From a virus, in IMG/VR virus record IMGVR_UViG_3300009502_002970, positions 1 to 57,518 of that record: 57,518 bases of DNA. One strand, given 5' to 3'. Both the position numbers and the translations under genes were made by a program. Position 1 is the stretch's first letter; every line of letters begins with the position of its first letter. The notes beneath the pieces are model-generated. The model saw only the letters and a list, made by a program, of their open reading frames with translations, was not told the origin of the DNA and ran no database searches. Positions 1-57,518 of this stretch are shown here, in pieces.

Positions 1-417
1 TTACTCCTCCGATATTTTTTTGTGATAACTTTCAACCAACCCAGCGCGTATTCGTGACTTTATGGTGGCAGAAGTATATAGTGCATTCATAGCAGTGTAT
101 ATGCTGGTGAAAGGCACTTGTATTGATTCTCGTCGAATTATGGTATCAGTACCCATGATTCGCTTTTTCGTCAAAATAAATAACGCGTTGCTATGCTTTA
201 GCGAAAAATAATTGTGGTTAAAAACCGTATCATTTTTTGCAGAATCTACGGCTTGAGTAAGGAAATATCCATCTTCCCACGTAAATACGAAATGGGTGGA
301 TATTCCTTCAACCGTTAATGTTGTGTCAAGGATCACTTTAGGATTAGAGATAGTTTTCTGGCCCATTACGGCAACTGAAAACATGAGGATTAAGACAAGA
401 ATGACTGATTTTTTCAT
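1..417 (-). CDS. Exported tail-module protein, module A (138 aa)
   Basis: The protein starts with a Sec-type signal peptide (MKK, then a hydrophobic run ending VMGQ), with cleavage expected before Gln19 as is usual in Bacteroidota. The rest is a compact soluble domain with no motif I know. The C-terminal HKKIS motif and the central KNDTV and GTDTI motifs recur in the protein at 43385-43801, the equivalent gene of module B. It lies last in the visible fibre operon, 11 nt after the 361-aa gene. An exported protein at the end of a phage tail operon could be a fibre chaperone, a surface-exclusion factor or a virion appendage. The stop codon is at the first bases of the window, so the gene is complete. 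Confidence 0.75.
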   Translation of the reverse strand: MKKSVILVLILMFSVAVMGQKTISNPKVILDTTLTVEGISTHFVFTWEDGYFLTQAVDSAKNDTVFNHNYFSLKHSNALFILTKKRIMGTDTIIRRESIQVPFTSIYTAMNALYTSATIKSRIRAGLVESYHKKISEE

Positions 418-427
418 GATTTTAAAA

Positions 428-1513
428 TTAAAAGGGTGACCAGAAAAATGATTTGTTTTGAATACAATTTGGAAATACCCAATTTGTATTATTTCCGTTA
501 TTTATTGAATTACAACCTGTACCCCATGTTGCCCCCCCGGAGCCTGTTGAATAACTCAGATTCACGTAGTCAACAGTGACTGTTCCAGAAGATTTACTCA
601 ACGTCCATCCGTTAGTTGATGTGCCAGTAAGATTTATTAATCCTACTCCACTACCATCTGCCGTGAACGTGGTAATGGTTTGAGTAGTCCCATCGGTAAA
701 CTTGAAGGTCTTATTTGCAACATATGGCGAAAACTTTAGTTCGTGAAATATATTTGAACCACTTATTGTACCTCCCCCGATAGTAGCATCAAAATATACA
801 TTATAAAATGTTTTACCATTTCCCTTTAACGAGCATGTAGTATAATTGCCGCTAAGATGGATAGTTGAAGTGCCGCAAATAAACGTGAAATTTGAACCAT
901 TGGTCAAAAAGTCTACGCCATTAGAACCGTTAACAGTTATGTCGGACGCGCCCAAATTAATTACTGATGGGTCTCCATCCCACCAAATTGCAATATTATT
1001 AACCTTGCCGACTTTCCCATTTGTATTTAACGTCCCCCCTTCTACAGCCATGTCGTAAATACTGAAATTATCGACAAATAATGATGTTCCTCCAGCACCG
1101 ACCCTGTCTATTGACCCACCCCAAATAATACCACCGCTTTGGATATTTTTTGTGCCACTTGTATTTGCATGATATATTTGTATAAAACTGTTTGCTGTTC
1201 CACCGAAATAAATATCCCCATATATATAAATATATTTTGCAGTTGATGCAGTAATTGACCCTCCCCATCCTCGGCAATCAAAATTCAAACAGTACATAGT
1301 CGCTACAACAGTGCAAGTGACATTCCCCGCAGCCTTTGTAAAAAAAATATTATCAGATGCACTGGGAACAGCAGATGCAGATGTCCAGCTTGTAGTATCT
1401 GTTGCCCAGTTTGCTGCAACATTTGAATTTCCATTCAACGGTTTCCAATATTTATTCGTGGAGAACCCCATCATGGTCAGGATCATTAAAAGAATAACCG
1501 CTATTGTTCTCAT
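428..1513 (-). CDS. Exported beta-rich receptor-type protein, module A (361 aa)
   Basis: An N-terminal signal peptide (residues about 1-19) is followed by about 330 residues rich in Gly, Ser, Thr, Asn and aromatics with a short beta-strand periodicity, like parallel beta-helix or adhesin-like passenger domains. No catalytic motif is visible. The start overlaps the stop of the upstream fibre gene by one base (TAATG), so the two are translationally coupled. The module B gene in the same position (43811-44416) is unrelated over most of its length. Both nonetheless end in nearly the same residues (FFWSPF here, FFSSPF there). This suggests a swappable receptor-binding or host-interaction protein with a conserved C-terminal anchor. 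The function is inferred from position. Confidence 0.7.
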   Translation of the reverse strand: MRTIAVILLMILTMMGFSTNKYWKPLNGNSNVAANWATDTTSWTSASAVPSASDNIFFTKAAGNVTCTVVATMYCLNFDCRGWGGSITASTAKYIYIYGDIYFGGTANSFIQIYHANTSGTKNIQSGGIIWGGSIDRVGAGGTSLFVDNFSIYDMAVEGGTLNTNGKVGKVNNIAIWWDGDPSVINLGASDITVNGSNGVDFLTNGSNFTFICGTSTIHLSGNYTTCSLKGNGKTFYNVYFDATIGGGTISGSNIFHELKFSPYVANKTFKFTDGTTQTITTFTADGSGVGLINLTGTSTNGWTLSKSSGTVTVDYVNLSYSTGSGGATWGTGCNSINNGNNTNWVFPNCIQNKSFFWSPF

Positions 1514-2805
1514 TACTGTAAAGTGTTAAACGGTCCAGCCACCTGACCAAACCACGTTGAACCAATAAGTTTGAGAACTACAATATCCTTCGCCCCCGAA
1601 CTATTGGTGAAAGTGGGTGCAGCAGTCCACGTTACTTGTGGGGAAAAAGCCACGGTATATGTAGTGCTGGATGCTTCATGTGTGAATAGAATCGTTAACG
1701 TTTGGCCTGATGTTCCCCCGATTAGTGTATAGGTACAATTCCCTGTCCGGGTAATCGTGTAAGTATTTCCTTGGGTGCAATAAATATTCATGGACGTAGA
1801 ACTATTTCCACCCGCTTTTATTCCAGCAATAATAGCACTATCTGCCACTTCTTTTGTCGAGTGAACCTTACCTAAATTTGTGATGTTGGATGATCCTGCC
1901 CAGGTTGACAATGCCGTGTTCTCAACATTTCCAAGTCCCACAGCACTTGAATTCATAGTGCCCAGGGAAAGATCACCTTTGAAATATTGACCTGAAGAAC
2001 CTGTTGTGATAGCGGATTGCTTACCATTGAATATATTCCAGTCAGTGTATTTGAGAAATCCATCATTCGACCCGGTGGCCGCCGCCATCGAGATGGCCGG
2101 CGTGGATCCACCGCTGGAGGATACCGGAGCCGTACCGGTAACGGTGGTAACAGCCGTCTGCGGCAACGTCACATCCCCGGATACGGTTACCGTATGAGTA
2201 TTGAGTGTCAGTGTCCCGGTACCCACGGTGATCGTATTGCCATTCACGTGTCCAGCCTCAAGTTTCCCCTTGATCTTAGCCCCTTGTTCGCAGTCAAAGC
2301 TCTTTACCTTCAATGCTGAATCACTGCTTGAGGTAACCCCATCAATCACCGCGTTTCCATGTACATCAATACCATTATTAATCACTGTTGGTATCGGATT
2401 TCCGGTTGCCGAATCCACAGAACTGATCTTGTTCACATGAAGCTCTGCTCCTCCCCCGCCCACACCCACATTACCCCCGTCGCTGTAGATCACGTTGCTG
2501 GATGGATCGAAAAGCAGGAAGGATACCTGAGTAGGTTTAAGGCCGTCTGCCAGCTTCCTGCAGCCGGGGTAAGACATCTTATCGTTGTACTCAGTAGGGA
2601 TCAGTACTACCTGGCCAACCTTGGTGTTGTACTTTCGCCGCCAGGCTGAAGAATACCATACGCCGTTCAAGCCCAGGGAATCCGGACCTAATTCATACTT
2701 GCCCAGGGTTCCACCATGGACAAAGCCAACAGAGTCAAAAACATGCTTCTGTGCAAAGCTCAGCGCAGGCGCCAGAAGCAATAAAAACAGGATGATTTTT
2801 TTCAT
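1513..2805 (-). CDS. Tail fibre-like protein with signal peptide, module A (430 aa)
   Basis: I choose the ATG at 2805, which gives MKKIILFLLLLAPALSFAQ, a clean signal peptide. An upstream in-frame ATG at 2826 would only add seven polar residues. The middle contains VGLGNVENT, preceded by a GxxxQYFKGDLSLGT-like stretch. This pattern is typical of phage tail-fibre collagen-like or triple-beta repeats. The first 150 and last 100 residues align with the module B fibre (44418-45473), including PTxVSxxLFDPSSNVIYSDG. The central shaft differs completely. A CTAACCC leader lies 8-14 nt upstream of the start. The role inferred is a fibre or baseplate appendage; the signal peptide is unusual for a virion protein. 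Confidence 0.78.
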   Translation of the reverse strand: MKKIILFLLLLAPALSFAQKHVFDSVGFVHGGTLGKYELGPDSLGLNGVWYSSAWRRKYNTKVGQVVLIPTEYNDKMSYPGCRKLADGLKPTQVSFLLFDPSSNVIYSDGGNVGVGGGGAELHVNKISSVDSATGNPIPTVINNGIDVHGNAVIDGVTSSSDSALKVKSFDCEQGAKIKGKLEAGHVNGNTITVGTGTLTLNTHTVTVSGDVTLPQTAVTTVTGTAPVSSSGGSTPAISMAAATGSNDGFLKYTDWNIFNGKQSAITTGSSGQYFKGDLSLGTMNSSAVGLGNVENTALSTWAGSSNITNLGKVHSTKEVADSAIIAGIKAGGNSSTSMNIYCTQGNTYTITRTGNCTYTLIGGTSGQTLTILFTHEASSTTYTVAFSPQVTWTAAPTFTNSSGAKDIVVLKLIGSTWFGQVAGPFNTLQ

Positions 2806-2815
2806 ATGATTTGGG

Positions 2816-3160
2816 TTAGTAAGCATTTGCGATTGCGTAAATGGTTGCGTCCACGAACGTTTTAACAGTAATCTTTGATGCGGTTTTGGTGATCAGCGTG
2901 ATCTCGACGGGGTTTCCTGAGGCGTCGAATCCATTCACGGTGAACGAATAATTCGTATTGGAAAAAACGCTGTTCCAGGTCAGATCACAATTCGTGCCGG
3001 ACGTGGCCGAAGCATGCGCGTTACGACCGGCGGCGTGGTCATCGATGTAATCAATGATGGCGATCTCCAGTGTCTCATGCGCCGTATCCTGAACCTGCGT
3101 TCCGGATGCCCTGCCGGTAAGCGTTGAATGAGCTAGTGCTTTTAATTCCGTCGAGGTCAT
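2816..3160 (-). CDS. Small tail-module protein, module A (114 aa)
   Basis: Soluble, no signal peptide. The N-terminal half is helical (MTSTELKALAHSTLTGR) and the C-terminal half is beta-rich with a VNGFDxxGNPVEI stretch. The module B counterpart (45483-45830) aligns along its full length, which fixes the start at MTSTELKAL. It sits between the 540-aa distal tail protein and the fibre gene, 10 nt from each. The position fits a fibre-attachment or baseplate accessory protein. I recognise no family. Confidence 0.75.
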   Translation of the reverse strand: MTSTELKALAHSTLTGRASGTQVQDTAHETLEIAIIDYIDDHAAGRNAHASATSGTNCDLTWNSVFSNTNYSFTVNGFDASGNPVEITLITKTASKITVKTFVDATIYAIANAY

Positions 3161-3170
3161 GTCCTAATGT

Positions 3171-4793
3171 TTAACTGTAAGCTGCACTATATGCATCACA
3201 GTAATTCCTGCCCAAAGGCAGAATGATTACTGGGATCTTAGAAAAAAAAAAATCACGGTAAGCGCGTTCATATTCGAGGTCGAGAGAGTATAGATACTGA
3301 TCATCGACCAGGTGTTCCTTTATCGCATCGTTGGTGATGATCACCGGGAACAGAAGGTTATCCTTGTACTCATACACTTCCTTTGACAACAGGAAATCCC
3401 TGAAGTAATCTTTCATCGACCTGGATACCCATCCCGAGTTCGTTTTCAGCATCTGTCCCTCGCTCGCGTCGAACCTGCGCGTAGGCGCGTTAAACGATGT
3501 TACATCAGAATCCGACTGTGAAACGCAGGTCGAAGCCTCCAGCTTGATGTCAGTACTGCCCTTTCCGGTAAACCTTATCACGTCATATGCCCGGCCGAAA
3601 CTGTTCTGGAACAGGAATACACGTTCATTCTCATAATACTGCTGATCCAGGGTGAATGTCCTGGTTTCAGAAAGATTATCAATTCCTGAGGCGAAAAGGT
3701 TGATATCCCATTTGGCAACGACCTTGCTGCCAGTGATCATCGAAGAAATATCCAGGTCTGCATAGCCGGCCGAAATCTCAATCACCTGGTTTGATGACAC
3801 GGAAAATCCTGTCAGCTCCTGCTCTGCATAGGTACCATCCGTAAAAAAAACTTTCAGGTATAAGCCGAAATATTCAAAGGCCGGTTCGGGCCCAACATAA
3901 AAATATAATCGTTCAGGGACAGTCATCCCGGTGAGTTTATCCACCGGTGCCCAGGTCATGAATGATTTCTGGTTTCCTGCCACGGAAAAGAAGTGAAGTG
4001 CATGCTGATTGTAGTACATCAGCGTTTCACGATTGAGGCCACCGGTGATCGCGTTGCGAAGATCATCATAATGGATCCTTCGCACGGTGCCCGAATACCT
4101 TTCGGCAAACCCGGCATATAACTGAAGAACATAATTGCTGAAGGTATGCACGATGTCCGTGTCAAACGGATAGGTAAACTTCTGCCCTGCCAGGCATTCA
4201 GAGAGCACTGTAAGATACTCCGAAAAGTCGAACAAAACTTCACCCGATTCATCAACCGGCTTGATATCGCGGGCCAGAACTTTGAAATCAGTATCCCACA
4301 GGCCGCCGATCACGCAGAAGTTATCACGCAACAGCGCATCGAGTCCGGCCAGGTATGAGCCGATCGAAACAGTCACCATGTTGGTCGATATCACCACAGA
4401 GTTATCACTTCCCTTGTCAAACGCTTCAAAGAAGATCGTCCGTGAAGATGACCCGGCCGCTTCCAGGGTCATCTTGAACCGGGAAGAGATATCATAGTTA
4501 CTCTGCAGGCATAAAAACAACGTGGCGCACCAGGTGGACCATGCGCCCGATGATGCCGCCTTCTGCACCTGCAGGCCTGAGTCATCCGGGGTTGTCACGG
4601 TGGTAAATGTAACGGCCTTGTCAACGAAGGTAAACGTCAGAAGGTGTCCAGTAGCGGTGTCGGCAGTCGTAACAATCAACTGAAAACTACACTTTCTACC
4701 AGTTTGTGACAGGAAATTATCCGTGGAAATCTTCCACTGCGAAGGATTTCCGCAGAAAAATACTGACTGGGGCGTTGATTCGATGGTGATCAT
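3171..4793 (-). CDS. Large distal tail protein, module A (540 aa)
   Basis: First gene of the distal-tail/fibre operon. Its ATG lies exactly 4 nt after the -7 box of a phage promoter, so its mRNA is probably leaderless. The protein is a beta-rich soluble chain with no signal peptide, no transmembrane segment and no visible enzyme motif. It aligns end to end with the 541-aa protein of module B, starting VFFCGNPSQWKIS here and LAFCGNPSQFKVI there, and both share YENERVFLFQNSFGRAYDVI-type sequence near residue 380. It lies after the tape measure and before the fibre, where siphovirus distal tail or tip proteins normally sit. Structural role by position; family not recognised. Confidence 0.75.
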   Translation of the reverse strand: MITIESTPQSVFFCGNPSQWKISTDNFLSQTGRKCSFQLIVTTADTATGHLLTFTFVDKAVTFTTVTTPDDSGLQVQKAASSGAWSTWCATLFLCLQSNYDISSRFKMTLEAAGSSSRTIFFEAFDKGSDNSVVISTNMVTVSIGSYLAGLDALLRDNFCVIGGLWDTDFKVLARDIKPVDESGEVLFDFSEYLTVLSECLAGQKFTYPFDTDIVHTFSNYVLQLYAGFAERYSGTVRRIHYDDLRNAITGGLNRETLMYYNQHALHFFSVAGNQKSFMTWAPVDKLTGMTVPERLYFYVGPEPAFEYFGLYLKVFFTDGTYAEQELTGFSVSSNQVIEISAGYADLDISSMITGSKVVAKWDINLFASGIDNLSETRTFTLDQQYYENERVFLFQNSFGRAYDVIRFTGKGSTDIKLEASTCVSQSDSDVTSFNAPTRRFDASEGQMLKTNSGWVSRSMKDYFRDFLLSKEVYEYKDNLLFPVIITNDAIKEHLVDDQYLYSLDLEYERAYRDFFFSKIPVIILPLGRNYCDAYSAAYS

Positions 4794-4831
4794 GCAGCAA
4801 TATTATAATTTGATGAACGAAAAATAAAGGA
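4794..4831 (-). promoter_or_regulatory. Phage late-type promoter for the 540-aa operon, module A
   Basis: On the minus strand TCCTTTA (4831-4825) is followed by exactly 19 bp and then TAATATTG (4805-4798). The ATG of the next gene begins 4 nt later. The -33 element starts right after the stop codon of the 547-aa gene. The same architecture occurs upstream of six other genes in the window. The predicted transcription start coincides with the A of ATG. Confidence 0.8.
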
Positions 4832-4833
4832 CA

Positions 4834-6477
4834 TTACAAGCATGAAAATGCTTTGATCAGCGATGGCTTAATTGTGTTTTTCGTTAACGTAACTGCCACT
4901 TCCGATAACAGATAATTATTGCCGTGGATCTCATGTTTTGCAGTAAAATCCAAATCCCGGATGTCAATAAAACTCAGTTGTTTTGAAAATTGAACATTAA
5001 CTGCCATGTCCAACTGCCAGTTTATCCATTCCTGAAAGAATTTTTTAAACAACCCTTTGGGACCGTGGAAAAACAATGATAGGTTCTCGTTCGATGTGGC
5101 CGATCGAATTCGCCCGTCAACCATGGTTACGAAAATTAATCTGGAAGATATTTTTTTCCAATCATCCTTCTTGTTTTCACAGGATGGGTATTCCCATGAA
5201 GTGAACTGATACAGACAAGAAAGATCAGTCTCTATCTTTGTAATGAGCTCGCTCATGTAACGATAATTGAATGTAGTGCTGGCAGTGATATCCTGCGTGA
5301 GCTCTGCCCAGGTGATTACCTGACCTGAACCCAATGAAGCCTTGTAATACTTATTGACGTCAATCACGTACCATACATCGCCGGCGGTTACAATATTTGA
5401 GTATGGAGGTATAAACAAATCACCCATGGTCTGGACAGTTCCAGTCCATTCAATAGTATTACCGGTTTCCCATTGTATTTGATCAGAGAATGCCGGATCG
5501 CCGTCATCAGGTTTCATCGCCAGCTGGGCGCCGGTGATCTGATCGGCAATTAATACTGCAAGGTTGGTTACGCCCTCAGTGAAAGGGATCACTACGGAGG
5601 AGTGAAGGATATCCTGTGCACCCTTTATCGTCACTATCTTATTGATATCGTCGACAAAAAAGTAGCAATTAAGATATTTCTCCAATCCATGGATAAACGC
5701 GTTGAGAGATACCCGCGGCATATGCTGCTGATAGAAAATCGTCCCCGGATACATCCCACCAAAGAGCTGATCATTATCAATGTTCCGTGAATTATATATC
5801 AATAGATTCGCAAGTTCTTCGCTCTGCCCGAAGAACTGATCATCCAGGCTATAATTAAGCAGGGAAACGGCCTTATTCAGCAGGAACCGCAAATACACAA
5901 ACGGAACCAGGATCGTGGGATCACCATGGTCTGTCACATCACGCAGACCTGTCGGCACGGAGGAAAAGTAGAAGTTGTAAAACGCTTTCTGCTCATCGGT
6001 GGCCACCGTGCCATAAAAAAGATCATTGGCCACCAGGGGAAACGCGACGTTCACTTCCGGATAAACCTTGGTCAGGGAATCATTATAATACTCCATGGCC
6101 GCCGTCTCGGAGGTTTGCACGATCTTACCGAGGTTCATCTCATGCAGAGTTTGCTTTGAACTTTGGAAGTTGAAGTTTCCCTTATCGATGTACAGTACTG
6201 CTTCATAGTAATCTGCCGCTGTTTTAATTCGCATGGATCCCGATAACATTCCCACACCGGCCCAAAGTACGTCTGCAGGAAAGAACTGGTATTTATCGTT
6301 CGTGTTCTCCACCCGGTGAATGAACCGCAAGATCATCTTGTTTTTGGAAGTAAACGGCAGTTTGAATGGAAATGAATAATCTCCCAGGGTATTGAACAAC
6401 GGAGACATGAACTTGATGGAGATAACCACATCCTGGTTAAGGTCCAGGTACTCTTCGTTTACTCTGATTGCCAGCAT
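4834..6477 (-). CDS. Tail-tip/baseplate-type protein, module A (547 aa)
   Basis: Soluble protein with no signal peptide, starting MLAIRVNEEYLDL. Conserved blocks shared with the 549-aa module B protein include GDYSFPFKLP near residue 33, FIHRVENTNDKYQ near 52, LFGGMYPGTIFYQ near 240, and a C-terminal block ending KPSLIKAFSCL. It directly follows the tape measure gene (2 nt gap) and ends just before the promoter of the distal-tail operon. Proteins in this position in siphoviruses form the distal tail or hub. I recognise it only as a conserved phage protein; no enzymatic motif is visible. Confidence 0.75.
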   Translation of the reverse strand: MLAIRVNEEYLDLNQDVVISIKFMSPLFNTLGDYSFPFKLPFTSKNKMILRFIHRVENTNDKYQFFPADVLWAGVGMLSGSMRIKTAADYYEAVLYIDKGNFNFQSSKQTLHEMNLGKIVQTSETAAMEYYNDSLTKVYPEVNVAFPLVANDLFYGTVATDEQKAFYNFYFSSVPTGLRDVTDHGDPTILVPFVYLRFLLNKAVSLLNYSLDDQFFGQSEELANLLIYNSRNIDNDQLFGGMYPGTIFYQQHMPRVSLNAFIHGLEKYLNCYFFVDDINKIVTIKGAQDILHSSVVIPFTEGVTNLAVLIADQITGAQLAMKPDDGDPAFSDQIQWETGNTIEWTGTVQTMGDLFIPPYSNIVTAGDVWYVIDVNKYYKASLGSGQVITWAELTQDITASTTFNYRYMSELITKIETDLSCLYQFTSWEYPSCENKKDDWKKISSRLIFVTMVDGRIRSATSNENLSLFFHGPKGLFKKFFQEWINWQLDMAVNVQFSKQLSFIDIRDLDFTAKHEIHGNNYLLSEVAVTLTKNTIKPSLIKAFSCL

Positions 6478-6479
6478 AC

Positions 6480-9400
6480 CTATTGTTTTGAAACGTCAGA
6501 TTCGATTGAGCGCATGGTATCGTCCGCCGTGCGGATATCCTGGTAAACCACAAACGAGCGTTGTGGCTGCCGTGCATTCGCGTTGAACGCGTTCAGCGCC
6601 TCCAGCAGCGCCATGTTCTCGGCCGATCCCTGGCTCATTGCCCCGGCTGTCGATGATACGGATCCGGCAGGGTAGTTCCCCATGGCTCTTTGCGGTACCC
6701 GGGCGTATTCAATGGCATTGATCACGTGAGGGTAGTTCATCATCAGGTTGCGCGTTGTCCTGGGATCGATGACATATTCAGGACCAGTCTCGCTGATCAG
6801 TGTGGGTGTGCTGTACAACCCGGTGCGTGGTGATCCCACAAATGGGACATTGGAATACGACCGGTTATCATCTGCACCAACCACGTTGTACCGGCCTTTG
6901 TCGGCCTGGGGCACTTTTGATGACAAGATATATCCAACCTGAATAGCTCCCAGCGCCGCGGTAATTATGGATAATGCAATACCAACACCCGGACCCGCGG
7001 TAAGAGCAGCTGCCACAGCCTGTGCAACGTTAATCAATGCATTGAACAGTGCTAATTGTTTTGCACGCTGCGCCTGGTCATGCTCCATTTTCTTTTTCTT
7101 GTTATCCAGATCCTGGTCCATCTTCCCTACCCGGGCGTCATACTCCTTTTGCGTGATGATTTTGGCATCCAGCTGCTTTTTCAGGTTATCCTTTTTCTGA
7201 GTATTGGCAGCCTCATCTTCTTTCAGCCTTTGGTTTTCAGCATCGTTTTGCATGCTGAAAATAGATGACAATCCATCGGCGGCACCCTTTGCAATGGTGA
7301 TGGCCCCTTCGATCAGCTTTTTCTGCGTCTCCTTTTTTAACTGGACTTCCCTGGCAGCCTCTTCCTGATCCATCTGGGCCTTGATCTTCTTGATCTTAGC
7401 CTCATCCTTCACATTATCATCAAGAAGTTTCTTGTATTTGGCATTCACCTCCAGGTGAATCTTTTCCTTTCCGATTGCCAAAGCCTGCTCACTCTTTAAT
7501 TCCAGGTTCTTCAGCTCTTCATTAAACTTGATATCGGCATTCTTATGAACATCGTTAATCTCTGCTTTTTGAGCAGCCTTCATTGTTTCAACATCGGCCC
7601 TGATCTTCAATTCAGCATCAGCCTTGTTCTTTTCAGCAATGGCGATTTTCTCGGCGTTCCCTTTTGCGGCAATGACCTCCTCATCATAGGCATACTTTAT
7701 GGCGCTGAGAATCTCAGCCTGGGCATCCTCGTACTTTTTGTTTACCTCATAGATCTGCCGCTCGGTGATACTCATCCTGGCCACCCGCAGGTTCTCATGT
7801 ATCTTGGCCACATCGTCGGCAAACTTCTGTTCGGCCTGGGTGAGGACCTGCTTTATCTGTGCATCCCGGGCAATTTCGAGTTTCGTAATGTTGTCATCCA
7901 CCTCTTTCTTCTGATCCGGGCTGAGTTTTTTCTCCTTTTCCTTATATTTTATCGCTATTTCAATCATGTCGTTGTATTTCTTTTCGACATTTCGGATCTC
8001 CTGTTGCGTCCTGGTATAGTTGTTGGCAAAATTCTCAAGTTCCATATTCTCCATGGAATCAATCATTTTCTTATAATCGTCCTCTGATTTTTTCCGGAGT
8101 TCATGTTCATGTTCAGCTGTTTTTCCTCTACGCTTCAATTCCTCTTCTGCTTTTTCAGCTAAAATCCTGGACTGATCCGTTACATCAGATCCCTTTCCCG
8201 CGGCCATATATTTCCGAAGGTCCTCTTCAGTTGCCTTTTTGAAATTACTAACGGTTATTGCCGTTTTTTTTGCATCTTCTGCAGCTTTATCCCTGGCTGT
8301 TTTTTCTTTATCAAAATTGTCAATAGATTGTTGAACTGCATCCCCATTTAAAACTTTCAATTTTATTTGAAGCGCGATCTGATCATTTATCCTTTGCTGG
8401 TTTGCTGCTTTAAATTCTGCAACCTCTTCTTGTGTTGCTCTTCGCATATCAAGTCCTCTGGAGCCTTTAACCACTGTGTATGATCCTGTTTTAGTGATAT
8501 CCTCCATTTGGGGACTATGAATTTTCAACTCGTTGTTTGCCTTGTCAAGTGATTTTTTTGTTTCTTCAATGGCTTTCTTGTTCTCGTATTGCAATAAAAT
8601 AATTTGATTCTTAAGGTAATCACGAACACGATCCGAAGATATACTTATCGCGTTGCCGTATTTGTCAAACGCATCCGCCGCACCAGGCATTACTGCTGTC
8701 ACATCCCCAATTATTTTTTTAAGTTCCGCCTGTTCATCCTTGTTCAGGCTAGCTTTAGACTTTAATTCATCATATCGGGTTAGAAGAGGGGTAGTTTCAG
8801 TAATCAATTGGCCCACTGATCTTCCTAATTCTTCATATTTAGTCACTGACGACTTTACCTCTTCATTATGACGAGCTATGCGTTTCGTGAGATCATCAAA
8901 AAGAGATTTTGTCCCTGATAATATTCCATTGAAAAATGTTCCTGATCCTAATAGATATTCACCTAGAGTTCTTTGCAATGCCCCCCAACTCTTTTGCATC
9001 TGGATGATCTTCCCACTGGTTGTATCCATTTCACCTTCAGCCAATCCTTTATATTTTCTGGCAACGATATCAATGGCATCTCCATGGTATAATTCATCTT
9101 TTGAAAGATTTTTAAATTCCTGCGACAGTTTCCCCAGGCTTTTCCCGAGCCTGCCTTCCATAGTTCCATCAAGATCCTGAACAGAATTCTTGAGTGTATT
9201 CCCAGTGACCGTAGCCAGATCCATAGCTGCCGAAATAGTTTTTCTAATCTGTTCCGGTGTTCTACCCTGGATTACAAGAAATTTTTCAGCCTCTTCAATC
9301 TCGAACCTGGTATATTTAGTCACGCCGGCCCTTTCTTTTGCCAGGTTGATGAGTTCCTTTTGAGTAGATTTATTCCCATCCAGCACGTCAAGTAATATTT

Positions 9401-9782
9401 TTTCGGAATCACGCAATTCCATTGCTTTTTTGACACCTTCCTTAAAATAATCTACAATTTTCTCAACAGCGAAAGCTGCCGCCATTGCACCTCCGAGTGC
9501 AACCAGTTTTTCCTTCATACTCCCGATGGCTGAATCAAACACGGACTTGTTCTTGTCCATCTCATCGGCCACGGCCTTCACGTTTTTCTTCTGATCAACC
9601 AGCGTGGTATTGATCTTCTGTATCTCTGCAGCTTTGGCAATGTACTCCTCAGTGCCAATGGTCATCTTACGCCATTCTCCCGTAAGAGCTCTGACATTAT
9701 TCTCAAGGTCCTTGATACTGGAGGCTGCCTTCTTGCCATCCATCAGCACTTCAGCTGTCGCGGTTTCTTTGTTCGATGCCAT
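6480..9782 (-). CDS. Tape measure protein, module A (1100 aa)
   Basis: A very long protein dominated by alpha-helical, Lys/Glu-rich coiled-coil sequence. A hydrophobic patch near residues 93-112 and a longer hydrophobic stretch (Ala/Gly/Val/Ile-rich) near residues 910-960 are typical of tape measure proteins, which line the tail tube and set its length. At the rule of thumb of about 0.15 nm per residue, this implies a tail of roughly 165 nm. The last residues (SIESDVSKQ) are identical in the module B copy (49161-52466). It lies between the gp10-like gene and the tail-tip gene. No sheath gene was seen in either module, so a siphovirus-like tail is likely. Confidence 0.9.
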   Translation of the reverse strand: MASNKETATAEVLMDGKKAASSIKDLENNVRALTGEWRKMTIGTEEYIAKAAEIQKINTTLVDQKKNVKAVADEMDKNKSVFDSAIGSMKEKLVALGGAMAAAFAVEKIVDYFKEGVKKAMELRDSEKILLDVLDGNKSTQKELINLAKERAGVTKYTRFEIEEAEKFLVIQGRTPEQIRKTISAAMDLATVTGNTLKNSVQDLDGTMEGRLGKSLGKLSQEFKNLSKDELYHGDAIDIVARKYKGLAEGEMDTTSGKIIQMQKSWGALQRTLGEYLLGSGTFFNGILSGTKSLFDDLTKRIARHNEEVKSSVTKYEELGRSVGQLITETTPLLTRYDELKSKASLNKDEQAELKKIIGDVTAVMPGAADAFDKYGNAISISSDRVRDYLKNQIILLQYENKKAIEETKKSLDKANNELKIHSPQMEDITKTGSYTVVKGSRGLDMRRATQEEVAEFKAANQQRINDQIALQIKLKVLNGDAVQQSIDNFDKEKTARDKAAEDAKKTAITVSNFKKATEEDLRKYMAAGKGSDVTDQSRILAEKAEEELKRRGKTAEHEHELRKKSEDDYKKMIDSMENMELENFANNYTRTQQEIRNVEKKYNDMIEIAIKYKEKEKKLSPDQKKEVDDNITKLEIARDAQIKQVLTQAEQKFADDVAKIHENLRVARMSITERQIYEVNKKYEDAQAEILSAIKYAYDEEVIAAKGNAEKIAIAEKNKADAELKIRADVETMKAAQKAEINDVHKNADIKFNEELKNLELKSEQALAIGKEKIHLEVNAKYKKLLDDNVKDEAKIKKIKAQMDQEEAAREVQLKKETQKKLIEGAITIAKGAADGLSSIFSMQNDAENQRLKEDEAANTQKKDNLKKQLDAKIITQKEYDARVGKMDQDLDNKKKKMEHDQAQRAKQLALFNALINVAQAVAAALTAGPGVGIALSIITAALGAIQVGYILSSKVPQADKGRYNVVGADDNRSYSNVPFVGSPRTGLYSTPTLISETGPEYVIDPRTTRNLMMNYPHVINAIEYARVPQRAMGNYPAGSVSSTAGAMSQGSAENMALLEALNAFNANARQPQRSFVVYQDIRTADDTMRSIESDVSKQ

Positions 9783-9784
9783 AA

Positions 9785-10246
9785 TCAGAGTTTTACCCGG
9801 GCTCCGCCCTTGATTGAATTGTCTGCCAAATTTTCAACAGCATCCCTGATCACCAGGGTGCCCTTATGCGCCCACTCGCGCGCCATGATCTCCTTGAGGG
9901 TGGCCACCTCAGCATAGAATGTTTTGCTGTACCATTTCTTCGGTCGGCGACGGTTGCCCAGCATCTTGCCTTCCAGTTTCCGGGAGGTCCTGTTTTCATT
10001 CACACCCCCGATCGGCGTCCCCTTCCCTACCCCCATATCCACGAACTTGCCGTAATACTTAAATGCGAAGTTTATCTTCATTACTGATCCATCCGGAGCA
10101 GTGGTGACATTCTTCTGAAACGAAGAATAGAGCGGACCTCCGGACCTTCCGATTTTGTATTTATGCAGTTTTTCCCGCCATATTGAAACGGTGAAAAACG
10201 CCCACTTTTCGGCAATCTCCTGCGGTGAAAGTTTCGGTTTGCTCAT
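9785..10246 (-). CDS. HK97 gp10-like head-tail or tail-completion protein, module A (153 aa)
   Basis: Small basic protein with KWAFFTVSIWREKLHKYKI near the N-terminus, a YxGKFVDMGVGKG block near residue 70 and a positively charged C-terminal half. The FVDMGVG block and the spacing resemble HK97 gp10-like tail-completion proteins, a resemblance I judge by eye. It is encoded 2 nt before the tape measure gene, where such proteins often lie. The module B copy is at 52466-52894. Confidence 0.6.
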   Translation of the reverse strand: MSKPKLSPQEIAEKWAFFTVSIWREKLHKYKIGRSGGPLYSSFQKNVTTAPDGSVMKINFAFKYYGKFVDMGVGKGTPIGGVNENRTSRKLEGKMLGNRRRPKKWYSKTFYAEVATLKEIMAREWAHKGTLVIRDAVENLADNSIKGGARVKL

Positions 10247-10261
10247 GGGATTATTTAATTA

Positions 10262-10771
10262 TTACGACGGTAATGGTGTAATAACCGGCTTCCATTTATT
10301 CAAATCGCAACTAAGATCAATTGGTGAAACCAGTGCATAGGTGAACATAAATCCGAAGCAATTATCGAAAATCCCATCAACCATTTGATAAGCAACCGAA
10401 TTGACGTTGAATCCTTGTATTGCCTTAATGGCGGCTGGTTCACATTTGTACAAATCATAATTCATACGGGAAATCACGTCAATACCAAGCTTTTTTGTAT
10501 TCTGCAGGATAACCATTTCCCCGATAAAGTCATCAACATGATCGAGATGGTCAATGATGAGAAAACCTCCATGAATATTATCCATAACGTTGTCCAGGTT
10601 GTTTGCTGCCAAAGAACCTTCCAGGGTATTCATGATCAGCGCCGGGAACTTCATGCAACTGCGCATGGCGTTCAGCGGTTCATTGATATCCATCACGTAG
10701 AAATCGTTGATATTCATGTGAAGGTTCGCCAGGTTGCGGAAATATTGGAGATAAGCGCTAACGTCAGTCAT
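10262..10771 (-). CDS. Conserved tail-module protein, module A (169 aa)
   Basis: Soluble protein of mixed alpha/beta character with an MDINEPL motif near residue 28 and LDHVDDF-type acidic stretch near 76-82. A homologue of nearly the same length is at 52937-53452 in module B (shared NSVxYQMxDGIxDxCFGF near residues 125-140). Its start overlaps the end of the 270-aa gene by 8 nt, which implies coupled translation. By position it may be a tail terminator or tail-assembly factor. I do not recognise the family. Confidence 0.7.
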   Translation of the reverse strand: MTDVSAYLQYFRNLANLHMNINDFYVMDINEPLNAMRSCMKFPALIMNTLEGSLAANNLDNVMDNIHGGFLIIDHLDHVDDFIGEMVILQNTKKLGIDVISRMNYDLYKCEPAAIKAIQGFNVNSVAYQMVDGIFDNCFGFMFTYALVSPIDLSCDLNKWKPVITPLPS

Positions 10772-11576
10772 TTTCCGGGAATTTTCGTTTCAGTTCATAA
10801 TAATCGATCGACTTTTTCTCCAATCCAAAGAATACGTTGTACAGATTGGAGTTCATAATGCAGTTCAGGCTTGCATCATCGGTTTTTCCATCGGCCAGGG
10901 AGATCACCAGCGACGTCCACCCGCTCAGATCGCTTTTATCGGATCCTCCCGACTGCCTGTAAACATTCGGGAACTTTTCCATCAGGGATGCCTGTATCCC
11001 GGACAGGAACAGGAATACGGAATACTTGGTTGCATGATCTACCCTGCTCATCCGACCGGCGCGTGCCGGCAGGCTCTTGTCTATAAACCGCTGCCTGGGA
11101 TCATTGGATTCTGTAAACCGCTTGCTTATCAACCAGAACCACTTTCGGGGCCGGTAAAGTATTGCGGCCAGTTCGTCCAATGCTCTGGCATCCGGAGCCG
11201 ATGCATACTGCTCATAACGAACCTGGGCTTTTATGAACTCCCCGAAGGTACATTCCGACATGTTATCCGTCGGACCGGTATACCGGGTCCACGGGAACCG
11301 GGGCATTCGGATCGATTTGACAAGGCAACGCGTAAGCGTCACGTCGTTTTGCAGGAATGAAAAGGATTCTGAGAGGAAAATAACATCATCCGGAGCAATC
11401 TTTTTGAACTGCTTTAATCCCAGGGAAAGGAACTTCCGCAGGATGTTAACCTGGAAAGATGCAAGTGTGCCATACTTGCCGAAAATCGAACACACGTAGA
11501 TCAGCTGATCCCGGGTGAGCTCATTCCATCTAGATGGCAAAAACCTCTTCTTATTATCGATCAAAACCTCGACCAT
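10764..11576 (-). CDS. Possible tail assembly chaperone-like protein, module A (270 aa)
   Basis: Mostly helical. It carries WNELTRDQLIYVC near residue 18, TFGEFIKAQVRYEQY near 110 and LDELAAILYRPRKWF near 134. The GEF...L..LxAxLYRP pattern recalls Bacteroidota phage proteins thought to act as tail assembly chaperones, but I cannot confirm this. It is encoded two genes upstream of the gp10-like protein and the tape measure. The ends overlap both neighbours (8 nt and 16 nt). The module B homologue is 53445-54257, also 270 aa. No slippery frameshift site was found to support a fused product. Confidence 0.65.
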   Translation of the reverse strand: MVEVLIDNKKRFLPSRWNELTRDQLIYVCSIFGKYGTLASFQVNILRKFLSLGLKQFKKIAPDDVIFLSESFSFLQNDVTLTRCLVKSIRMPRFPWTRYTGPTDNMSECTFGEFIKAQVRYEQYASAPDARALDELAAILYRPRKWFWLISKRFTESNDPRQRFIDKSLPARAGRMSRVDHATKYSVFLFLSGIQASLMEKFPNVYRQSGGSDKSDLSGWTSLVISLADGKTDDASLNCIMNSNLYNVFFGLEKKSIDYYELKRKFPEND

Positions 11577-11851
11577 AATTGATCAATCAGTATAAAAACA
11601 ACATATAATGCCATTGCCACCTGTGACAGAGTCGGCTTTTTCGTCTTTGGTTTACACGCGATATCCTCCTGCATCGAGCTTTCAGGGTGAAATAATTTGT
11701 GTTCAGTTTTCATGATCATCAGTTCTTGTGTCAGATTTTCAATCCGGGCGATCATTTCTTTAAAATCGGCACGCTGGTTGCGCTGCTGGTAGAGATATGC
11801 TCCATTCAAAAGAGCGATTATCCCAAGGAGTACGGTGTTGTCATTGAGCAT
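11561..11851 (-). CDS. Small membrane protein in portal operon, module A (96 aa)
   Basis: The N-terminal hydrophobic segment (residues about 5-20, NTVLLGIIALLNGAYL) is followed by a charged coiled-coil-like stretch and a second hydrophobic segment near the C-terminus (about 77-92). The module B copy (54254-54532) keeps the first segment and the QRADFK motif. A two-TM protein inside a head/tail operon is uncommon; it could be a holin-like or membrane-anchoring protein. It overlaps the next gene by 16 nt. Confidence 0.65.
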   Translation of the reverse strand: MLNDNTVLLGIIALLNGAYLYQQRNQRADFKEMIARIENLTQELMIMKTEHKLFHPESSMQEDIACKPKTKKPTLSQVAMALYVVFILIDQLWSRF

Positions 11852-11865
11852 GTGGATGAGGTTAA

Positions 11866-12924
11866 TTATGCAACAAAAATTGATTTATCACTCGTGTTAA
11901 TGAATTCAGCCCTGGTGACAGCAGTTGCTGGCCCAACGTAGCGGGATGATCCGAAGTATGCAGCATACTTCGTAGCTGAAGCGTTGTTGTCAAGGAACTC
12001 CTGCAGCGCCTTCATATCGGCGTCCCCATCCCTCTGATATGCTGCCTGCATTTCTCCCAGCCGGTTCTGCTGAAGCAGTGTCTTATTCTGAACATTTTTG
12101 AAGGTGTTGTCGGCCAGGTTGAATATCCCCCAGTCAAGCATGTCGATATTGATTTCCACCAGCGCCCTGGCCATGGTCAGATGTACCACGGCCGGCAGGA
12201 TGTAATCCATCAATTCCTTATTCTCATCTGTTAAGGTAGCCGAACTGGCAATTTGCGTATACAGCAGTTCATATAACTCCCTTGATAATGTGGGCATCAG
12301 GTAGCGCTGCTCAATGTTACGCATAAGCGGCATCATGGCCAGGAATACGCGCCTGGAGGCATGGATATCCGCATATACCTGGAATTGCTTTGCGTCTTTG
12401 ACCAGTAATTTTGAATCGTAAAAATCACCAGCCCGTTCATTGAACGTATCGAAGTTATTTTGAATCAATGCCAGGCACAGATCCATCTGCTCATGTGCCC
12501 GGGCAATGTAACGTTCCTTGACATTCATTACCTGGTACTGCGGCGCCGGCCGGTGCGTATCGCTCTGGATCACCGTCACACCCGTTCCTGATAGATTCAC
12601 CGACAATTCATCCACACTCAGGTACAAGGCGTACAATGATTCTGCCTTAATCACCAGGTGAATCAGTTTCCACCAGTTTAGTTCATCTAAAATCTCACGA
12701 GTAACTAGCGGCGTTTCGTCCTTCGATGGGATCTCTTCAGTTAATGTTGGATCGTCGTCCGTATTTAACCTATAAAAAAGGCTATTCATCATTGGTGTCG
12801 GGAACATCGGCATAATAAAGATGTTATGCGCATCGTCCACGAAAGGCTGCAGTAATTCAAACTTGAGCGTGACCGGCACCGGAGCTGCAGTGGCTATATG
12901 GTCAATGGATGTGACTAAGTTCAT
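11866..12924 (-). CDS. Conserved connector-region protein, module A (352 aa)
   Basis: Helical soluble protein immediately after the portal gene (4-nt overlap, so coupled). It shares long blocks with the 351-aa module B protein: YQxMNxKExxxxRAHxxxDL near residue 165, HLTMARALxEINIDMLDWGI near 255, and a C-terminal KALQEFLD block. It resembles a protein group widely found beside Bacteroidota phage portal genes (I believe DUF6712, not verified). A head-tail connector or ejection role is plausible from position. Confidence 0.7.
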   Translation of the reverse strand: MNLVTSIDHIATAAPVPVTLKFELLQPFVDDAHNIFIMPMFPTPMMNSLFYRLNTDDDPTLTEEIPSKDETPLVTREILDELNWWKLIHLVIKAESLYALYLSVDELSVNLSGTGVTVIQSDTHRPAPQYQVMNVKERYIARAHEQMDLCLALIQNNFDTFNERAGDFYDSKLLVKDAKQFQVYADIHASRRVFLAMMPLMRNIEQRYLMPTLSRELYELLYTQIASSATLTDENKELMDYILPAVVHLTMARALVEINIDMLDWGIFNLADNTFKNVQNKTLLQQNRLGEMQAAYQRDGDADMKALQEFLDNNASATKYAAYFGSSRYVGPATAVTRAEFINTSDKSIFVA

Positions 12925-14249
12925 GGCTGTGTTTTATCAACTTTTTGATTGATTTTTGAGGGATGCTGATCCTGTGTCTGCGAGGTATCAACGCAGATAT
13001 AATCAAATTGGATGGTGGGATCCCAGTGATTGAAATCTCGGATGAAATACAGTGGCGAAAGTGATACGGCCCGGTCTGTTCCCATATCCGCGTTAAGCAT
13101 CCAGTATGCCTCACGTTTGTCAGATCCTGACCCGGCTCCCATTTTCCCTCCCGGGAGACCGGCACCTATCAGGCAGGGATCAACACCGATAGCAAACAGG
13201 ATCTCCGAGTTCGCCGCCTGTGAATCGGGAAGGTATGCCGAGTTCTCCAGCTTGTTTTCAATCACATTGATCTTCCACCCTGTTAAATAATCCTGTTTGG
13301 CTTTGCTATAGAACGCGTAAGTGACCAGGGCTTTTCCAGAATTCTCCACGTTAGCCAGGAAGTCATTCATATCCTGCAATACTTCCGCCCGTTTTGCCTC
13401 CCGCTGTTCCTTGGTATAGTCCGCAGGGGGGAAACGGGTGGTAAAATAATCATCCGGGATCTCAATGTGATACTTGATGGTCATCTGGTTCTTCATGATG
13501 GCTTCCTTAAGCATCGGAACCTTATTGGCGATGCTCAGCCACTTGTTCGCACGAACGGAGTGCCACACGGGAAGCGCGTAGTAACTTTTGTTGAAAGAAC
13601 GGTAAGAGAGCTGCATGGCAAACTGTCCATCCGGATACTTCGTGCCATCATACCTGGAGGAATCGAACATCGGCAGGTCCTTCATGTATGTACCATCATC
13701 CTGGGGCATCATTTCCCACCGGGCCGAATAGTACATGAAATCTATCTTGTCATTCTCATCCATCTTAGCCACGCGGCAATAGGCAGGATCCTTAACATAT
13801 ATCCTGTTTACCTGCGTTTTTCCCTTATTTAGGATAAATTCCACCCATCCGTTGGCAAAAATCTCCAGGCCCAGGATCAGATCCGGCCACTGCAGGTTGA
13901 TTTTGTTAACGCGAAAGAACTCCGTAACCACAGGATCAGTTACGATTTCCCTGGTAACCTCGCCTGCGGCGTCCTTTTTTTCACGGTAAGCGACGATTCC
14001 CCGCCCAAAATGAACCCTCTTGCGCTTGTCAAGTGCCCGCATGGCCACCGAATTCGATTCCAAATCAGTCAGCAGATCCTGCGGAAACAAATTGTTTGAT
14101 CCCCAGTTTGACCATAAATTGGGAGAAACATCATACGGCGGGGTGATAATTGGACCTGCATAGTCTGCAGAAGATCCTTTCATCTGCGCGATAGCCTTTG
14201 CCCCGGGCAATATGGCATAATCTCCCTGTACAATTACTCTGTTTTCCAT
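12921..14249 (-). CDS. Portal-like protein, module A (442 aa)
   Basis: The second gene of the portal operon. It has an N-terminal leader, a SNNLFPQDLLTDLE block near residue 50, RALDKRKRVHFGRGI near 71, and a conserved C-terminal half: QAANSEILFAIGVDP near 340 and DMGTDRAVSLSPLYFIRDFN near 391. These features match portal proteins of Bacteroidota phages. Portals form the dodecameric ring at one capsid vertex through which DNA is packaged and ejected. The start overlaps the stop of the 113-aa gene by one base (TGATG). The module B paralogue (55596-56930) is close to identical in the conserved blocks. Confidence 0.75.
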   Translation of the reverse strand: MENRVIVQGDYAILPGAKAIAQMKGSSADYAGPIITPPYDVSPNLWSNWGSNNLFPQDLLTDLESNSVAMRALDKRKRVHFGRGIVAYREKKDAAGEVTREIVTDPVVTEFFRVNKINLQWPDLILGLEIFANGWVEFILNKGKTQVNRIYVKDPAYCRVAKMDENDKIDFMYYSARWEMMPQDDGTYMKDLPMFDSSRYDGTKYPDGQFAMQLSYRSFNKSYYALPVWHSVRANKWLSIANKVPMLKEAIMKNQMTIKYHIEIPDDYFTTRFPPADYTKEQREAKRAEVLQDMNDFLANVENSGKALVTYAFYSKAKQDYLTGWKINVIENKLENSAYLPDSQAANSEILFAIGVDPCLIGAGLPGGKMGAGSGSDKREAYWMLNADMGTDRAVSLSPLYFIRDFNHWDPTIQFDYICVDTSQTQDQHPSKINQKVDKTQP

Positions 14250-14590
14250 CAGAACACGACTTTTTGGTGATTAAATTCAATGATCAGGCGGATATGGATG
14301 GTCCTGATCTGTTTGTTAGGCAACAGGATGTTCCTTGTAGCATTCGCCCAGTGATGAGGATCACGTTTCTCTTTCACGGTCGTTTTCTTTTCCCTGGTAT
14401 CAAACACTACCTCATCATTGCGGGATCCCACGCATTTACGTGCACTGGGCACCTCTATGATTTCACCGCCTGTTTTACGCTGGCGGTCAGCCGTGACGAA
14501 CTTTAACTGAAAACTCATGGGCACGCCATTCTCATCGAGTTCGTCCATCATGTCGAGCGCTGTGCTGAGCTGTATGATCTTTCCTGCCAT
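14249..14590 (-). CDS. First protein of portal operon, module A (113 aa)
   Basis: Small basic protein with a TALDMMDELDENGVPMSFQLKF-like opening, an RKTGGEIIEV block near residue 37 and DPHHWANATRNILLPN near 77; the C-terminus ends IEFNHQKVVF. It is very similar to the 114-aa protein of module B. Its ATG lies 4 nt after a phage -7 box, so the mRNA is likely leaderless. It is translationally coupled to the portal gene. No family recognised; a portal accessory or head-completion role is a guess from position. Confidence 0.75.
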   Translation of the reverse strand: MAGKIIQLSTALDMMDELDENGVPMSFQLKFVTADRQRKTGGEIIEVPSARKCVGSRNDEVVFDTREKKTTVKEKRDPHHWANATRNILLPNKQIRTIHIRLIIEFNHQKVVF

Positions 14591-14628
14591 GGTGCAATTA
14601 TAATCCGGACCATGCTCTTGTTAAAGGA
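14591..14628 (-). promoter_or_regulatory. Phage late-type promoter for the portal operon, module A
   Basis: On the minus strand TCCTTTA (14628-14622), exactly 19 bp, TATAATTG (14602-14595), 4 nt, then the ATG at 14590. The architecture is identical in the module B promoter at 57275-57312, although the 19-bp spacer sequences differ. This indicates selection on the two boxes and the distance. Confidence 0.82.
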
Positions 14629-14638
14629 CAATTGTAAT

Positions 14639-14728
14639 CTACACCCGATCTTGCCCATCTTGCCCGGGATATTGCCCATCTTGCCCAAAATCTTCCATTT
14701 CTTCCATGAAATCTTCCATTTCTTCCAT
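14639..14728 (-). CDS. Possible small acidic repeat peptide (29 aa)
   Basis: A 90-nt frame on the minus strand encodes two near-perfect copies of MEEMEDF followed by Gly/Gln/Asp repeats (GQDGQ). It is made of short tandem DNA repeats and lies between the 145-aa gene terminator and the portal-operon promoter. The same interval of module B lacks it. It may be a genuine small peptide or just repeat expansion that happens to be open. No promoter of its own was identified. Confidence 0.3.
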   Translation of the reverse strand: MEEMEDFMEEMEDFGQDGQYPGQDGQDRV

Positions 14729-14737
14729 TTACGACAT

Positions 14738-14767
14738 AAAAAAAAGGTTCGCCCACCAGGGCGAACC
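14738..14767 (-). terminator. Intrinsic terminator after the 145-aa gene, module A
   Basis: Minus-strand hairpin with a 9-bp perfect stem (GGTTCGCCC / GGGCGAACC, arms 14759-14767 and 14746-14754) and a 4-nt loop, followed by eight T residues (14745-14738). It separates the 145-aa gene from the portal operon. Confidence 0.9.
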
Positions 14768-14790
14768 TCTAAGGAACGAAGGATCGAAGA

Positions 14791-15228
14791 TCAGAAGTTT
14801 ATTTCATTCTCTACTTCCAGTATGCTGGCGTCGAAGGCGGTCTTGAGGAACTCAATGACTTTCTTCACACCTGCAGTGAAGCTGGTGGTGAAAACATTGC
14901 CATCAGAGTCATTCAGTCGCATGGAACAGTTGAAATCGTTCGATGAAACCCTGAATCGTTCCAGTTCTGACCTGGTTTGTACCAGTTTTGCCCGTTTTTC
15001 GATCAATAATTCAAGATTTTCGATCAGTTCGATCTTTTCCTGCATGGTCATAACTTTCTTTGGAAGTTCGACCGAGGCAGCCTGATCAGCCTCCATCGCT
15101 TCCATCTGCTGGATGAATGAAGTTTCAATTTCAGTGGCCTGGATAATTTCAGCGACTTCAACTGCATGCGAATTTGTGCGTGACTTTGTCATGAGTGTCG
15201 CCCCTGCCCTGGGGACTTTTGTAGGCAT
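14791..15228 (-). CDS. Phage protein of unknown function (145 aa)
   Basis: Helical, acidic protein with a coiled-coil-like middle (EKIELIENLELLIEKRAKL, residues about 64-82). The C-terminal part reads MRLNDSDGNVFTTSF, then a VIEFLKTAFDASI block. The partial gene at the right edge of the window (57390-57518) encodes the same C-terminus, so this gene belongs to the duplicated module. The start is uncertain: 15228 or the ATG at 15192 (MTKSRTNSH). It lies between structured RNA-like element 3 (upstream) and its own terminator. Confidence 0.7.
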   Translation of the reverse strand: MPTKVPRAGATLMTKSRTNSHAVEVAEIIQATEIETSFIQQMEAMEADQAASVELPKKVMTMQEKIELIENLELLIEKRAKLVQTRSELERFRVSSNDFNCSMRLNDSDGNVFTTSFTAGVKKVIEFLKTAFDASILEVENEINF

Positions 15229-15269
15229 CTGGCACAGCCTGGTTAAAATTTATGCCAGAGAAACAATCG

Positions 15270-15400
15270 GAATGAAAATTCTGGAACAAACGTTCAGGTC
15301 ATGATCATGCAGTGATCTGAATGAACCCGAAGGGCGACGGATCCATCAGGAGGGCGCGTTTAGTGACACGATATTTTCGTGAGATTACCTTTGCATCAAA
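15270..15400. ncRNA. Structured RNA-like element, copy 3
   Basis: The core at about 15292-15342 reads (plus strand) GTTCAGGTCA, then a GATCA/TGATC hairpin, then TGAATGAACCCGAAGGGC. It matches the cores at 21.8 and 23.1 kb. The outer stem pairs GTTCA with TGAAC, where the other copies have GTGT/ACAC and GTGCA/TGCAC: compensatory changes. A CCC-NNN-GGG mini hairpin follows, as in the others. A TTACCTTTGCA stretch at about 15386-15396 corresponds to GGTACCTTGGAAA of the other copies. This copy is the most diverged. The strand is unknown; on the minus strand it would be the 5' leader of the 145-aa gene. Confidence 0.5.
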
Positions 15401-15503
15401 TTTTGAGTAATTGTGCGTTGGCTTTTGCTTGCTTTTCATAAAAGCTGCCCGTAAACCGGTTTTCTTTTTGGATGTCTTTTTCTTTGCCGGATTGGTCCCA
15501 AAG

Positions 15504-15540
15504 AAAAAGTCCCGACTCCGAACATCCGGAACCGAGACTT
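15504..15540 (-). terminator. Terminator after exported 206-aa gene
   Basis: A minus-strand imperfect hairpin (AAGTCTCGG... / ...CGGGACTT, about 15507-15540) is followed by a T-run (15508-15504). It lies 20 nt after the stop of the 206-aa gene. Confidence 0.7.
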
Positions 15541-15559
15541 AACCTGGAAATAAATTAAG

Positions 15560-16180
15560 CTATAGCTTAATAACCATCCCTGCAGGTGTTAACTGCACTC
15601 TCTTATGCTGAAGAACTATACCGCTTTTCCTTATGTCATTGCCGCCAGAAATAAGATTAACGATCGATATTATTCCAAATAACCCGGCAGCGCCGCCAAC
15701 AGCATAAATTGAATTCCTCTGCGCATCTACATCTTTTATTAACTGTGGGATTAATGCCGTTGAAGTTGTAAGAAGTACTGAAATGCAGCCATAAATACCG
15801 GCATTCCTCAAGTCTTCCCCTCCCATCCTCATTAATTCACCGGATATTTCATCATCAGTCATGCCAGATTTAAATCCTGTTATTATTTTGCCATAATCAT
15901 TTTTATACTGCCACTCTTGATTCTTATTAAGGTTGGTTTTTGGTAAACTTTGGCCATTTGTACCATCACCTCTGCCGGCCATTTTCATAAACTTTATCGA
16001 ATCATTATTTACAGTCCTTATTGTCGAGTCGGGCGGAACGGTATAAATAATATTTATTCTATCCCGATTAATGATATTTACATTCATTATTTTGCCGGAA
16101 TTCATAATAATTGTATCCTGTGACTGTACGGAAACTGTCATTAACAAGATGATTGAGATAAAAAGAAAAGTAGTTTTCAT
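15560..16180 (-). CDS. Exported protein of unknown function (206 aa)
   Basis: The ATG at 16180 gives the signal peptide MKTTFLFISIILLMTVSVQSQ with Gln at the predicted mature N-terminus. The upstream ATG at 16198 adds six residues and is less likely. The mature N-terminal region (DTIIMNSGKIMNVNIINRD) resembles short beta-rich domains common at the start of exported Bacteroidota proteins. A hydrophobic Ala/Gly/Ile-rich segment follows at about residues 155-180. It stands alone between two terminators, which suggests a morphogenesis-independent cargo gene that could alter the lysogen's surface. No recognised family. Confidence 0.7.
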   Translation of the reverse strand: MKTTFLFISIILLMTVSVQSQDTIIMNSGKIMNVNIINRDRINIIYTVPPDSTIRTVNNDSIKFMKMAGRGDGTNGQSLPKTNLNKNQEWQYKNDYGKIITGFKSGMTDDEISGELMRMGGEDLRNAGIYGCISVLLTTSTALIPQLIKDVDAQRNSIYAVGGAAGLFGIISIVNLISGGNDIRKSGIVLQHKRVQLTPAGMVIKL

Positions 16181-16221
16181 GGCTTTATTTTTGTGCAATT
16201 TATAATAATTTTCTCAATTGT

Positions 16222-16255
16222 GAAAAATAGCGCCCGGATAGTATGCCCCGGGCGC
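16222..16255 (-). terminator. Terminator after CxxC protein gene
   Basis: Minus-strand hairpin with an 8-bp GC-rich stem (GCGCCCGG / CCGGGCGC, 16255-16248 and 16237-16230), followed by TATTTTT. It lies 10 nt after the stop of the gene at 16265-16600. Confidence 0.85.
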
Positions 16256-16264
16256 ATTAAATGA

Positions 16265-16600
16265 TCACGCCTCAATGGATAACGGCGGATCAGATGGCAA
16301 CTTTACCTCTTCCCTGGATAAAGCGTTTAACAAGCTTTCGTACACCGGTTCCAGGTCTTCAATCAGTTCGCTGATCTCCTTGTACAGGAAACACAGATCA
16401 GCGCGGTATTCGGGTGTCCACTGTTCCGACTCGTCAGAACTCATGGCCACCACAAACAACTGTCGCAGGTACCGGTTAGCAAATTTGGATTTCGTGATTA
16501 AAAAGAAACTGTCCAGGATATCGAGTATCGATTGTTCTACCGGACTGCCACAAAGGGCGCATGTGGTTGCATTCTCGTCATTTGATCTTTGCATAATCAT
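16265..16600 (-). CDS. Small CxxC protein, paralogue of the 92-aa early protein (111 aa)
   Basis: Starting at the ATG at 16600, the protein has an N-terminal TTCALCGSPVEQSILDILD, a CxxC knuckle, then helices. The pattern WTPEYRADLxFLYKEISELIEDL matches WTQEHRAHMAFVYQELSELLETL in the gene at 34597-34875. The two are paralogues in different operons of the same phage. The longer frame from 16672 adds 24 residues with no counterpart, so I reject it. A zinc-binding or redox role is possible from CxxC but only two Cys are seen. Confidence 0.65.
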   Translation of the reverse strand: MIMQRSNDENATTCALCGSPVEQSILDILDSFFLITKSKFANRYLRQLFVVAMSSDESEQWTPEYRADLCFLYKEISELIEDLEPVYESLLNALSREEVKLPSDPPLSIEA

Positions 16601-16696
16601 GAATTTAATTGTTAAAAAATCAGGGAAGGTCGCTGCAGACATAACAAACTTTTGGTTAATTGGTACACTCACAGTGAAATTTATTTTTGGTACCTA

Positions 16697-17242
16697 TCAA
16701 ATATTTGCAATTTTCGATAACCTTTCAGCTCTTAAAGTATCCAAAAATACTCGCCATATTTCATCCCAGAACAGCAAAAACAGCGGAGAAATTCCATAAC
16801 AGATAGGGGGATCATAATTAAACGTTTGCATGAGTGCCGGGCAATATCTTTCCAGGTTATTAAAAAAATCATGTTCCTGTATACGGAAAGGATATTCAAG
16901 CTCTGTCCAGATCACCCTGGCTGTATTGACATGAGTGCTTCCTGATCTTACACTGCATACAACTTCACGTTTGATGGTCTGGATCGTGCGTTCCATATCC
17001 AGCGTGTGGGCGCATCCAAATTTTCTGGCAACATAGTGCTTGTCCAATCCTTCAAGAAACTGTTTAAATGGTTCGCCACAGGCTCCCCAGTAGTAGGACC
17101 AGTTGCCATAATCCGAGGCTATTGATAACCTACCACTTTTCCCATGCGTATCCACGTTGATGTCGGCCCATGGAGTTGCAGAAGAATGCCTTATCTTGTA
17201 GCATTCGATATTATTTTTTGTGATAATAAAGTCTTTTTTCAT
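16697..17242 (-). CDS. Conserved phage protein (181 aa)
   Basis: Soluble protein with an aromatic-rich block SDYGNWSYYWGACGEPFKQFL near residues 43-63. This resembles a widespread family of small phage accessory proteins of unknown function. The C-terminal part is helical. It begins just after a hairpin that separates it from the KilA-N gene, and it reads toward the CxxC gene with a gap of about 96 nt. No catalytic motif is identified. Confidence 0.65.
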   Translation of the reverse strand: MKKDFIITKNNIECYKIRHSSATPWADINVDTHGKSGRLSIASDYGNWSYYWGACGEPFKQFLEGLDKHYVARKFGCAHTLDMERTIQTIKREVVCSVRSGSTHVNTARVIWTELEYPFRIQEHDFFNNLERYCPALMQTFNYDPPICYGISPLFLLFWDEIWRVFLDTLRAERLSKIANI

Positions 17243-17263
17243 TGTTGCGTTTTATTAATTTAT

Positions 17264-17300
17264 CTGACCAACCCTCATGCTGAGCCTGAGGGTTGGTCAG
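17264..17300. terminator. Hairpin between KilA-N and 181-aa gene
   Basis: A perfect 14-bp inverted repeat (CTGACCAACCCTCA, 17264-17277, pairing with 17287-17300) with a 9-nt loop. On the minus strand it directly follows the KilA-N stop. There is no strong T-run, so it may act as a terminator, a processing site or an mRNA stabiliser. Confidence 0.6.
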
Positions 17301-17310
17301 AAATTTCAAA

Positions 17311-17856
17311 TTATCCCCCGAATTCTTCCTGGTTCCTGAACAGATCAAGCTGGTTTCGGTTGTTTTTGCCCCGGCTGTATGCTGCCTGGCGCTCCTCCAG
17401 TTCAAGACGTTCGATTTCGAAGTACCGTTCATCCTTCAGCAGTTCGGCCCTCAGCTCTTCGATACGGTTCTTTCTGGCGGCACTCTGGCGAAGGCTTTCT
17501 TCAGTTTTGCGCAGCCGGCCGAATAACAGATCGTCGATAGTCGAATAAACCCAAAGTTCGAATGCCGGGCTTAACCATGCGGCAAATTTCAGAGCAAGAA
17601 TACGGTGCATCCAGGTGCCGGATTTCTGTGAAGAAATAATTAAATCATCCTCGGATTTTATGTTTAAATAACGCTGATTAGCGTTATTTAAACATTCTGC
17701 GATGAACAATTTCGACTCTTCAATGCGGGTAAAATTTTCCACACGTTTGTCAAAAATCTTCGCCATCTGTGTGGCATTGATCATTAAATTATGATTTCCC
17801 TGTTCAAAATCGACTTCCAATCCGTTGAACTCAAATTTCACGATGTTTTTTTTCAT
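17311..17856 (-). CDS. KilA-N domain protein (181 aa)
   Basis: I choose the ATG at 17856 because the longer frame from 17973 would run through the ParB terminator. The N-terminal 110 residues show a KilA-N-type DNA-binding domain (LMINATQMAKIFDKRVENF near residue 24; WMHRILALKFAAWLSPAFELWV near 81), as in phage regulators and antirepressors. The C-terminal third is charged and coiled-coil-like, rich in Arg and Glu. A CTAACCC leader is found 22-28 nt upstream. It sits between ParB and the 181-aa gene, each separated by hairpins, so it is probably its own unit. A regulatory or antirepressor role is likely. Confidence 0.82.
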   Translation of the reverse strand: MKKNIVKFEFNGLEVDFEQGNHNLMINATQMAKIFDKRVENFTRIEESKLFIAECLNNANQRYLNIKSEDDLIISSQKSGTWMHRILALKFAAWLSPAFELWVYSTIDDLLFGRLRKTEESLRQSAARKNRIEELRAELLKDERYFEIERLELEERQAAYSRGKNNRNQLDLFRNQEEFGG

Positions 17857-17898
17857 TGTTTTACTGTTTTTGTGTTGGGTTAGTATAATTGATTGATT

Positions 17899-17936
17899 AA
17901 AAAAGGTTGAATAAGGGGATATCCCCCTATTCAACC
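17899..17936 (-). terminator. Intrinsic terminator after parB
   Basis: A minus-strand hairpin (GGTTGAATAGGGGG... pairing across a 3-nt loop, 17936-17905) is followed by six T (17904-17899). It begins 11 nt after the ParB stop. Confidence 0.88.
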
Positions 17937-17947
17937 TGACTTCCTTC

Positions 17948-19657
17948 CTATTTCTTCTTGTTTTTCTTCGCATTCAATTCCCCTTCCAGCTCCAGGATAC
18001 GCATCTTGATGGTGTGGTTGCGTTTGGCATAACTGGCATTAATCTTATCGGTAATGGCCGCCATCTCATCCGCGTAAAAAAACGTGATCACGCTAAACAG
18101 AAGCATTACCTTATCCTTGTTGCTATTCGGATCCGTCTCCTGCAGTTTATACCTGAGCCAATACCTGAACTTTACGATATCCTCATCATGGGGAATGATC
18201 ATGGGAGTGGTTGATTTGCACACGCACTGCTTATCCGTGTACGTATGTCTGTGCGAATCATACATCAGGAACATGAAAGCCCTGGTCTCACTATTTGTGA
18301 TCAAACAACCCGACTTATGATAGTTCGACTTGCGAAACATCTCATAAGCCTGGTTATATGTTTTCTCAAATGCCAGTTCTTCATTACGTTTGAGTTTCTC
18401 GCGCAGCTGCTCCAATTCCTTTGCCTTGTCCAAACCTGCCGGTGTCATGTCAGCGGAAATATCCCGTGACCCAGTGGGCATATAGTGTACGATTTCTCCC
18501 CTGTTATGGCCGGCCACCATCAGCACCTTGACAACGTTTCCTGCTGCAATATCAGCGTTGTATGTTTCAAGTTCGGCCTCGTAATCGGCCATTTCCACAT
18601 AATAGTTGTCAATATCATCCGAAAATTCCTCATCATCGTCAACTTCAGTGTAGTCTTCCCTTTCTGGTTTTTCAGGCATCTGCGGCGGATTTATCCTCTT
18701 GAATCCCGTATCGTACGAGAATTCATTGACCAGTATATTATCAGCCTTGATCTTCTTGATGATTTCCTTGTCATTTTCCGGGATATAGGTATCCACGCCG
18801 ATAGCAATTCCCGGTTCATTGTCTGTGATCCTTTTAACTTCCTTCAGCAGGAACGCTTCTTTTTTCTTCTTTAGGCATGACACGTTCATGCAGATCCCTT
18901 CACCTTCCAGGGGAAACAGGCCGTATCCGGAATTAGTGTTGTCCGGGCATGAATTGCATGCCGGTCTTCCCGGGAGCAAGGTGTCATCATACAGCCCGAA
19001 GGATATTTCAGCAAGCTTGGCCGAATACATTCGCTCGATCCAGTTCTTCAGCTGTGATATTGAAGGAGGATCCCAGTGATTTGATTCGTGATTTTTAAAC
19101 GCAAAATCGTACAGTTCTTCCTGTCCTGGTTGTGAAAGCTTTGCAACCTCCAGTATGGTTGTCATGTTGATCCGATCGGATACCCACAACAGTTTGAATG
19201 GTGCGGTAAGATCATTCAGCTTCAACCGCATCCGGATATATCCTTGAGATTTGCCGAACTTGAGCGCCAGGTCAGCGATAGTATGGTGCCCTTCCCGGAT
19301 CAGGTTGATATATGCGTGCGCTTCTTCCAGCGGATGGATGTCTTCCCGCTGCAGGTTCTCGGTGATGGTCAGTTCCATCACCTCATCATCGGATAGATCA
19401 CGGCAGATACATGGCACCTCAGTCATTCCGGCAATGGCAGCTGCTTTCATCCTGCGTTCGCCGCAGACAACCTGGTATTTGAGTTTCTTGTTTGTACCAT
19501 GCACGCGCACGATCAGCGGGGAAAGGATCCCGACTTCTTTAATGGAAGCGGCCAGCTCTTCCAGGTTCTCTTTCACGAAGCTTTGCCTGGGATTTATCCC
19601 ACTGGCTGCAAGATCCTTCAGCGGGATCATGGTAATTGTTGGTGATTCTGTTTTCAT
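17948..19657 (-). CDS. ParB-like partition/nuclease family protein (569 aa)
   Basis: The N-terminal ParB/Srx-type domain spans about residues 8-110, with the GERR motif at 66-69 and ENLQREDIHPLEEA at 100-113. A helix-turn-helix follows at about 127-147. A four-Cys cluster (C234, C237, C256, C261) suggests a zinc-binding module, and an acidic stretch occurs at about 335-365. ParB proteins bind a parS site and use CTP; the GERR box is the known nucleotide motif. No ParA gene lies within 2 kb. That points either to a phage ParB-like nuclease or regulator, or to a partition system that borrows a host ATPase. A perfect 26-bp palindrome 51 nt upstream of the start may be its site. Confidence 0.85.
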   Translation of the reverse strand: MKTESPTITMIPLKDLAASGINPRQSFVKENLEELAASIKEVGILSPLIVRVHGTNKKLKYQVVCGERRMKAAAIAGMTEVPCICRDLSDDEVMELTITENLQREDIHPLEEAHAYINLIREGHHTIADLALKFGKSQGYIRMRLKLNDLTAPFKLLWVSDRINMTTILEVAKLSQPGQEELYDFAFKNHESNHWDPPSISQLKNWIERMYSAKLAEISFGLYDDTLLPGRPACNSCPDNTNSGYGLFPLEGEGICMNVSCLKKKKEAFLLKEVKRITDNEPGIAIGVDTYIPENDKEIIKKIKADNILVNEFSYDTGFKRINPPQMPEKPEREDYTEVDDDEEFSDDIDNYYVEMADYEAELETYNADIAAGNVVKVLMVAGHNRGEIVHYMPTGSRDISADMTPAGLDKAKELEQLREKLKRNEELAFEKTYNQAYEMFRKSNYHKSGCLITNSETRAFMFLMYDSHRHTYTDKQCVCKSTTPMIIPHDEDIVKFRYWLRYKLQETDPNSNKDKVMLLFSVITFFYADEMAAITDKINASYAKRNHTIKMRILELEGELNAKKNKKK

Positions 19658-19707
19658 TTTGTTGGGTTTGGGTTAGTAAAAGTATTTGTTGCAAAAAATA
19701 CAATTCG

Positions 19708-19733
19708 ATACAGCCGCCATATGGCGGCTGTAT
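19708..19733. promoter_or_regulatory. 26-bp perfect palindrome upstream of parB
   Basis: The sequence between 19708 and 19733 is a perfect palindrome: ATACAGCCGCCAT and its reverse complement. It lies between the 76-aa gene and ParB. It could be a parS-like or operator site, or a terminator hairpin for the 76-aa gene (T-rich sequence follows about 8 nt later on the minus strand). Confidence 0.55.
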
Positions 19734-19751
19734 ACTCATTAACAGAAATTA

Positions 19752-19982
19752 TTATTCAAACATTATTTTATCAATGATGTCGGATGTAGTATATCCAAGT
19801 TTGACATTATATTTTGTTTCAATTTTCTTGATCATTTCGCTGCATTTATTCCGTATTTCATCACCAATCTTTTGTTTATCCTTTTCGCTTATATCAGATT
19901 CCTCGAAAGCAAACGAATCAAATTGTTCACCGGATTTTGCAATTAGTGCCGTTGCTATATCTTTTGCCATTTCCTTTGTCAT
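19752..19982 (-). CDS. Small acidic helical protein (76 aa)
   Basis: Soluble, charged and helical, starting MTKEMAKDIATALIAK and ending SDIIDKIMFE. No Cys, transmembrane segment or recognisable motif. Its upstream region holds a series of hairpins and its downstream region the 26-bp palindrome. Likely a small phage accessory protein. Confidence 0.6.
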   Translation of the reverse strand: MTKEMAKDIATALIAKSGEQFDSFAFEESDISEKDKQKIGDEIRNKCSEMIKKIETKYNVKLGYTTSDIIDKIMFE

Positions 19983-20020
19983 AACCCTGATTTTTTAAAA
20001 TTGAACTTCTGTTAATTGCC

Positions 20021-20097
20021 GCTAACCGCCATACACGGCGGTTAGCCCTGTGCATTAGGGGCAATAGAGGATGATGACTTTCACCATCCTATGCCCC
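20021..20097. other. Tandem hairpins between two small genes
   Basis: Two strong inverted repeats lie side by side. GCTAACCGCC (20021-20030) pairs with 20037-20046. GGGGCAATAGAGGATG (about 20058-20073) pairs imperfectly with the CATCCTATGCCCC segment ending at 20097. On the minus strand they follow the 116-aa gene and precede the 76-aa gene. They could be a processed leader, a terminator pair or a small RNA. Confidence 0.45.
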
Positions 20098-20150
20098 GTA
20101 ATTTTACAACCTTACAAGCCTTGCCTTTAAGCATTCGTTGTAGGTGCCAT

Positions 20151-20501
20151 TTACCCTGCAGATTCGGCATACTCAACTTTTTTAGGATAAATTACTTCGG
20201 CAAACAAATTCTCAACGGTTGCCATCAGTTTCGATGGCAACACGGTCTGTGTATCCAGCGCGATGGTGGTATCAGCAGCCCACAGGGTGATGCACCATCC
20301 GAACCTAAGGAAATGTTTCTTCCTGGTCTCCGAGTAAACGTACATGTAACGAGGCATGATCGACACGTATCTGAACGTGTCAATCGTTTTCATTGCGCCA
20401 AAGGCGGTTGATTTCCCGTCAAACGTCGTCCCACACCTGTGAAATCCCAGGGATTTAAGCAGCGGCCAGCAGGTAGTTTTTGAAATGTCGATTGTTTCCA
20501 T
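20151..20501 (-). CDS. Phage protein of unknown function (116 aa)
   Basis: Mixed alpha/beta, aromatic-rich soluble protein (RYMYVYSETRKKHFLRFGW near residues 51-69). It follows the small P-loop ATPase gene by 5 nt, so both are probably in one operon. No motif recognised. Confidence 0.6.
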   Translation of the reverse strand: METIDISKTTCWPLLKSLGFHRCGTTFDGKSTAFGAMKTIDTFRYVSIMPRYMYVYSETRKKHFLRFGWCITLWAADTTIALDTQTVLPSKLMATVENLFAEVIYPKKVEYAESAG

Positions 20502-20506
20502 TGGGA

Positions 20507-20824
20507 TCAGTGTTTGAGATTCACAAAGTCGGTGTTGATCAGGTGGAACTTTGATCTTTCCACCGCTGGAATATGTTCACAGGTTGTGAATACAAAATTG
20601 ACTTTCGGATTTCTTTCCCTTAATACATCAAGAGAAAGAATATCCTTTAGTGATGTACATTCTTCAATGATCACCAGGTCATAGGAGAAAACTGTATACG
20701 TGTTCTTCTTGATAAATTCCCTGGTCGTTAGAAGGAAGTTTACACCAAACAAATGTGCGATACCAAGACTGATCCACGACTTTCCTGAAGCATGCGGACC
20801 ACTGATTATAATTGCCTTATTCAT
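20507..20824 (-). CDS. Small P-loop ATPase-like protein (105 aa)
   Basis: Carries a Walker A motif GPHASGKS at residues 9-16 and a Walker B-like DLVIIEEC at about 49-56. At 105 residues it is only a minimal P-loop core, lacking a C-terminal lid or a sensor region, as in some phage helicase-loader or IstB/DnaC-like fragments. Its start overlaps the stop of a 14-codon leader by ATGA. The substrate and partner are unknown. Confidence 0.65.
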   Translation of the reverse strand: MNKAIIISGPHASGKSWISLGIAHLFGVNFLLTTREFIKKNTYTVFSYDLVIIEECTSLKDILSLDVLRERNPKVNFVFTTCEHIPAVERSKFHLINTDFVNLKH

Positions 20825-20865
20825 CTTTTGTTGCCGGTGCCATCCGGTCTTTTTGAGGGTTTCAT
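20821..20865 (-). CDS. Leader peptide upstream of small ATPase (14 aa)
   Basis: A 14-codon frame (MKPSKRPDGTGNKR) ends with TGA overlapping the ATG of the ATPase gene (ATGA), the arrangement of translational coupling. It has the same CTAACCC leader 11-17 nt upstream of its ATG as several other phage genes. It may be a short coupling peptide or a truncated gene. Confidence 0.4.
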   Translation of the reverse strand: MKPSKRPDGTGNKR

Positions 20866-20915
20866 GGCGTTCCCTGGGTTAGTTGTTTGAATTATTTTAA
20901 AAACATATCGACAAC

Positions 20916-20958
20916 AAAGTAAATACATTTGAATATATAATCCAAATGTATTTACTTT
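20916..20958. repeat. A+T-rich 16-bp perfect inverted repeat
   Basis: The arms AAAGTAAATACATTTG (20916-20931) and its complement (20943-20958) are separated by 11 nt of A+T. They lie between radC and the leader peptide. This may be an operator, a weak terminator of radC or a cruciform-forming site. Confidence 0.6.
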
Positions 20959-20974
20959 ATTATCTAAATTATTT

Positions 20975-21709
20975 TCACATGGCACCATCATCTGCAAAGG
21001 AATAATACTGATCCCCGCCAATGATGATATGATCGAGCACGGCAATGTCAAGCAAAGCGCCGCTGTCGTGTATCTTCTTGGTGATCCGGATATCAGCCTC
21101 ACTGGGCGTTGTAACGCCCGACGGGTGATTATGTCCCAGGATGATCGATGATGCATGATGATCAAGGCATACCTTGAATATCTTCTTTGGATCCACTACA
21201 GTTCCGGATATCCCGCCTTCGGAAATCCGATGCCGGCCGATCACTTTGTTTGCCCGGTTGAGCATCAGGATCCAGAACTCTTCATAAGGCAGATCGCGCA
21301 TCAGGGATGCCAGTATCCTCCTGGCGTCATCACTGCGGGAAATCTTATCCCGGATAACTGCCTCACATGCCTGTTCCCGCCGGCACATGGAGAACATGGC
21401 TGCCAGTCTCACTGCAATTCCCTGGCCAATGCCTGGTACCTGGCACATGTCAGCCACGCTCATCTTCCACAGCTCCTGCAGGTGATTGTTGCATGCAGCC
21501 AGCAGTGTCCTGGAGATGTTCAGTGAAGTATTTCCAGCTATGCCATTGCCAATGATCAGCGAGAGGATCTCGGCATCAGATAGTGCATGGGTCCCCTTGA
21601 GTAACAGTTTGGTTTCAGGGAGATCATCCTCGGCCCAAAGGCGCATGGGGATTTCATTTGCGTAATTGCGACCATCTTCGGCCACCCGGGATACAGTTGA
21701 TTTTTTCAT
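20975..21709 (-). CDS. radC: RadC family JAB/MPN-domain protein (244 aa)
   Basis: The N-terminal helix-hairpin-helix-type motif (VPGIGQGIA, residues 91-99) precedes a JAB/MPN metal-binding core: HNHPSG at 193-198 and S203/D206 in TPSEAD. These are the zinc ligands and signature of RadC. RadC proteins are common on phages, plasmids and genomic islands. Their biochemical role remains unclear and the old DNA-repair assignment is doubtful. Length is near the family norm of about 220-240 aa. It lies downstream of a structured RNA-like element, which would be its 5' leader if transcribed on this strand. Confidence 0.92.
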   Translation of the reverse strand: MKKSTVSRVAEDGRNYANEIPMRLWAEDDLPETKLLLKGTHALSDAEILSLIIGNGIAGNTSLNISRTLLAACNNHLQELWKMSVADMCQVPGIGQGIAVRLAAMFSMCRREQACEAVIRDKISRSDDARRILASLMRDLPYEEFWILMLNRANKVIGRHRISEGGISGTVVDPKKIFKVCLDHHASSIILGHNHPSGVTTPSEADIRITKKIHDSGALLDIAVLDHIIIGGDQYYSFADDGAM

Positions 21710-21729
21710 AGGAGTAAGGGTTAAGGTTA

Positions 21730-21880
21730 GAATGAAATTTTCTCGCCCTGGCTCTTAAACCGGATTGATCGGATCAGGTCAATAGTGTTGGTCAGATTAC
21801 ACGGTAATCTGAATACACCCAACGGGCACCGCTGTTGAGCGTTCCGATCGATGCAGGTACCTTGGAAAGATTTCATGCGA
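21730..21880. ncRNA. Structured RNA-like element, copy 1
   Basis: Read on the plus strand it shows: GAAATTTTC pairing with GAAAGATTTC at the ends; a P1 stem ATTGATCGGA / TCCGATCGAT; an inner stem GTGT/ACAC enclosing GGTCA, a GATTA/TAATC hairpin and TGAA; then a CCC-AAC-GGG mini hairpin; and AGGTACCTTGGAAA after P1. Copy 2 at 22990-23230 keeps each unpaired motif while both stems differ compensatorily. No known Rfam family was recognised. It lies between radC and the XRE gene terminator. Confidence 0.6.
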
Positions 21881-21924
21881 ACCTACCCTCTCCATATCCC
21901 AATCACGTGGCGGTATTGGGGCAT

Positions 21925-21951
21925 AAAAAAAGCCCTGTTGCCAGGGCTTTA
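21925..21951 (-). terminator. Terminator after XRE gene
   Basis: A minus-strand hairpin (AAAGCCCTG / CAGGGCTTT with a 4-nt loop) is followed by a run of T at 21931-21925. It starts 12 nt after the XRE stop. Confidence 0.9.
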
Positions 21952-21962
21952 TAATAATCAGG

Positions 21963-22253
21963 TCATCCCTGATCCGCTGGCCGTCGCCATCGGTTCTTCA
22001 TGGTTTCCACCAACTCATCTTCTGCATTCTTGTCAATAATAAACACATAGGTATCAATGACATCACAGAGGGTTATGAGATTATCCAATGTGATGTTGTG
22101 ATTTCCCGACAACATCCTGAATACATTGGGCTGCTCGAACCCTGTTAATTCAGCGATCTTATAGGTTGACAAACCTTTTTCCTTCGCGGTTTCACGCAAA
22201 TATTTGCACAGTAACTTCCTGGCATAAATTATCTTATCATTTTGCATAAACAT
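21963..22253 (-). CDS. XRE-family transcriptional regulator (96 aa)
   Basis: Single helix-turn-helix domain: TYKIAELTGFEQPNVFRML near residues 30-48, with the typical AxxxGxxxxxVxRxL spacing. The C-terminal extension (YVFIIDKNAEDELVET) is short. It is downstream of an 88-aa gene in an operon whose promoter contains the 18-bp palindrome AATATCAT-TT-ATGATATT between the -33 and -7 boxes. That places it as a likely autorepressor of that promoter. The target is inferred from layout. Confidence 0.82.
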   Translation of the reverse strand: MFMQNDKIIYARKLLCKYLRETAKEKGLSTYKIAELTGFEQPNVFRMLSGNHNITLDNLITLCDVIDTYVFIIDKNAEDELVETMKNRWRRPADQG

Positions 22254-22262
22254 AATTTTAAA

Positions 22263-22280
22263 GGGCCGGTTTCCCGGCCC
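22263..22280 (-). terminator. Hairpin after 88-aa gene
   Basis: GGGCCGG / CCGGCCC with a 4-nt loop, followed by TTTAAAAT on the minus strand. It lies between the 88-aa and XRE genes and may attenuate rather than end transcription. Confidence 0.7.
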
Positions 22281-22294
22281 CGGTGTTTAAATAA

Positions 22295-22561
22295 TTAATC
22301 GGCGTTATTCCAAGCTTTTGCCAACCAAACTTCGGCAGCATGCGCTTCAGCATATATTGCATATTCGCAGTTACCAGACTTTGCCCGTGCATAGGCGAGA
22401 CTTACCTCTTCAGCACATTTTTTTGATAACCAATTTTCATTTTTAGCAAAAATTGAAGCTTCTACTTCGAACTGATCACAGGCGGCAAGATATGCCGCAC
22501 TCTTATTGGTGATGGTTGCATCTGTCCTGATTTTCTCGATGGTGTCAAATTGTGTGTTCAT
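22295..22561 (-). CDS. Small Ala-rich protein beside XRE regulator (88 aa)
   Basis: Start chosen at the ATG at 22561 (MNTQFDTIEK); the longer frame from 22621 would start upstream of the promoter -7 box. The protein is Ala/Glu-rich and helical with Cys at 30, 49 and 64. It is not similar to any toxin family I know, so a toxin-antitoxin reading with the downstream XRE gene is weak. The TATCTTTG box lies 30 nt upstream. Confidence 0.65.
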   Translation of the reverse strand: MNTQFDTIEKIRTDATITNKSAAYLAACDQFEVEASIFAKNENWLSKKCAEEVSLAYARAKSGNCEYAIYAEAHAAEVWLAKAWNNAD

Positions 22562-22590
22562 GGCGTTTTTTTTTTGATTGTTTGATGAAA

Positions 22591-22622
22591 CAAAGATAAT
22601 ATCATTTATGATATTACACAAG
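22591..22622 (-). promoter_or_regulatory. Bacteroidota-type promoter with internal operator
   Basis: On the minus strand the TAnnTTTG-type -7 box TATCTTTG is at 22598-22591 and a TTG element is at 22621-22619. Between them is the 18-bp palindrome AATATCAT-AA-ATGATATT (22615-22598). A repressor bound there would occlude both boxes. The downstream XRE gene is the likely ligand. Confidence 0.7.
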
Positions 22623-22756
22623 TATTTAACTGTTATTTTTGAACAGCTGAGTAATTTATTTCTATTCTAAATAACACTGATCAGTGTCCAAACGCGAGTA
22701 CTCGCGTAATGCCGCGCGATTCTGCCGCGCCTTACAGCCATAAGGCATCCGAGCAT

Positions 22757-22787
22757 AAAAAAAGGGTACGGTATTCACCCGTACCCG
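22757..22787 (-). terminator. Terminator after 56-aa gene
   Basis: A minus-strand stem of 8 bp (GGGTACGG / CCGTACCC) with a 7-nt loop is followed by a T-run. It begins a few bases after the 56-aa gene stop at 22796. Confidence 0.88.
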
Positions 22788-22795
22788 ATGTTCAT

Positions 22796-22966
22796 TTATT
22801 TTTTCACTGAGCACTGGCTTTGCAATTCAGCCATTTCCCACATAAGTTTATCCAGGTTTGTTTCTGCAATGTTTTCTACATAGCCGGGGTAATAGATACT
22901 ATCCAAGGTTTCGATGAACATCTGTTCGTAAGACTGATCTAGCGTAGTTTTTTCGAGCGTTGTCAT
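22796..22966 (-). CDS. Small protein of unknown function (56 aa)
   Basis: ATG at 22966, stop at 22796, giving MTTLEKTTLDQSYEQM as the opening and SVKK as the end. It is acidic, with a YYPGY motif at residues 25-29. It is followed closely by an intrinsic terminator, and its upstream neighbour is structured RNA-like element 2. The gene is real on the strength of clean start, stop and terminator spacing. Confidence 0.65.
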   Translation of the reverse strand: MTTLEKTTLDQSYEQMFIETLDSIYYPGYVENIAETNLDKLMWEMAELQSQCSVKK

Positions 22967-22989
22967 GGCTTTAGAGATTAAGGATTAAT

Positions 22990-23230
22990 ACTGAAAGTTT
23001 CTCTCTAAGCGAAGCTTCACACCGAATCGGTTGAATTATGTCACAGAGTGCAGGTCACGATTCCCACTATCGAATCTGAATGCACCCCAGGGGCACGGCT
23101 CTTGACAGTACGGGTTCTTCAAGGGATACTCTCCCACCCCGGAGAAACCCGTGAAGAACCCGTAGGCAATTCAACCGATATAGGTACCTTGGAAACGTTT
23201 CGAGGATTAACCATTCCGCCTAACCGGATA
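22990..23230. ncRNA. Structured RNA-like element, copy 2
   Basis: On the plus strand GAAAGTTTC (22993-23001) pairs with GAAACGTTTC. ATCGGTTGAATT (23026-23037) pairs perfectly with AATTCAACCGAT (23168-23179). Inside is the GTGCA/TGCAC stem enclosing GGTCA, a GATTC/GAATC hairpin and TGAA, followed by CCCCAGGGGC. An extra perfect 12-bp hairpin (ACGGGTTCTTCA) is inserted between this core and the closing stem. AGGTACCTTGGAAA follows, as in copy 1. No known family is recognised. Confidence 0.65.
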
Positions 23231-23601
23231 GATCGGTGATCTGTGCCGGTGCATCAAAGGGTTTCTTTTTGCCAGCTTTTTCTTTTCCCGTTTTTCAAAA
23301 GAAAAAGCTGCCCGGATTGCATCTCATGCAAATAAAATGGCGTTTGCAGTCAAAAAACAGGCATTTTTCAAGCCTCCAAAATATTAACCGGCGATCATAA
23401 CCAAAATATTGCATTTTGTGTATGATTGTCCCACGCCCCGCCCTGACGCTTTTTTGACAATTTCAAAGGCTCTCCATGCAGGATATATGAAAAGGCTGTT
23501 TAGAATGGTTCTACATGGGTTCACAATGCACACGCGCCCAATACATAAAGAACTGCTCCCCTATGATGCAGACGCACTATGTTGTAAAGTTGTGTGTAGG
23601 A
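23231..23601. other. Non-coding gap with 13-bp inverted repeat
   Basis: No coding frame with a credible start was found. At 23274-23309 the arms AGCTTTTTCTTTT and AAAAGAAAAAGCT form a perfect 13-bp hairpin followed by GCCCGG. A similar AAAAGCTGCCCG stretch lies near 15450, downstream of copy 3. The rest (23310-23601) has no gene or repeat that I can see. Its position after the large terminase gene might hold a packaging or leader site. Confidence 0.45.
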
Positions 23602-25101
23602 CTATCCTATGATGGACATGTCATGTGATGGCTCATGATCACCAACACTTTGAAAGAACATCCAGTAGTAAAGGTTGTCAACTGCATCACTCAGATCAGT
23701 TGCCTTCCACCTTGGTTGCCCTTCCCTGCGCTCTGATGACTTATCCTTCTTGAACTCACTGGGCAGCACAGGCGCACTGTCCATGGACACAAAGGTCTCC
23801 ATTGCATTGTTCATGTTGATCCTGAAGTCAGGCGTGTTGCCACTGTCATTCATGAGGAACTTATGCCAGAAGATGAACTTATCCATGTGAGATATCTCAT
23901 GCAGTTCAGCACACACGTTGACTATCCATCCTGCCTTGGTTAGTTGCATGGTCACATCATCGAAGTACGTCTGCCTTGATGATGCATCATTGCGACGCGT
24001 ACCATCACTGCCACCATAGATGTTGATTGCCTTACGCTGATGATGCTGGTAATACTCGATGAACTTATCTACCAGTACTGCCAGTGTTTCATTCTCCACA
24101 TAGAAGTTCTTGATGATAGGGAACTCATTGCTTACCCTGTGCCATTGACACACGACCATGCAGTTCTGGGTAGATCCGAAGTCGAATGATGCATACAGTT
24201 CAAGGGCACTGATACAGTCAGCATCACCCCTTGAATCCAGGCCGCCATCTTTAAGATCATGACCTATGCCATCATAGAACGCATAGTTGTACGAATCATA
24301 ATAGCAATGCTTTGCAGCGCTCAGCGCTGGATAGAAACCATTGATGTTTGTTTTGCGGCGGATATTCTCGATCTCTATATCATACACCAATGCAGGTAAT
24401 GTTCGTTTGGCATCACGAAAATAGCGCGCTCCCAGGATTCTTTCATTATATCTGGCTGATGCTTCCAGGAACATGAACTCCTTGGGAAATTCAGTCTCCA
24501 TTTTTTCGTATTCAAAAACCCAGTCACCTCCAGGAGTAAGAGGCTGTGATCCCAGGAACAAGGTACCATGATGAAAGCGTATATGCCCGAACTTATCTCC
24601 ATTGCCACGATTCGCAGGCAACACATCAGAATCGATCGCGCTTTTCTTGAGTTTTGTAGCCTCGTCAAAGATCATGTAATCATAGGATCCTGACCTGGCC
24701 ATCTCCGGCCGGTCGAAGGAATTGAACTCAACCACAAACCCGTTATACCAATGAATGCAGTTGGTATAATCCAACGGCGGCTGAAAAGGTTCGGGCCAAC
24801 CCAGTTTTTTCGGCGCCCGGACACCAACAAAGTAATGCAATCCCCGGTATAATCCCCTGCGCTCCAGGTGAGATATGATAGGCGGCATCGATTTGGTTCT
24901 GATATGGAAATAAGTCAGACCGTTAAGAGATATTTTTCCCCTGGGCATGAACATCATGCAATCAAGTATCTGATCAGCGATGATGGTTGTCTTACCTACA
25001 CCCCTGCCTCCGATAAACATCTTGTGAGGCCGGGTGCACAGCTTGATCACACGCTGCGGGTAGTTATAATATGGGGCCGGGACGATCTCTATATCCTGCA
25101 T
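23602..25101 (-). CDS. terL: Terminase large subunit (499 aa)
   Basis: ATPase domain with Walker A GGRGVGKTT at residues 31-39 and Walker B YMIFDEA at 142-148. A nuclease-type acidic motif begins the second domain (FDFGS at about 306-310, including D307). Together these cut and translocate phage DNA into the capsid through the portal. The length is close to the usual 450-600 aa. It is preceded by a 202-aa small-subunit candidate with a 2-nt gap. Confidence 0.93.
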   Translation of the reverse strand: MQDIEIVPAPYYNYPQRVIKLCTRPHKMFIGGRGVGKTTIIADQILDCMMFMPRGKISLNGLTYFHIRTKSMPPIISHLERRGLYRGLHYFVGVRAPKKLGWPEPFQPPLDYTNCIHWYNGFVVEFNSFDRPEMARSGSYDYMIFDEATKLKKSAIDSDVLPANRGNGDKFGHIRFHHGTLFLGSQPLTPGGDWVFEYEKMETEFPKEFMFLEASARYNERILGARYFRDAKRTLPALVYDIEIENIRRKTNINGFYPALSAAKHCYYDSYNYAFYDGIGHDLKDGGLDSRGDADCISALELYASFDFGSTQNCMVVCQWHRVSNEFPIIKNFYVENETLAVLVDKFIEYYQHHQRKAINIYGGSDGTRRNDASSRQTYFDDVTMQLTKAGWIVNVCAELHEISHMDKFIFWHKFLMNDSGNTPDFRINMNNAMETFVSMDSAPVLPSEFKKDKSSERREGQPRWKATDLSDAVDNLYYWMFFQSVGDHEPSHDMSIIG

Positions 25102-25103
25102 GG

Positions 25104-25712
25104 TCAGTCAACTTCAGTATGATCGATATCTTCAATCATGAAGATATCGGAATAATCAGCAAGGGGAGAAAGTTTGAGCTGAGCCATGAACTCCTGGTAC
25201 ATGTTGATTAGCTTTTCTTTGGTCGTCTCATCCAGTTTCTTGAACATGGCGCTGCGCATAAAATCAAAATCAATCGTGATCAGCTGTATGGGCGGCTGGA
25301 TCTTGGATGGGTCCGGCATATCCGGATCATCCTTATCCAGGTTGTTTGCCTTGGTGATCCGCTCAATGGCTTTTTCCCATGCCTTAAGGTTGTTGGTTTT
25401 CTTTGCCGCCCTGATCAGGTCCATAGACATCTGGGTAACGATATAGCGCAGCGCCTCCTTATTCGCGTTTCGCAGCTCCCCATAGGTATTCTTGCAATTA
25501 TGCAGGTCGATGTATGCCTGGCGCTGGCTGATCTCGAACCGGCCCATGAGCATCCTTACGATATTGGCATCATTCTCATAATCGGCAAGCAACATTGCAT
25601 GTGCTGCATCCATTCTTTCTTTGATCCTGGTATCTTCAGCGGATAATTCGGTACCGCTGAAATAATGATCCCGGATCCGGTCCACGACCGTGCTGGCTGG
25701 TAATTCCTTCAT
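25104..25712 (-). CDS. Small terminase candidate or packaging factor (202 aa)
   Basis: Helical protein with a basic N-terminal region. The stretch MLMGRFEISQRQAYIDLHN near residues 58-76 fits a helix-turn-helix, as in small terminase subunits that bind the packaging site. It is directly upstream of the large subunit gene. It overlaps the 97-aa gene at its start (ATGA, 4 nt). The C-terminal third is acidic and likely binds the large subunit. Family assignment rests on position and length. Confidence 0.65.
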   Translation of the reverse strand: MKELPASTVVDRIRDHYFSGTELSAEDTRIKERMDAAHAMLLADYENDANIVRMLMGRFEISQRQAYIDLHNCKNTYGELRNANKEALRYIVTQMSMDLIRAAKKTNNLKAWEKAIERITKANNLDKDDPDMPDPSKIQPPIQLITIDFDFMRSAMFKKLDETTKEKLINMYQEFMAQLKLSPLADYSDIFMIEDIDHTEVD

Positions 25713-26002
25713 AAATCATCAAGTTTGGCATTCTCAATCAACTTCAGCGCCGCGGTCTGCGCCGGCGAGCTGCCGGCTTTTGCCAGGTCCAGTACTGCCC
25801 GGCGGATGAGCGCCTCTTCCTTGAGCCGGGACGCCTGAAACGAGCGGTAAACATCACCGCCACGGTTTTCCAGCATGTCCAGAAACTGATCATAGGATAC
25901 ATCGATGATCAGGGCTATCTCGCGCCTGGTGAACATCAGGGCGGCATAGTCCCGGATCTCCTGCATGATCGCTTCAGAAACTTCTGCTGACGAGTTGTTC
26001 AT
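25709..26002 (-). CDS. Small DNA-binding-like protein in packaging operon (97 aa)
   Basis: The ATG at 26002 (MNNSSAEVSEAIM) is preferred over the upstream frame start at 26125, which lies well inside the PLD-like gene. The sequence ALMFTRREIALIIDVSYDQFLDML (about residues 20-43) looks like a helix-turn-helix, and AQTAALKLIENAKL near the end matches a common ending of terminase small-subunit-like phage proteins. It could be the true small terminase or a second packaging factor. It overlaps both neighbours. Confidence 0.6.
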   Translation of the reverse strand: MNNSSAEVSEAIMQEIRDYAALMFTRREIALIIDVSYDQFLDMLENRGGDVYRSFQASRLKEEALIRRAVLDLAKAGSSPAQTAALKLIENAKLDDL

Positions 26003-26549
26003 GTATCCATTTTTTATGAAACGCGCACGATGTTTTTGAGTTCCGGATGATCCCAATCTCGATGCGGGGATTCCGGGTATAGTTCCCACTGCCGGCAATG
26101 GTGATGCTCCACTGTTCATTCTCAACCACGGTCACTTTTGCATGCACGCGTGAGGGTTTAACATTGGGTGATATCCTCTTGAGAAAATGAAACTCTGCTG
26201 ACTTTACCGTAACGTTGCGGTAATCGAATATCCCGGTCAGGTCGGTGATCAGGCCTGATGTTACATAGTTGTACAGTTGCCGGATAGCATACTCGGATAT
26301 TGCCCAGGTAGTAAAATGAACGGCGGCCGGTCCCGTTTTCTCAAGCACGTAGAAGAGCAGGTCATGTACAGACCAGTCACCGGTTGACACGAACTCGATC
26401 GCCTCTTCCACCTGGGGAAGATCCTGGATAACCTCGGTAAGGGTTTGTTGTGAGTTCCCCACCACGAACCTGGTAGGTCCCTTATGCCTGATGGCCGCGG
26501 AACCGCTCTTTCTTGGTTGGTTGATATCGTCAATGGAAAACAGGCTCAT
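25974..26549 (-). CDS. PLD-like phosphodiesterase-fold protein (191 aa)
   Basis: The C-terminal half has HAKVTVV (residues 136-142), GSGNYT (153-158) and NPRIE (160-164). This is the HxK...GSxNxT...E pattern of a single phospholipase D-type HKD half-site, lacking the canonical Asp. PLD-superfamily proteins act as dimers on DNA, phospholipids or other phosphodiesters. Only one copy is present, so dimerisation would be required. It sits between the terminase and glycosyltransferase genes, with a 4-nt overlap at its start. A phage nuclease or DNA-end-processing role is possible. Confidence 0.55.
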   Translation of the reverse strand: MSLFSIDDINQPRKSGSAAIRHKGPTRFVVGNSQQTLTEVIQDLPQVEEAIEFVSTGDWSVHDLLFYVLEKTGPAAVHFTTWAISEYAIRQLYNYVTSGLITDLTGIFDYRNVTVKSAEFHFLKRISPNVKPSRVHAKVTVVENEQWSITIAGSGNYTRNPRIEIGIIRNSKTSCAFHKKWIHEQLVSRSF

Positions 26550-27232
26550 TTTGCCAGCAGCTTATCAACCTCGAACAGCTGCTCTTCGTATGCTGCCAAT
26601 GACAGCCGGTAATGATCTTGTTTCGCTTCTTTGCCCGGGTTCTTCAGATACCCTTTGATCCGGGAGATGTGTGAACGGATATTCGTTCGGGCCTTGATCA
26701 GTTCAACCGGGTCCAGGGTAGACACTGAAGGTTTCTCTTTCTTACCTGATTTCCCGGCCACCGGTGGCAACACCCCATACTTTTCAAAATGGTTTTTCCT
26801 CTGGTACATGGCATCAAGTTCATCAGCTACATCCAGGATCATCAGTGCATCATGCCTGCGCTGATCATCACCTACCAGCTCGAGGGTTGCATGAAGTGTG
26901 TCCAGGGCTTTCCAGTGCATCTTGATATCCTTGAGCAGCGCGGCAATATCACCCTTGTCATCATTGGAGATGCCTACCCTGGTGATCACTACGGGCGCCG
27001 CCGGCGCATTGACCTGAACCGGTGCAACCCTTTTGGGTGGCACTGTGAACGGTTGCACTGATCCCAGCAGCTGTGTCAGTTCATGCACCAATGTTTCATG
27101 CATGGCCGGCGAAGGATCCTGCCGGGTTAGCAACCGCTTGAGGTTACCGCTGCTTCCATACAGTTCATAGAGTTCTACTCCCCGGGCAAAGTCACGTGAC
27201 GATGCCAGCCAGGCTTTTATTGCTTCATTCAT
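26546..27232 (-). CDS. Phage protein of unknown function (228 aa)
   Basis: The ATG at 27232 (MNEAIKAWL) overlaps the stop of the glycosyltransferase gene by 8 nt, so I prefer it over the upstream frame start at 27295. Helical, with a Pro/Ala/Val-rich linker near residues 57-85 and a Lys-rich stretch near 165-170. It ends DKLLAK. No motif recognised. It sits between the glycosyltransferases and the PLD-like protein in the packaging operon. Confidence 0.6.
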   Translation of the reverse strand: MNEAIKAWLASSRDFARGVELYELYGSSGNLKRLLTRQDPSPAMHETLVHELTQLLGSVQPFTVPPKRVAPVQVNAPAAPVVITRVGISNDDKGDIAALLKDIKMHWKALDTLHATLELVGDDQRRHDALMILDVADELDAMYQRKNHFEKYGVLPPVAGKSGKKEKPSVSTLDPVELIKARTNIRSHISRIKGYLKNPGKEAKQDHYRLSLAAYEEQLFEVDKLLAK

Positions 27233-27932
27233 CGAGCAAAGATTTTTGTTCTGCCAAAAATTGGTGCCACTCAGGCGACTTCCGGTCCGGGGCAAAGGAG
27301 AATGACTTAGGATGCACCCGGTAGTCCATCAGTACTGCCTCCATATTATATAAGGTATGACCGTTCAACAGGTACTTAATCCAGAGGGAATAATCTTCGG
27401 CCAGATGTGATGGTGTGGGGTTATACCCACCGAGCTTCAGCAGGGTATCGCGCTGAAAACACACACCCGGGTGATTAATGAACCAGTGACCGGGCATACC
27501 TGCAGCCACCTTCCTGGTTACTTCTGCAGGATGATGCGAATACCATTCCCGTTCATTGTTAAAAAGGCGTATCTGGATCCCACATACCTGCCGGTAGGGA
27601 TACAGTTTGAAGAACCAGTTATGATACATCAGCAGATCCGTATGCGCGATGTCATCTGCATCCATGCGCACAACCAGGTCACCACTGCAGAACTTCAGGC
27701 CGAAGTTCAGTGCTGCAGCAATCCCTTCATTTTTAAACTTACGGACTAAGGTTACCCGCAGGAATGCCACGTCAAGCCACTGCAGGTAATTATACAATGG
27801 TCCTGCAGGATTATTATCATCTACAATAACCAGTTGAAAATCCTGGAAACTTTGTGCCAGGATCGAGTCCACGGCCTCCTGTACCCATTCAACAGGTGTG
27901 GCATAAATCGGCATTAGTACACTAATTCGCAT
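27225..27932 (-). CDS. GT2-family glycosyltransferase (235 aa)
   Basis: Start at 27932 (MRISVLMPIY), which overlaps the stop of the upstream gene by 11 nt. The GT-A fold is shown by MRISVLMPIY at 1-10, VDDN at 37-40, NEGIAAALNFGL at 68-79 and the DADD metal/nucleotide-sugar motif at 91-94. GT2 enzymes transfer sugars from nucleotide-sugars. There is no transmembrane anchor, so it is cytosolic. It is the third of three consecutive sugar-transfer genes transcribed from one phage late-type promoter. Confidence 0.85.
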   Translation of the reverse strand: MRISVLMPIYATPVEWVQEAVDSILAQSFQDFQLVIVDDNNPAGPLYNYLQWLDVAFLRVTLVRKFKNEGIAAALNFGLKFCSGDLVVRMDADDIAHTDLLMYHNWFFKLYPYRQVCGIQIRLFNNEREWYSHHPAEVTRKVAAGMPGHWFINHPGVCFQRDTLLKLGGYNPTPSHLAEDYSLWIKYLLNGHTLYNMEAVLMDYRVHPKSFSFAPDRKSPEWHQFLAEQKSLLDE

Positions 27933-29358
27933 GGATCGGGAGTGTTTTGGCCGGTGAATCATCGTGCCAGTGAATTTTAAAAAATGGGTTCTTGTACTGA
28001 TGCCCGGGAATCGCTTCCGGAAGGATCCCCATGAGCTTGCATATTACCGGAAATGATATCTGATCCTGGTAGGTCCACTTGATATTTTCCCACCACCATT
28101 TCGCCATCAGCTCGCGGATGCGCGGCGAACCTATTTTTCTTACCATCACCCCACAGGCCCACAAGCCTCCATGGGGCGGGTACAACTGCATGTAGAAATT
28201 GGTTTGAGCATTGATGTCCTGGCCGATGTACTTGATAAGCTCCTGCGATGCCTTTGCCTCTTCGTAGATGCAGTCACGTTGCGGGTGCCGGTACAGGGCA
28301 ATGTCACCGGTGCATGATTCAACCATAAACTTAACGAAGTCATTGGATGTGATCTCGATAGATCCGTCGATAAAGATCACGGTTTCATAGCCTGCCAGGG
28401 TAGCTGCTTCCCATGGGAACATCTTGAAAAACTTTGCCCTCATGCGTGGATGCAGGCAGTAATTCGGGTATGATACCGGGATGATCTGCCACCTGGGTGA
28501 ATCATGATCTTTCCCACCCGGTGCCGGATGCCTCATGATCATGTGGATATCGTCGGTGATGCAGTAGAAGTCTGCGTCAACCGACTGTTTTGGAATGATG
28601 TGAAGTTTGGCATAATCGTTAAAGATAGTAGTGTAGATAGCGATTCTTTTTTTTTCAGGAAGGAATGCCGAAATCTTGAGGTCTTCTTTTAATATCTGAC
28701 GCCAGGCAGGACCATATATTTTGGTCATTCCGAAGTTAAGTTCCTGCTTAGCATTTTCTTCATACTCCACCAGCGTCCCCACGGTGTTGATCGTTTGCTG
28801 TCCCATGTGATGGAACACGGAACCGTCATCACAGCAGAGTTTCAGGCCAGCAGCGCGCATGCGCAGCGCCCAGTCGAATTCAACACCATAACCGCGTTCG
28901 AATGTTTCATTGAAGAACCCGATGCGATCGAATACCCAGCGGCTGATCACCGGTGCAGTGAACTCGATACAGGTAACTTCACGAACACCTGGTGAACCAT
29001 TGTTCCTACAGCTGGGCATCCAGCAGTTGTATGCCGGGGTGATCATGTCATACACACACTCATCCATCAACTGTTCAATACGCCTGATCGATGCCGGTGC
29101 GATTTCAATATCAGAGTTCATCAGCCAGTAAGCATCATACCAGGTATGATCCATGTGCATGAGGTGCCGGAGCGCCCTGTTCCAGTTCCTGGTAAATCCA
29201 AGGTTATCCTCAAACCGGTACACGGTATGCTCCGGCATAACAGATGAGAATGGGATATCACTCCCGTTATCAATCACGATAGAATCCGGTACCATGGCAC
29301 ACAGCCTGGAGGTAACCTCAGGTGTATTGTAATGAAGGATGAGCTTTGCTATTTCCAT
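27922..29358 (-). CDS. Bifunctional glycosyltransferase-like protein (478 aa)
   Basis: Two domains. The N-terminal 225 residues are GT2-like, with DNGSDI at 30-35, DNLGFTRNWN at 51-60 and the NSDIE acidic motif at 81-85. The C-terminal domain from about residue 238 (IAIYTTIFNDY at 239-249; ETVIFIDGSIEI at 325-336) resembles TOD1/MUCI70 (DUF616)-type transferases. A fusion of two sugar transferases implies consecutive steps on one acceptor. The start overlaps the preceding gene by 10 nt. Confidence 0.78.
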   Translation of the reverse strand: MEIAKLILHYNTPEVTSRLCAMVPDSIVIDNGSDIPFSSVMPEHTVYRFEDNLGFTRNWNRALRHLMHMDHTWYDAYWLMNSDIEIAPASIRRIEQLMDECVYDMITPAYNCWMPSCRNNGSPGVREVTCIEFTAPVISRWVFDRIGFFNETFERGYGVEFDWALRMRAAGLKLCCDDGSVFHHMGQQTINTVGTLVEYEENAKQELNFGMTKIYGPAWRQILKEDLKISAFLPEKKRIAIYTTIFNDYAKLHIIPKQSVDADFYCITDDIHMIMRHPAPGGKDHDSPRWQIIPVSYPNYCLHPRMRAKFFKMFPWEAATLAGYETVIFIDGSIEITSNDFVKFMVESCTGDIALYRHPQRDCIYEEAKASQELIKYIGQDINAQTNFYMQLYPPHGGLWACGVMVRKIGSPRIRELMAKWWWENIKWTYQDQISFPVICKLMGILPEAIPGHQYKNPFFKIHWHDDSPAKTLPIHAN

Positions 29359-30110
29359 AGTTCAAACTTTGACGGGTTAGGGAATTTTTCCTCCAGGAAT
29401 CGTTGAAGGTTTTCATTCAATCCGGCGGCGTTATGATTCAGGTAGGTCCTACCCTCGCAGATCCGGGCAATATCACCAGTATTGTCGCTGTAAAATTCGT
29501 TCTCCTGGGTACCATAGAACTGCACGGCATATGATTTCGACCATAACCGGGGCTGTGAGAACGGATAGAATGTATTCCAGTACAGTGAAGAGGTGAGCAA
29601 TCTTTTCTCCAAAGCTCCATACACATCGATGATCCAGCTCATGCGATGTTTGTTGAAGACTTCAGGCAGGTGCGTTTCCGTGTTCCATGCCATGTAACCT
29701 TTCTGCCTGAGCACACCCAGGGTCTTATACAGCTGGTCCCACCAGGTGCCATACCTGCGTGGCACTTTCTCGAACGCATACATGGCCTTGAACTGTCCCA
29801 GCTCTACCAGGTCAGCATCGGCCAGCACATAGATGTCATCGTACATGCGGATGAACTGATCAGTGGTATCAGCATGACCAATGAAAAGCAAGAGTTTTGT
29901 AATTGCATCATAGAGGGTATTCTCCGGGATCCCCTCTATCCTGGTATGAGGAATCACGTTGACCGTTTCCGGATTTATCCATGAAGGGATATCGCCCACG
30001 ATCCACACCCGGAAATCGAATTTAAAATGCTGCTCGATACTCCTGAGGGAATAACGCAGCTCCTGCCAGGAAGCTTCGCGTTCAAAATATGGGTAGTACA
30101 CATCGATCAT
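29349..30110 (-). CDS. Stealth-like sugar transferase, first gene of GT operon (253 aa)
   Basis: N-terminal block MIDVYYPYFEREASWQELRYS, then RMYDDIYVL at 88-96, whose DDI core recalls the acidic DDx motif of Stealth-like sugar-phosphate transferases and other GT-A enzymes. No transmembrane segment. The ATG lies 4 nt after a phage -7 box, so its mRNA is likely leaderless. Late-operon glycosyltransferases could modify the lysogen surface, the virion or DNA; the acceptor is unknown. Confidence 0.6.
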   Translation of the reverse strand: MIDVYYPYFEREASWQELRYSLRSIEQHFKFDFRVWIVGDIPSWINPETVNVIPHTRIEGIPENTLYDAITKLLLFIGHADTTDQFIRMYDDIYVLADADLVELGQFKAMYAFEKVPRRYGTWWDQLYKTLGVLRQKGYMAWNTETHLPEVFNKHRMSWIIDVYGALEKRLLTSSLYWNTFYPFSQPRLWSKSYAVQFYGTQENEFYSDNTGDIARICEGRTYLNHNAAGLNENLQRFLEEKFPNPSKFELWK

Positions 30111-30148
30111 GAAGCAAAACTAAATTTACAATTGTAAATTCTAAAGGA
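30111..30148 (-). promoter_or_regulatory. Late-type promoter of the glycosyltransferase operon with internal palindrome
   Basis: TCCTTTA (30148-30142), 19 bp, TAGTTTTG (30122-30115), 4 nt, ATG at 30110. Unlike the six other members, the spacer contains the perfect 18-bp palindrome AATTTACAA-TTGTAAATT (30140-30123). This position between the two boxes is typical of a repressor operator. Confidence 0.8.
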
Positions 30149-30163
30149 CATAAACACCAACGA

Positions 30164-30190
30164 AAAGAGCCGGTCATCGACCGGCTCTTT
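30164..30190 (-). terminator. Terminator between capsid and GT operons
   Basis: A perfect 12-bp stem (AAAGAGCCGGTC / GACCGGCTCTTT) with a 3-nt loop. It separates the 231-aa gene from the glycosyltransferase promoter. The A/T-rich stem ends make it usable in both directions. Confidence 0.85.
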
Positions 30191-30229
30191 AAGAAACGCA
30201 ACTACTAACCCCAGGAAGGAAACAGTGTC

Positions 30230-30925
30230 TTACCAGGATGCTGATCCCGGATCATACTTGATGGCGCCAGTGTAGATACCCATGGGGTTCTTCTGTTTGG
30301 CACCGAATGTGATGGTGTGGCCTTTATCTTTCTCAACGGTGGCACCCCAGGCAGACTGAATGTCATCGATTAAGGTGAGAAAGCAGGGTTCACCAATGAC
30401 ATAACGTTTGCCATCGGCGTTGTTCTGGATGATGATGATGCCTTCGAATGCATACCCGTACTGGGCGATCCATGATAACACGGCGTTGCCCCATCCCGGG
30501 TAGAATCCCTTGAGCTGGATCTCATACCCCCCGGAGTCCTTGTTGGAACCCTTGATTTTCTTCTGCGACGGTTCGATAACATCCGATGTCATGTAGAACC
30601 GGTGCATGTACTTTCCGGCCTTCAGAGGTATGTCAGCGATGGTTTCCCCGGTTGCTCCCCTGGCCGGATATGTTAACCAGTCAATATTTTCGGAAGGGAT
30701 TAAAAGGATCTCGGATTTCAACCCTCCTCCTGATCCGGGGTTAGACCCTGCAGGTCTTGCAAGGTCGATCAGGGAAACGCAGAGCGCCCCGGCCGGAGCC
30801 TTAAGGAATGACATGGCCACCATGGGGAGCATCACCCAAAGGGGATTAATCTCCAGCACGGCCCCGATGGCGCCACCCACGATGATCACCATCAGTACGA
30901 TTGTTAATATTCTTGCTATTTTCAT
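30230..30925 (-). CDS. Membrane-anchored head or tail-tube candidate protein (231 aa)
   Basis: Two hydrophobic segments at about residues 5-25 and 28-52 are followed by a beta-rich domain (LLIPSENIDWLTYPA near 74) that ends KYDPGSASW. The ending DPGSAS is the same as that of the major capsid protein encoded immediately upstream (VPDPGSASN). The 168-aa protein also ends in a similar way (VPDPTFGD). Proteins next to capsid genes with beta-rich domains are often decoration or tail-tube proteins; the N-terminal membrane segments are odd for either. Confidence 0.6.
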   Translation of the reverse strand: MKIARILTIVLMVIIVGGAIGAVLEINPLWVMLPMVAMSFLKAPAGALCVSLIDLARPAGSNPGSGGGLKSEILLIPSENIDWLTYPARGATGETIADIPLKAGKYMHRFYMTSDVIEPSQKKIKGSNKDSGGYEIQLKGFYPGWGNAVLSWIAQYGYAFEGIIIIQNNADGKRYVIGEPCFLTLIDDIQSAWGATVEKDKGHTITFGAKQKNPMGIYTGAIKYDPGSASW

Positions 30926-30964
30926 ATCGGTAAGGATAAATTGTTTGTTAAAAGTGAATTATGA

Positions 30965-31015
30965 TCCACAGTTCCCGGGGAGCGCCTCATTATAGGCGCT
31001 GCCCGGGACGGTGGA
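30965..31015. other. GC-rich hairpin between capsid and 231-aa gene
   Basis: The arms TCCACAGTTCCCGGGGAGCGCCT (too long to list fully; 30965-30987) and 30994-31015 pair almost completely across a 6-nt loop. One arm repeats the CCGGGCAGCGCCT found at the end of the capsid coding sequence (31033-31047). Possible mRNA processing or attenuation site within the operon. Confidence 0.65.
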
Positions 31016-31026
31016 TTTGTCCAGGC

Positions 31027-31995
31027 CTAGTTGGAGGCGCTGCCCGGATCAGGAACGAATGCGAAGATGGCTTCCTGGATGGCAAAGCCAACATTTTCGT
31101 ACCAGTCAGCGAACATGAACACCTGGCGTTTCTGAGCCTCGATCTGCGGGGTAGACGCGCCGTCGTTTGACTTGATCAGGCGGATAAAGTTCGCCTTTGG
31201 CGTTGCAAACAGGATGTCACTGCCGATCATGGAAGGAAGCGGCTGCAGGGTAAGGTTGGTTCCGTCAATCACGGCATTGCCGAACTTGCCATAATCCATC
31301 ACGTTGCCATGGAGGTCCCTTTTTTTTCGGACGTAATAGGTGAAGTTCTCCTGGCTGCAGAACACGTTCATCGGGATTGACCTGTACGGTCCTACCACGA
31401 TGTCGGCAAACTGTTCGATCTGGGTGAACGCGTTGGCGGCTGTGATAGCCACGTTGTTTTTCGCCCAGTTTACCTTGTTGGTACCATCGGCCTTGAGGGC
31501 CTTAAGTACGGTGAGGAACCCGTCCATTGACAAGCCTGTAGCCTGGGCAGTTCCGGCCACGGGATCAGCGTACTGACCTTTGGCTATCAGGTTAAGCTCG
31601 CGATCCTGGGCAGCCTGCTGGATGAGCATCTGGTACAGGATATACTTGGTGAAAGGCCACTGGTCGCGGGTCTTGCTTTCATCGGCAAGGAATCCCAACC
31701 AGCTGCCGTACACCTCATCCGGGTAAATCTCGACATCAAACTTGTGACGGCGATGACCGATGTGGATCGGGGTGAATGCCGGCGTACCTTTAGGAGTCCA
31801 GCTTTTCTGAAATCCCTGGGTGATGTTTCCGATGGTCGCCTGCGCCGCGCGGAAGTCATCATTCTGCTTGACCGTGGTCATGAAGTTCATTGATTCCGTG
31901 CCCTGCAGTAAGGCCCTGCGGATATCATTCTCATTTTGGCCCAGGAAGGTGCCGAATTCGGCCATCAGCTGGGTAATATTTACTGTGTTTGCCAT
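31027..31995 (-). CDS. Major capsid protein (322 aa)
   Basis: Soluble alpha/beta protein of the size typical of HK97-fold capsid subunits. It directly follows a prohead protease/scaffold gene, as is usual. N-terminal AEFGTFLGQNENDIRRALLQ is helical; the C-terminal half has the aromatic-rich NVFCSQENFTYYVRK stretch and RQVFMFADWYENVGF near residue 289, recalling the P-domain/A-domain of Bacteroidota phage capsids. It ends VPDPGSASN. The assignment rests on size, context and overall composition. Confidence 0.8.
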   Translation of the reverse strand: MANTVNITQLMAEFGTFLGQNENDIRRALLQGTESMNFMTTVKQNDDFRAAQATIGNITQGFQKSWTPKGTPAFTPIHIGHRRHKFDVEIYPDEVYGSWLGFLADESKTRDQWPFTKYILYQMLIQQAAQDRELNLIAKGQYADPVAGTAQATGLSMDGFLTVLKALKADGTNKVNWAKNNVAITAANAFTQIEQFADIVVGPYRSIPMNVFCSQENFTYYVRKKRDLHGNVMDYGKFGNAVIDGTNLTLQPLPSMIGSDILFATPKANFIRLIKSNDGASTPQIEAQKRQVFMFADWYENVGFAIQEAIFAFVPDPGSASN

Positions 31996-32046
31996 TTTGA
32001 AATGGATTATTGGTGGATAACTTGAGTTTCTTTCTCGCGCTCCGGG

Positions 32047-33345
32047 TTACATGGCCTCGTCAGCGAGTTTATTATGAGCGTAACTGTCAGATGCAATCTG
32101 CTCCGGGGTGCGGTCGGCTTTCTTTCCTGCCCTGGTTTCCTGCCCGGCATCAGAAGCCAGTAACGCTTCATGCTGCCTGGTCAATTCGGCAAAGGCAGAC
32201 TGCAGGCAGATATGATCTTCGCTGATCTGGGTCAGCCGGGTGATCTCAGCATCCTTCGCCTCGATAGTGGCGTTCTGATCTGTCAGCCGGTCGTTAAGCT
32301 GGTCAATCATTTCCGGGGTGATATCGTTGGAAGTCACATCACCGGTATACCCGAAAAAACTTGCAATGGCAAGCCATGTTGCCTTCATTTTGATATTCAT
32401 GATATGGGAAGTTAAATTTGGTGTCTTATTGGAAAACTTTTCTGACGGTATTGTAACCGCGGTCTGGATTGCATACTGAAATGAACCTATCTCATCAACC
32501 AAACCCATGCCAATGGCATCTGAGGCGCTATAGATCGCTCCCTTCATGCATGCCGGGTTAACCTGGGGCCGACGGGCCAGTACCTGTGACTTGAACATGT
32601 TAACGATCGGATCGAGCAGGCTCTCGCGAACCGGTTGATATTTTCCGGCCTTGATATCTGCGATCGCCTGGTTCTTTTCGGTGGAATCGGTTGCATAAAC
32701 TTCATGCAGCACGATGCCTTCCTTTGCCAGGTAACCTTCCATGTCGGCCCACACCAGCATGGACCCGATGGATCCTACCATGTCAAGCTCGGAAGAACAG
32801 ATGATTTTCTTTGCAGCTGAAGCGATCCAGTAACCGGCGCTGGCCGCGCAGCCTTCAACATAGGCAACCACGGGAGTCTCGCAGCACGCGATAGCATTGC
32901 ACAGGATATCGGTGTAAGAGCTTTGTCCACCAGGTGTGTCGATGTGAAGCACGATGGCCAGTACTGACATATCATTGTCAGCTGCGATGATGTCATTCGC
33001 GATGGATGTCGTTCCCCTGGGCCCACAGAACTGATCATACTTCATGAGCTCGCCATGAATGGGGATCACCACGACCTGACATGGATCCGGGCAGCAAGCA
33101 TCATGACCATCGGCAGGCTCGTTGGGATCTTCCCCCTGCGAAGGATCGTAAGGCATGGGTGTGGCGCCGGTCTGATCACTGAGGTTGATTACATAAGGCT
33201 TGTGTTTAGCGCGCTCGGCTGAAAAATCTTCATGAGCGGTTTGTTCACCCCGGATCAGGGAAACGAGTCTGGCTCCATATATGCCTGAATTTTCAGCATA
33301 CAGAAGCCAGGGAGATGAAAAGATTCTTGAAAGGAGCGTGTTCAT
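32047..33345 (-). CDS. S49/ClpP-type prohead protease fused to scaffold (432 aa)
   Basis: The middle has the S49 protease core: IDTPGG at 135-140, the catalytic-Ser motif ASAGYW with S169, LDMVGSIGS at 187-195 and a candidate catalytic Lys (K224) in the STEKN motif. Signature proteases of this type process scaffold during head assembly. From about residue 316 the protein is acidic, helical and coiled-coil-like (ATIEAKDAEITRLTQISED), which is the expected scaffold. An in-frame ATG at 32400 (residue 316) could also yield a free scaffold of 117 aa, as in lambda gpC/Nu3. The promoter lies 22 nt upstream. Confidence 0.87.
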   Translation of the reverse strand: MNTLLSRIFSSPWLLYAENSGIYGARLVSLIRGEQTAHEDFSAERAKHKPYVINLSDQTGATPMPYDPSQGEDPNEPADGHDACCPDPCQVVVIPIHGELMKYDQFCGPRGTTSIANDIIAADNDMSVLAIVLHIDTPGGQSSYTDILCNAIACCETPVVAYVEGCAASAGYWIASAAKKIICSSELDMVGSIGSMLVWADMEGYLAKEGIVLHEVYATDSTEKNQAIADIKAGKYQPVRESLLDPIVNMFKSQVLARRPQVNPACMKGAIYSASDAIGMGLVDEIGSFQYAIQTAVTIPSEKFSNKTPNLTSHIMNIKMKATWLAIASFFGYTGDVTSNDITPEMIDQLNDRLTDQNATIEAKDAEITRLTQISEDHICLQSAFAELTRQHEALLASDAGQETRAGKKADRTPEQIASDSYAHNKLADEAM

Positions 33346-33366
33346 TGTATCCGGTTATCGAGGATA

Positions 33367-33400
33367 CAATATTAAAACCCACCCGGGGATTAATAAAGGA
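33367..33400 (-). promoter_or_regulatory. Late-type promoter of the protease-capsid operon
   Basis: TCCTTTA (33400-33394), exactly 19 bp, TAATATTG (33374-33367), then a 21-nt gap to the ATG at 33345. Unlike the other members it gives a short leader, not a leaderless message. It lies between the 168-aa and protease genes. Confidence 0.8.
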
Positions 33401-33412
33401 CTGAAAATTACA

Positions 33413-33919
33413 TCAGTCGCCAAACGTGGGATCCGGAACCCAACCGGTGCCACCGGCAGCCTTGTAACTGGCCGGGGCAGAAAACGCGCCGGTAAATACC
33501 ACTTCCCAGCCGTTATACCCTTCCACGTTAGCCGGTTTTGTAAGAGTCCCAAGTTTCTTCATTGGGATATCCATGGTCCCAAAGTAACGGGATACCCCAT
33601 TTTTGTCGATCAGGTTAATCACCAGATGACGGTTATTCATAGCATACAATGCGATCTCGACATCAGACCGGTCCTTAGGGATGAGCATCTTGATCTCGTA
33701 GGAATACTTGATGCCGGCCGGTGTCGGATCCTCCTTGCACGTGAGCTGTATGGTCTCATCGGTAGCGTAGAGGTTATTCCAAACCTTACCAGTTTTCAGC
33801 GTGATCACGCCAACCATGGTGACAGGGTTTACGTTATATGAAAGGATATCATCCTTGAATACGAACAGGACCGGGTTGACTCCCCCGATATTTCCATTTG
33901 TGTTTTTCAGAACTGCCAT
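33413..33919 (-). CDS. Candidate tail-tube or head-decoration protein (168 aa)
   Basis: Soluble beta-rich protein beginning MAVLKNTNGNIGGVNPVLF, with repeated strand-turn patterns and a C-terminal VPDPTFGD. This ending resembles those of the capsid and 231-aa proteins. No major tail (tube) protein was found in either tail module, so this and the 231-aa protein are candidates. It precedes the protease-capsid promoter and is probably expressed with the 198-aa gene upstream (13-nt gap). Confidence 0.55.
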   Translation of the reverse strand: MAVLKNTNGNIGGVNPVLFVFKDDILSYNVNPVTMVGVITLKTGKVWNNLYATDETIQLTCKEDPTPAGIKYSYEIKMLIPKDRSDVEIALYAMNNRHLVINLIDKNGVSRYFGTMDIPMKKLGTLTKPANVEGYNGWEVVFTGAFSAPASYKAAGGTGWVPDPTFGD

Positions 33920-33931
33920 TTTCGATTGAAA

Positions 33932-34528
33932 TTATATGATAAAAAATAGGTGACCTATCGTCTTTCTATTGCTGTCAATAAAACCGTGCCTAATCGATTT
34001 TTTTCTTGCCCGGTAATATGCTTTTGAAATCATGTCGAAGGTGATATCATCCCGCCGGATATTCATCTGGCTGCAAAACTCGTTTACAACTGCCTGGATT
34101 GATCCTTTCTGAGTTTTTGTTTCCAGGCGATAACGGACCTTGTCATCACAGTAGAACCTGAAGTGCAGCCTGAAGTGTGCTTCTACGATCTGCTGTATGG
34201 CCTGTTGATTCTTGAGCGATATCCACGCGGTATTGCGCCGCACTTCGAACTCGTGGAAGTATGGCAACGCGAAGGTGAATGAATATCCTTCCTGGTTCTT
34301 CTGGTACCGGTCGAACTGGAAGTTTGGTTTTGCCCTGGGCGGCATGCGTTCCAGGAATGGGAAGATGAGTTTACCCAGGTAAGAGTTCTTGGTTGCGCAA
34401 AGAAGGTCCCCTTCCGGAAACTTGCTTTCCATGTTCATTATGTAACGGATGTAATCCTGCAGGTAAGGCCTCATCTTGATCGTGATGGTTGGCCTTTCTA
34501 ATTCATATTGCTGGGTTTCCTGTTCCAT
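33932..34528 (-). CDS. Phage protein with late-type promoter (198 aa)
   Basis: N-terminal half has ITIKMRPYLQDYIRYIMNME; C-terminal third is basic and helical (KAYYRARKKSIRHGF near residue 169) and looks DNA- or RNA-binding. It could be a transcription factor or a structural factor; I do not recognise a family. The ATG is 5 nt after a -7 box. If it is expressed first among the structural genes, it could be a late regulator, but that is speculation. Confidence 0.6.
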   Translation of the reverse strand: MEQETQQYELERPTITIKMRPYLQDYIRYIMNMESKFPEGDLLCATKNSYLGKLIFPFLERMPPRAKPNFQFDRYQKNQEGYSFTFALPYFHEFEVRRNTAWISLKNQQAIQQIVEAHFRLHFRFYCDDKVRYRLETKTQKGSIQAVVNEFCSQMNIRRDDITFDMISKAYYRARKKSIRHGFIDSNRKTIGHLFFII

Positions 34529-34567
34529 GGGTGCGAATATAGTTTATGATTTGTTTTTGATAAAGGC
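34529..34567 (-). promoter_or_regulatory. Late-type promoter variant upstream of 198-aa gene
   Basis: GCCTTTA (34567-34561), 19 bp, TATATTCG (34541-34534), 5 nt, ATG at 34528. It departs from the other six in one base of the first box (G for T) and in the last two bases of the -7 box (CG rather than TG). The spacing is still exact. Confidence 0.65.
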
Positions 34568-34588
34568 CGTCCCATGGCAGGGACGGCC
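34565..34588 (-). terminator. Terminator after 92-aa gene
   Basis: GGCCGTCCC / GGGACGGCC stem of 9 bp with a 6-nt loop, followed by TTTATC. It ends the early operon and overlaps the first box of the late-type promoter by 3 nt. Confidence 0.8.
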
Positions 34589-34596
34589 GGCTTTTT

Positions 34597-34875
34597 CTAC
34601 TCTTTTTCTGACGACTGATTTTTGTAGTCGTTCAAAGTTTCCAATAATTCCGAAAGTTCCTGGTAAACGAAGGCCATGTGAGCCCGGTGCTCCTGGGTCC
34701 ACACGGCCGACTCCTCGGCGCTGATGGCTGCTACGAACATCTGCCTGATTGTTTTAATTGCATCTCCAACACTTGTGAATGTAAAGAATTTGTCCAGGAT
34801 CACCAGTATCGAGGGATCAACCGGGCCAGTGCATGCAACACATGCACTCTGAGTCTGTGTTTCTTCGGAATTCAT
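34597..34875 (-). CDS. Small CxxC protein, early operon paralogue (92 aa)
   Basis: Begins MNSEETQTQSACVACTGPVD. The CVAC pair is followed by the ILVILDKFF and FVAAISAEESAVW blocks and a WTQEHRAHMAFVYQELSELLETL helix. The gene at 16265-16600 has the same order of features; the two are clearly paralogues. It is the last gene of the early operon. Confidence 0.75.
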   Translation of the reverse strand: MNSEETQTQSACVACTGPVDPSILVILDKFFTFTSVGDAIKTIRQMFVAAISAEESAVWTQEHRAHMAFVYQELSELLETLNDYKNQSSEKE

Positions 34876-34947
34876 GGGGTTAAGTTTAGTTATGCAACAT
34901 TAACGTAACATCATCATGCGATTGTTTCGTAAATAATGAATTTATTT

Positions 34948-35133
34948 CTAAAAATAATGTTCAATATCAGGTTTGGGTAATGGCATAGGATGGGTGTTAC
35001 GTATATCACGCAATTTTTCATCGAGCTCTTCTTTGGTAAGCTTTGGTTTTGCTGTAGTTACCGGGGGAATAATGGATTCAGCTTTTGTCTGATCAATGAT
35101 ATCTATTGATTTAGGAACCGTAGATGGTAACAA
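34948..35133 (-). CDS. Small Pro/Lys-rich protein (61 aa)
   Basis: Short charged protein rich in Pro, Lys and Thr, ending DIEHYF. It lies 6 nt after the zinc-ribbon gene in the same direction, so it is probably a real member of the operon. No motif recognised. Confidence 0.45.
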   Translation of the reverse strand: MLPSTVPKSIDIIDQTKAESIIPPVTTAKPKLTKEELDEKLRDIRNTHPMPLPKPDIEHYF

Positions 35134-35139
35134 CGATTT

Positions 35140-35526
35140 TTACACCCTGATACTTTCACGGGCAAGTGCGCGCTGCTTAATATTGGATAAGTATTTTTGG
35201 CATTTTTCTCCACATCCACGCTGAGTTGCACGTTGTGGAGTGAACCAGGATCCACATACCTCGCATTTAATATTTGCATACTTGGTAAACTTTTTGTGAC
35301 GATGAATAGGATCAGCTGGCGGCGGATCAACTGTTTCCTGCACGGGGTCTGATGTTGATTCAATTTCTTTGATCTGTTGATTACAAGCTTCGATAAATTC
35401 CTGCGGAGTTTCAACCATACTTTCACCATTGAGCGCGGAGATGGCAGCGCGTAACTGTTTTATCTTCCCCAAATGATCATCAATGATGGAATACATTTCG
35501 AAGATTATTTCAAGTTCTGTTTTCAT
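35140..35526 (-). CDS. Zinc-knuckle protein in early operon (128 aa)
   Basis: N-terminal helical half, a Pro-rich linker near residues 66-74, then CEVCG and CGEKC (two CxxC/CxxxC pairs, about residues 89-111) with RATQRGC between. This is a small zinc-ribbon. A nucleic-acid- or protein-binding role is likely. In the early operon upstream of the head genes. Confidence 0.65.
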   Translation of the reverse strand: MKTELEIIFEMYSIIDDHLGKIKQLRAAISALNGESMVETPQEFIEACNQQIKEIESTSDPVQETVDPPPADPIHRHKKFTKYANIKCEVCGSWFTPQRATQRGCGEKCQKYLSNIKQRALARESIRV

Positions 35527-35548
35527 GTTGTTTTTTTTTGACTGTTAA

Positions 35549-35869
35549 TTACTCGGCATCAGCTTTCATGTCTCCCATGAGATCCCGGATTGGATCATGG
35601 CTCTTGAACTTAGGTTTGTGCGACACGTATTCATGATCCTCATGGATGGTGATGTCGGTAAACTTATCACCGTTGTATACCGGATCATTTTTTTTCATCA
35701 CGGAGTGAAGAATATCTGACACTTGTCTCAACTTTGGTTCTGCTGGATAAATATCCAGCGTGTAACCATTTGGCAACAATGATTCTATTGCCAATAATTC
35801 ATCATCACTGACTTGAACTACCTGGTCGAATTCAACGACCGTTTTAAACTGAACTCTTACTTTTTTCAT
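35549..35869 (-). CDS. Phage early protein (106 aa)
   Basis: Beta-rich start (MKKVRVQFKTVVEFDQVVQV) then acidic helices. It overlaps the 74-aa gene by 26 nt. A CTAACCC-like stretch (top-strand GGGTTAA) lies upstream of its start. Function unknown. Confidence 0.6.
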   Translation of the reverse strand: MKKVRVQFKTVVEFDQVVQVSDDELLAIESLLPNGYTLDIYPAEPKLRQVSDILHSVMKKNDPVYNGDKFTDITIHEDHEYVSHKPKFKSHDPIRDLMGDMKADAE

Positions 35870-36068
35870 GTTTAACTGGGGTTTTAGGGTTAATAATCAA
35901 CTGTATTCCTCTTTTAGCAAAACTGTTATATAGTGATCTGGCCAGCTTATGCAGCTCGCCAGCGGTTGGCTCCCAGGCTGAGAATTCCGGGCGAAGCAGC
36001 ACGCTGATCAGCGCTTCCTGCAGTGCCGCGAAATCAGCGGGTTCTTTGACTATGTTACTCTTGTTCAT
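35844..36068 (-). CDS. Phage early protein (74 aa)
   Basis: Helical; a LQEALISVLL stretch and an AKRGIQLIINPK block near the C-terminus. Overlaps both neighbours, which fits a compact phage operon. No motif recognised. Confidence 0.55.
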   Translation of the reverse strand: MNKSNIVKEPADFAALQEALISVLLRPEFSAWEPTAGELHKLARSLYNSFAKRGIQLIINPKTPVKHEKSKSSV

Positions 36069-36303
36069 TTTCTTTTACAAATACGCGATCCTCGTCGATG
36101 AATGGCTGAAGGAACTCGCTGGTTAAATTCATCGATACCTCGCAGATCTGGAATACATCCTCGTAATCCACCCACTGGATCAGGAAGGTCATCCCGATCT
36201 TTCTTTTTCCATTTTCGGTGAAATCTGCTAACGTTGCCCTGCGGAAATTGTCTGGCAATTTGTCATAGTGTGGGCAACCATGCTTTGTGTACTTTATTTC
36301 CAT
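36055..36303 (-). CDS. Phage early protein with CPH motif (82 aa)
   Basis: Start at 36303 (MEIKYTKHGCPHYDK); the frame opening at 36312 adds three residues. Compact alpha/beta domain with a WVDYEDVFQI stretch, acidic C-terminus. It sits next to the iteron-like array and follows the replication protein in the early operon. Function unknown. Confidence 0.55.
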   Translation of the reverse strand: MEIKYTKHGCPHYDKLPDNFRRATLADFTENGKRKIGMTFLIQWVDYEDVFQICEVSMNLTSEFLQPFIDEDRVFVKENEQE

Positions 36304-36370
36304 TTCAATCATTTTTTGTCATTTTTTGATGAAAATAAAAAAAAACAGCGTTTGCCAAACCGAAATGTCC

Positions 36371-36488
36371 ACACCTACACACCTACAGACCATACAAGCA
36401 CCTACAGCGACCATACAGACACCTACAATATTTTCGTAGGTATATATATAATAATCAATAATATATAATCTTGTATGGTGTGTAGGTA
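36371..36488. repeat. Iteron-like repeat array and A+T-rich tract, candidate replication origin
   Basis: ACCTACA occurs at 36373-36379, 36381-36387, 36400-36406 and 36421-36427, interleaved with ACCATACA at 36389 and 36410. Inverted copies are TGTATGGT (36472-36479) and TGTAGGTA (36481-36488). The 18-bp segment 36381-36398 matches the reverse complement of 36470-36487 at 17 positions. Between them is a 30-nt TATA-rich stretch (36441-36470). Iterons beside a primase/helicase-type gene are typical of phage or plasmid origins. Confidence 0.6.
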
Positions 36489-36547
36489 TTGAAAAACGCA
36501 TTTTTGCCAGGTATTTTGTGTTTTTTTTTCTTTTTTCGCTGATGCTG

Positions 36548-38728
36548 TCAAAATGGCGGTTCTTCCTGATCTGGCGAGGGTGGAAAAACAATCGGATTTT
36601 CTACAGATTGAACAACCGATTTAACATCTGCCGGCAGATCTGTTCCGGGAAGTGGTTTATACATCACCAACCGTTCAAGGTTCACATCAAGTTCCCCGGG
36701 CCCAAACTTGAACACGAATGCCGAGCTGTTTGAATTATCGAACCTCACCTGATCACTGTGCCCGACATATGACTTATTCCCTTTCATGTAATGAATGATG
36801 GACACCATGTCGATCCCGTTGCGTCCGGTCTGCTGGCGGTGTTTCTCCATGTATAGCGGATGGATCCGGGATAGCCGGATACACAGCAATTTCGTTGGTT
36901 CAGTAAAATCTACATTCTTTAGGTCTCCGCTCTTGAGCGTAACTTTGATTGATTCCAATGTTGATATTTTGAAATCGATATTATTGGCGATGCGGCCCTC
37001 GTCGAGTAGATATTCAACGGTCTGCCAGAACCCGGCCACAGATTCAGAACTTGATACCTGCTTACTTTGATCCGAAAGGTTCTTCTTGATTACCTGGTAC
37101 AGGTATTCATAGGTGAAATTGAACTTCAGCCCTTCAGGTTCCTTTGATATGATCCTGATCGGGGTAAGGATACAGGCATAATTGCGAACCAGTCGTTCAT
37201 CGTATGAAAGTTTCTCGGCTATCAGATCACTCTTGAGTTGTTCTTGAACCTCGGTGAACTCAATCCCAAACTTCTGATCGATCAGAGATCTGAAGTTCAG
37301 AATATCACCCAGCAAGGATGATATCCCGGCCAGCTCATAATCCTTGAGTTTGTTATAAGCATTCATCTCAACCTCTGTGTACGCGTGTTTTTGGAACATC
37401 AGAAGAATGGCCCGGGTGAGCAGCGCGTTATCATCAGCGGTGGGCATATGCTGTCCGCTGATGGCCAGGGATCCGTTGATCTTGGTTGTCTTCGTTCTGT
37501 TATCCTGTGTCATCTTACCCTTTTCCGAGCCGGCGCCATCATAGGCACCCTTGAGGGACTGGAACCTGCGGGGATCAATATCATTGTAATATTCATCCAC
37601 CCAAATCAGGGCATTCTTTACCCGGGCCAGGTTTCGGTCAAAACCTACCTGGGTACCTGAGCTCAGGTTAAAGGTTGGTTTATTATGAAAAAACAGGTTA
37701 CTTAATGACCATGCCAGGGTACTCTTCCCTGACTGAACAGTGCCAAAGAGGAACAGGTGCGGGAAGATCTTGTACTTTTCAAATATGATATCTCTGAACA
37801 CGGTGGCCACAGCATAAGCAATGCCTATCATTCCGTTATCATTGAATGATTCCAACATCAGCTTTGTCCAGGTACCGAAACTTATCGGGGACTGGTTCCA
37901 CACGAAGTACCGGTCGTTCTCGTATTCATCATCATCATCCCGCACGTTCTTGTATATGGATGAGAATGCGGCTGTGAAATACTTCTTGTTTTTAAACTCG
38001 GTAATCCCAAAATCATTCACCGGTTGCCACACGCCATGAAAGATGCCATTGGCGAAAGCATAGAATCCTTCACGCATCCAGCCCAGGGTTCTCAATTCTT
38101 CACATACCGGGAAGTTTATCGATATGTGATCGAGAATTCGCATGTAATGCCCTTTTTGACCATAAAAAAGGAAATCTCCTTTGCAAAAAACGTACTGGCT
38201 GAAGAGTTCCACGCTAAGGAAATTCTTTGAAGGAATTTCCAACACCCGTGTATATCCAAGGTAGTTCACGATCTCCACCAGGCGTTTGTTATCCGTTATT
38301 GAATCAATATGAAATAACGGTTTTATGATGAAATTCGAGCACTTGAAATCATGCTGCGTGGCGGTATAGAACCAATAACAATTATTCAAAATGTACCATC
38401 CTAAAGGATTCTCCTCGTCCGAGTTTTCACCATCTGTTCTTGTCCGGGTAGATTGCACCGACTTCCTTGAATCGGCCAGGAACTTGAGTTGAGTCGCAAA
38501 AGTTTTCTTGGTGATCTTGTATTTCTTGGCCAGGTAATTGATAAATGATTCCCTGGTTCCCGGGCTGGAAAGGTCGAAGAGCATGAGGCAAACCTTGTCA
38601 ACGGCCTCCCCCATTTTGGACGGGCTGTCGTCAACCGATTCAAGGATAATTTCCATTTGTGAAAGGATATTATCATCCGCGCCGACATTGGTATCGATCA
38701 GGGCGATTGTTGGTGGTAGTTCACTCAT
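36548..38728 (-). CDS. Phage primase/helicase-like P-loop protein (726 aa)
   Basis: I place the start at 38728 (MSELPPTIALI), overlapping the preceding gene by 8 nt; the frame open from 38776 lies within that gene. The Walker A motif GTVQSGKST is at about residues 329-337 and the Walker B-like ALIWVDEYYND at about 372-382, in the central third. The architecture (about 300 N-terminal residues without a recognised domain, a single P-loop ATPase, a helical C-terminal region) resembles phage/plasmid primase-helicases of the SF3 or DUF927 kind, but I cannot settle the family. It is the largest early gene and is next to the iteron-like array. Confidence 0.75.
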   Translation of the reverse strand: MSELPPTIALIDTNVGADDNILSQMEIILESVDDSPSKMGEAVDKVCLMLFDLSSPGTRESFINYLAKKYKITKKTFATQLKFLADSRKSVQSTRTRTDGENSDEENPLGWYILNNCYWFYTATQHDFKCSNFIIKPLFHIDSITDNKRLVEIVNYLGYTRVLEIPSKNFLSVELFSQYVFCKGDFLFYGQKGHYMRILDHISINFPVCEELRTLGWMREGFYAFANGIFHGVWQPVNDFGITEFKNKKYFTAAFSSIYKNVRDDDDEYENDRYFVWNQSPISFGTWTKLMLESFNDNGMIGIAYAVATVFRDIIFEKYKIFPHLFLFGTVQSGKSTLAWSLSNLFFHNKPTFNLSSGTQVGFDRNLARVKNALIWVDEYYNDIDPRRFQSLKGAYDGAGSEKGKMTQDNRTKTTKINGSLAISGQHMPTADDNALLTRAILLMFQKHAYTEVEMNAYNKLKDYELAGISSLLGDILNFRSLIDQKFGIEFTEVQEQLKSDLIAEKLSYDERLVRNYACILTPIRIISKEPEGLKFNFTYEYLYQVIKKNLSDQSKQVSSSESVAGFWQTVEYLLDEGRIANNIDFKISTLESIKVTLKSGDLKNVDFTEPTKLLCIRLSRIHPLYMEKHRQQTGRNGIDMVSIIHYMKGNKSYVGHSDQVRFDNSNSSAFVFKFGPGELDVNLERLVMYKPLPGTDLPADVKSVVQSVENPIVFPPSPDQEEPPF

Positions 38729-39113
38729 GACTTTCTTTTTCCTTATCCTTAAGATCCTTTTGCATCGTTTTCTCAACAGCGGATATCACCTCGTCCATCT
38801 TATCCTGAGTTATGAGAAATCGTACTTGTTCGTATGATGACACTCTTGTCATGAGTTCAGCATTCCATGACTCCAACCATGCGCAGCGCTGCTTGAGCTG
38901 GTAGTTTTCCTTGATCACCCAGGCAAGATCCTGCATGTAGTCCCAGGCAAACTTCATGATATCAGAAGTTCGTTTCCAGAACTTCCAGGAGTCATTTTCT
39001 CCCGTCTTAATCTTGTAATTGGTCAACATGGCTTCTACCTCATGTATTCTGTTCATCAATAGTTCCGGGGCGCCTTCATAGATCGTATGTGATATATATT
39101 TCTGCTCGGTCAT
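38721..39113 (-). CDS. Phage early protein (130 aa)
   Basis: Helical, with an SWKFWKRTSDIMKFAWDYMQ stretch near residues 42-61 and a Lys/Asp-rich C-terminus. It lies just upstream of the replication protein and overlaps it. No motif recognised. Probably replication-associated by position. Confidence 0.6.
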   Translation of the reverse strand: MTEQKYISHTIYEGAPELLMNRIHEVEAMLTNYKIKTGENDSWKFWKRTSDIMKFAWDYMQDLAWVIKENYQLKQRCAWLESWNAELMTRVSSYEQVRFLITQDKMDEVISAVEKTMQKDLKDKEKESHE

Positions 39114-39114
39114 A

Positions 39115-39336
39115 TTAATCCCCTTCCTGAATTACCAGTTCAGCATTAATGGCCGCGATCAAATCGATGATCCGGCATTGCACTTCAACATTTCCAAGGG
39201 TAGATTCCGCCCAGTCATCCGGGGGAACTGTAAGGATGATCACTGATTTAACCTCAGATATGAGGTAAAAAGCGGATAGGGCCCGCTTGATAATTTTGAG
39301 ATCCTTTGTCCCAAAATTCGAGAATGACTTCGCCAT
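39115..39336 (-). CDS. Small early protein (73 aa)
   Basis: Alpha/beta, mildly basic N-terminus and acidic C-terminus (VIQEGD). Its stop is 1 nt before the ATG of the 130-aa gene. No recognisable motif. Confidence 0.55.
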   Translation of the reverse strand: MAKSFSNFGTKDLKIIKRALSAFYLISEVKSVIILTVPPDDWAESTLGNVEVQCRIIDLIAAINAELVIQEGD

Positions 39337-39348
39337 GATCCAAATTGT

Positions 39349-39636
39349 TTAGTCAAGAATCCCGGCAATATCCCTTTTGATCTTATCATTCGATGCCTTT
39401 AGCTCTTTAAGATAAGCCACAGCTACTTTCACAATCTCCAGATTCCACCTCTTATCGTCCGGATTTATAACACCATTGATATGCCCTATTGAGTATGTTT
39501 TCATTTCAGGGTGCTGATTTTTAATAATATCCCTGATTTTTCTGCCAGAACCCAACGGGAAGGACCGGAACAAATCGCGGTAAGATTCATTTTGATCAAA
39601 AAACTTTTTCTTAGTCATTGACAATTTTGTTTTCAT
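39349..39636 (-). CDS. First gene of early operon, possible Cro-like DNA-binding protein (95 aa)
   Basis: Basic, helical protein (MKTKLSMTKKKFF start; GSGRKIRDIIKN near 30-40). It is divergent from the repressor-like gene at 39780, which is the arrangement of cI/cro. The HTH assignment is only suggestive. A regulatory region separates the two genes. Confidence 0.6.
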   Translation of the reverse strand: MKTKLSMTKKKFFDQNESYRDLFRSFPLGSGRKIRDIIKNQHPEMKTYSIGHINGVINPDDKRWNLEIVKVAVAYLKELKASNDKIKRDIAGILD

Positions 39637-39779
39637 GTTGTAACTTTGTTTTTAAAATGTGTTAAAATGGTTTATGGATATACACGTAATAAGGCCGCAA
39701 ATATCAATTAATTATTATTGCAAATCAATATTATTTTTGATTACATCATAATTTATATCGATTCTATACAAGTAAAAAA
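39637..39779. promoter_or_regulatory. Divergent early/repressor control region
   Basis: A+T-rich 143-bp interval between divergent genes. Near-direct repeats start GCAAATATCAATTAAT (39697-39712) and GCAAATCAATATTAT (39720-39734). These may be operator half-sites. No strong match to the TCCTTTA promoter class. A -7-like TATACAAG is found at 39765-39772. Confidence 0.4.
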
Positions 39780-40169
39780 ATGCATATGACTACAAAACTG
39801 ATTGGTACGAAGATTTCAGAATTGCTTAAGGAAAAGAAAATTGTCGTAAAAACGCTCTTGAAAAACATGCGGACACAGTTCCCTCATGAACGGGGTTTGA
39901 CCGAAAATGGATTTAAATACTCGTTGGAAAATGACACTGTAAAATCAGGATTACTGGTAAAACTCGCTGATTCACTGGATATGCCATTGGTAGACCTGCT
40001 CCCGGATGAATACATCCTGAGTGCATCTCAGTTAAAAAACAGAATCGAGGAAAATGAGAAGCTCATCGCCCGGGTCCGGGAACTGGAGAATGACAAGGCA
40101 CAGTGCCTGAAAATTATTTCCTTCCTGGAGGAGAAAGTGAAACGACTGGAGCCGGGATCCCCTGGTTAG
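39780..40169 (+). CDS. Repressor-like HTH protein with C-terminal coiled coil (129 aa)
   Basis: One of only two plus-strand phage genes. N-terminal region LIGTKISELLKEKKIVVKTLL (about 6-26) and a second helix pair near 40-62 (FKYSLENDTVKSGLLVKLAD) fit a helix-turn-helix of XRE type. The last 45 residues are a heptad-like coiled coil (LKNRIEENEKLIARVRELEN), for dimerisation. Placed divergently from the early operon, as a cI-type repressor would be. It is closed by a strong terminator. Confidence 0.75.
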   Translation: MHMTTKLIGTKISELLKEKKIVVKTLLKNMRTQFPHERGLTENGFKYSLENDTVKSGLLVKLADSLDMPLVDLLPDEYILSASQLKNRIEENEKLIARVRELENDKAQCLKIISFLEEKVKRLEPGSPG

Positions 40170-40197
40170 AAAACCTGATCGAAATTAACTTCATGAA

Positions 40198-40234
40198 AAC
40201 AGCGGAATGCCAATTGGAGTTCCGCTGTTTTTTT
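40198..40234 (+). terminator. Terminator after repressor-like gene
   Basis: A 10-bp perfect stem (AACAGCGGAA / TTCCGCTGTT, 40198-40207 and 40220-40229) with a 12-nt loop, followed by seven T (40228-40234). Confidence 0.9.
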
Positions 40235-40574
40235 GTAACTGTACATGCTTAAATGTGAATATGTTAACCATACCCTTTCATTATCAACAATTTGGCAATC
40301 ACAATATACTTTGAATAGAATCAATTAATTTTGATCATACTATTAATTATAAGACAAATATGTTTTTCTATATATTTGATATTTAGATAGATATATTTTT
40401 GAAAACCGTCAATACTCCGTATTATTTCCCTACATTTGCAGCTGAATCTTTGTAAAACACTAACAATCAACTAAGAATAACAGGAGAATAACCTCCGTAT
40501 AACCTCCTTTTATTTTATATTTATTTGATATTCTGTATTTTATAAAATGGTTCAAAATCTCTTGATTTTGCCAT
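40235..40574 (+). promoter_or_regulatory. A+T-rich leader region with Bacteroidota-type -7 box
   Basis: 340 nt without a gene. A TACATTTG box at 40432-40439 is a good match to TAnnTTTG, but no -33 element lies at the usual distance. An AGGAG stretch at about 40481-40485 is followed by paired CCTCC motifs (40493, 40504), which could form a small hairpin. Otherwise only low-complexity A+T. It probably drives the plus-strand 205-aa gene. Confidence 0.5.
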
Positions 40575-41192
40575 ATGAAACGAATAGAATTCAAAAATAT
40601 CATCTCTCCAAATGGTCGCAGTATTATCACTGACGAGAATCGTTGGCGGGTCATTATCGGAAGTAAAACTGAAATCTCATTCAAAAACCAAAAATATGCC
40701 ATCGCATTTCAAGCCAGGATCAATGAGGAGTTGAATGACGCCCTGTTTACTTTCAACGATGTTTCAATGGAACTTTACCGTCACTATAAGACCAATTGGT
40801 TCTACTTTAACATGAACCGTGAACAGGTTGACAACGAGAAACAAATCCGGTACGCTTTTTCTGAGGTTGAACGCCTGATGGACAAAGTTGTCATTGAATA
40901 TGAGCCTGGGAGAATGTTTGCGCACATTAAAAACACCTCGGCATATTTAAAAACCATTGCAAAGTGTCTGCAATCATTGCAACGGCACCGGGAAGCCTAT
41001 GCCGAAGTCAGAAGTCTGGAACTTCTTATTGGCAGGGTCAACAATAGCTTTGAGATCGTTGATGGTCTTGGATGGAACCCAGTTCCGCCCGGTGGTGAGA
41101 TTGTTCGTTGTGAGCCAATGCAGCAACTCACTGTGCGGGAGCAATTGAAAACATTGCAGGAAACATTACACAAGAGGAGTCTCAAAGATTAG
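40575..41192 (+). CDS. Plus-strand protein of unknown function (205 aa)
   Basis: Soluble alpha/beta protein without signal peptide or membrane segment. N-terminal half beta-rich (MKRIEFKNIISPNG), C-terminal half helical and ends HKRSLKD. It is transcribed with the repressor-like gene direction but separated from it by a terminator. Possible lysogeny-related cargo, for example superinfection exclusion or a lysogenic-conversion factor; there is no evidence beyond context. Confidence 0.6.
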   Translation: MKRIEFKNIISPNGRSIITDENRWRVIIGSKTEISFKNQKYAIAFQARINEELNDALFTFNDVSMELYRHYKTNWFYFNMNREQVDNEKQIRYAFSEVERLMDKVVIEYEPGRMFAHIKNTSAYLKTIAKCLQSLQRHREAYAEVRSLELLIGRVNNSFEIVDGLGWNPVPPGGEIVRCEPMQQLTVREQLKTLQETLHKRSLKD

Positions 41193-41291
41193 TGTCATTT
41201 GGTAGCAATCATTGTGTCTTGTGACATAATTTAAGTTTACAAGATACTTGTAAAATTTTCATTATAAAGCGATTCGATGTTCTATAATGTA

Positions 41292-41459
41292 TTATTTGAT
41301 TTTTAAAGTACCGCACACATCATCAACTTGTTTCTTAACCAGGTCATTACTTTTACTTTCAACAATAATCAAATTGGTAGCAAAGGTCGGGGTATTAAAA
41401 GACAAATATGAAATGGTAATTATTATTCCACCGTTTTTGTTTTGAATAACCGTTTTCAT
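41292..41459 (-). CDS. Possible small protein (55 aa)
   Basis: Frame from 41459 to 41292. It begins MKTVIQNKNGGI and ends TLKIK, with some beta character. It is in an A+T-rich area and lacks supporting signals. May be a small orphan gene or spurious. Confidence 0.3.
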   Translation of the reverse strand: MKTVIQNKNGGIIITISYLSFNTPTFATNLIIVESKSNDLVKKQVDDVCGTLKIK

Positions 41460-41635
41460 TGCTTTATTATACATATGCCAAGTGTTTTCATAAATGTAAA
41501 TTTAGTATTTCTAACTCTAAATTAGTCTTGAAAAACATAATGAACAGCCTAAACAGTAATGAGAACCTTGTTCAAAGTCTTAGTATGAATTATTTTATTT
41601 CGAATCCAAACCTTGCTAACCTTCCTGCATATATC

Positions 41636-42154
41636 CTACTTTTTATCAAACTTTGGAGATAGAAAAATCCAAGAAAATCCCCCACCTATAAGTCCAAGGC
41701 CTATTCCGACAGCATCCATTAGCCACCCTTCATCATTCAACGATAATAATTTAAGCACTACCGTAGCAATTAGTGCAAATAATAGAGCGCATAAGACAGA
41801 TACTATTATTAGGGGTAAGCAACCATAATTTTCTGACTCATCATTGTCAGCCATTAGAAATCCTGGGAAAAACCCACCAATAAATATCCATAAACAACTA
41901 ATTACCATTCCTAATAAAAAATTAGGATTTGAAGGTGGTGTCAAATTACCAGTATTAATGAACCCATAAATGCAAATAGCACCAGTTAATAACATCCATT
42001 CAAAAGCAACAATAACACTAGAATAAATACCAAAACGAAAATGTTTATAAAAACCTGCTATTGTTATTTTATCTTTTTTAACCAATTTTCCTTTTTCTAC
42101 AGAAATATTAGCACTATTACCCTGTTGAGTTTTGTTATCATTATTATGCTTCAT
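41636..42154 (-). CDS. Multi-pass membrane protein, A+T-rich cargo (172 aa)
   Basis: Four hydrophobic segments (about residues 43-66, 80-102, 115-138 and 145-166) after a polar N-terminal 30 residues. No enzyme motif. The DNA is visibly more A+T-rich than the phage modules on either side, suggesting a separate origin. It could be a superinfection-immunity, exclusion or defence protein, or host DNA. Confidence 0.6.
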   Translation of the reverse strand: MKHNNDNKTQQGNSANISVEKGKLVKKDKITIAGFYKHFRFGIYSSVIVAFEWMLLTGAICIYGFINTGNLTPPSNPNFLLGMVISCLWIFIGGFFPGFLMADNDESENYGCLPLIIVSVLCALLFALIATVVLKLLSLNDEGWLMDAVGIGLGLIGGGFSWIFLSPKFDKK

Positions 42155-42246
42155 AAAAGTTCATTTTGTTGATATTGATCTAACTAAAAAAAAATTAAGT
42201 TTATTCCTATTATTCTTATAATCAAATTTGAAATTCACAATATTTT

Positions 42247-42894
42247 TTATTTGAACAATTTATTAATAATCGGGCTAACTCCTACCATTGCAAAAAAAGT
42301 AAACACATATCCACGCATAGACTTATAGGGAACAAAACTTGCAGCTAAAATCCCTACTACAATAAAAATTGCAGCATAGATCAGATAAGATGGGACTTCA
42401 GATGTGTCATTAAAATGCTCCTCTTTTTCTGTTTTTATACTTTGATATTCTGCATCTTCAATTTGCGTTAGCAATTCCTCCTTTTTTGAAACAGTAATTA
42501 ATCCTCGTTGTTCCCTTATGGTCAATGCTGCTTCAACATATGCCAATTGATAATTTTTATAGGAGTAAATAATTTCTAATAACTCTTCGTCAGAATTCTT
42601 TTCTAGTTGTTCAATAAAAAGAGTAACATCACTTTGTCGTTTTATCCTTTCGTTTCTGATATAATCCTCTTTTTCGTAATCAATTTCCTCCTCCTCCGGT
42701 ACTACGGAACCATTTGTTGATTTAATATTGAAAGTTTTTGGCAAAGATTTTCTTTCAATTAAAATCTCTTCAACAATTTCTATTTCTTCTATAGCCCCCT
42801 TGTTTGATCCAAAAATCTCCAACAATGTTTGAGTTGATTTTTCAACATAAGCGTTATAAATTCTCTGCTGATCATCTGTGTAATCTTTTTTCAT
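42247..42894 (-). CDS. Membrane-anchored acidic protein, A+T-rich cargo (215 aa)
   Basis: Cytosolic Glu/Lys-rich helical N-terminal 165 residues, then two transmembrane helices (about 168-188 and 194-208). Same low-G+C context as the neighbour (93-nt gap). The architecture resembles host membrane sensors or exclusion proteins, but nothing specific is recognised. Confidence 0.6.
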   Translation of the reverse strand: MKKDYTDDQQRIYNAYVEKSTQTLLEIFGSNKGAIEEIEIVEEILIERKSLPKTFNIKSTNGSVVPEEEEIDYEKEDYIRNERIKRQSDVTLFIEQLEKNSDEELLEIIYSYKNYQLAYVEAALTIREQRGLITVSKKEELLTQIEDAEYQSIKTEKEEHFNDTSEVPSYLIYAAIFIVVGILAASFVPYKSMRGYVFTFFAMVGVSPIINKLFK

Positions 42895-42993
42895 ATGATT
42901 TATAAGGTTAAAGCAACATGAAAACGACCAATTATCAAATCCAAAATATCTGACAAAATAGGAGCTAGATAATAACTAAGTAAAAATAAAATT

Positions 42994-43027
42994 AAATTTT
43001 AAATGAATGACAAAAAATTTAAAATTT
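42994..43027. repeat. A+T-rich inverted repeat at the module boundary
   Basis: AAATTTTAAAT (42994-43004) pairs with ATTTAAAATTT (43017-43027). It lies between the holin-like gene of module B and the membrane cargo gene, at the likely junction between phages A and B. May be a terminator of the module B fibre operon. Confidence 0.45.
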
Positions 43028-43115
43028 TCATAGTATATTAATATTTAATGATTTAGTTATCTAAGACAGGTAAAATGGTGTCAGTCCAAATTTTTGTCAA
43101 TAGGGAAATTTTACC

Positions 43116-43385
43116 TTATTCGAGTGTCGATTCTTTTTGTTCTGCTATTTTTAAAGGTGTCGATCTATAAATCATTTCATTTTTGGCTGCAGTTTCTTTA
43201 TTCCCATCATAAAAAAACTTGGTAACCAGGACAACAATAACGGTCATGGTGTCAAACAAACTTCTGGCTAAATCTTTATTTTCTGCCGGAACTACCTTAA
43301 ACAGAATACAACCGATCAGGGTGAAATATCCCAGATAGATCACCACTGCTAGGCAATACCCGAATATCTCTCTTGCCTGTTTCAT
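43116..43385 (-). CDS. Holin-like membrane protein, module B (89 aa)
   Basis: Two hydrophobic segments (about residues 9-30 and 43-60) and a charged C-terminal tail, a common class of small holin. It is the last gene of the module B tail/fibre operon and its start touches the stop of the 138-aa gene. No endolysin gene was found next to it. The equivalent gene of module A would lie just outside the left edge. Confidence 0.6.
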   Translation of the reverse strand: MKQAREIFGYCLAVVIYLGYFTLIGCILFKVVPAENKDLARSLFDTMTVIVVLVTKFFYDGNKETAAKNEMIYRSTPLKIAEQKESTLE

Positions 43386-43801
43386 TATTTTTGGGATATT
43401 TTTTTGTGAAAATTAGGGATCAAGGATGCTTTTAATTTCCCGGCCAGCAGGGTTGAACTGTAAATCGTATTCATCAAAGTATAAATAGATAAATACGACT
43501 GTTGAATTTCTTCAATAGTATAGATTGTATCAGTTCCGACAATGCGCCTTTTGTTCAGGTAAAACTTTGAATTGCTTCCCCTTGTAGAAAAATAATCAGG
43601 GACCGAAACAGTATCGTTTTTCATGCTGTCAACGGCCTGCGTGAGAATCATACCTGCCGGCCAGGTATATGTAAGGTGGGTGGTAAGACCATCCACCTGT
43701 AATACCGTATCGGCCACAATGGGAGGTTTTAACATTGTTTTTTGAGCCATAACAGAAATGGCCAGAGAAATGAATACGAGTAAAAAAATTGATTTTTTCA
43801 T
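43385..43801 (-). CDS. Exported tail-module protein, module B (138 aa)
   Basis: Signal peptide MKKSIFLLVFISLAISVMAQ, with Q20 as the likely mature N-terminus. The body matches the 138-aa protein of module A (KNDTV, GTDTI, and the shared HKKIS near the C-terminus). Ten nt separate it from the previous gene. Unknown function; an exported factor encoded with fibres. Confidence 0.75.
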   Translation of the reverse strand: MKKSIFLLVFISLAISVMAQKTMLKPPIVADTVLQVDGLTTHLTYTWPAGMILTQAVDSMKNDTVSVPDYFSTRGSNSKFYLNKRRIVGTDTIYTIEEIQQSYLSIYTLMNTIYSSTLLAGKLKASLIPNFHKKISQK

Positions 43802-43810
43802 AAATTGGAT

Positions 43811-44416
43811 TTAAAAAGGTGAGGAAAAAAATAAATATTTTTTTGTTGTTGGAGAAATACCATAAACATAAAAGAATAAATCACTTCCCATATATTCCCA
43901 TGTGGAGATATTATTTTGATAGAACCCAACATTTCCAGGATGGACTGTGCCGTCTGTAGTGCCACCGGGAGAGGGACTTGGATTGGAATTATAATTCCAA
44001 ACAAGGCTTAACAGGTAATTACCAACAGGCAATGTTGCTTGATCAGCTCCATTAAATGTTAAATTAATTATCTGAAAAGTGTAATTACTTGTCAAAGTTG
44101 TTAAAGGTATCGTTGATGAAAGAGCAAGCGGGCTACCGGTTCCAGTACAATTAACTCCGTATGTTCCTGTAGTTGCATAAATTGCATATTGAATGGGATT
44201 TGAATTAGTTCCATAAACATATCGCAATTTTAAAGAAGCACTTGTTATGGTAATGGGAGTTGAAACATGAAAACATTGTCCCATGTTTGTTCTGTCTATG
44301 TCTATGCCTACAGTCCAGGCAGAAGTAATTGAAGCGGGATTATAATAATCCACTGTAATTTGTCCAAAAGAAAGACCGGTAATTAAAATGAAGATTGATA
44401 TTAAAAAGTATCTCAT
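43811..44416 (-). CDS. Exported beta-rich protein, module B (201 aa)
   Basis: Start at 44416 (MRYFLISIFILITGLSFGQ), which gives a signal peptide; the frame from 44464 lies in the fibre gene. The body is rich in Thr, Ser, Tyr and Asn with no Lys-rich runs, like a lectin or jelly-roll-type domain. It is unrelated to the 361-aa module A protein in the same position except for the final SPF ending (FFSSPF versus FFWSPF). Probable receptor-binding or accessory fibre protein. Confidence 0.65.
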   Translation of the reverse strand: MRYFLISIFILITGLSFGQITVDYYNPASITSAWTVGIDIDRTNMGQCFHVSTPITITSASLKLRYVYGTNSNPIQYAIYATTGTYGVNCTGTGSPLALSSTIPLTTLTSNYTFQIINLTFNGADQATLPVGNYLLSLVWNYNSNPSPSPGGTTDGTVHPGNVGFYQNNISTWEYMGSDLFFYVYGISPTTKKYLFFSSPF

Positions 44417-44417
44417 A

Positions 44418-45473
44418 TTATCTGAAATCGGCTCCTTGACCGGCAATATAATTTGTACCATCAAATTTCAGCCACATACAATCAATCCCTGTTGCCGTGT
44501 TTGTCCATGTCGGGGCCGTTCCTCCCTGCCATTTTATTGTAGGTGAAAATGCCAATGTATAAACAGTGGTGCTGGATTCATGGGTAAAAATAAAAGTGTA
44601 TGATGTGCCTTTTTTTGCACCGATAAGCATAACAGTACAATTGGCATTACGTGTGGCTGTATGAGTATTTGCCTGGGAAAGGTAAAAGCTGATGGCAGTT
44701 CCTGTATTGCCATAATCTTTTTGATTTGGGGAAATGGTGCTGTCGGAAGTAAGAGCTGTTACTTTAATTTTTCCTGCCGTGACAAACGCTGTTGATCCCG
44801 CCCATGACGCCCACGGAGTGCCGGTAAGATACCCAAGTGAAGTCCATGGGGTACCAGTAACATAACCCATGCCGGTCCATGGGGTGCCGGTGACATAGCC
44901 CATGGCAGTCCAGGGGGTAGTCAATGAAAATGAGTATGCGGAATTTGCATTGGCGCTGGATCCTCCTGACCATGTGACGGACCCACTTGGTGTTGAAATA
45001 TTTCCCAAAACACTTACACCGGTTGAAACAATCAATGGTATCGGGTTGCCGGTGGCCGAATCTATTGGTGTGATTTTATTAACATGCATTTCAGCAATAC
45101 CGCCACCTACCGCCACATTTCCACCATCACTGTAAATAACATTACTGGAAGGGTCGAATAGCATGATAGAAACCTTGGTAGGCTTTAATCCGTCCGCAAG
45201 CTGACGGATGCCTGGATAGGCCCATTTGTCATTGTAGTTGGTTGCAATGATCGTATTTTGGTTGATGTGCGTGTTATATTTCCTACGGAATGGAGAGCAG
45301 TAGAAAATGTTGTTTAAGGCAAATGAATCCTGAGCGCTTTGGAAGTTTGACAAGGATCCTCCGGATGTGAAACTAATTTGTCTGAACAGGTGATCCTGTC
45401 CGGCTGTCAGACCATTCTGGGCGGTTAAAAACAACGGCAACAGAGCGAAATAAAACAAAAGAAACTTTTTCAT
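44418..45473 (-). CDS. Tail fibre-like protein with signal peptide, module B (351 aa)
   Basis: Signal peptide MKKFLLFYFALLPLFLTAQ. Conserved N-terminal third (FDPSSNVIYSDGG, VDSATGNPIP) and C-terminal third (FTHESSTTVYTLAFSP) match the module A fibre. The middle is replaced by tandem 11-residue repeats of the type PWTxxGYxTGT (four copies, about residues 185-225). The repeats may form a beta-solenoid shaft. Fibre tail end and receptor region are likely variable. Confidence 0.75.
   Translation of the reverse strand: MKKFLLFYFALLPLFLTAQNGLTAGQDHLFRQISFTSGGSLSNFQSAQDSFALNNIFYCSPFRRKYNTHINQNTIIATNYNDKWAYPGIRQLADGLKPTKVSIMLFDPSSNVIYSDGGNVAVGGGIAEMHVNKITPIDSATGNPIPLIVSTGVSVLGNISTPSGSVTWSGGSSANANSAYSFSLTTPWTAMGYVTGTPWTGMGYVTGTPWTSLGYLTGTPWASWAGSTAFVTAGKIKVTALTSDSTISPNQKDYGNTGTAISFYLSQANTHTATRNANCTVMLIGAKKGTSYTFIFTHESSTTVYTLAFSPTIKWQGGTAPTWTNTATGIDCMWLKFDGTNYIAGQGADFR
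44811..44922 (-). repeat. 33-bp tandem repeats in fibre gene, module B
   Basis: On the minus strand the coding sequence carries 33-bp tandem units encoding TPWTxxGYxTG. The three full units differ at several bases, indicating an older expansion. Such arrays can vary in copy number by slippage or recombination. Confidence 0.75.
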
Positions 45474-45482
45474 AGGTTGGAA

Positions 45483-45830
45483 TTAATAAGGGGTTGAAAT
45501 TGCTGTGATGGTTGCTGCGATAAGGGTGGTGATGGTGATTTTAGTTGCGGTTTTGGCGACCAGGGCAATTTCAACCGGGTTTCCGGCTGAATCGAACCCA
45601 TTAACCGTGTAGGCATAATTCGTATTCAAATATGCAGAACTCCATACAAGGTCACAACTTGTATTTGCGGTGGCGCTGGCATGAGCAGAGCGCATAAAGC
45701 CGGCCTGAGCATCGATATAATCGATGATGGCATTTTCTAAAACCTCATGTTCGCTATCTAAAATCAACTGACCTGAAGGGCGGCCGGTCAGAGTGGAATG
45801 GACTAAGGCTTTTAACTGTGTGGATGTCAT
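45483..45830 (-). CDS. Small tail-module protein, module B (115 aa)
   Basis: Start at 45830 (MTSTQLKALVHSTLTG), matched to the module A protein; the frame open to 45872 would extend into the 541-aa gene. The C-terminal half repeats the VNGFDSAGNPVEI pattern. Encoded between the distal-tail and fibre genes. Unknown function. Confidence 0.75.
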   Translation of the reverse strand: MTSTQLKALVHSTLTGRPSGQLILDSEHEVLENAIIDYIDAQAGFMRSAHASATANTSCDLVWSSAYLNTNYAYTVNGFDSAGNPVEIALVAKTATKITITTLIAATITAISTPY

Positions 45831-45841
45831 AATTTCAAAAT

Positions 45842-47467
45842 TTAACTGTATGCAGGACCATAAGAGCTGCAATAATCCCTACCCAATACAGGAAGGACTA
45901 CGGGAAGCTTAGAAAAAAAAAAATCACGATAAGCTCGCTGGTATTGCAGGTCGAGGCTGTAAAGGAACTGATCATCGATCAGGTGTTCCTTTATTGATTC
46001 GTTTGTAATTATGATAGGGTATAACAGATCATCCTTGTACTCGTACACTTGTTTTGAAAGGAGCATTTCTCGTAACCAGTCTTTGATCTCTTTTGTGACC
46101 CATCCGGAATTCGTTACCATAAGCTGGCCTTCGGTAACATCAAACCTTCTTGATGGTGCGTTGAAGCTGCTGGCCGGGTCGATGGTGACAGAATTACTTT
46201 GAGAACTTTCAATTTTTATTTCCGTTGAACCTATCCCGGTAAAGCGGATCACATCATAAGCTCTTCCGAAACTATTTTCAAACATGAATACACGTTCATT
46301 ATCATACTGAACCGGGTCCAGGCGGAATATCCTTCTTTCTGAAATTTCACCAAGGGCGCCATCGACGTAAATGTAAATCTCCCAATAATAAACGATGCGT
46401 GTGGGATCCACAGAGCCCAGATCAAGTTGAGAATATCCCACGGATAATTCGATAACGTCACCAGCTGAAATTCCGAATTCCTGACCGGGTCCGTCAATAG
46501 ATGTCCCATCAGTGAAATGGATGATTGAAACCATTGTACACATATTGAAGGCAGGGTCCCGGCCTACGAAAAAAAACAACTTTTCGGGAGTTGTTATTCC
46601 GGTTGTCTTATCAATCGGGGCCCAGGTCATGAATGATTTGATATTCCCGGGCTGAGTGAAAAAGTCAATATTGTTGAGATTATAATAGACCAAAGTTTCA
46701 CGGTTCAGACCTCCCTGCATGGTGGAAAGAAGATCTGAGAAATGGAGCTTGCGAATTATTCCTGAGTAATTTTCAGCGAATACGCCATAGAAATTGAAAA
46801 TGTAATTTGCAAACGTATGAACGCAAACTGAAGGATCAAAAGGGTAAGTGAAACGTGGTCCGGCGACATTTTCTGAGAGAATCGTCAGGTACTCTGAGAA
46901 ATCGAAATTTACCACACCATCAGCATCAACCGGTTTATTATCCTGGGCCAGTTTGTTATGCTGAAAATCAAACAGGCAGCCAATAACGGAAAAGCCATCA
47001 CGCAGAAGCCTTGAAACTCCTATAACCTGTGAAACTATTGAAATGGTGACTATATTGGTTGAAATAACCACGTTTGATTCATTACCGGTTTCAAGTGCTT
47101 CCACGTAGATATCCCTGTATGTTGGTTGAACTGCTAACAGGATAACTTTGAACCTTGATGTAAACTCATAATTGCTGAGTAACGCTATATAGATTTTCTG
47201 AGAAAATATAGCGAAATGGCTGGTGGTGGTTTCGGTTTGAATCTGCAAACCGGAATCATCAGGGGTTGTGGCCGTGTTAAATTCAATGGTTATATCGGAA
47301 AATTGAAAATTTAAAACATGACCGGCTGAAGGATCCCCGGCACTTACCCGAAGGTTAAAGCTGCATTTGGTTCCGGATGAGGTCAGGTAATTATCGGATA
47401 TGACCTTGAACTGAGAAGGGTTCCCGCAGAAGGCCAAGGCTGGAGGTGTTTGTAGAATAGTTAGCAT
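45842..47467 (-). CDS. Large distal tail protein, module B (541 aa)
   Basis: Aligned with the 540-aa module A protein: FCGNPSQFKV near the start, RRFDVTEGQLMVTNSGWV near residue 440 and YQRAYRDFFFSKLP near 510. The ATG is 4 nt after the -7 box of its promoter. Beta-rich without signal peptide. The strong conservation of length and start between modules supports a structural, contact-constrained role. Confidence 0.75.
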   Translation of the reverse strand: MLTILQTPPALAFCGNPSQFKVISDNYLTSSGTKCSFNLRVSAGDPSAGHVLNFQFSDITIEFNTATTPDDSGLQIQTETTTSHFAIFSQKIYIALLSNYEFTSRFKVILLAVQPTYRDIYVEALETGNESNVVISTNIVTISIVSQVIGVSRLLRDGFSVIGCLFDFQHNKLAQDNKPVDADGVVNFDFSEYLTILSENVAGPRFTYPFDPSVCVHTFANYIFNFYGVFAENYSGIIRKLHFSDLLSTMQGGLNRETLVYYNLNNIDFFTQPGNIKSFMTWAPIDKTTGITTPEKLFFFVGRDPAFNMCTMVSIIHFTDGTSIDGPGQEFGISAGDVIELSVGYSQLDLGSVDPTRIVYYWEIYIYVDGALGEISERRIFRLDPVQYDNERVFMFENSFGRAYDVIRFTGIGSTEIKIESSQSNSVTIDPASSFNAPSRRFDVTEGQLMVTNSGWVTKEIKDWLREMLLSKQVYEYKDDLLYPIIITNESIKEHLIDDQFLYSLDLQYQRAYRDFFFSKLPVVLPVLGRDYCSSYGPAYS

Positions 47468-47505
47468 GGAACAATATTAAGTTTTGAAATGAAAAAGATA
47501 AAGGA
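47468..47505 (-). promoter_or_regulatory. Late-type promoter of the distal-tail operon, module B
   Basis: TCCTTTA (47505-47499), 19 bp, TAATATTG (47479-47472), 4 nt, ATG at 47467. Its boxes are identical to those of the module A counterpart at 4794-4831, while the spacers differ. Confidence 0.82.
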
Positions 47506-47507
47506 CA

Positions 47508-49157
47508 TTAAAGGCATGAAAAGGCTTTAATTACCGCTGGCTTAATAGTGTCTTTGGTGAGGGTTACGGCTATTTCACTGAGCAGGTATTTATTTCCATT
47601 TACCTCATATTTACTGGAAAAATCAAGGTTTCGGATATCAAGGAAGGACAGTTGTTTGTTGAATTGAACGTTGGTTCGGCTTTCCATCATCCAATTAACC
47701 CAGGCCTTATAAAAAAGATTGAAAATCCCAACCGGGCCGTTAAAATTCAGGTCCATATTATCATTCCTTGAATGGGCCTTAATTACATCATCGACAAATG
47801 TGACAAAGATTAAACGGGGGCTGATTTTCTTCCAGTCCGCTTTAAGATTTTCACAGAAAGGGGAACCTGCTCCAAGGAATCCTGTTTGACAAAGACAGCT
47901 GAAGGCTGTATCTATTTTGAGCGTGGTATCGGTGAGGTACTTGTAATTGAATGTTGTTGAAACATCAATGGACTGGGTAAGTATTACCCAGGCGACCTTC
48001 CCTCCTGCCCCGATGGTTGCCCGGTAGAAAATATTTGAATCAATAACATACCAGACGTCACCAATCATGATGATGTTGGATATTGGACCATAGAGAAGTT
48101 GTTCCATGGTTTCAACTGATCCGGTCCATTCAATGACATTATCCTGTTCCCATTTTGTTTGATCTGTGAAGGCCTGGTCGTTATCATCGCCTTTCATGGT
48201 GAGTGTTAATCCGGTGATTCGATCACCGATTAATATTGCCATTTCTGTTACACACTCTGAAAATGGAATGACCGGCGATGAAAACAGGATATCATTGGCA
48301 CCCTTAACTGTTACTGTTTTAAGAAGGTCATTGACAAAGAACCTGCAATTAAAATATTTTTCCAGCTCATGAATAAACAGGTTCACCTTCACATGGGGAA
48401 CATGGTGCTGGTAAAAGATACTGCCCGGGTAAAGGCCGCCAAATAACTGGGCTTCATCAATATTCCATGAGTTGTATAAAACAAGGTTTGAAAGTTCATT
48501 TGTTTTCGTAAAAAACTGATCATCAAAAACATACCCGGTTAATTCGACAATTTTACTCAGGACAAAGCGTAGGTACAGGAAGGGTACCAGAATACTCAAA
48601 TGTCTTGTTTCTCCAACATCCCTTAACCCGGTGGGACTATGGGTATAGTAATAATTGTAGAATGCCTGGAATTCATCACTCATAACCACTCCTGTAAACA
48701 TATCATTCTCAATCATCGGGAAGGCAATATTTACTTCAGGGAAGCATTTTGAGCATGTTTCATTATAAAAGGCCATGGCTGCGGTTTCTGAATCGTACAA
48801 TTCATGGCCCAGGTCAAGTTCATGAAGCATCAAATTTGCAATCTGCCAGTTAAAATTTCCCTTATCCAGGTACAATACACCTTCAAAAAATGAACCGGCA
48901 GTCCTAATCCGCAGGGTCCCGCTGAAAATTTCAATGCCACACCATAATACATCGGTGGGAAAATACTGGTATTTGTCATTTGAATTTTCAACCCGGTGAA
49001 TGAAATTCAATATCCTTTTGTTGGGATTGGTCAGGGGAAGTTTGAACGGGTAGGAATAATCACCTACATCATTAAATAAGGGCGAAGAGAATTTTAAGGC
49101 GATGGCGATATCGGGACTGATATCTAAAAATTCATCTAAGGTTCGAAGTGCTAACAT
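47508..49157 (-). CDS. Tail-tip/baseplate-type protein, module B (549 aa)
   Basis: Counterpart of the 547-aa protein: GDYSYPFKLPL near residue 32, FIHRVENSNDKYQYFPTDVLW near 51 and a terminal KPAVIKAFSCL block. It follows the tape measure by 3 nt. Structural role by position. Confidence 0.75.
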   Translation of the reverse strand: MLALRTLDEFLDISPDIAIALKFSSPLFNDVGDYSYPFKLPLTNPNKRILNFIHRVENSNDKYQYFPTDVLWCGIEIFSGTLRIRTAGSFFEGVLYLDKGNFNWQIANLMLHELDLGHELYDSETAAMAFYNETCSKCFPEVNIAFPMIENDMFTGVVMSDEFQAFYNYYYTHSPTGLRDVGETRHLSILVPFLYLRFVLSKIVELTGYVFDDQFFTKTNELSNLVLYNSWNIDEAQLFGGLYPGSIFYQHHVPHVKVNLFIHELEKYFNCRFFVNDLLKTVTVKGANDILFSSPVIPFSECVTEMAILIGDRITGLTLTMKGDDNDQAFTDQTKWEQDNVIEWTGSVETMEQLLYGPISNIIMIGDVWYVIDSNIFYRATIGAGGKVAWVILTQSIDVSTTFNYKYLTDTTLKIDTAFSCLCQTGFLGAGSPFCENLKADWKKISPRLIFVTFVDDVIKAHSRNDNMDLNFNGPVGIFNLFYKAWVNWMMESRTNVQFNKQLSFLDIRNLDFSSKYEVNGNKYLLSEIAVTLTKDTIKPAVIKAFSCL

Positions 49158-49160
49158 GGA

Positions 49161-52100
49161 TTACTGTTTTGAAACGTCTGATTCAATTACTCTCATTTTA
49201 TCATCTGCAATTCTGAAATCACTGTAAACCATGTATGAACGCAAACCGTTCTTTGCATGGTTGTTCAGTTCTTTGATGGCGCTGAGTAGTTCATCATTCT
49301 TATCACTCTGGCCGGGAGGGAGTGCCTGTGCCTGGCTGGTGCTTGTAGGGTAACTGCCGGTTGCGAATTGTGCAACCCGGGCGTGTTGGATGGCATCAAT
49401 AACATGAGGGTAATTCACCATCAGGTTTTTGGTGGTGGCCGGATCGATGACAAATTCTCCACCAGTCTCGCTGATCAGCGTGGGCGATGTATATAAACCG
49501 GTTGCCGGGTTAGGTACCATCGGAACATCTTTGTACAGTTTATTATCATCCTGGCCGATGACAGAATACCTCCCGGCTGCGGCCTGTGGAACCTTTTGGT
49601 TCAGGATGTAACCAACCTGAACGGCACCCAGGGCAGCGGTGATGATGGAAAGCACGATCCCGGTCCCGGGACCTGCGGTAAGGGCAGCGGCCACGGCAGC
49701 TGCAACGTTGATCAGCGCATTGAACAGGGCTATTTCCTTGGCTCGTTCAGCCTGGTCATGGTCCATCTTCTTTTTCTTGGCGGCAATATCAGCATCCATT
49801 TTGCCTACCCGGGCATCATACTGGGTTTTGTTTATGATACCGGAATCAAGTTGTTTTTTAAGGTTGTCTTTTTTCTCGGTATTATTTTGTTCATCGATTT
49901 TCAGTTGATCATTTTCCATGTTGTTCTGCATGGAAAATATCTGCGACAATCCTCCTACAGCGGCGTTTGCAACGGAAACGGCGCTTTCTGCGAACTTCTT
50001 AACATTTTCTTTATTCAGTTTTATTGTCCTGTCTGCAACCTCATGATCCATTTGTTCTTTGATCTCATTTGTTTTAATGGAATCATGAAGGTTAGCATCA
50101 AGGAGTTTTTTGTATTTTGCGTTTACCTCAAGCTGAATTTTGATTTTATCTTCAGCAAGGGCACGGTCACTTTTCAGCTTGAGGTTATTCAGATCTTCGG
50201 TAAACTTTAAATCTGCCGCCTCCCGAACATCTTTATTCTCTTGTCGTTCCGCATATTTTAATTTATCGATATCCTTCTGAATCTTTTTCAGGGATTCAGC
50301 TTTATGTTCTGCAGCAGAAATGATCTTCGCAGCATCACCATTGGCGGCCTTTATCTCTTCGGCATATTTGAAATCTACCGCACCAAGGATCTCTTTTCGG
50401 GCATCATCATATTTCTTTTTTACTTCGTAAAGTTGTCTCTGTGTTATAGACAATCTGGCTACCCGTAAATTTTCATGAATCAACTTTACATCATCTGAAA
50501 ACTTTTGTTCTGCCTGGATTAAAACCTGATTAACCTGGGTTGTTCGTGCGATCTGGAGTTTGGTAACATTATCATCAATTTCCGTTTTCTGAGCAGGAGT
50601 CAAAAGTTTGGCATTATCTTCCTTGTACTTCAGTGCCTTTTTGATCATGGCATCGTACTTTTCTTCCACCTGGCGAATTTCAGCCTGAGTTTGCGTCAAT
50701 TTATCAGCGTAATTCTTCCCCTCCATTTCTTTGATAGAATCCATGAGGTTCTTATAAGATTCCTGAATTTTATCCAGGTGTTCTTGCGTTTTTTTACCAT
50801 CGTTAGTTCTATGATCAATTTCTGTCTTGGCAGAAGCGGCCAACCTTTTTTCCGTCTCGGTGGCGCCCATCACGGCGCCGGCATCGACAAAGTGCTGTAA
50901 TTCATCGATTGTTTTCTTTTTGAACTCACTCACATCTACAACTGACTTTTTGGAATCTGCGGCCTCCTTATCACGGGCTTCTTTTTCCTTTTTGAAATTA
51001 TCAATGGCGGCCTGCAGGGAATCACCCCGAAGTACGCCTAATTTCAAAGTAATGGCTATCTGGTTGTTTAACCTTTCCTGATTTGCAGCCATTTCCTTAC
51101 CAACCTCTGCCTGGGTTGCATCACGCATTTCAAGGTCATGGTACCCGGAAGAAATGGTATAAGTGCCTCTTGGTGATTGAATAGATTCAATATCCGGCTT
51201 ATGTATTTTTAACTCTTTATTAGCTTTATCAAGGTCTTTTTGTGTTTCTTCGATGGCCTTTTTATTGGTGTATTGCAACAGGATGATCTGGTTTTTAATA
51301 TAATCCCTGACCTTATCGCTTGAAATGCTGATGGCGTTACCATATTTATCGAAGGCATCGGCAGCGCCAGGCATTACAGCGGTAACGTCACCAATGATTT
51401 TTTTTAATTCCCCCTGTTCATCTGAAGAGAGATTTGTTTTTGAACTTAACTCATCATACCGGGATAACAGGGGAGTTGTTTCGTTGACTAATTGACCTAC
51501 TGAGGTACTCAGTTCCTCAAACTTTTTCACTGCAGACTTGTTTTCTTCATTCAACCTGGCGATATGTCCGGTAATGGAATCAAACCAGCTTTTAGCTCCC
51601 TGTAGTGCGGATTGGTAAAAGGTTCCGGAACCCAAAATATATTCACCCAAGGTTCTTTGAAGTACAGACCATGACTTTTCGGCCATGATGATCATTCCAC
51701 CGGTTGTCTTAGCTTCATCTTCGGCCAGGCCTGCATATTTCGCACCAATCATATCAATAGCAGCGCCATTATATAGCTGATCCTTCGTTAAATCTTTAAA
51801 TCCGGCTGATAATTTCAGAAGGCCTTTACCCATGCGGCCCTCCATTGTGGCATCAAGTTCCTCTACGGCACTCTGAAGGCTCTGCCCAGTGACCACGGCC
51901 AGATCCTGTGCGGCTACAATAGTTTTACGGATTTGATCGGGGGTGCGCTGCTGGATGGCTAAGAACTTTTCAGCCTGTTCAATTTCAAGTCTTCCATTGG
52001 TGGTTACTCCTGCCCTCTCCCGGGCAAGGCCGATAAGTTCTTTTTGTGAGGATTTGTTTTTATCCAGTACCAGGAGCAGGATATTTTCAGTGTCCTTTAA

Positions 52101-52466
52101 CTCTACGGCTTTTTTGATGCCTTCCTTGAAATATTCAGCCATTTTATCAACTGCAAAGGCAGCTAATAGAGCACCACCAAACTCTAAGACCTTTTCTTTG
52201 AGGTTGGCAAACATACCTTCCATTGTGAACTGGCCACGTTTCATTTCCTCTGTCATGGCCTTGGTTTGCGTTTTGGTATCGACAATGGAGGTATTCAGTT
52301 TTTGAATTTCCTTCGACTTGTCAGCCAGCTCCTGGCTACCTTTTGCACAATTACGCCATTCAGCTGTAAGCTGTTTGACTGCATTTTCCATCTCTTTAAT
52401 CGTGGCATTTGCCTGTTTGCCGTCAAGGATTACTTTTGCTTTCGCTTCTTCTGTTTGTGCTGCCAT
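49161..52466 (-). CDS. Tape measure protein, module B (1101 aa)
   Basis: The length (1101 aa) matches module A (1100 aa), so both phages would have nearly the same tail length. Long coiled coils, hydrophobic stretches near residues 94-112 and 915-960, and the identical ending SDVSKQ. The first 60 residues differ more than the C-terminal third. No internal stop or frameshift. Confidence 0.9.
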   Translation of the reverse strand: MAAQTEEAKAKVILDGKQANATIKEMENAVKQLTAEWRNCAKGSQELADKSKEIQKLNTSIVDTKTQTKAMTEEMKRGQFTMEGMFANLKEKVLEFGGALLAAFAVDKMAEYFKEGIKKAVELKDTENILLLVLDKNKSSQKELIGLARERAGVTTNGRLEIEQAEKFLAIQQRTPDQIRKTIVAAQDLAVVTGQSLQSAVEELDATMEGRMGKGLLKLSAGFKDLTKDQLYNGAAIDMIGAKYAGLAEDEAKTTGGMIIMAEKSWSVLQRTLGEYILGSGTFYQSALQGAKSWFDSITGHIARLNEENKSAVKKFEELSTSVGQLVNETTPLLSRYDELSSKTNLSSDEQGELKKIIGDVTAVMPGAADAFDKYGNAISISSDKVRDYIKNQIILLQYTNKKAIEETQKDLDKANKELKIHKPDIESIQSPRGTYTISSGYHDLEMRDATQAEVGKEMAANQERLNNQIAITLKLGVLRGDSLQAAIDNFKKEKEARDKEAADSKKSVVDVSEFKKKTIDELQHFVDAGAVMGATETEKRLAASAKTEIDHRTNDGKKTQEHLDKIQESYKNLMDSIKEMEGKNYADKLTQTQAEIRQVEEKYDAMIKKALKYKEDNAKLLTPAQKTEIDDNVTKLQIARTTQVNQVLIQAEQKFSDDVKLIHENLRVARLSITQRQLYEVKKKYDDARKEILGAVDFKYAEEIKAANGDAAKIISAAEHKAESLKKIQKDIDKLKYAERQENKDVREAADLKFTEDLNNLKLKSDRALAEDKIKIQLEVNAKYKKLLDANLHDSIKTNEIKEQMDHEVADRTIKLNKENVKKFAESAVSVANAAVGGLSQIFSMQNNMENDQLKIDEQNNTEKKDNLKKQLDSGIINKTQYDARVGKMDADIAAKKKKMDHDQAERAKEIALFNALINVAAAVAAALTAGPGTGIVLSIITAALGAVQVGYILNQKVPQAAAGRYSVIGQDDNKLYKDVPMVPNPATGLYTSPTLISETGGEFVIDPATTKNLMVNYPHVIDAIQHARVAQFATGSYPTSTSQAQALPPGQSDKNDELLSAIKELNNHAKNGLRSYMVYSDFRIADDKMRVIESDVSKQ

Positions 52467-52894
52467 TACAATGAAATTGTTTTTTCATTAATATCTTCTG
52501 TGATTTGCAAAATTCCTTTATGTGCAAAATCCCGGGCCATGATCTCCCGCAGGGTTGCCACTTCATGGTAAAATGTTTTGCCATACCATTTTTTGGCAAC
52601 CCTGCGGTTTCCAAGCATTTTGCCTTCTAGGTACCTGGATGTTTTATTTTCACGAACATCTGAAATACGTACTCCCCTACCCACACCCATATCTACGAAC
52701 CTGCCTGTATATTTAAAGCCGAACTCGATGGAGATAACATTTCCATCGGGGTCGGCTGAAATTTTGCTTTTGAAGGATGATCGAAGAGATTTACCCAGGA
52801 TCTTGTATTTCCAGAGTTTTTCTTTCCAGACCTTTATCGTAAAGAAGGCCCATTTGTCAGCGACCTCCCGGGGGGTGAATTTTACTTTGTCCAT
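52466..52894 (-). CDS. HK97 gp10-like protein, module B (142 aa)
   Basis: Start at 52894 (MDKVKFTP) by alignment with module A (MSKPKLSP); five extra residues in the longer frame are not conserved. Shares KWAFFTIKVWKEKL, GRFVDMGVGRG and an EGKMLGNRR segment. It overlaps the tape measure by 1 nt. Confidence 0.6.
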   Translation of the reverse strand: MDKVKFTPREVADKWAFFTIKVWKEKLWKYKILGKSLRSSFKSKISADPDGNVISIEFGFKYTGRFVDMGVGRGVRISDVRENKTSRYLEGKMLGNRRVAKKWYGKTFYHEVATLREIMARDFAHKGILQITEDINEKTISL

Positions 52895-52936
52895 GGGGCA
52901 AAGGAACAACCTGAATGCCCGGGAACAAAGGACAGA

Positions 52937-53452
52937 TTACATCTGTGGTTCTGGTTTGATTTTTGGGAAACTCCAACAATCCGGATTATATGATTGGGAT
53001 AAGGCTGTTTCAATTTTGAAATTAAATATGAACCCGAAGCATTTATCCCAAATACCATCAATCATCTGGTAACTGACCGAATTGAGGTTGAATCCATTGA
53101 GCCAGGTGTTTGTCATTGAAAGCCGGTTGATTGCATCATGCTCCATTTTGAGGATGATATCCAGGCCTATTGTTTTCATGCGATCCAAAATGTCCATTTC
53201 TGTGGTGAAATCCGTTGGGTCATCAAGGAAATCAAGCAGCATGAAGCCTCCCTGAATACCGTCCAGAATATTATCACGGTTGTTGGCGAGCAACGTGCCG
53301 GTTACGGCATGAAGCACCAGCATTGGGAATTTCATATCAGCATGAAAGGCTATTAATGGCTCATTAATGTCCATCATGTAAAAACTGTTGATTGCAGGAT
53401 GCAGGTCTTGCAAAGTTCTGAAATAGCTGATGTAGGAATTTACACTATTCAT
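52937..53452 (-). CDS. Conserved tail-module protein, module B (171 aa)
   Basis: Counterpart of the 169-aa protein: MDINEPLIAF near residue 27, NSVSYQMIDGIWDKCFGF near 128. Overlaps the 270-aa gene by 8 nt, as in module A. Possible tail terminator. Confidence 0.7.
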   Translation of the reverse strand: MNSVNSYISYFRTLQDLHPAINSFYMMDINEPLIAFHADMKFPMLVLHAVTGTLLANNRDNILDGIQGGFMLLDFLDDPTDFTTEMDILDRMKTIGLDIILKMEHDAINRLSMTNTWLNGFNLNSVSYQMIDGIWDKCFGFIFNFKIETALSQSYNPDCWSFPKIKPEPQM

Positions 53453-54257
53453 TTGTGGGATATTTTCTCATGAATTCTAAATAATCAATCGACTGTTTTT
53501 CAAGGCCAAAGAACACGTTATATACATTGGAATTCATCACCCGTTCAAGGCTTTTATCATCTGTCTTGCCATCGGCCAGGGAGATGATCAGCGACACCCA
53601 GCCGTCAAGCTGAGTACTTTCCTTTTTGGCTGTTGGTTTATAAACGTTGGGGTACCGGATGGTGAGGGATGACTGAATCCCGGAAAAGAACAAAAGAACC
53701 GCATATTTTATTTCGATGGGTACTTTCTCAAACCTTTGGGCTCTTCGCCCGAGTGTTCTGTCGTAAAACATTTGCCGGGGATCTGTAGCCTGGCCAAAGT
53801 GTTTGCGGATGAACCAGAAGGTTTTTTTAGGCCGGAATAAAATTGCCACCATTTCATTTAGTGCCATTGGGTCTTTTGTTTTGGAGTACAGGTCAAAGCG
53901 CATCTGTGCTTTGGCAAACTCCCCGAAGGTGCTCTCTGACATACTGTCCATGGGGCCGTGATACCGGGTCCATGGGTATCCTTTAACGCGGATGGTCTTT
54001 ATCAGGGCCCTGGTGAGGGTAACATCCAACTGCAGGAAATCAAAGGTGGTTGAAAGGAAAATTACATCTTCGGGTGAAATTGTCCTGAAAAGCTTTTTGC
54101 TGATGCCCAGGAACCTTTTTAACACCTTCAGTTTAAAAGGGATGGTCCTGATTTCCGTGTTGAAAAGGCCGCAGACATACAGCAATTGTTTGCGCGTTAA
54201 TTCATTCCAGCTCCCGGGCAGGGTGCATTGTACCGAATTGATCTGTACCTGGTTCAT
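53445..54257 (-). CDS. Possible tail assembly chaperone-like protein, module B (270 aa)
   Basis: Same length as the module A copy. It keeps WNELTRKQLLYVC, TFGEFAKAQMRFDLY and LNEMVAILFRPKKTF. The pair of homologues at a fixed distance before the tape measure supports a conserved tail assembly role. No frameshift site identified. Confidence 0.65.
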   Translation of the reverse strand: MNQVQINSVQCTLPGSWNELTRKQLLYVCGLFNTEIRTIPFKLKVLKRFLGISKKLFRTISPEDVIFLSTTFDFLQLDVTLTRALIKTIRVKGYPWTRYHGPMDSMSESTFGEFAKAQMRFDLYSKTKDPMALNEMVAILFRPKKTFWFIRKHFGQATDPRQMFYDRTLGRRAQRFEKVPIEIKYAVLLFFSGIQSSLTIRYPNVYKPTAKKESTQLDGWVSLIISLADGKTDDKSLERVMNSNVYNVFFGLEKQSIDYLEFMRKYPTNE

Positions 54258-54532
54258 ATTGAAATTAAAAGCATTATTATGACAAGTGCCATTGATCTTC
54301 GCAGCCCTTTTCTTTTTAAAATGACCTTTTTTTCAGGTGGTTTCACCCGGGGCAATAATTGATCCGGATGGTTGAAATGGTGTTCTGTCTTAACGATAAG
54401 GAATTCGTTTGCCAAAGCTTCGAACTTCCCTGTCATATCCTTAAAATCGGCCCTTTGGTTCTTCTGGCCGAAAAGATAGGCTCCATTGAGCAGGGCGATA
54501 ATGCCGAGTAATATTGTGTTGTCTGCTAACAT
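54254..54532 (-). CDS. Small membrane protein in portal operon, module B (92 aa)
   Basis: Hydrophobic N-terminal segment (ADNTILLGIIALLNGAYL), coiled-coil-like middle and a hydrophobic C-terminal run (RRSMALVIIMLLISI). Overlaps the next gene by 4 nt. The C-terminus differs from module A but keeps the membrane character. Confidence 0.65.
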   Translation of the reverse strand: MLADNTILLGIIALLNGAYLFGQKNQRADFKDMTGKFEALANEFLIVKTEHHFNHPDQLLPRVKPPEKKVILKRKGLRRSMALVIIMLLISI

Positions 54533-54543
54533 CTTTATCTGTT

Positions 54544-55599
54544 TTAAACTACGAAAATCGCATTGGTTGCCGAGTTGACAAATTCCCCTCTGGTGGTAGC
54601 GGCCACCGGGCCGACATATTTAATTGACCTGACATATGCAGCATACAGATCAGCGGTTGCCGTGGTATCAAGAAACTCCTGCAATGCTTTCAGATTGGCG
54701 TCACCATCACGACGATGAGCCTGTTGCATGGTATCAATTCTGGATTCATTGGCCAGGTTCTTATTCTGAACATTATTGAAGGTGTTGGATGAATTGTTGA
54801 AAATACCCCAGTCCAGCATATCAATGTTGATTTCCTCCAGTGCCCGGGCCATGGTCAGGTGAACCAGCGCAGGCAGTATCATGTCAAGCAGCGCATGATC
54901 TTCGGGGGTTAATGTCTGATCAGGTCTGTTATTTAAATATAGCAGATCATATAATTCCCGGGTCATCGTTGGGATGATATATCTTTCTGTTACACTTTTC
55001 ATCACTGGCAGCAAGGAAAGAAAAACTCTGCGGGATGAATGGATATCGGTATAAATCTGAAAATTGGCGGCACTGCGGATCAGTGCGGATGAATCATAGA
55101 AATCACCGAACTTGTCATCAAATTCACTGGCAAAATCCTCAATTAATTTCAGGGCAAGGTCAATATTCTGATGTGCCCTGGTCAGAAGGGTTTCCTTCAT
55201 GTTCATGATCTGGTACTGGGGGGCCGGTTTATTGTTATCAGATTGAACAACCTGGATCCCGGCGCCTGAAACATAAACGGCCAACTCGTCAGTACTGAGC
55301 CACAAGGCATATAAGGCTTCTGCTTTTCGCAACAAGTGAATAAGTTGAAAATAATGTAATATTTTCGACTGTTCTACATCAATACAGGGTTGTTCTTCCT
55401 TATAATCGGGCGTATTCAGCGTAGGATCAGCTTCATTCTGGGCGATCACAAACGATTTGTATAACAGGTTGGGGGGGAACAAAGGGACGATAAAAACATT
55501 GTATGCATCCTCAAGGTAGGGCAGCAATGCTTCAATTCTTAATGACGTGTTCAGGGTGGTTGCCTCTCTCACCTGGTCCATGTTGGTTACGTAGTTCAT
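54544..55599 (-). CDS. Connector-region protein, module B (351 aa)
   Basis: Counterpart of the 352-aa protein: YQIMNMKETLLTRAHQNIDL, HLTMARALEEINIDMLDWGI and KALQEFLDTTA. Begins 4 nt before the portal stop. Likely head-tail connector or accessory. Confidence 0.7.
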   Translation of the reverse strand: MNYVTNMDQVREATTLNTSLRIEALLPYLEDAYNVFIVPLFPPNLLYKSFVIAQNEADPTLNTPDYKEEQPCIDVEQSKILHYFQLIHLLRKAEALYALWLSTDELAVYVSGAGIQVVQSDNNKPAPQYQIMNMKETLLTRAHQNIDLALKLIEDFASEFDDKFGDFYDSSALIRSAANFQIYTDIHSSRRVFLSLLPVMKSVTERYIIPTMTRELYDLLYLNNRPDQTLTPEDHALLDMILPALVHLTMARALEEINIDMLDWGIFNNSSNTFNNVQNKNLANESRIDTMQQAHRRDGDANLKALQEFLDTTATADLYAAYVRSIKYVGPVAATTRGEFVNSATNAIFVV

Positions 55600-56930
55600 G
55601 CCTGTGTTTTGTCTATTTTCTGGTTGATTTTTGAAGGATGCTGGTTTTGAGTTTGCGATGTATCAACGCAAACGTAATCGAACTGAATCGCGGGGTCCCA
55701 TTTGTTGAAATCACGGATAAAATACAAAGGTGAAAGGCTTACGGACCGGTCAGTGCCCATATCGGCATTGAGCATCCAGTAAGCCTCACGTTTATCTGAC
55801 CCGCTGCCGGCGCCGATGGCGCTGCCCGGGTTCCCGGCTCCGATCAGACAGGGATCAACGCCCATTGCGAACAGAATTTCAGAATTTGCAGCTTGACTGT
55901 CGGGTAGGTAAGCCTGGTTGTCAAGTTTGTTCTGGATGACTTCGATTTTCCAGCCCGTTAAATAATCCTGCTTTACCTTATTGAAAAACGAATAGGAAAT
56001 AAATGACTTGCCTGAGTTTTCCACGTTGGAAAGGAAGTCATTCATGTCGGTGAGCACGGCCAGCCTTTTCACTTCTCTTTCTTCTTTGGTGAAGTCCTTA
56101 TCAGGGTAGCGTTCGGTAAAATAGTTATCCGGAATCTGGATATGGTATTTTATCGTCATCTGGTTTTTCATGATAGCGCTTTTCAGAACCGGCACGCTGG
56201 AGGCAATGTTCATCCATGTGTTCAGTCTTACCGCATTCCAAACGGGCAAATGGTAATATGACCGGTTAAAGCTGCGGTAAGAAAGATGCATTGCGAAATT
56301 CGGGTCGGGATATTTTGTTCCATCATACTGATCGGGGTTCCACATCGGAATTTCTTTGACCAGCACACCGTCGTTTGAAGGTCTCATTTCCCACCGGGCT
56401 GAAAGGTACATGGAGTCAATTCTGTTGTTTACATCCATCTTGGCCATCCTGCAATACGCGGGATCCTTTACAAAAACACGGTTTATCTTGTCTTTGCCTT
56501 TGTTCATGATCATTTCGAGCCATGTGTTTGCAAATGTCTCAAGGCCCATGATCAAATCGGGCCACTGGAGGTTGATCTGGTTAAGCCTTAAAAACTCTAC
56601 CACCTCAGGATCTGTGACAGGAACCCGCAGCGGGGCAGCTCCGGGGCCGGACGGGTCCGGGGATTCCCGGTAGCAGATAATACCTCTTCCGAAATGGACA
56701 CGTTTACGTTTGTCCAGGGCACGGAATGCCACCGAGTTTTTTTCAAGGTCGGTGATCACCTCTTGGGGGAACAAATTGGAATCACCCCAATTTGACCATT
56801 CCTGCGGTGAAATGTCGTACGGGGCGGTTACGTTCTGTGCACCTGCATCGGCGAAGGCTGATTTGGGGCCAACAATTGCTTTGCCACCAGGCAGGATGGC
56901 ATACTCTCCGGAAATAATGATGTCGCTCAT
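55596..56930 (-). CDS. Portal-like protein, module B (444 aa)
   Basis: The start at 56930 (MSDIIISGEYAILPG) matches module A in alignment and overlaps the 114-aa stop by 1 nt; the frame from 56939 is rejected. Shared blocks: SNLFPQEVITDLE near 50, RALDKRKRVHFGRGI near 68 and DMGTDRSVSLSPLYFIRDFN near 393. The NIASSVPVLKSAIMKNQMTI block is also conserved. Role as in module A. Confidence 0.75.
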   Translation of the reverse strand: MSDIIISGEYAILPGGKAIVGPKSAFADAGAQNVTAPYDISPQEWSNWGDSNLFPQEVITDLEKNSVAFRALDKRKRVHFGRGIICYRESPDPSGPGAAPLRVPVTDPEVVEFLRLNQINLQWPDLIMGLETFANTWLEMIMNKGKDKINRVFVKDPAYCRMAKMDVNNRIDSMYLSARWEMRPSNDGVLVKEIPMWNPDQYDGTKYPDPNFAMHLSYRSFNRSYYHLPVWNAVRLNTWMNIASSVPVLKSAIMKNQMTIKYHIQIPDNYFTERYPDKDFTKEEREVKRLAVLTDMNDFLSNVENSGKSFISYSFFNKVKQDYLTGWKIEVIQNKLDNQAYLPDSQAANSEILFAMGVDPCLIGAGNPGSAIGAGSGSDKREAYWMLNADMGTDRSVSLSPLYFIRDFNKWDPAIQFDYVCVDTSQTQNQHPSKINQKIDKTQA

Positions 56931-57274
56931 CAGAAACAAACTTTTTGGTTATTGAATTCAATGATCAGGCGAATATGGACTGTCCGTATTCTCCTGTTCT
57001 GCAGAATGATATTTCTTGTTGCATTGGCCCAGTGATGGGGGTCTTTGCCATTGGCCTGATTTGGGGAAGAGGATTCCCGGGTATCGAACACTATTTTACC
57101 ACTGCGGAATCCCACACATTTCCTTGCTCCTGCCACTTCTATGATCTCTCCTCCTGTACGGCGGATGCGATCAGCGGTGACAAATTTCATTTGGAACGGA
57201 ATGGGAAGGTTATTTGCATCCAGCCTGTTCATTTCGTCCAGTACGGTGGATAGCTGAATATAGGTTGTTTTCAT
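56930..57274 (-). CDS. First protein of portal operon, module B (114 aa)
   Basis: Start at 57274 (MKTTYIQLSTVLDEM), 4 nt downstream of the -7 box, giving a leaderless message; the frame from 57295 would begin upstream of the promoter's -7 box. Counterpart of the 113-aa module A protein (RTGGEIIEV, DPHHWANATRNIIL). Confidence 0.75.
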   Translation of the reverse strand: MKTTYIQLSTVLDEMNRLDANNLPIPFQMKFVTADRIRRTGGEIIEVAGARKCVGFRSGKIVFDTRESSSPNQANGKDPHHWANATRNIILQNRRIRTVHIRLIIEFNNQKVCF

Positions 57275-57312
57275 GCTGCAATGATATAACTCCAACCCAC
57301 TTTGATAAAGGA
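57275..57312 (-). promoter_or_regulatory. Late-type promoter of the portal operon, module B
   Basis: TCCTTTA (57312-57306), 19 bp, TATCATTG (57286-57279), 4 nt, ATG at 57274. Together with 14591-14628 it forms one of two module pairs that share boxes and spacing but not spacer sequence. Confidence 0.82.
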
Positions 57313-57335
57313 CAATTTTTGCCTTTACGACAATA

Positions 57336-57364
57336 AAAAAAGCGGTCAGGCCTTAGCCTGACCG
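57336..57364 (-). terminator. Terminator upstream of portal operon, module B
   Basis: Minus-strand hairpin of 10 bp (GCGGTCAGGC / GCCTGACCGC) with a 4-nt loop and a T-run following. It ends the partial gene at the right edge, at the same place as the 14738-14767 terminator of module A, though the hairpin sequence is different. Confidence 0.88.
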
Positions 57365-57389
57365 CCGGATCACTTGATGAAGCCGAAGG

Positions 57390-57518
57390 TTAGAAAGTGA
57401 TCTTGTTCTCTACATCGGTGATGCTTGCATCGAACGATGATTTGAGAAAGTCAATGACCTTCTTGATTCCGGGAGTGAAGCTGGTGGTGAAGACGTTTCC
57501 GTCTGAATCGTTCAGCCT
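57390..57518 (-). CDS. Partial C-terminus of a 145-aa-type protein, module B
   Basis: The last 42 codons of a minus-strand gene that runs off the right edge. They encode LNDSDGNVFTTSF, VIDFLKSSFDASI and KITF, matching the C-terminus of the protein at 14791-15228. The stop TAA is at 57392-57390. This shows that the homologous region continues to the right of the window. Confidence 0.75.
   Translation of the reverse strand, partial: RLNDSDGNVFTTSFTPGIKKVIDFLKSSFDASITDVENKITF

Follow-up and report, generated by a model that had tools for sequence, protein, structure and literature searches.

A recurrent two-box motif in a 57,518-base IMG/VR record (the window, meaning the whole stretch of DNA that was analysed) marks the late promoters used by temperate tailed phages that infect Bacteroidota and form a broad family related to Helgolandviridae and Duneviridae. 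That this promoter family is real we regard as practically certain. The best explanation of the system as a whole, to which we assign a probability of about 0.8, is a mostly leaderless late regulon transcribed by host sigma-A RNA polymerase together with a phage activator. Phage late promoters that depend on an activator are of a known kind; what is new here is the sequence, the phylum in which it occurs and a leaderless layout built into the promoter. For the phages of Bacteroidota, a phylum dominant in the gut and in aquatic habitats, very little is established about gene control. Promoters are not mentioned in the paper that describes Helgolandviridae and Duneviridae, and the open-access literature that was searched contained no description of TGTCCTTTA as a promoter.

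Promoter sites in the window

Two related phages are represented in the window, both only in part; they share ~72% DNA identity at an offset of ~42.68 kb. The pattern TCCTTTA-N19-TANNWTTG matches six sites exactly, all on the minus strand, and did not occur in 100 dinucleotide shuffles. A wider pattern, GTCCTTTR-N19-TNNNWTTG, gave seven matches against 0.04 expected, one of them a new site (52899-52933), which can also be written GTCCTTTG-N19-TTCCTTTG-N4-ATG. The preliminary description had listed seven promoters with accurate coordinates and accurate gaps to the ATG (five of 4 nt, one of 5 nt at 34567 and one of 21 nt at 33400), but it lacked the 52933 site and included one, at 34567, that is only a weak variant. 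The window sites, scored where indicated with a matrix derived from the phage family, are the following.

57279..57314, minus strand: late promoter TGTCCTTTA-N19-TATCATTG, N4, ATG 57274; exact match, homologous to the 14630 site (spacer 4/19); precedes the small gene located before the portal operon in phage copy 1
52899..52934, minus strand: late promoter TGTCCTTTG-N19-TTCCTTTG, N4, ATG 52894; relaxed pattern, matrix score 21.6; precedes a tail-region gene that itself lies before the tape measure gene
47472..47507, minus strand: late promoter TGTCCTTTA-N19-TAATATTG, N4, ATG 47467; exact match; occupies a 40-nt gap between two tail-region genes
34534..34568, minus strand: weak variant GGCCTTTA-N19-TATATTCG, 5 nt, ATG 34528; two mismatches, matrix score 13.0
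33367..33401, minus strand: late promoter GTCCTTTA-N19-TAATATTG, 21 nt before ATG 33345; exact match, second offset peak, leadered class with a predicted leader of 17 nt; precedes the S49 head protease operon
30115..30150, minus strand: late promoter TGTCCTTTA-N19-TAGTTTTG, N4, ATG 30110; exact match; precedes the glycosyltransferase to terminase operon
14595..14630, minus strand: late promoter TGTCCTTTA-N19-TATAATTG, N4, ATG 14590; exact match; precedes the portal operon (phage copy 2)
4798..4833, minus strand: late promoter TGTCCTTTA-N19-TAATATTG, N4, ATG 4793; exact match, spacer 9/19 against the 47507 site; lies in the tail region (phage copy 2)

The 34567 site (GCCTTTA...TATATTCG) has a low matrix score. 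Matches with two mismatches number nine against 4.5 expected, so that this site would be insufficient standing alone. Its form of box 2, TAnnTTCG, is a common natural variant elsewhere. Five of the seven window ATGs are fixed, since each has an in-frame stop 9-30 nt upstream and no alternative start.

Because the window combines two phages, the 57312/14628 and 47505/4831 sites are homologous pairs rather than independent occurrences. Their spacers are identical at 4/19 and 9/19 positions, respectively, and the boxes and the position of the ATG are kept. Such near-free drift of the spacer beside intact boxes at an intact distance indicates that the selection on boxes and spacing, which had been proposed earlier, is real.

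The operons served are those of the portal, the tail region, the S49 head protease, and the glycosyltransferase to terminase genes. A late regulon comprising head, tail, protease and glycosyltransferase operons had been suggested from the window alone, and the family-wide comparison supports it. Window genes with an assigned identity are listed here; the window protease alone found no relatives, and alignments were therefore used instead.

32047..33345, minus strand: S49-type head maturation protease, gene 1 of the head operon (phrog_53, E 8e-44; PF01343)
31027..31995, minus strand: putative major capsid protein, clustering with the gene in the annotated major-capsid position of Mea-Yong924-1
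23602..25101, minus strand: terminase large subunit (phrog_2, E 3e-11), present in 25/25 phages compared
12921..14249, minus strand: portal protein of phage copy 2 (weak phrog_11226 match; tblastn to annotated portals)

A promoter motif of one phage family

Scanning viral contigs for the pattern followed by an ATG returned at least 116 stretches, and in 48 of those listed the ATG opens an open reading frame (ORF). Among the matches listed, TG precedes TCCTTTA in nearly all 48 ORF-opening stretches and is mostly missing in the rest; a scan without the TG at -40 is accordingly more than half chance (48/116 listed matches open an ORF) and was abandoned. In the 40 viral records behind the likely matches, TGTCCTTTA-N19-TANNWTTG is confined to a single strand of each record, and the reversed pattern used as control is absent. 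Each of the 17 records that were fully examined had been picked solely by the DNA motif, and each has terminase and portal in common with the window. The motif therefore marks one phage family.

A less biased set comprised 158 loci picked by portal or terminase homology, some of whose contigs are also among those found by the motif. In these loci, TGTCCTTTA and box 2 are separated by 19 nt in 18 cases on the late strand and in none on the opposite strand, and spacings of 12-18 and 20-27 were not found. TGTCCTTTA alone occurs 64 times on the late strand versus 13 on the opposite one. The motif thus lies clearly above background in related genomes, the comparison that the preliminary description had named as able to refute it.

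Box 1 is phage-specific. Cultured relatives all show the same layout, and in them it reads TGTCCTTT in Leef_1 and Ingeline_1, GTCCTTTT in BT-TP2, TGTCACAA in laban6-1 and TGTCTTAA in 23T; in laban6-1 and 23T all sites are on the late strand and have leaders. Position -34 of box 1 is T or A, with a concordance within a phage of 99% versus 70% in shuffles, a figure that partly reflects descent. The resulting sequence rule predicts late operons and their start points in many phages, including Leef_1, Ingeline, laban6-1, 23T and BT-TP2.

A probable phage activator acting with host sigma-A

Box 1 extends beyond the TCCTTTA proposed at first; its core reads TGTCCTTT, with a conserved TG at -40/-39 and a variable final A. 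Numbered from the predicted start point, box 1 occupies -40 to -33. Box 2 has the form (T)AnnWTTG and occupies -12 to -5, with the fixed 19-nt spacing counted after the ninth base of box 1. In 146 non-redundant sites, box 2 shows A-11 at 0.88, T-8 at 0.83, T-7 at 0.99 and G-5 at 0.79, while T-12 reaches only 0.36. The equivalent element of F. johnsoniae consists of T-12, A-11, T-8, T-7, T-6 and G-5 and lies 4-5 nt from the start point (PMC6847099). In sequence, box 2 meets the definition of the Bacteroidota sigma-A -7 element, TAnnTTTG at -12 to -5, and the family-wide logo agrees with the earlier identification of the second box as this element. Box 1 does not meet that of TTTG/TTG at -33: it has A/T at -32, where G is found at only 0.03. 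Compared with promoters of Bacteroidota sigma-A (sigma-ABfr; -33 TTTG, -7 TAnnTTTG), those of the phages are alike in the bases of box 2 and its distance to +1. They differ in carrying conserved TGTCCTTT at -40 to -33 instead of a weak TTTG, in their invariant spacing and in the relaxation of T-12 to C/T; moreover, most phage starts are leaderless by prediction, whereas leaders are the rule in the hosts.

The motif matched 22 times in 295 Bacteroidales genomes, fewer than the reversed-pattern control, which rules out a host-wide regulon; repeated matches fall mostly in three genomes, two of which had already been found via the phage motif. Sigma70 region 2 was detected in 0/27 phage records, the control being positive in 10/14 genomes. 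A phage-specific box 1, the absence of a host regulon and the failure to detect a phage sigma factor together favour a factor encoded by the phage that acts at box 1 alongside host sigma-A, and we consider a phage activator likely. The same conclusion is suggested by the apparent placement of the start at the first letter of the gene in a shared two-part switch: this is unusual for Bacteroidota, and its exactness points to a dedicated viral activator.

The competing account that survives best, though an unlikely one, is that host sigma-A alone reads these promoters and that TGTCCTTT is a strong extended -33 element requiring no phage factor. It draws on the identity of box 2 with the sigma-A -7 element (PMC6847099), on the end of box 1 at -33, where TTTG is expected, and on the possibility that region 4 preferences vary among the hosts of different phages. 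However, the promoter is not above background in host genomes, F. johnsoniae shows hardly any -33 element (PMC6847099), and box 1 differs by phage even among related phages, down to TGTCACAA and TGTCTTAA. With sigma-A alone, the late genes of a temperate phage would also be on in the lysogen.

Less probable still is a role as late activator for a LuxR/GerE-type protein encoded near the primase gene. This protein belongs to a DNA-binding family, and many members carry its gene in their early region, but its position suggests an early or lysogeny role, and box 1 is not a dyad. It was detected in 13/23 records (a few of them fragments); no copy was detected in the window, nor in several records that carry the motif, so that LuxR is not supported as a universal activator.

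The preliminary description had left the choice between an activator and a sigma factor; the former is favoured, and a phage-encoded or alternative host sigma factor recognising both boxes now seems very improbable. Two conserved boxes at a fixed spacing are indeed typical of sigma factors. Against this stand the failure to detect Sigma70 region 2 in the 27 phage records, region 4 matches that are below threshold and in several cases represent the LuxR-type protein, the sigma-A -7 consensus retained in box 2, and the absence of such a box from the F. psychrophilum motif set as PMC9723704 describes it.

The mechanism we propose combines a phage activator with host sigma-A. Host RNA polymerase would read box 2, inferred to be the host sigma-A -7 element, while a protein that the phage makes late in its early operon would bind box 1, an inference for which there are no binding data. 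The bound protein would replace the weak -33 contact and recruit or re-aim the polymerase, and the promoters would thereby drive the head, tail, portal and glycosyltransferase/terminase operons. T4 middle promoters provide an analogy of layout only. There, a MotA box at -30 is combined with appropriation of sigma by AsiA, and the host downstream element is kept while the upstream one is replaced by a phage-specific box. The same replacement is met here, with a different box, spacing and phylum, and at late rather than middle genes. Phages Mu and P2 each activate several late promoters that use host sigma through a small protein of their own (Mor/C and Ogr, respectively), whose gene lies before the late operons; these proteins bind further upstream or at dyad sites.

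One gene of the window stands out as a candidate for the activator.

33932..34528, minus strand: 198-aa protein of unknown family, candidate late activator (by position and ubiquity)

The gene is found close to where the early/middle operon ends and precedes the first strong head promoter. Its family is clear in 23/25 phages, weak in one and missing only from an incomplete record. No late box precedes the homologue in 21/23 cases, and the first late box usually follows within ~1 kb; in Mea-Yong924-1, the homologue adjoins the primase gene, away from the head genes. The homologue in BT-TP2, gp8, is annotated 'transcriptional regulator'. The 198-aa protein has no convincing Pfam, PHROG or PDB match, including to the families of Mor/C and Ogr, and no PDB fold match; no DNA-binding family or fold is detectable in it. 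Its best PDB sequence match, a tRNA ligase, is unconvincing, and its predicted structure, of fair quality (pLDDT 82.8), retrieved only the Leef_1 homologue from a viral structure library.

We therefore regard this protein as the leading but unproven candidate, resting on position and ubiquity only and somewhat short of an even chance of being the late activator. Slightly more tentative is the fuller proposal that the family is an unrecognised type of activator without known structural relatives, which coevolves with its box (TGTCCTTT, TGTCCTAT, TGTCACAA, TGTCTTAA), appropriates the sigma-A polymerase of Bacteroidota and turns the infected cell over to a coordinated production of virion proteins from leaderless mRNAs. 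Autoregulation is possible, given the weak 34568 site upstream of the gene in the window. Two other genes were considered and set aside. The gene that follows the candidate (33413-33919) is related to the protein whose gene follows that of the capsid, and it appears structural; for the gene upstream of the portal promoter (14791-15228-like), no counterpart is called in the phage genomes G002 and G036. What activates late genes in these phages has become testable, and a phage-controlled promoter-activator pair could serve as an expression tool for Bacteroidota.

Predicted start points and leaderless transcripts

With box 2 as the sigma-A -7 element at -12 to -5, the predicted +1 is the A of the ATG. 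The base at -1 is a pyrimidine in 92% of the 146 non-redundant sites, and a pyrimidine at -1 is a usual feature of start points. GTCCTT lies at -39 relative to the ATG of an ORF in 118 starts, at -40 in 14 and at -38 in six; offsets of -41 to -47 are nearly empty, and a separate broad peak follows at -48 to -60. These counts take in related phages and are not independent events, but once similar sites are removed the total is still 177, with 146 at -39. The expectation of an ATG at the predicted +1 is met by both the offset and the -1 base.

The preliminary prediction of leaderless mRNAs starting at the ATG holds, by layout, for only ~60% of family sites, the rest having short leaders. We consider leaderless starts very likely even without measured 5' ends; a start point lying 1-2 nt before the ATG remains possible. 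Transcription from ~60% of the promoters would thus begin at the A of the ATG and yield leaderless mRNAs translated from a 5'-terminal AUG, and most of the remaining sites would start ~9-21 nt upstream of the ATG. The idea that the boxes are real but transcripts start elsewhere, the ATG distance being a translation or RNA signal, is scarcely tenable: no 5' ends are known that would contradict it, but box 2 is a -7 element whose distance from +1 is the published one, the second class has the same boxes with a longer gap to the ATG, and the 19-nt spacer is free in sequence with a modest enrichment of stems (38/146 versus 21.8 in shuffles). Spacer hairpins were likewise rejected as a general feature, the enrichment being no more than modest.

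The cI mRNA of lambda made from PRM is an example of a single phage gene with its start codon at the mRNA 5' end. Many mycobacterial genes are leaderless (PMC4633059). Leaderless transcripts make up 5.5% in F. psychrophilum (PMC9723704), and ~3.7% of 5' UTRs are <10 nt in B. thetaiotaomicron (PMC7366714). Unlike known leaderless mRNAs, those predicted here are built into a shared promoter and span a late regulon and a phage family, in a phylum where they are rare; how ribosomes start on leaderless mRNA in a phylum without Shine-Dalgarno use thereby becomes testable. In the second class of sites, whose ATG lies further off, the same +1 position is often an A after a pyrimidine.

Two related phages in one record

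Window positions 1-57518 form a single record holding two related phages, which share about 72% identity and lie 42.68 kb apart in register. Their arrangement looks like that of tandem prophages; no integrase was recognised in window 1-57518. Copy 1 has a tail-region late promoter at 52933, and no promoter is recognisable at the matching position of copy 2 (window 9785-10246). The same gene is therefore served differently in the two relatives.

Box 1 and leader length among relatives

In the Duneviridae phages laban6-1 (locus L344) and 23T (L346), the box-1 sequence TGTCCTTT is replaced by TGTCACAA or TGTCTTAA, with the distance to the -7 box roughly unchanged; the predicted starts of both phages are leadered rather than leaderless. 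An additional box-1 variant, TGTCATTTA / TGTAATTTC, occurs in some relatives (L394, L397, L398). Across the family (158 loci), two leader-length classes are apparent, 0-1 nt or approximately 9-21 nt, with lengths in between nearly absent, a pattern suggestive of selection against very short leaders.

Elements within the spacers

Some spacers (related records and loci G010, G024, G028, L408, L414) contain a hairpin rich in G+C with TATTTTTG or TATTTTCG directly after it, and a terminator of the upstream operon may therefore overlap the late promoter there. Spacer stems are only modestly enriched over shuffles. A CAATTG-centred palindrome (TGCAATTGCA), which might serve a second regulator as its operator, is frequent in spacers of promoters preceding the glycosyltransferase or the following gene:

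Window 30115-30150, minus strand: promoter of the glycosyltransferase-to-terminase operon
Related loci: L428, L429, L431, L434, L439, L449, L455

Genes around the terminase

Ahead of the terminase, the late operon at window 27225-30110 carries three glycosyltransferase-like genes, possibly involved in virion or host surface modification:

GT2
TOD1/MUCI70-like
Weak Stealth CR2

Between terminase and portal (window 17311-19657), a KilA-N protein adjoins a 569-aa ParB-type protein.
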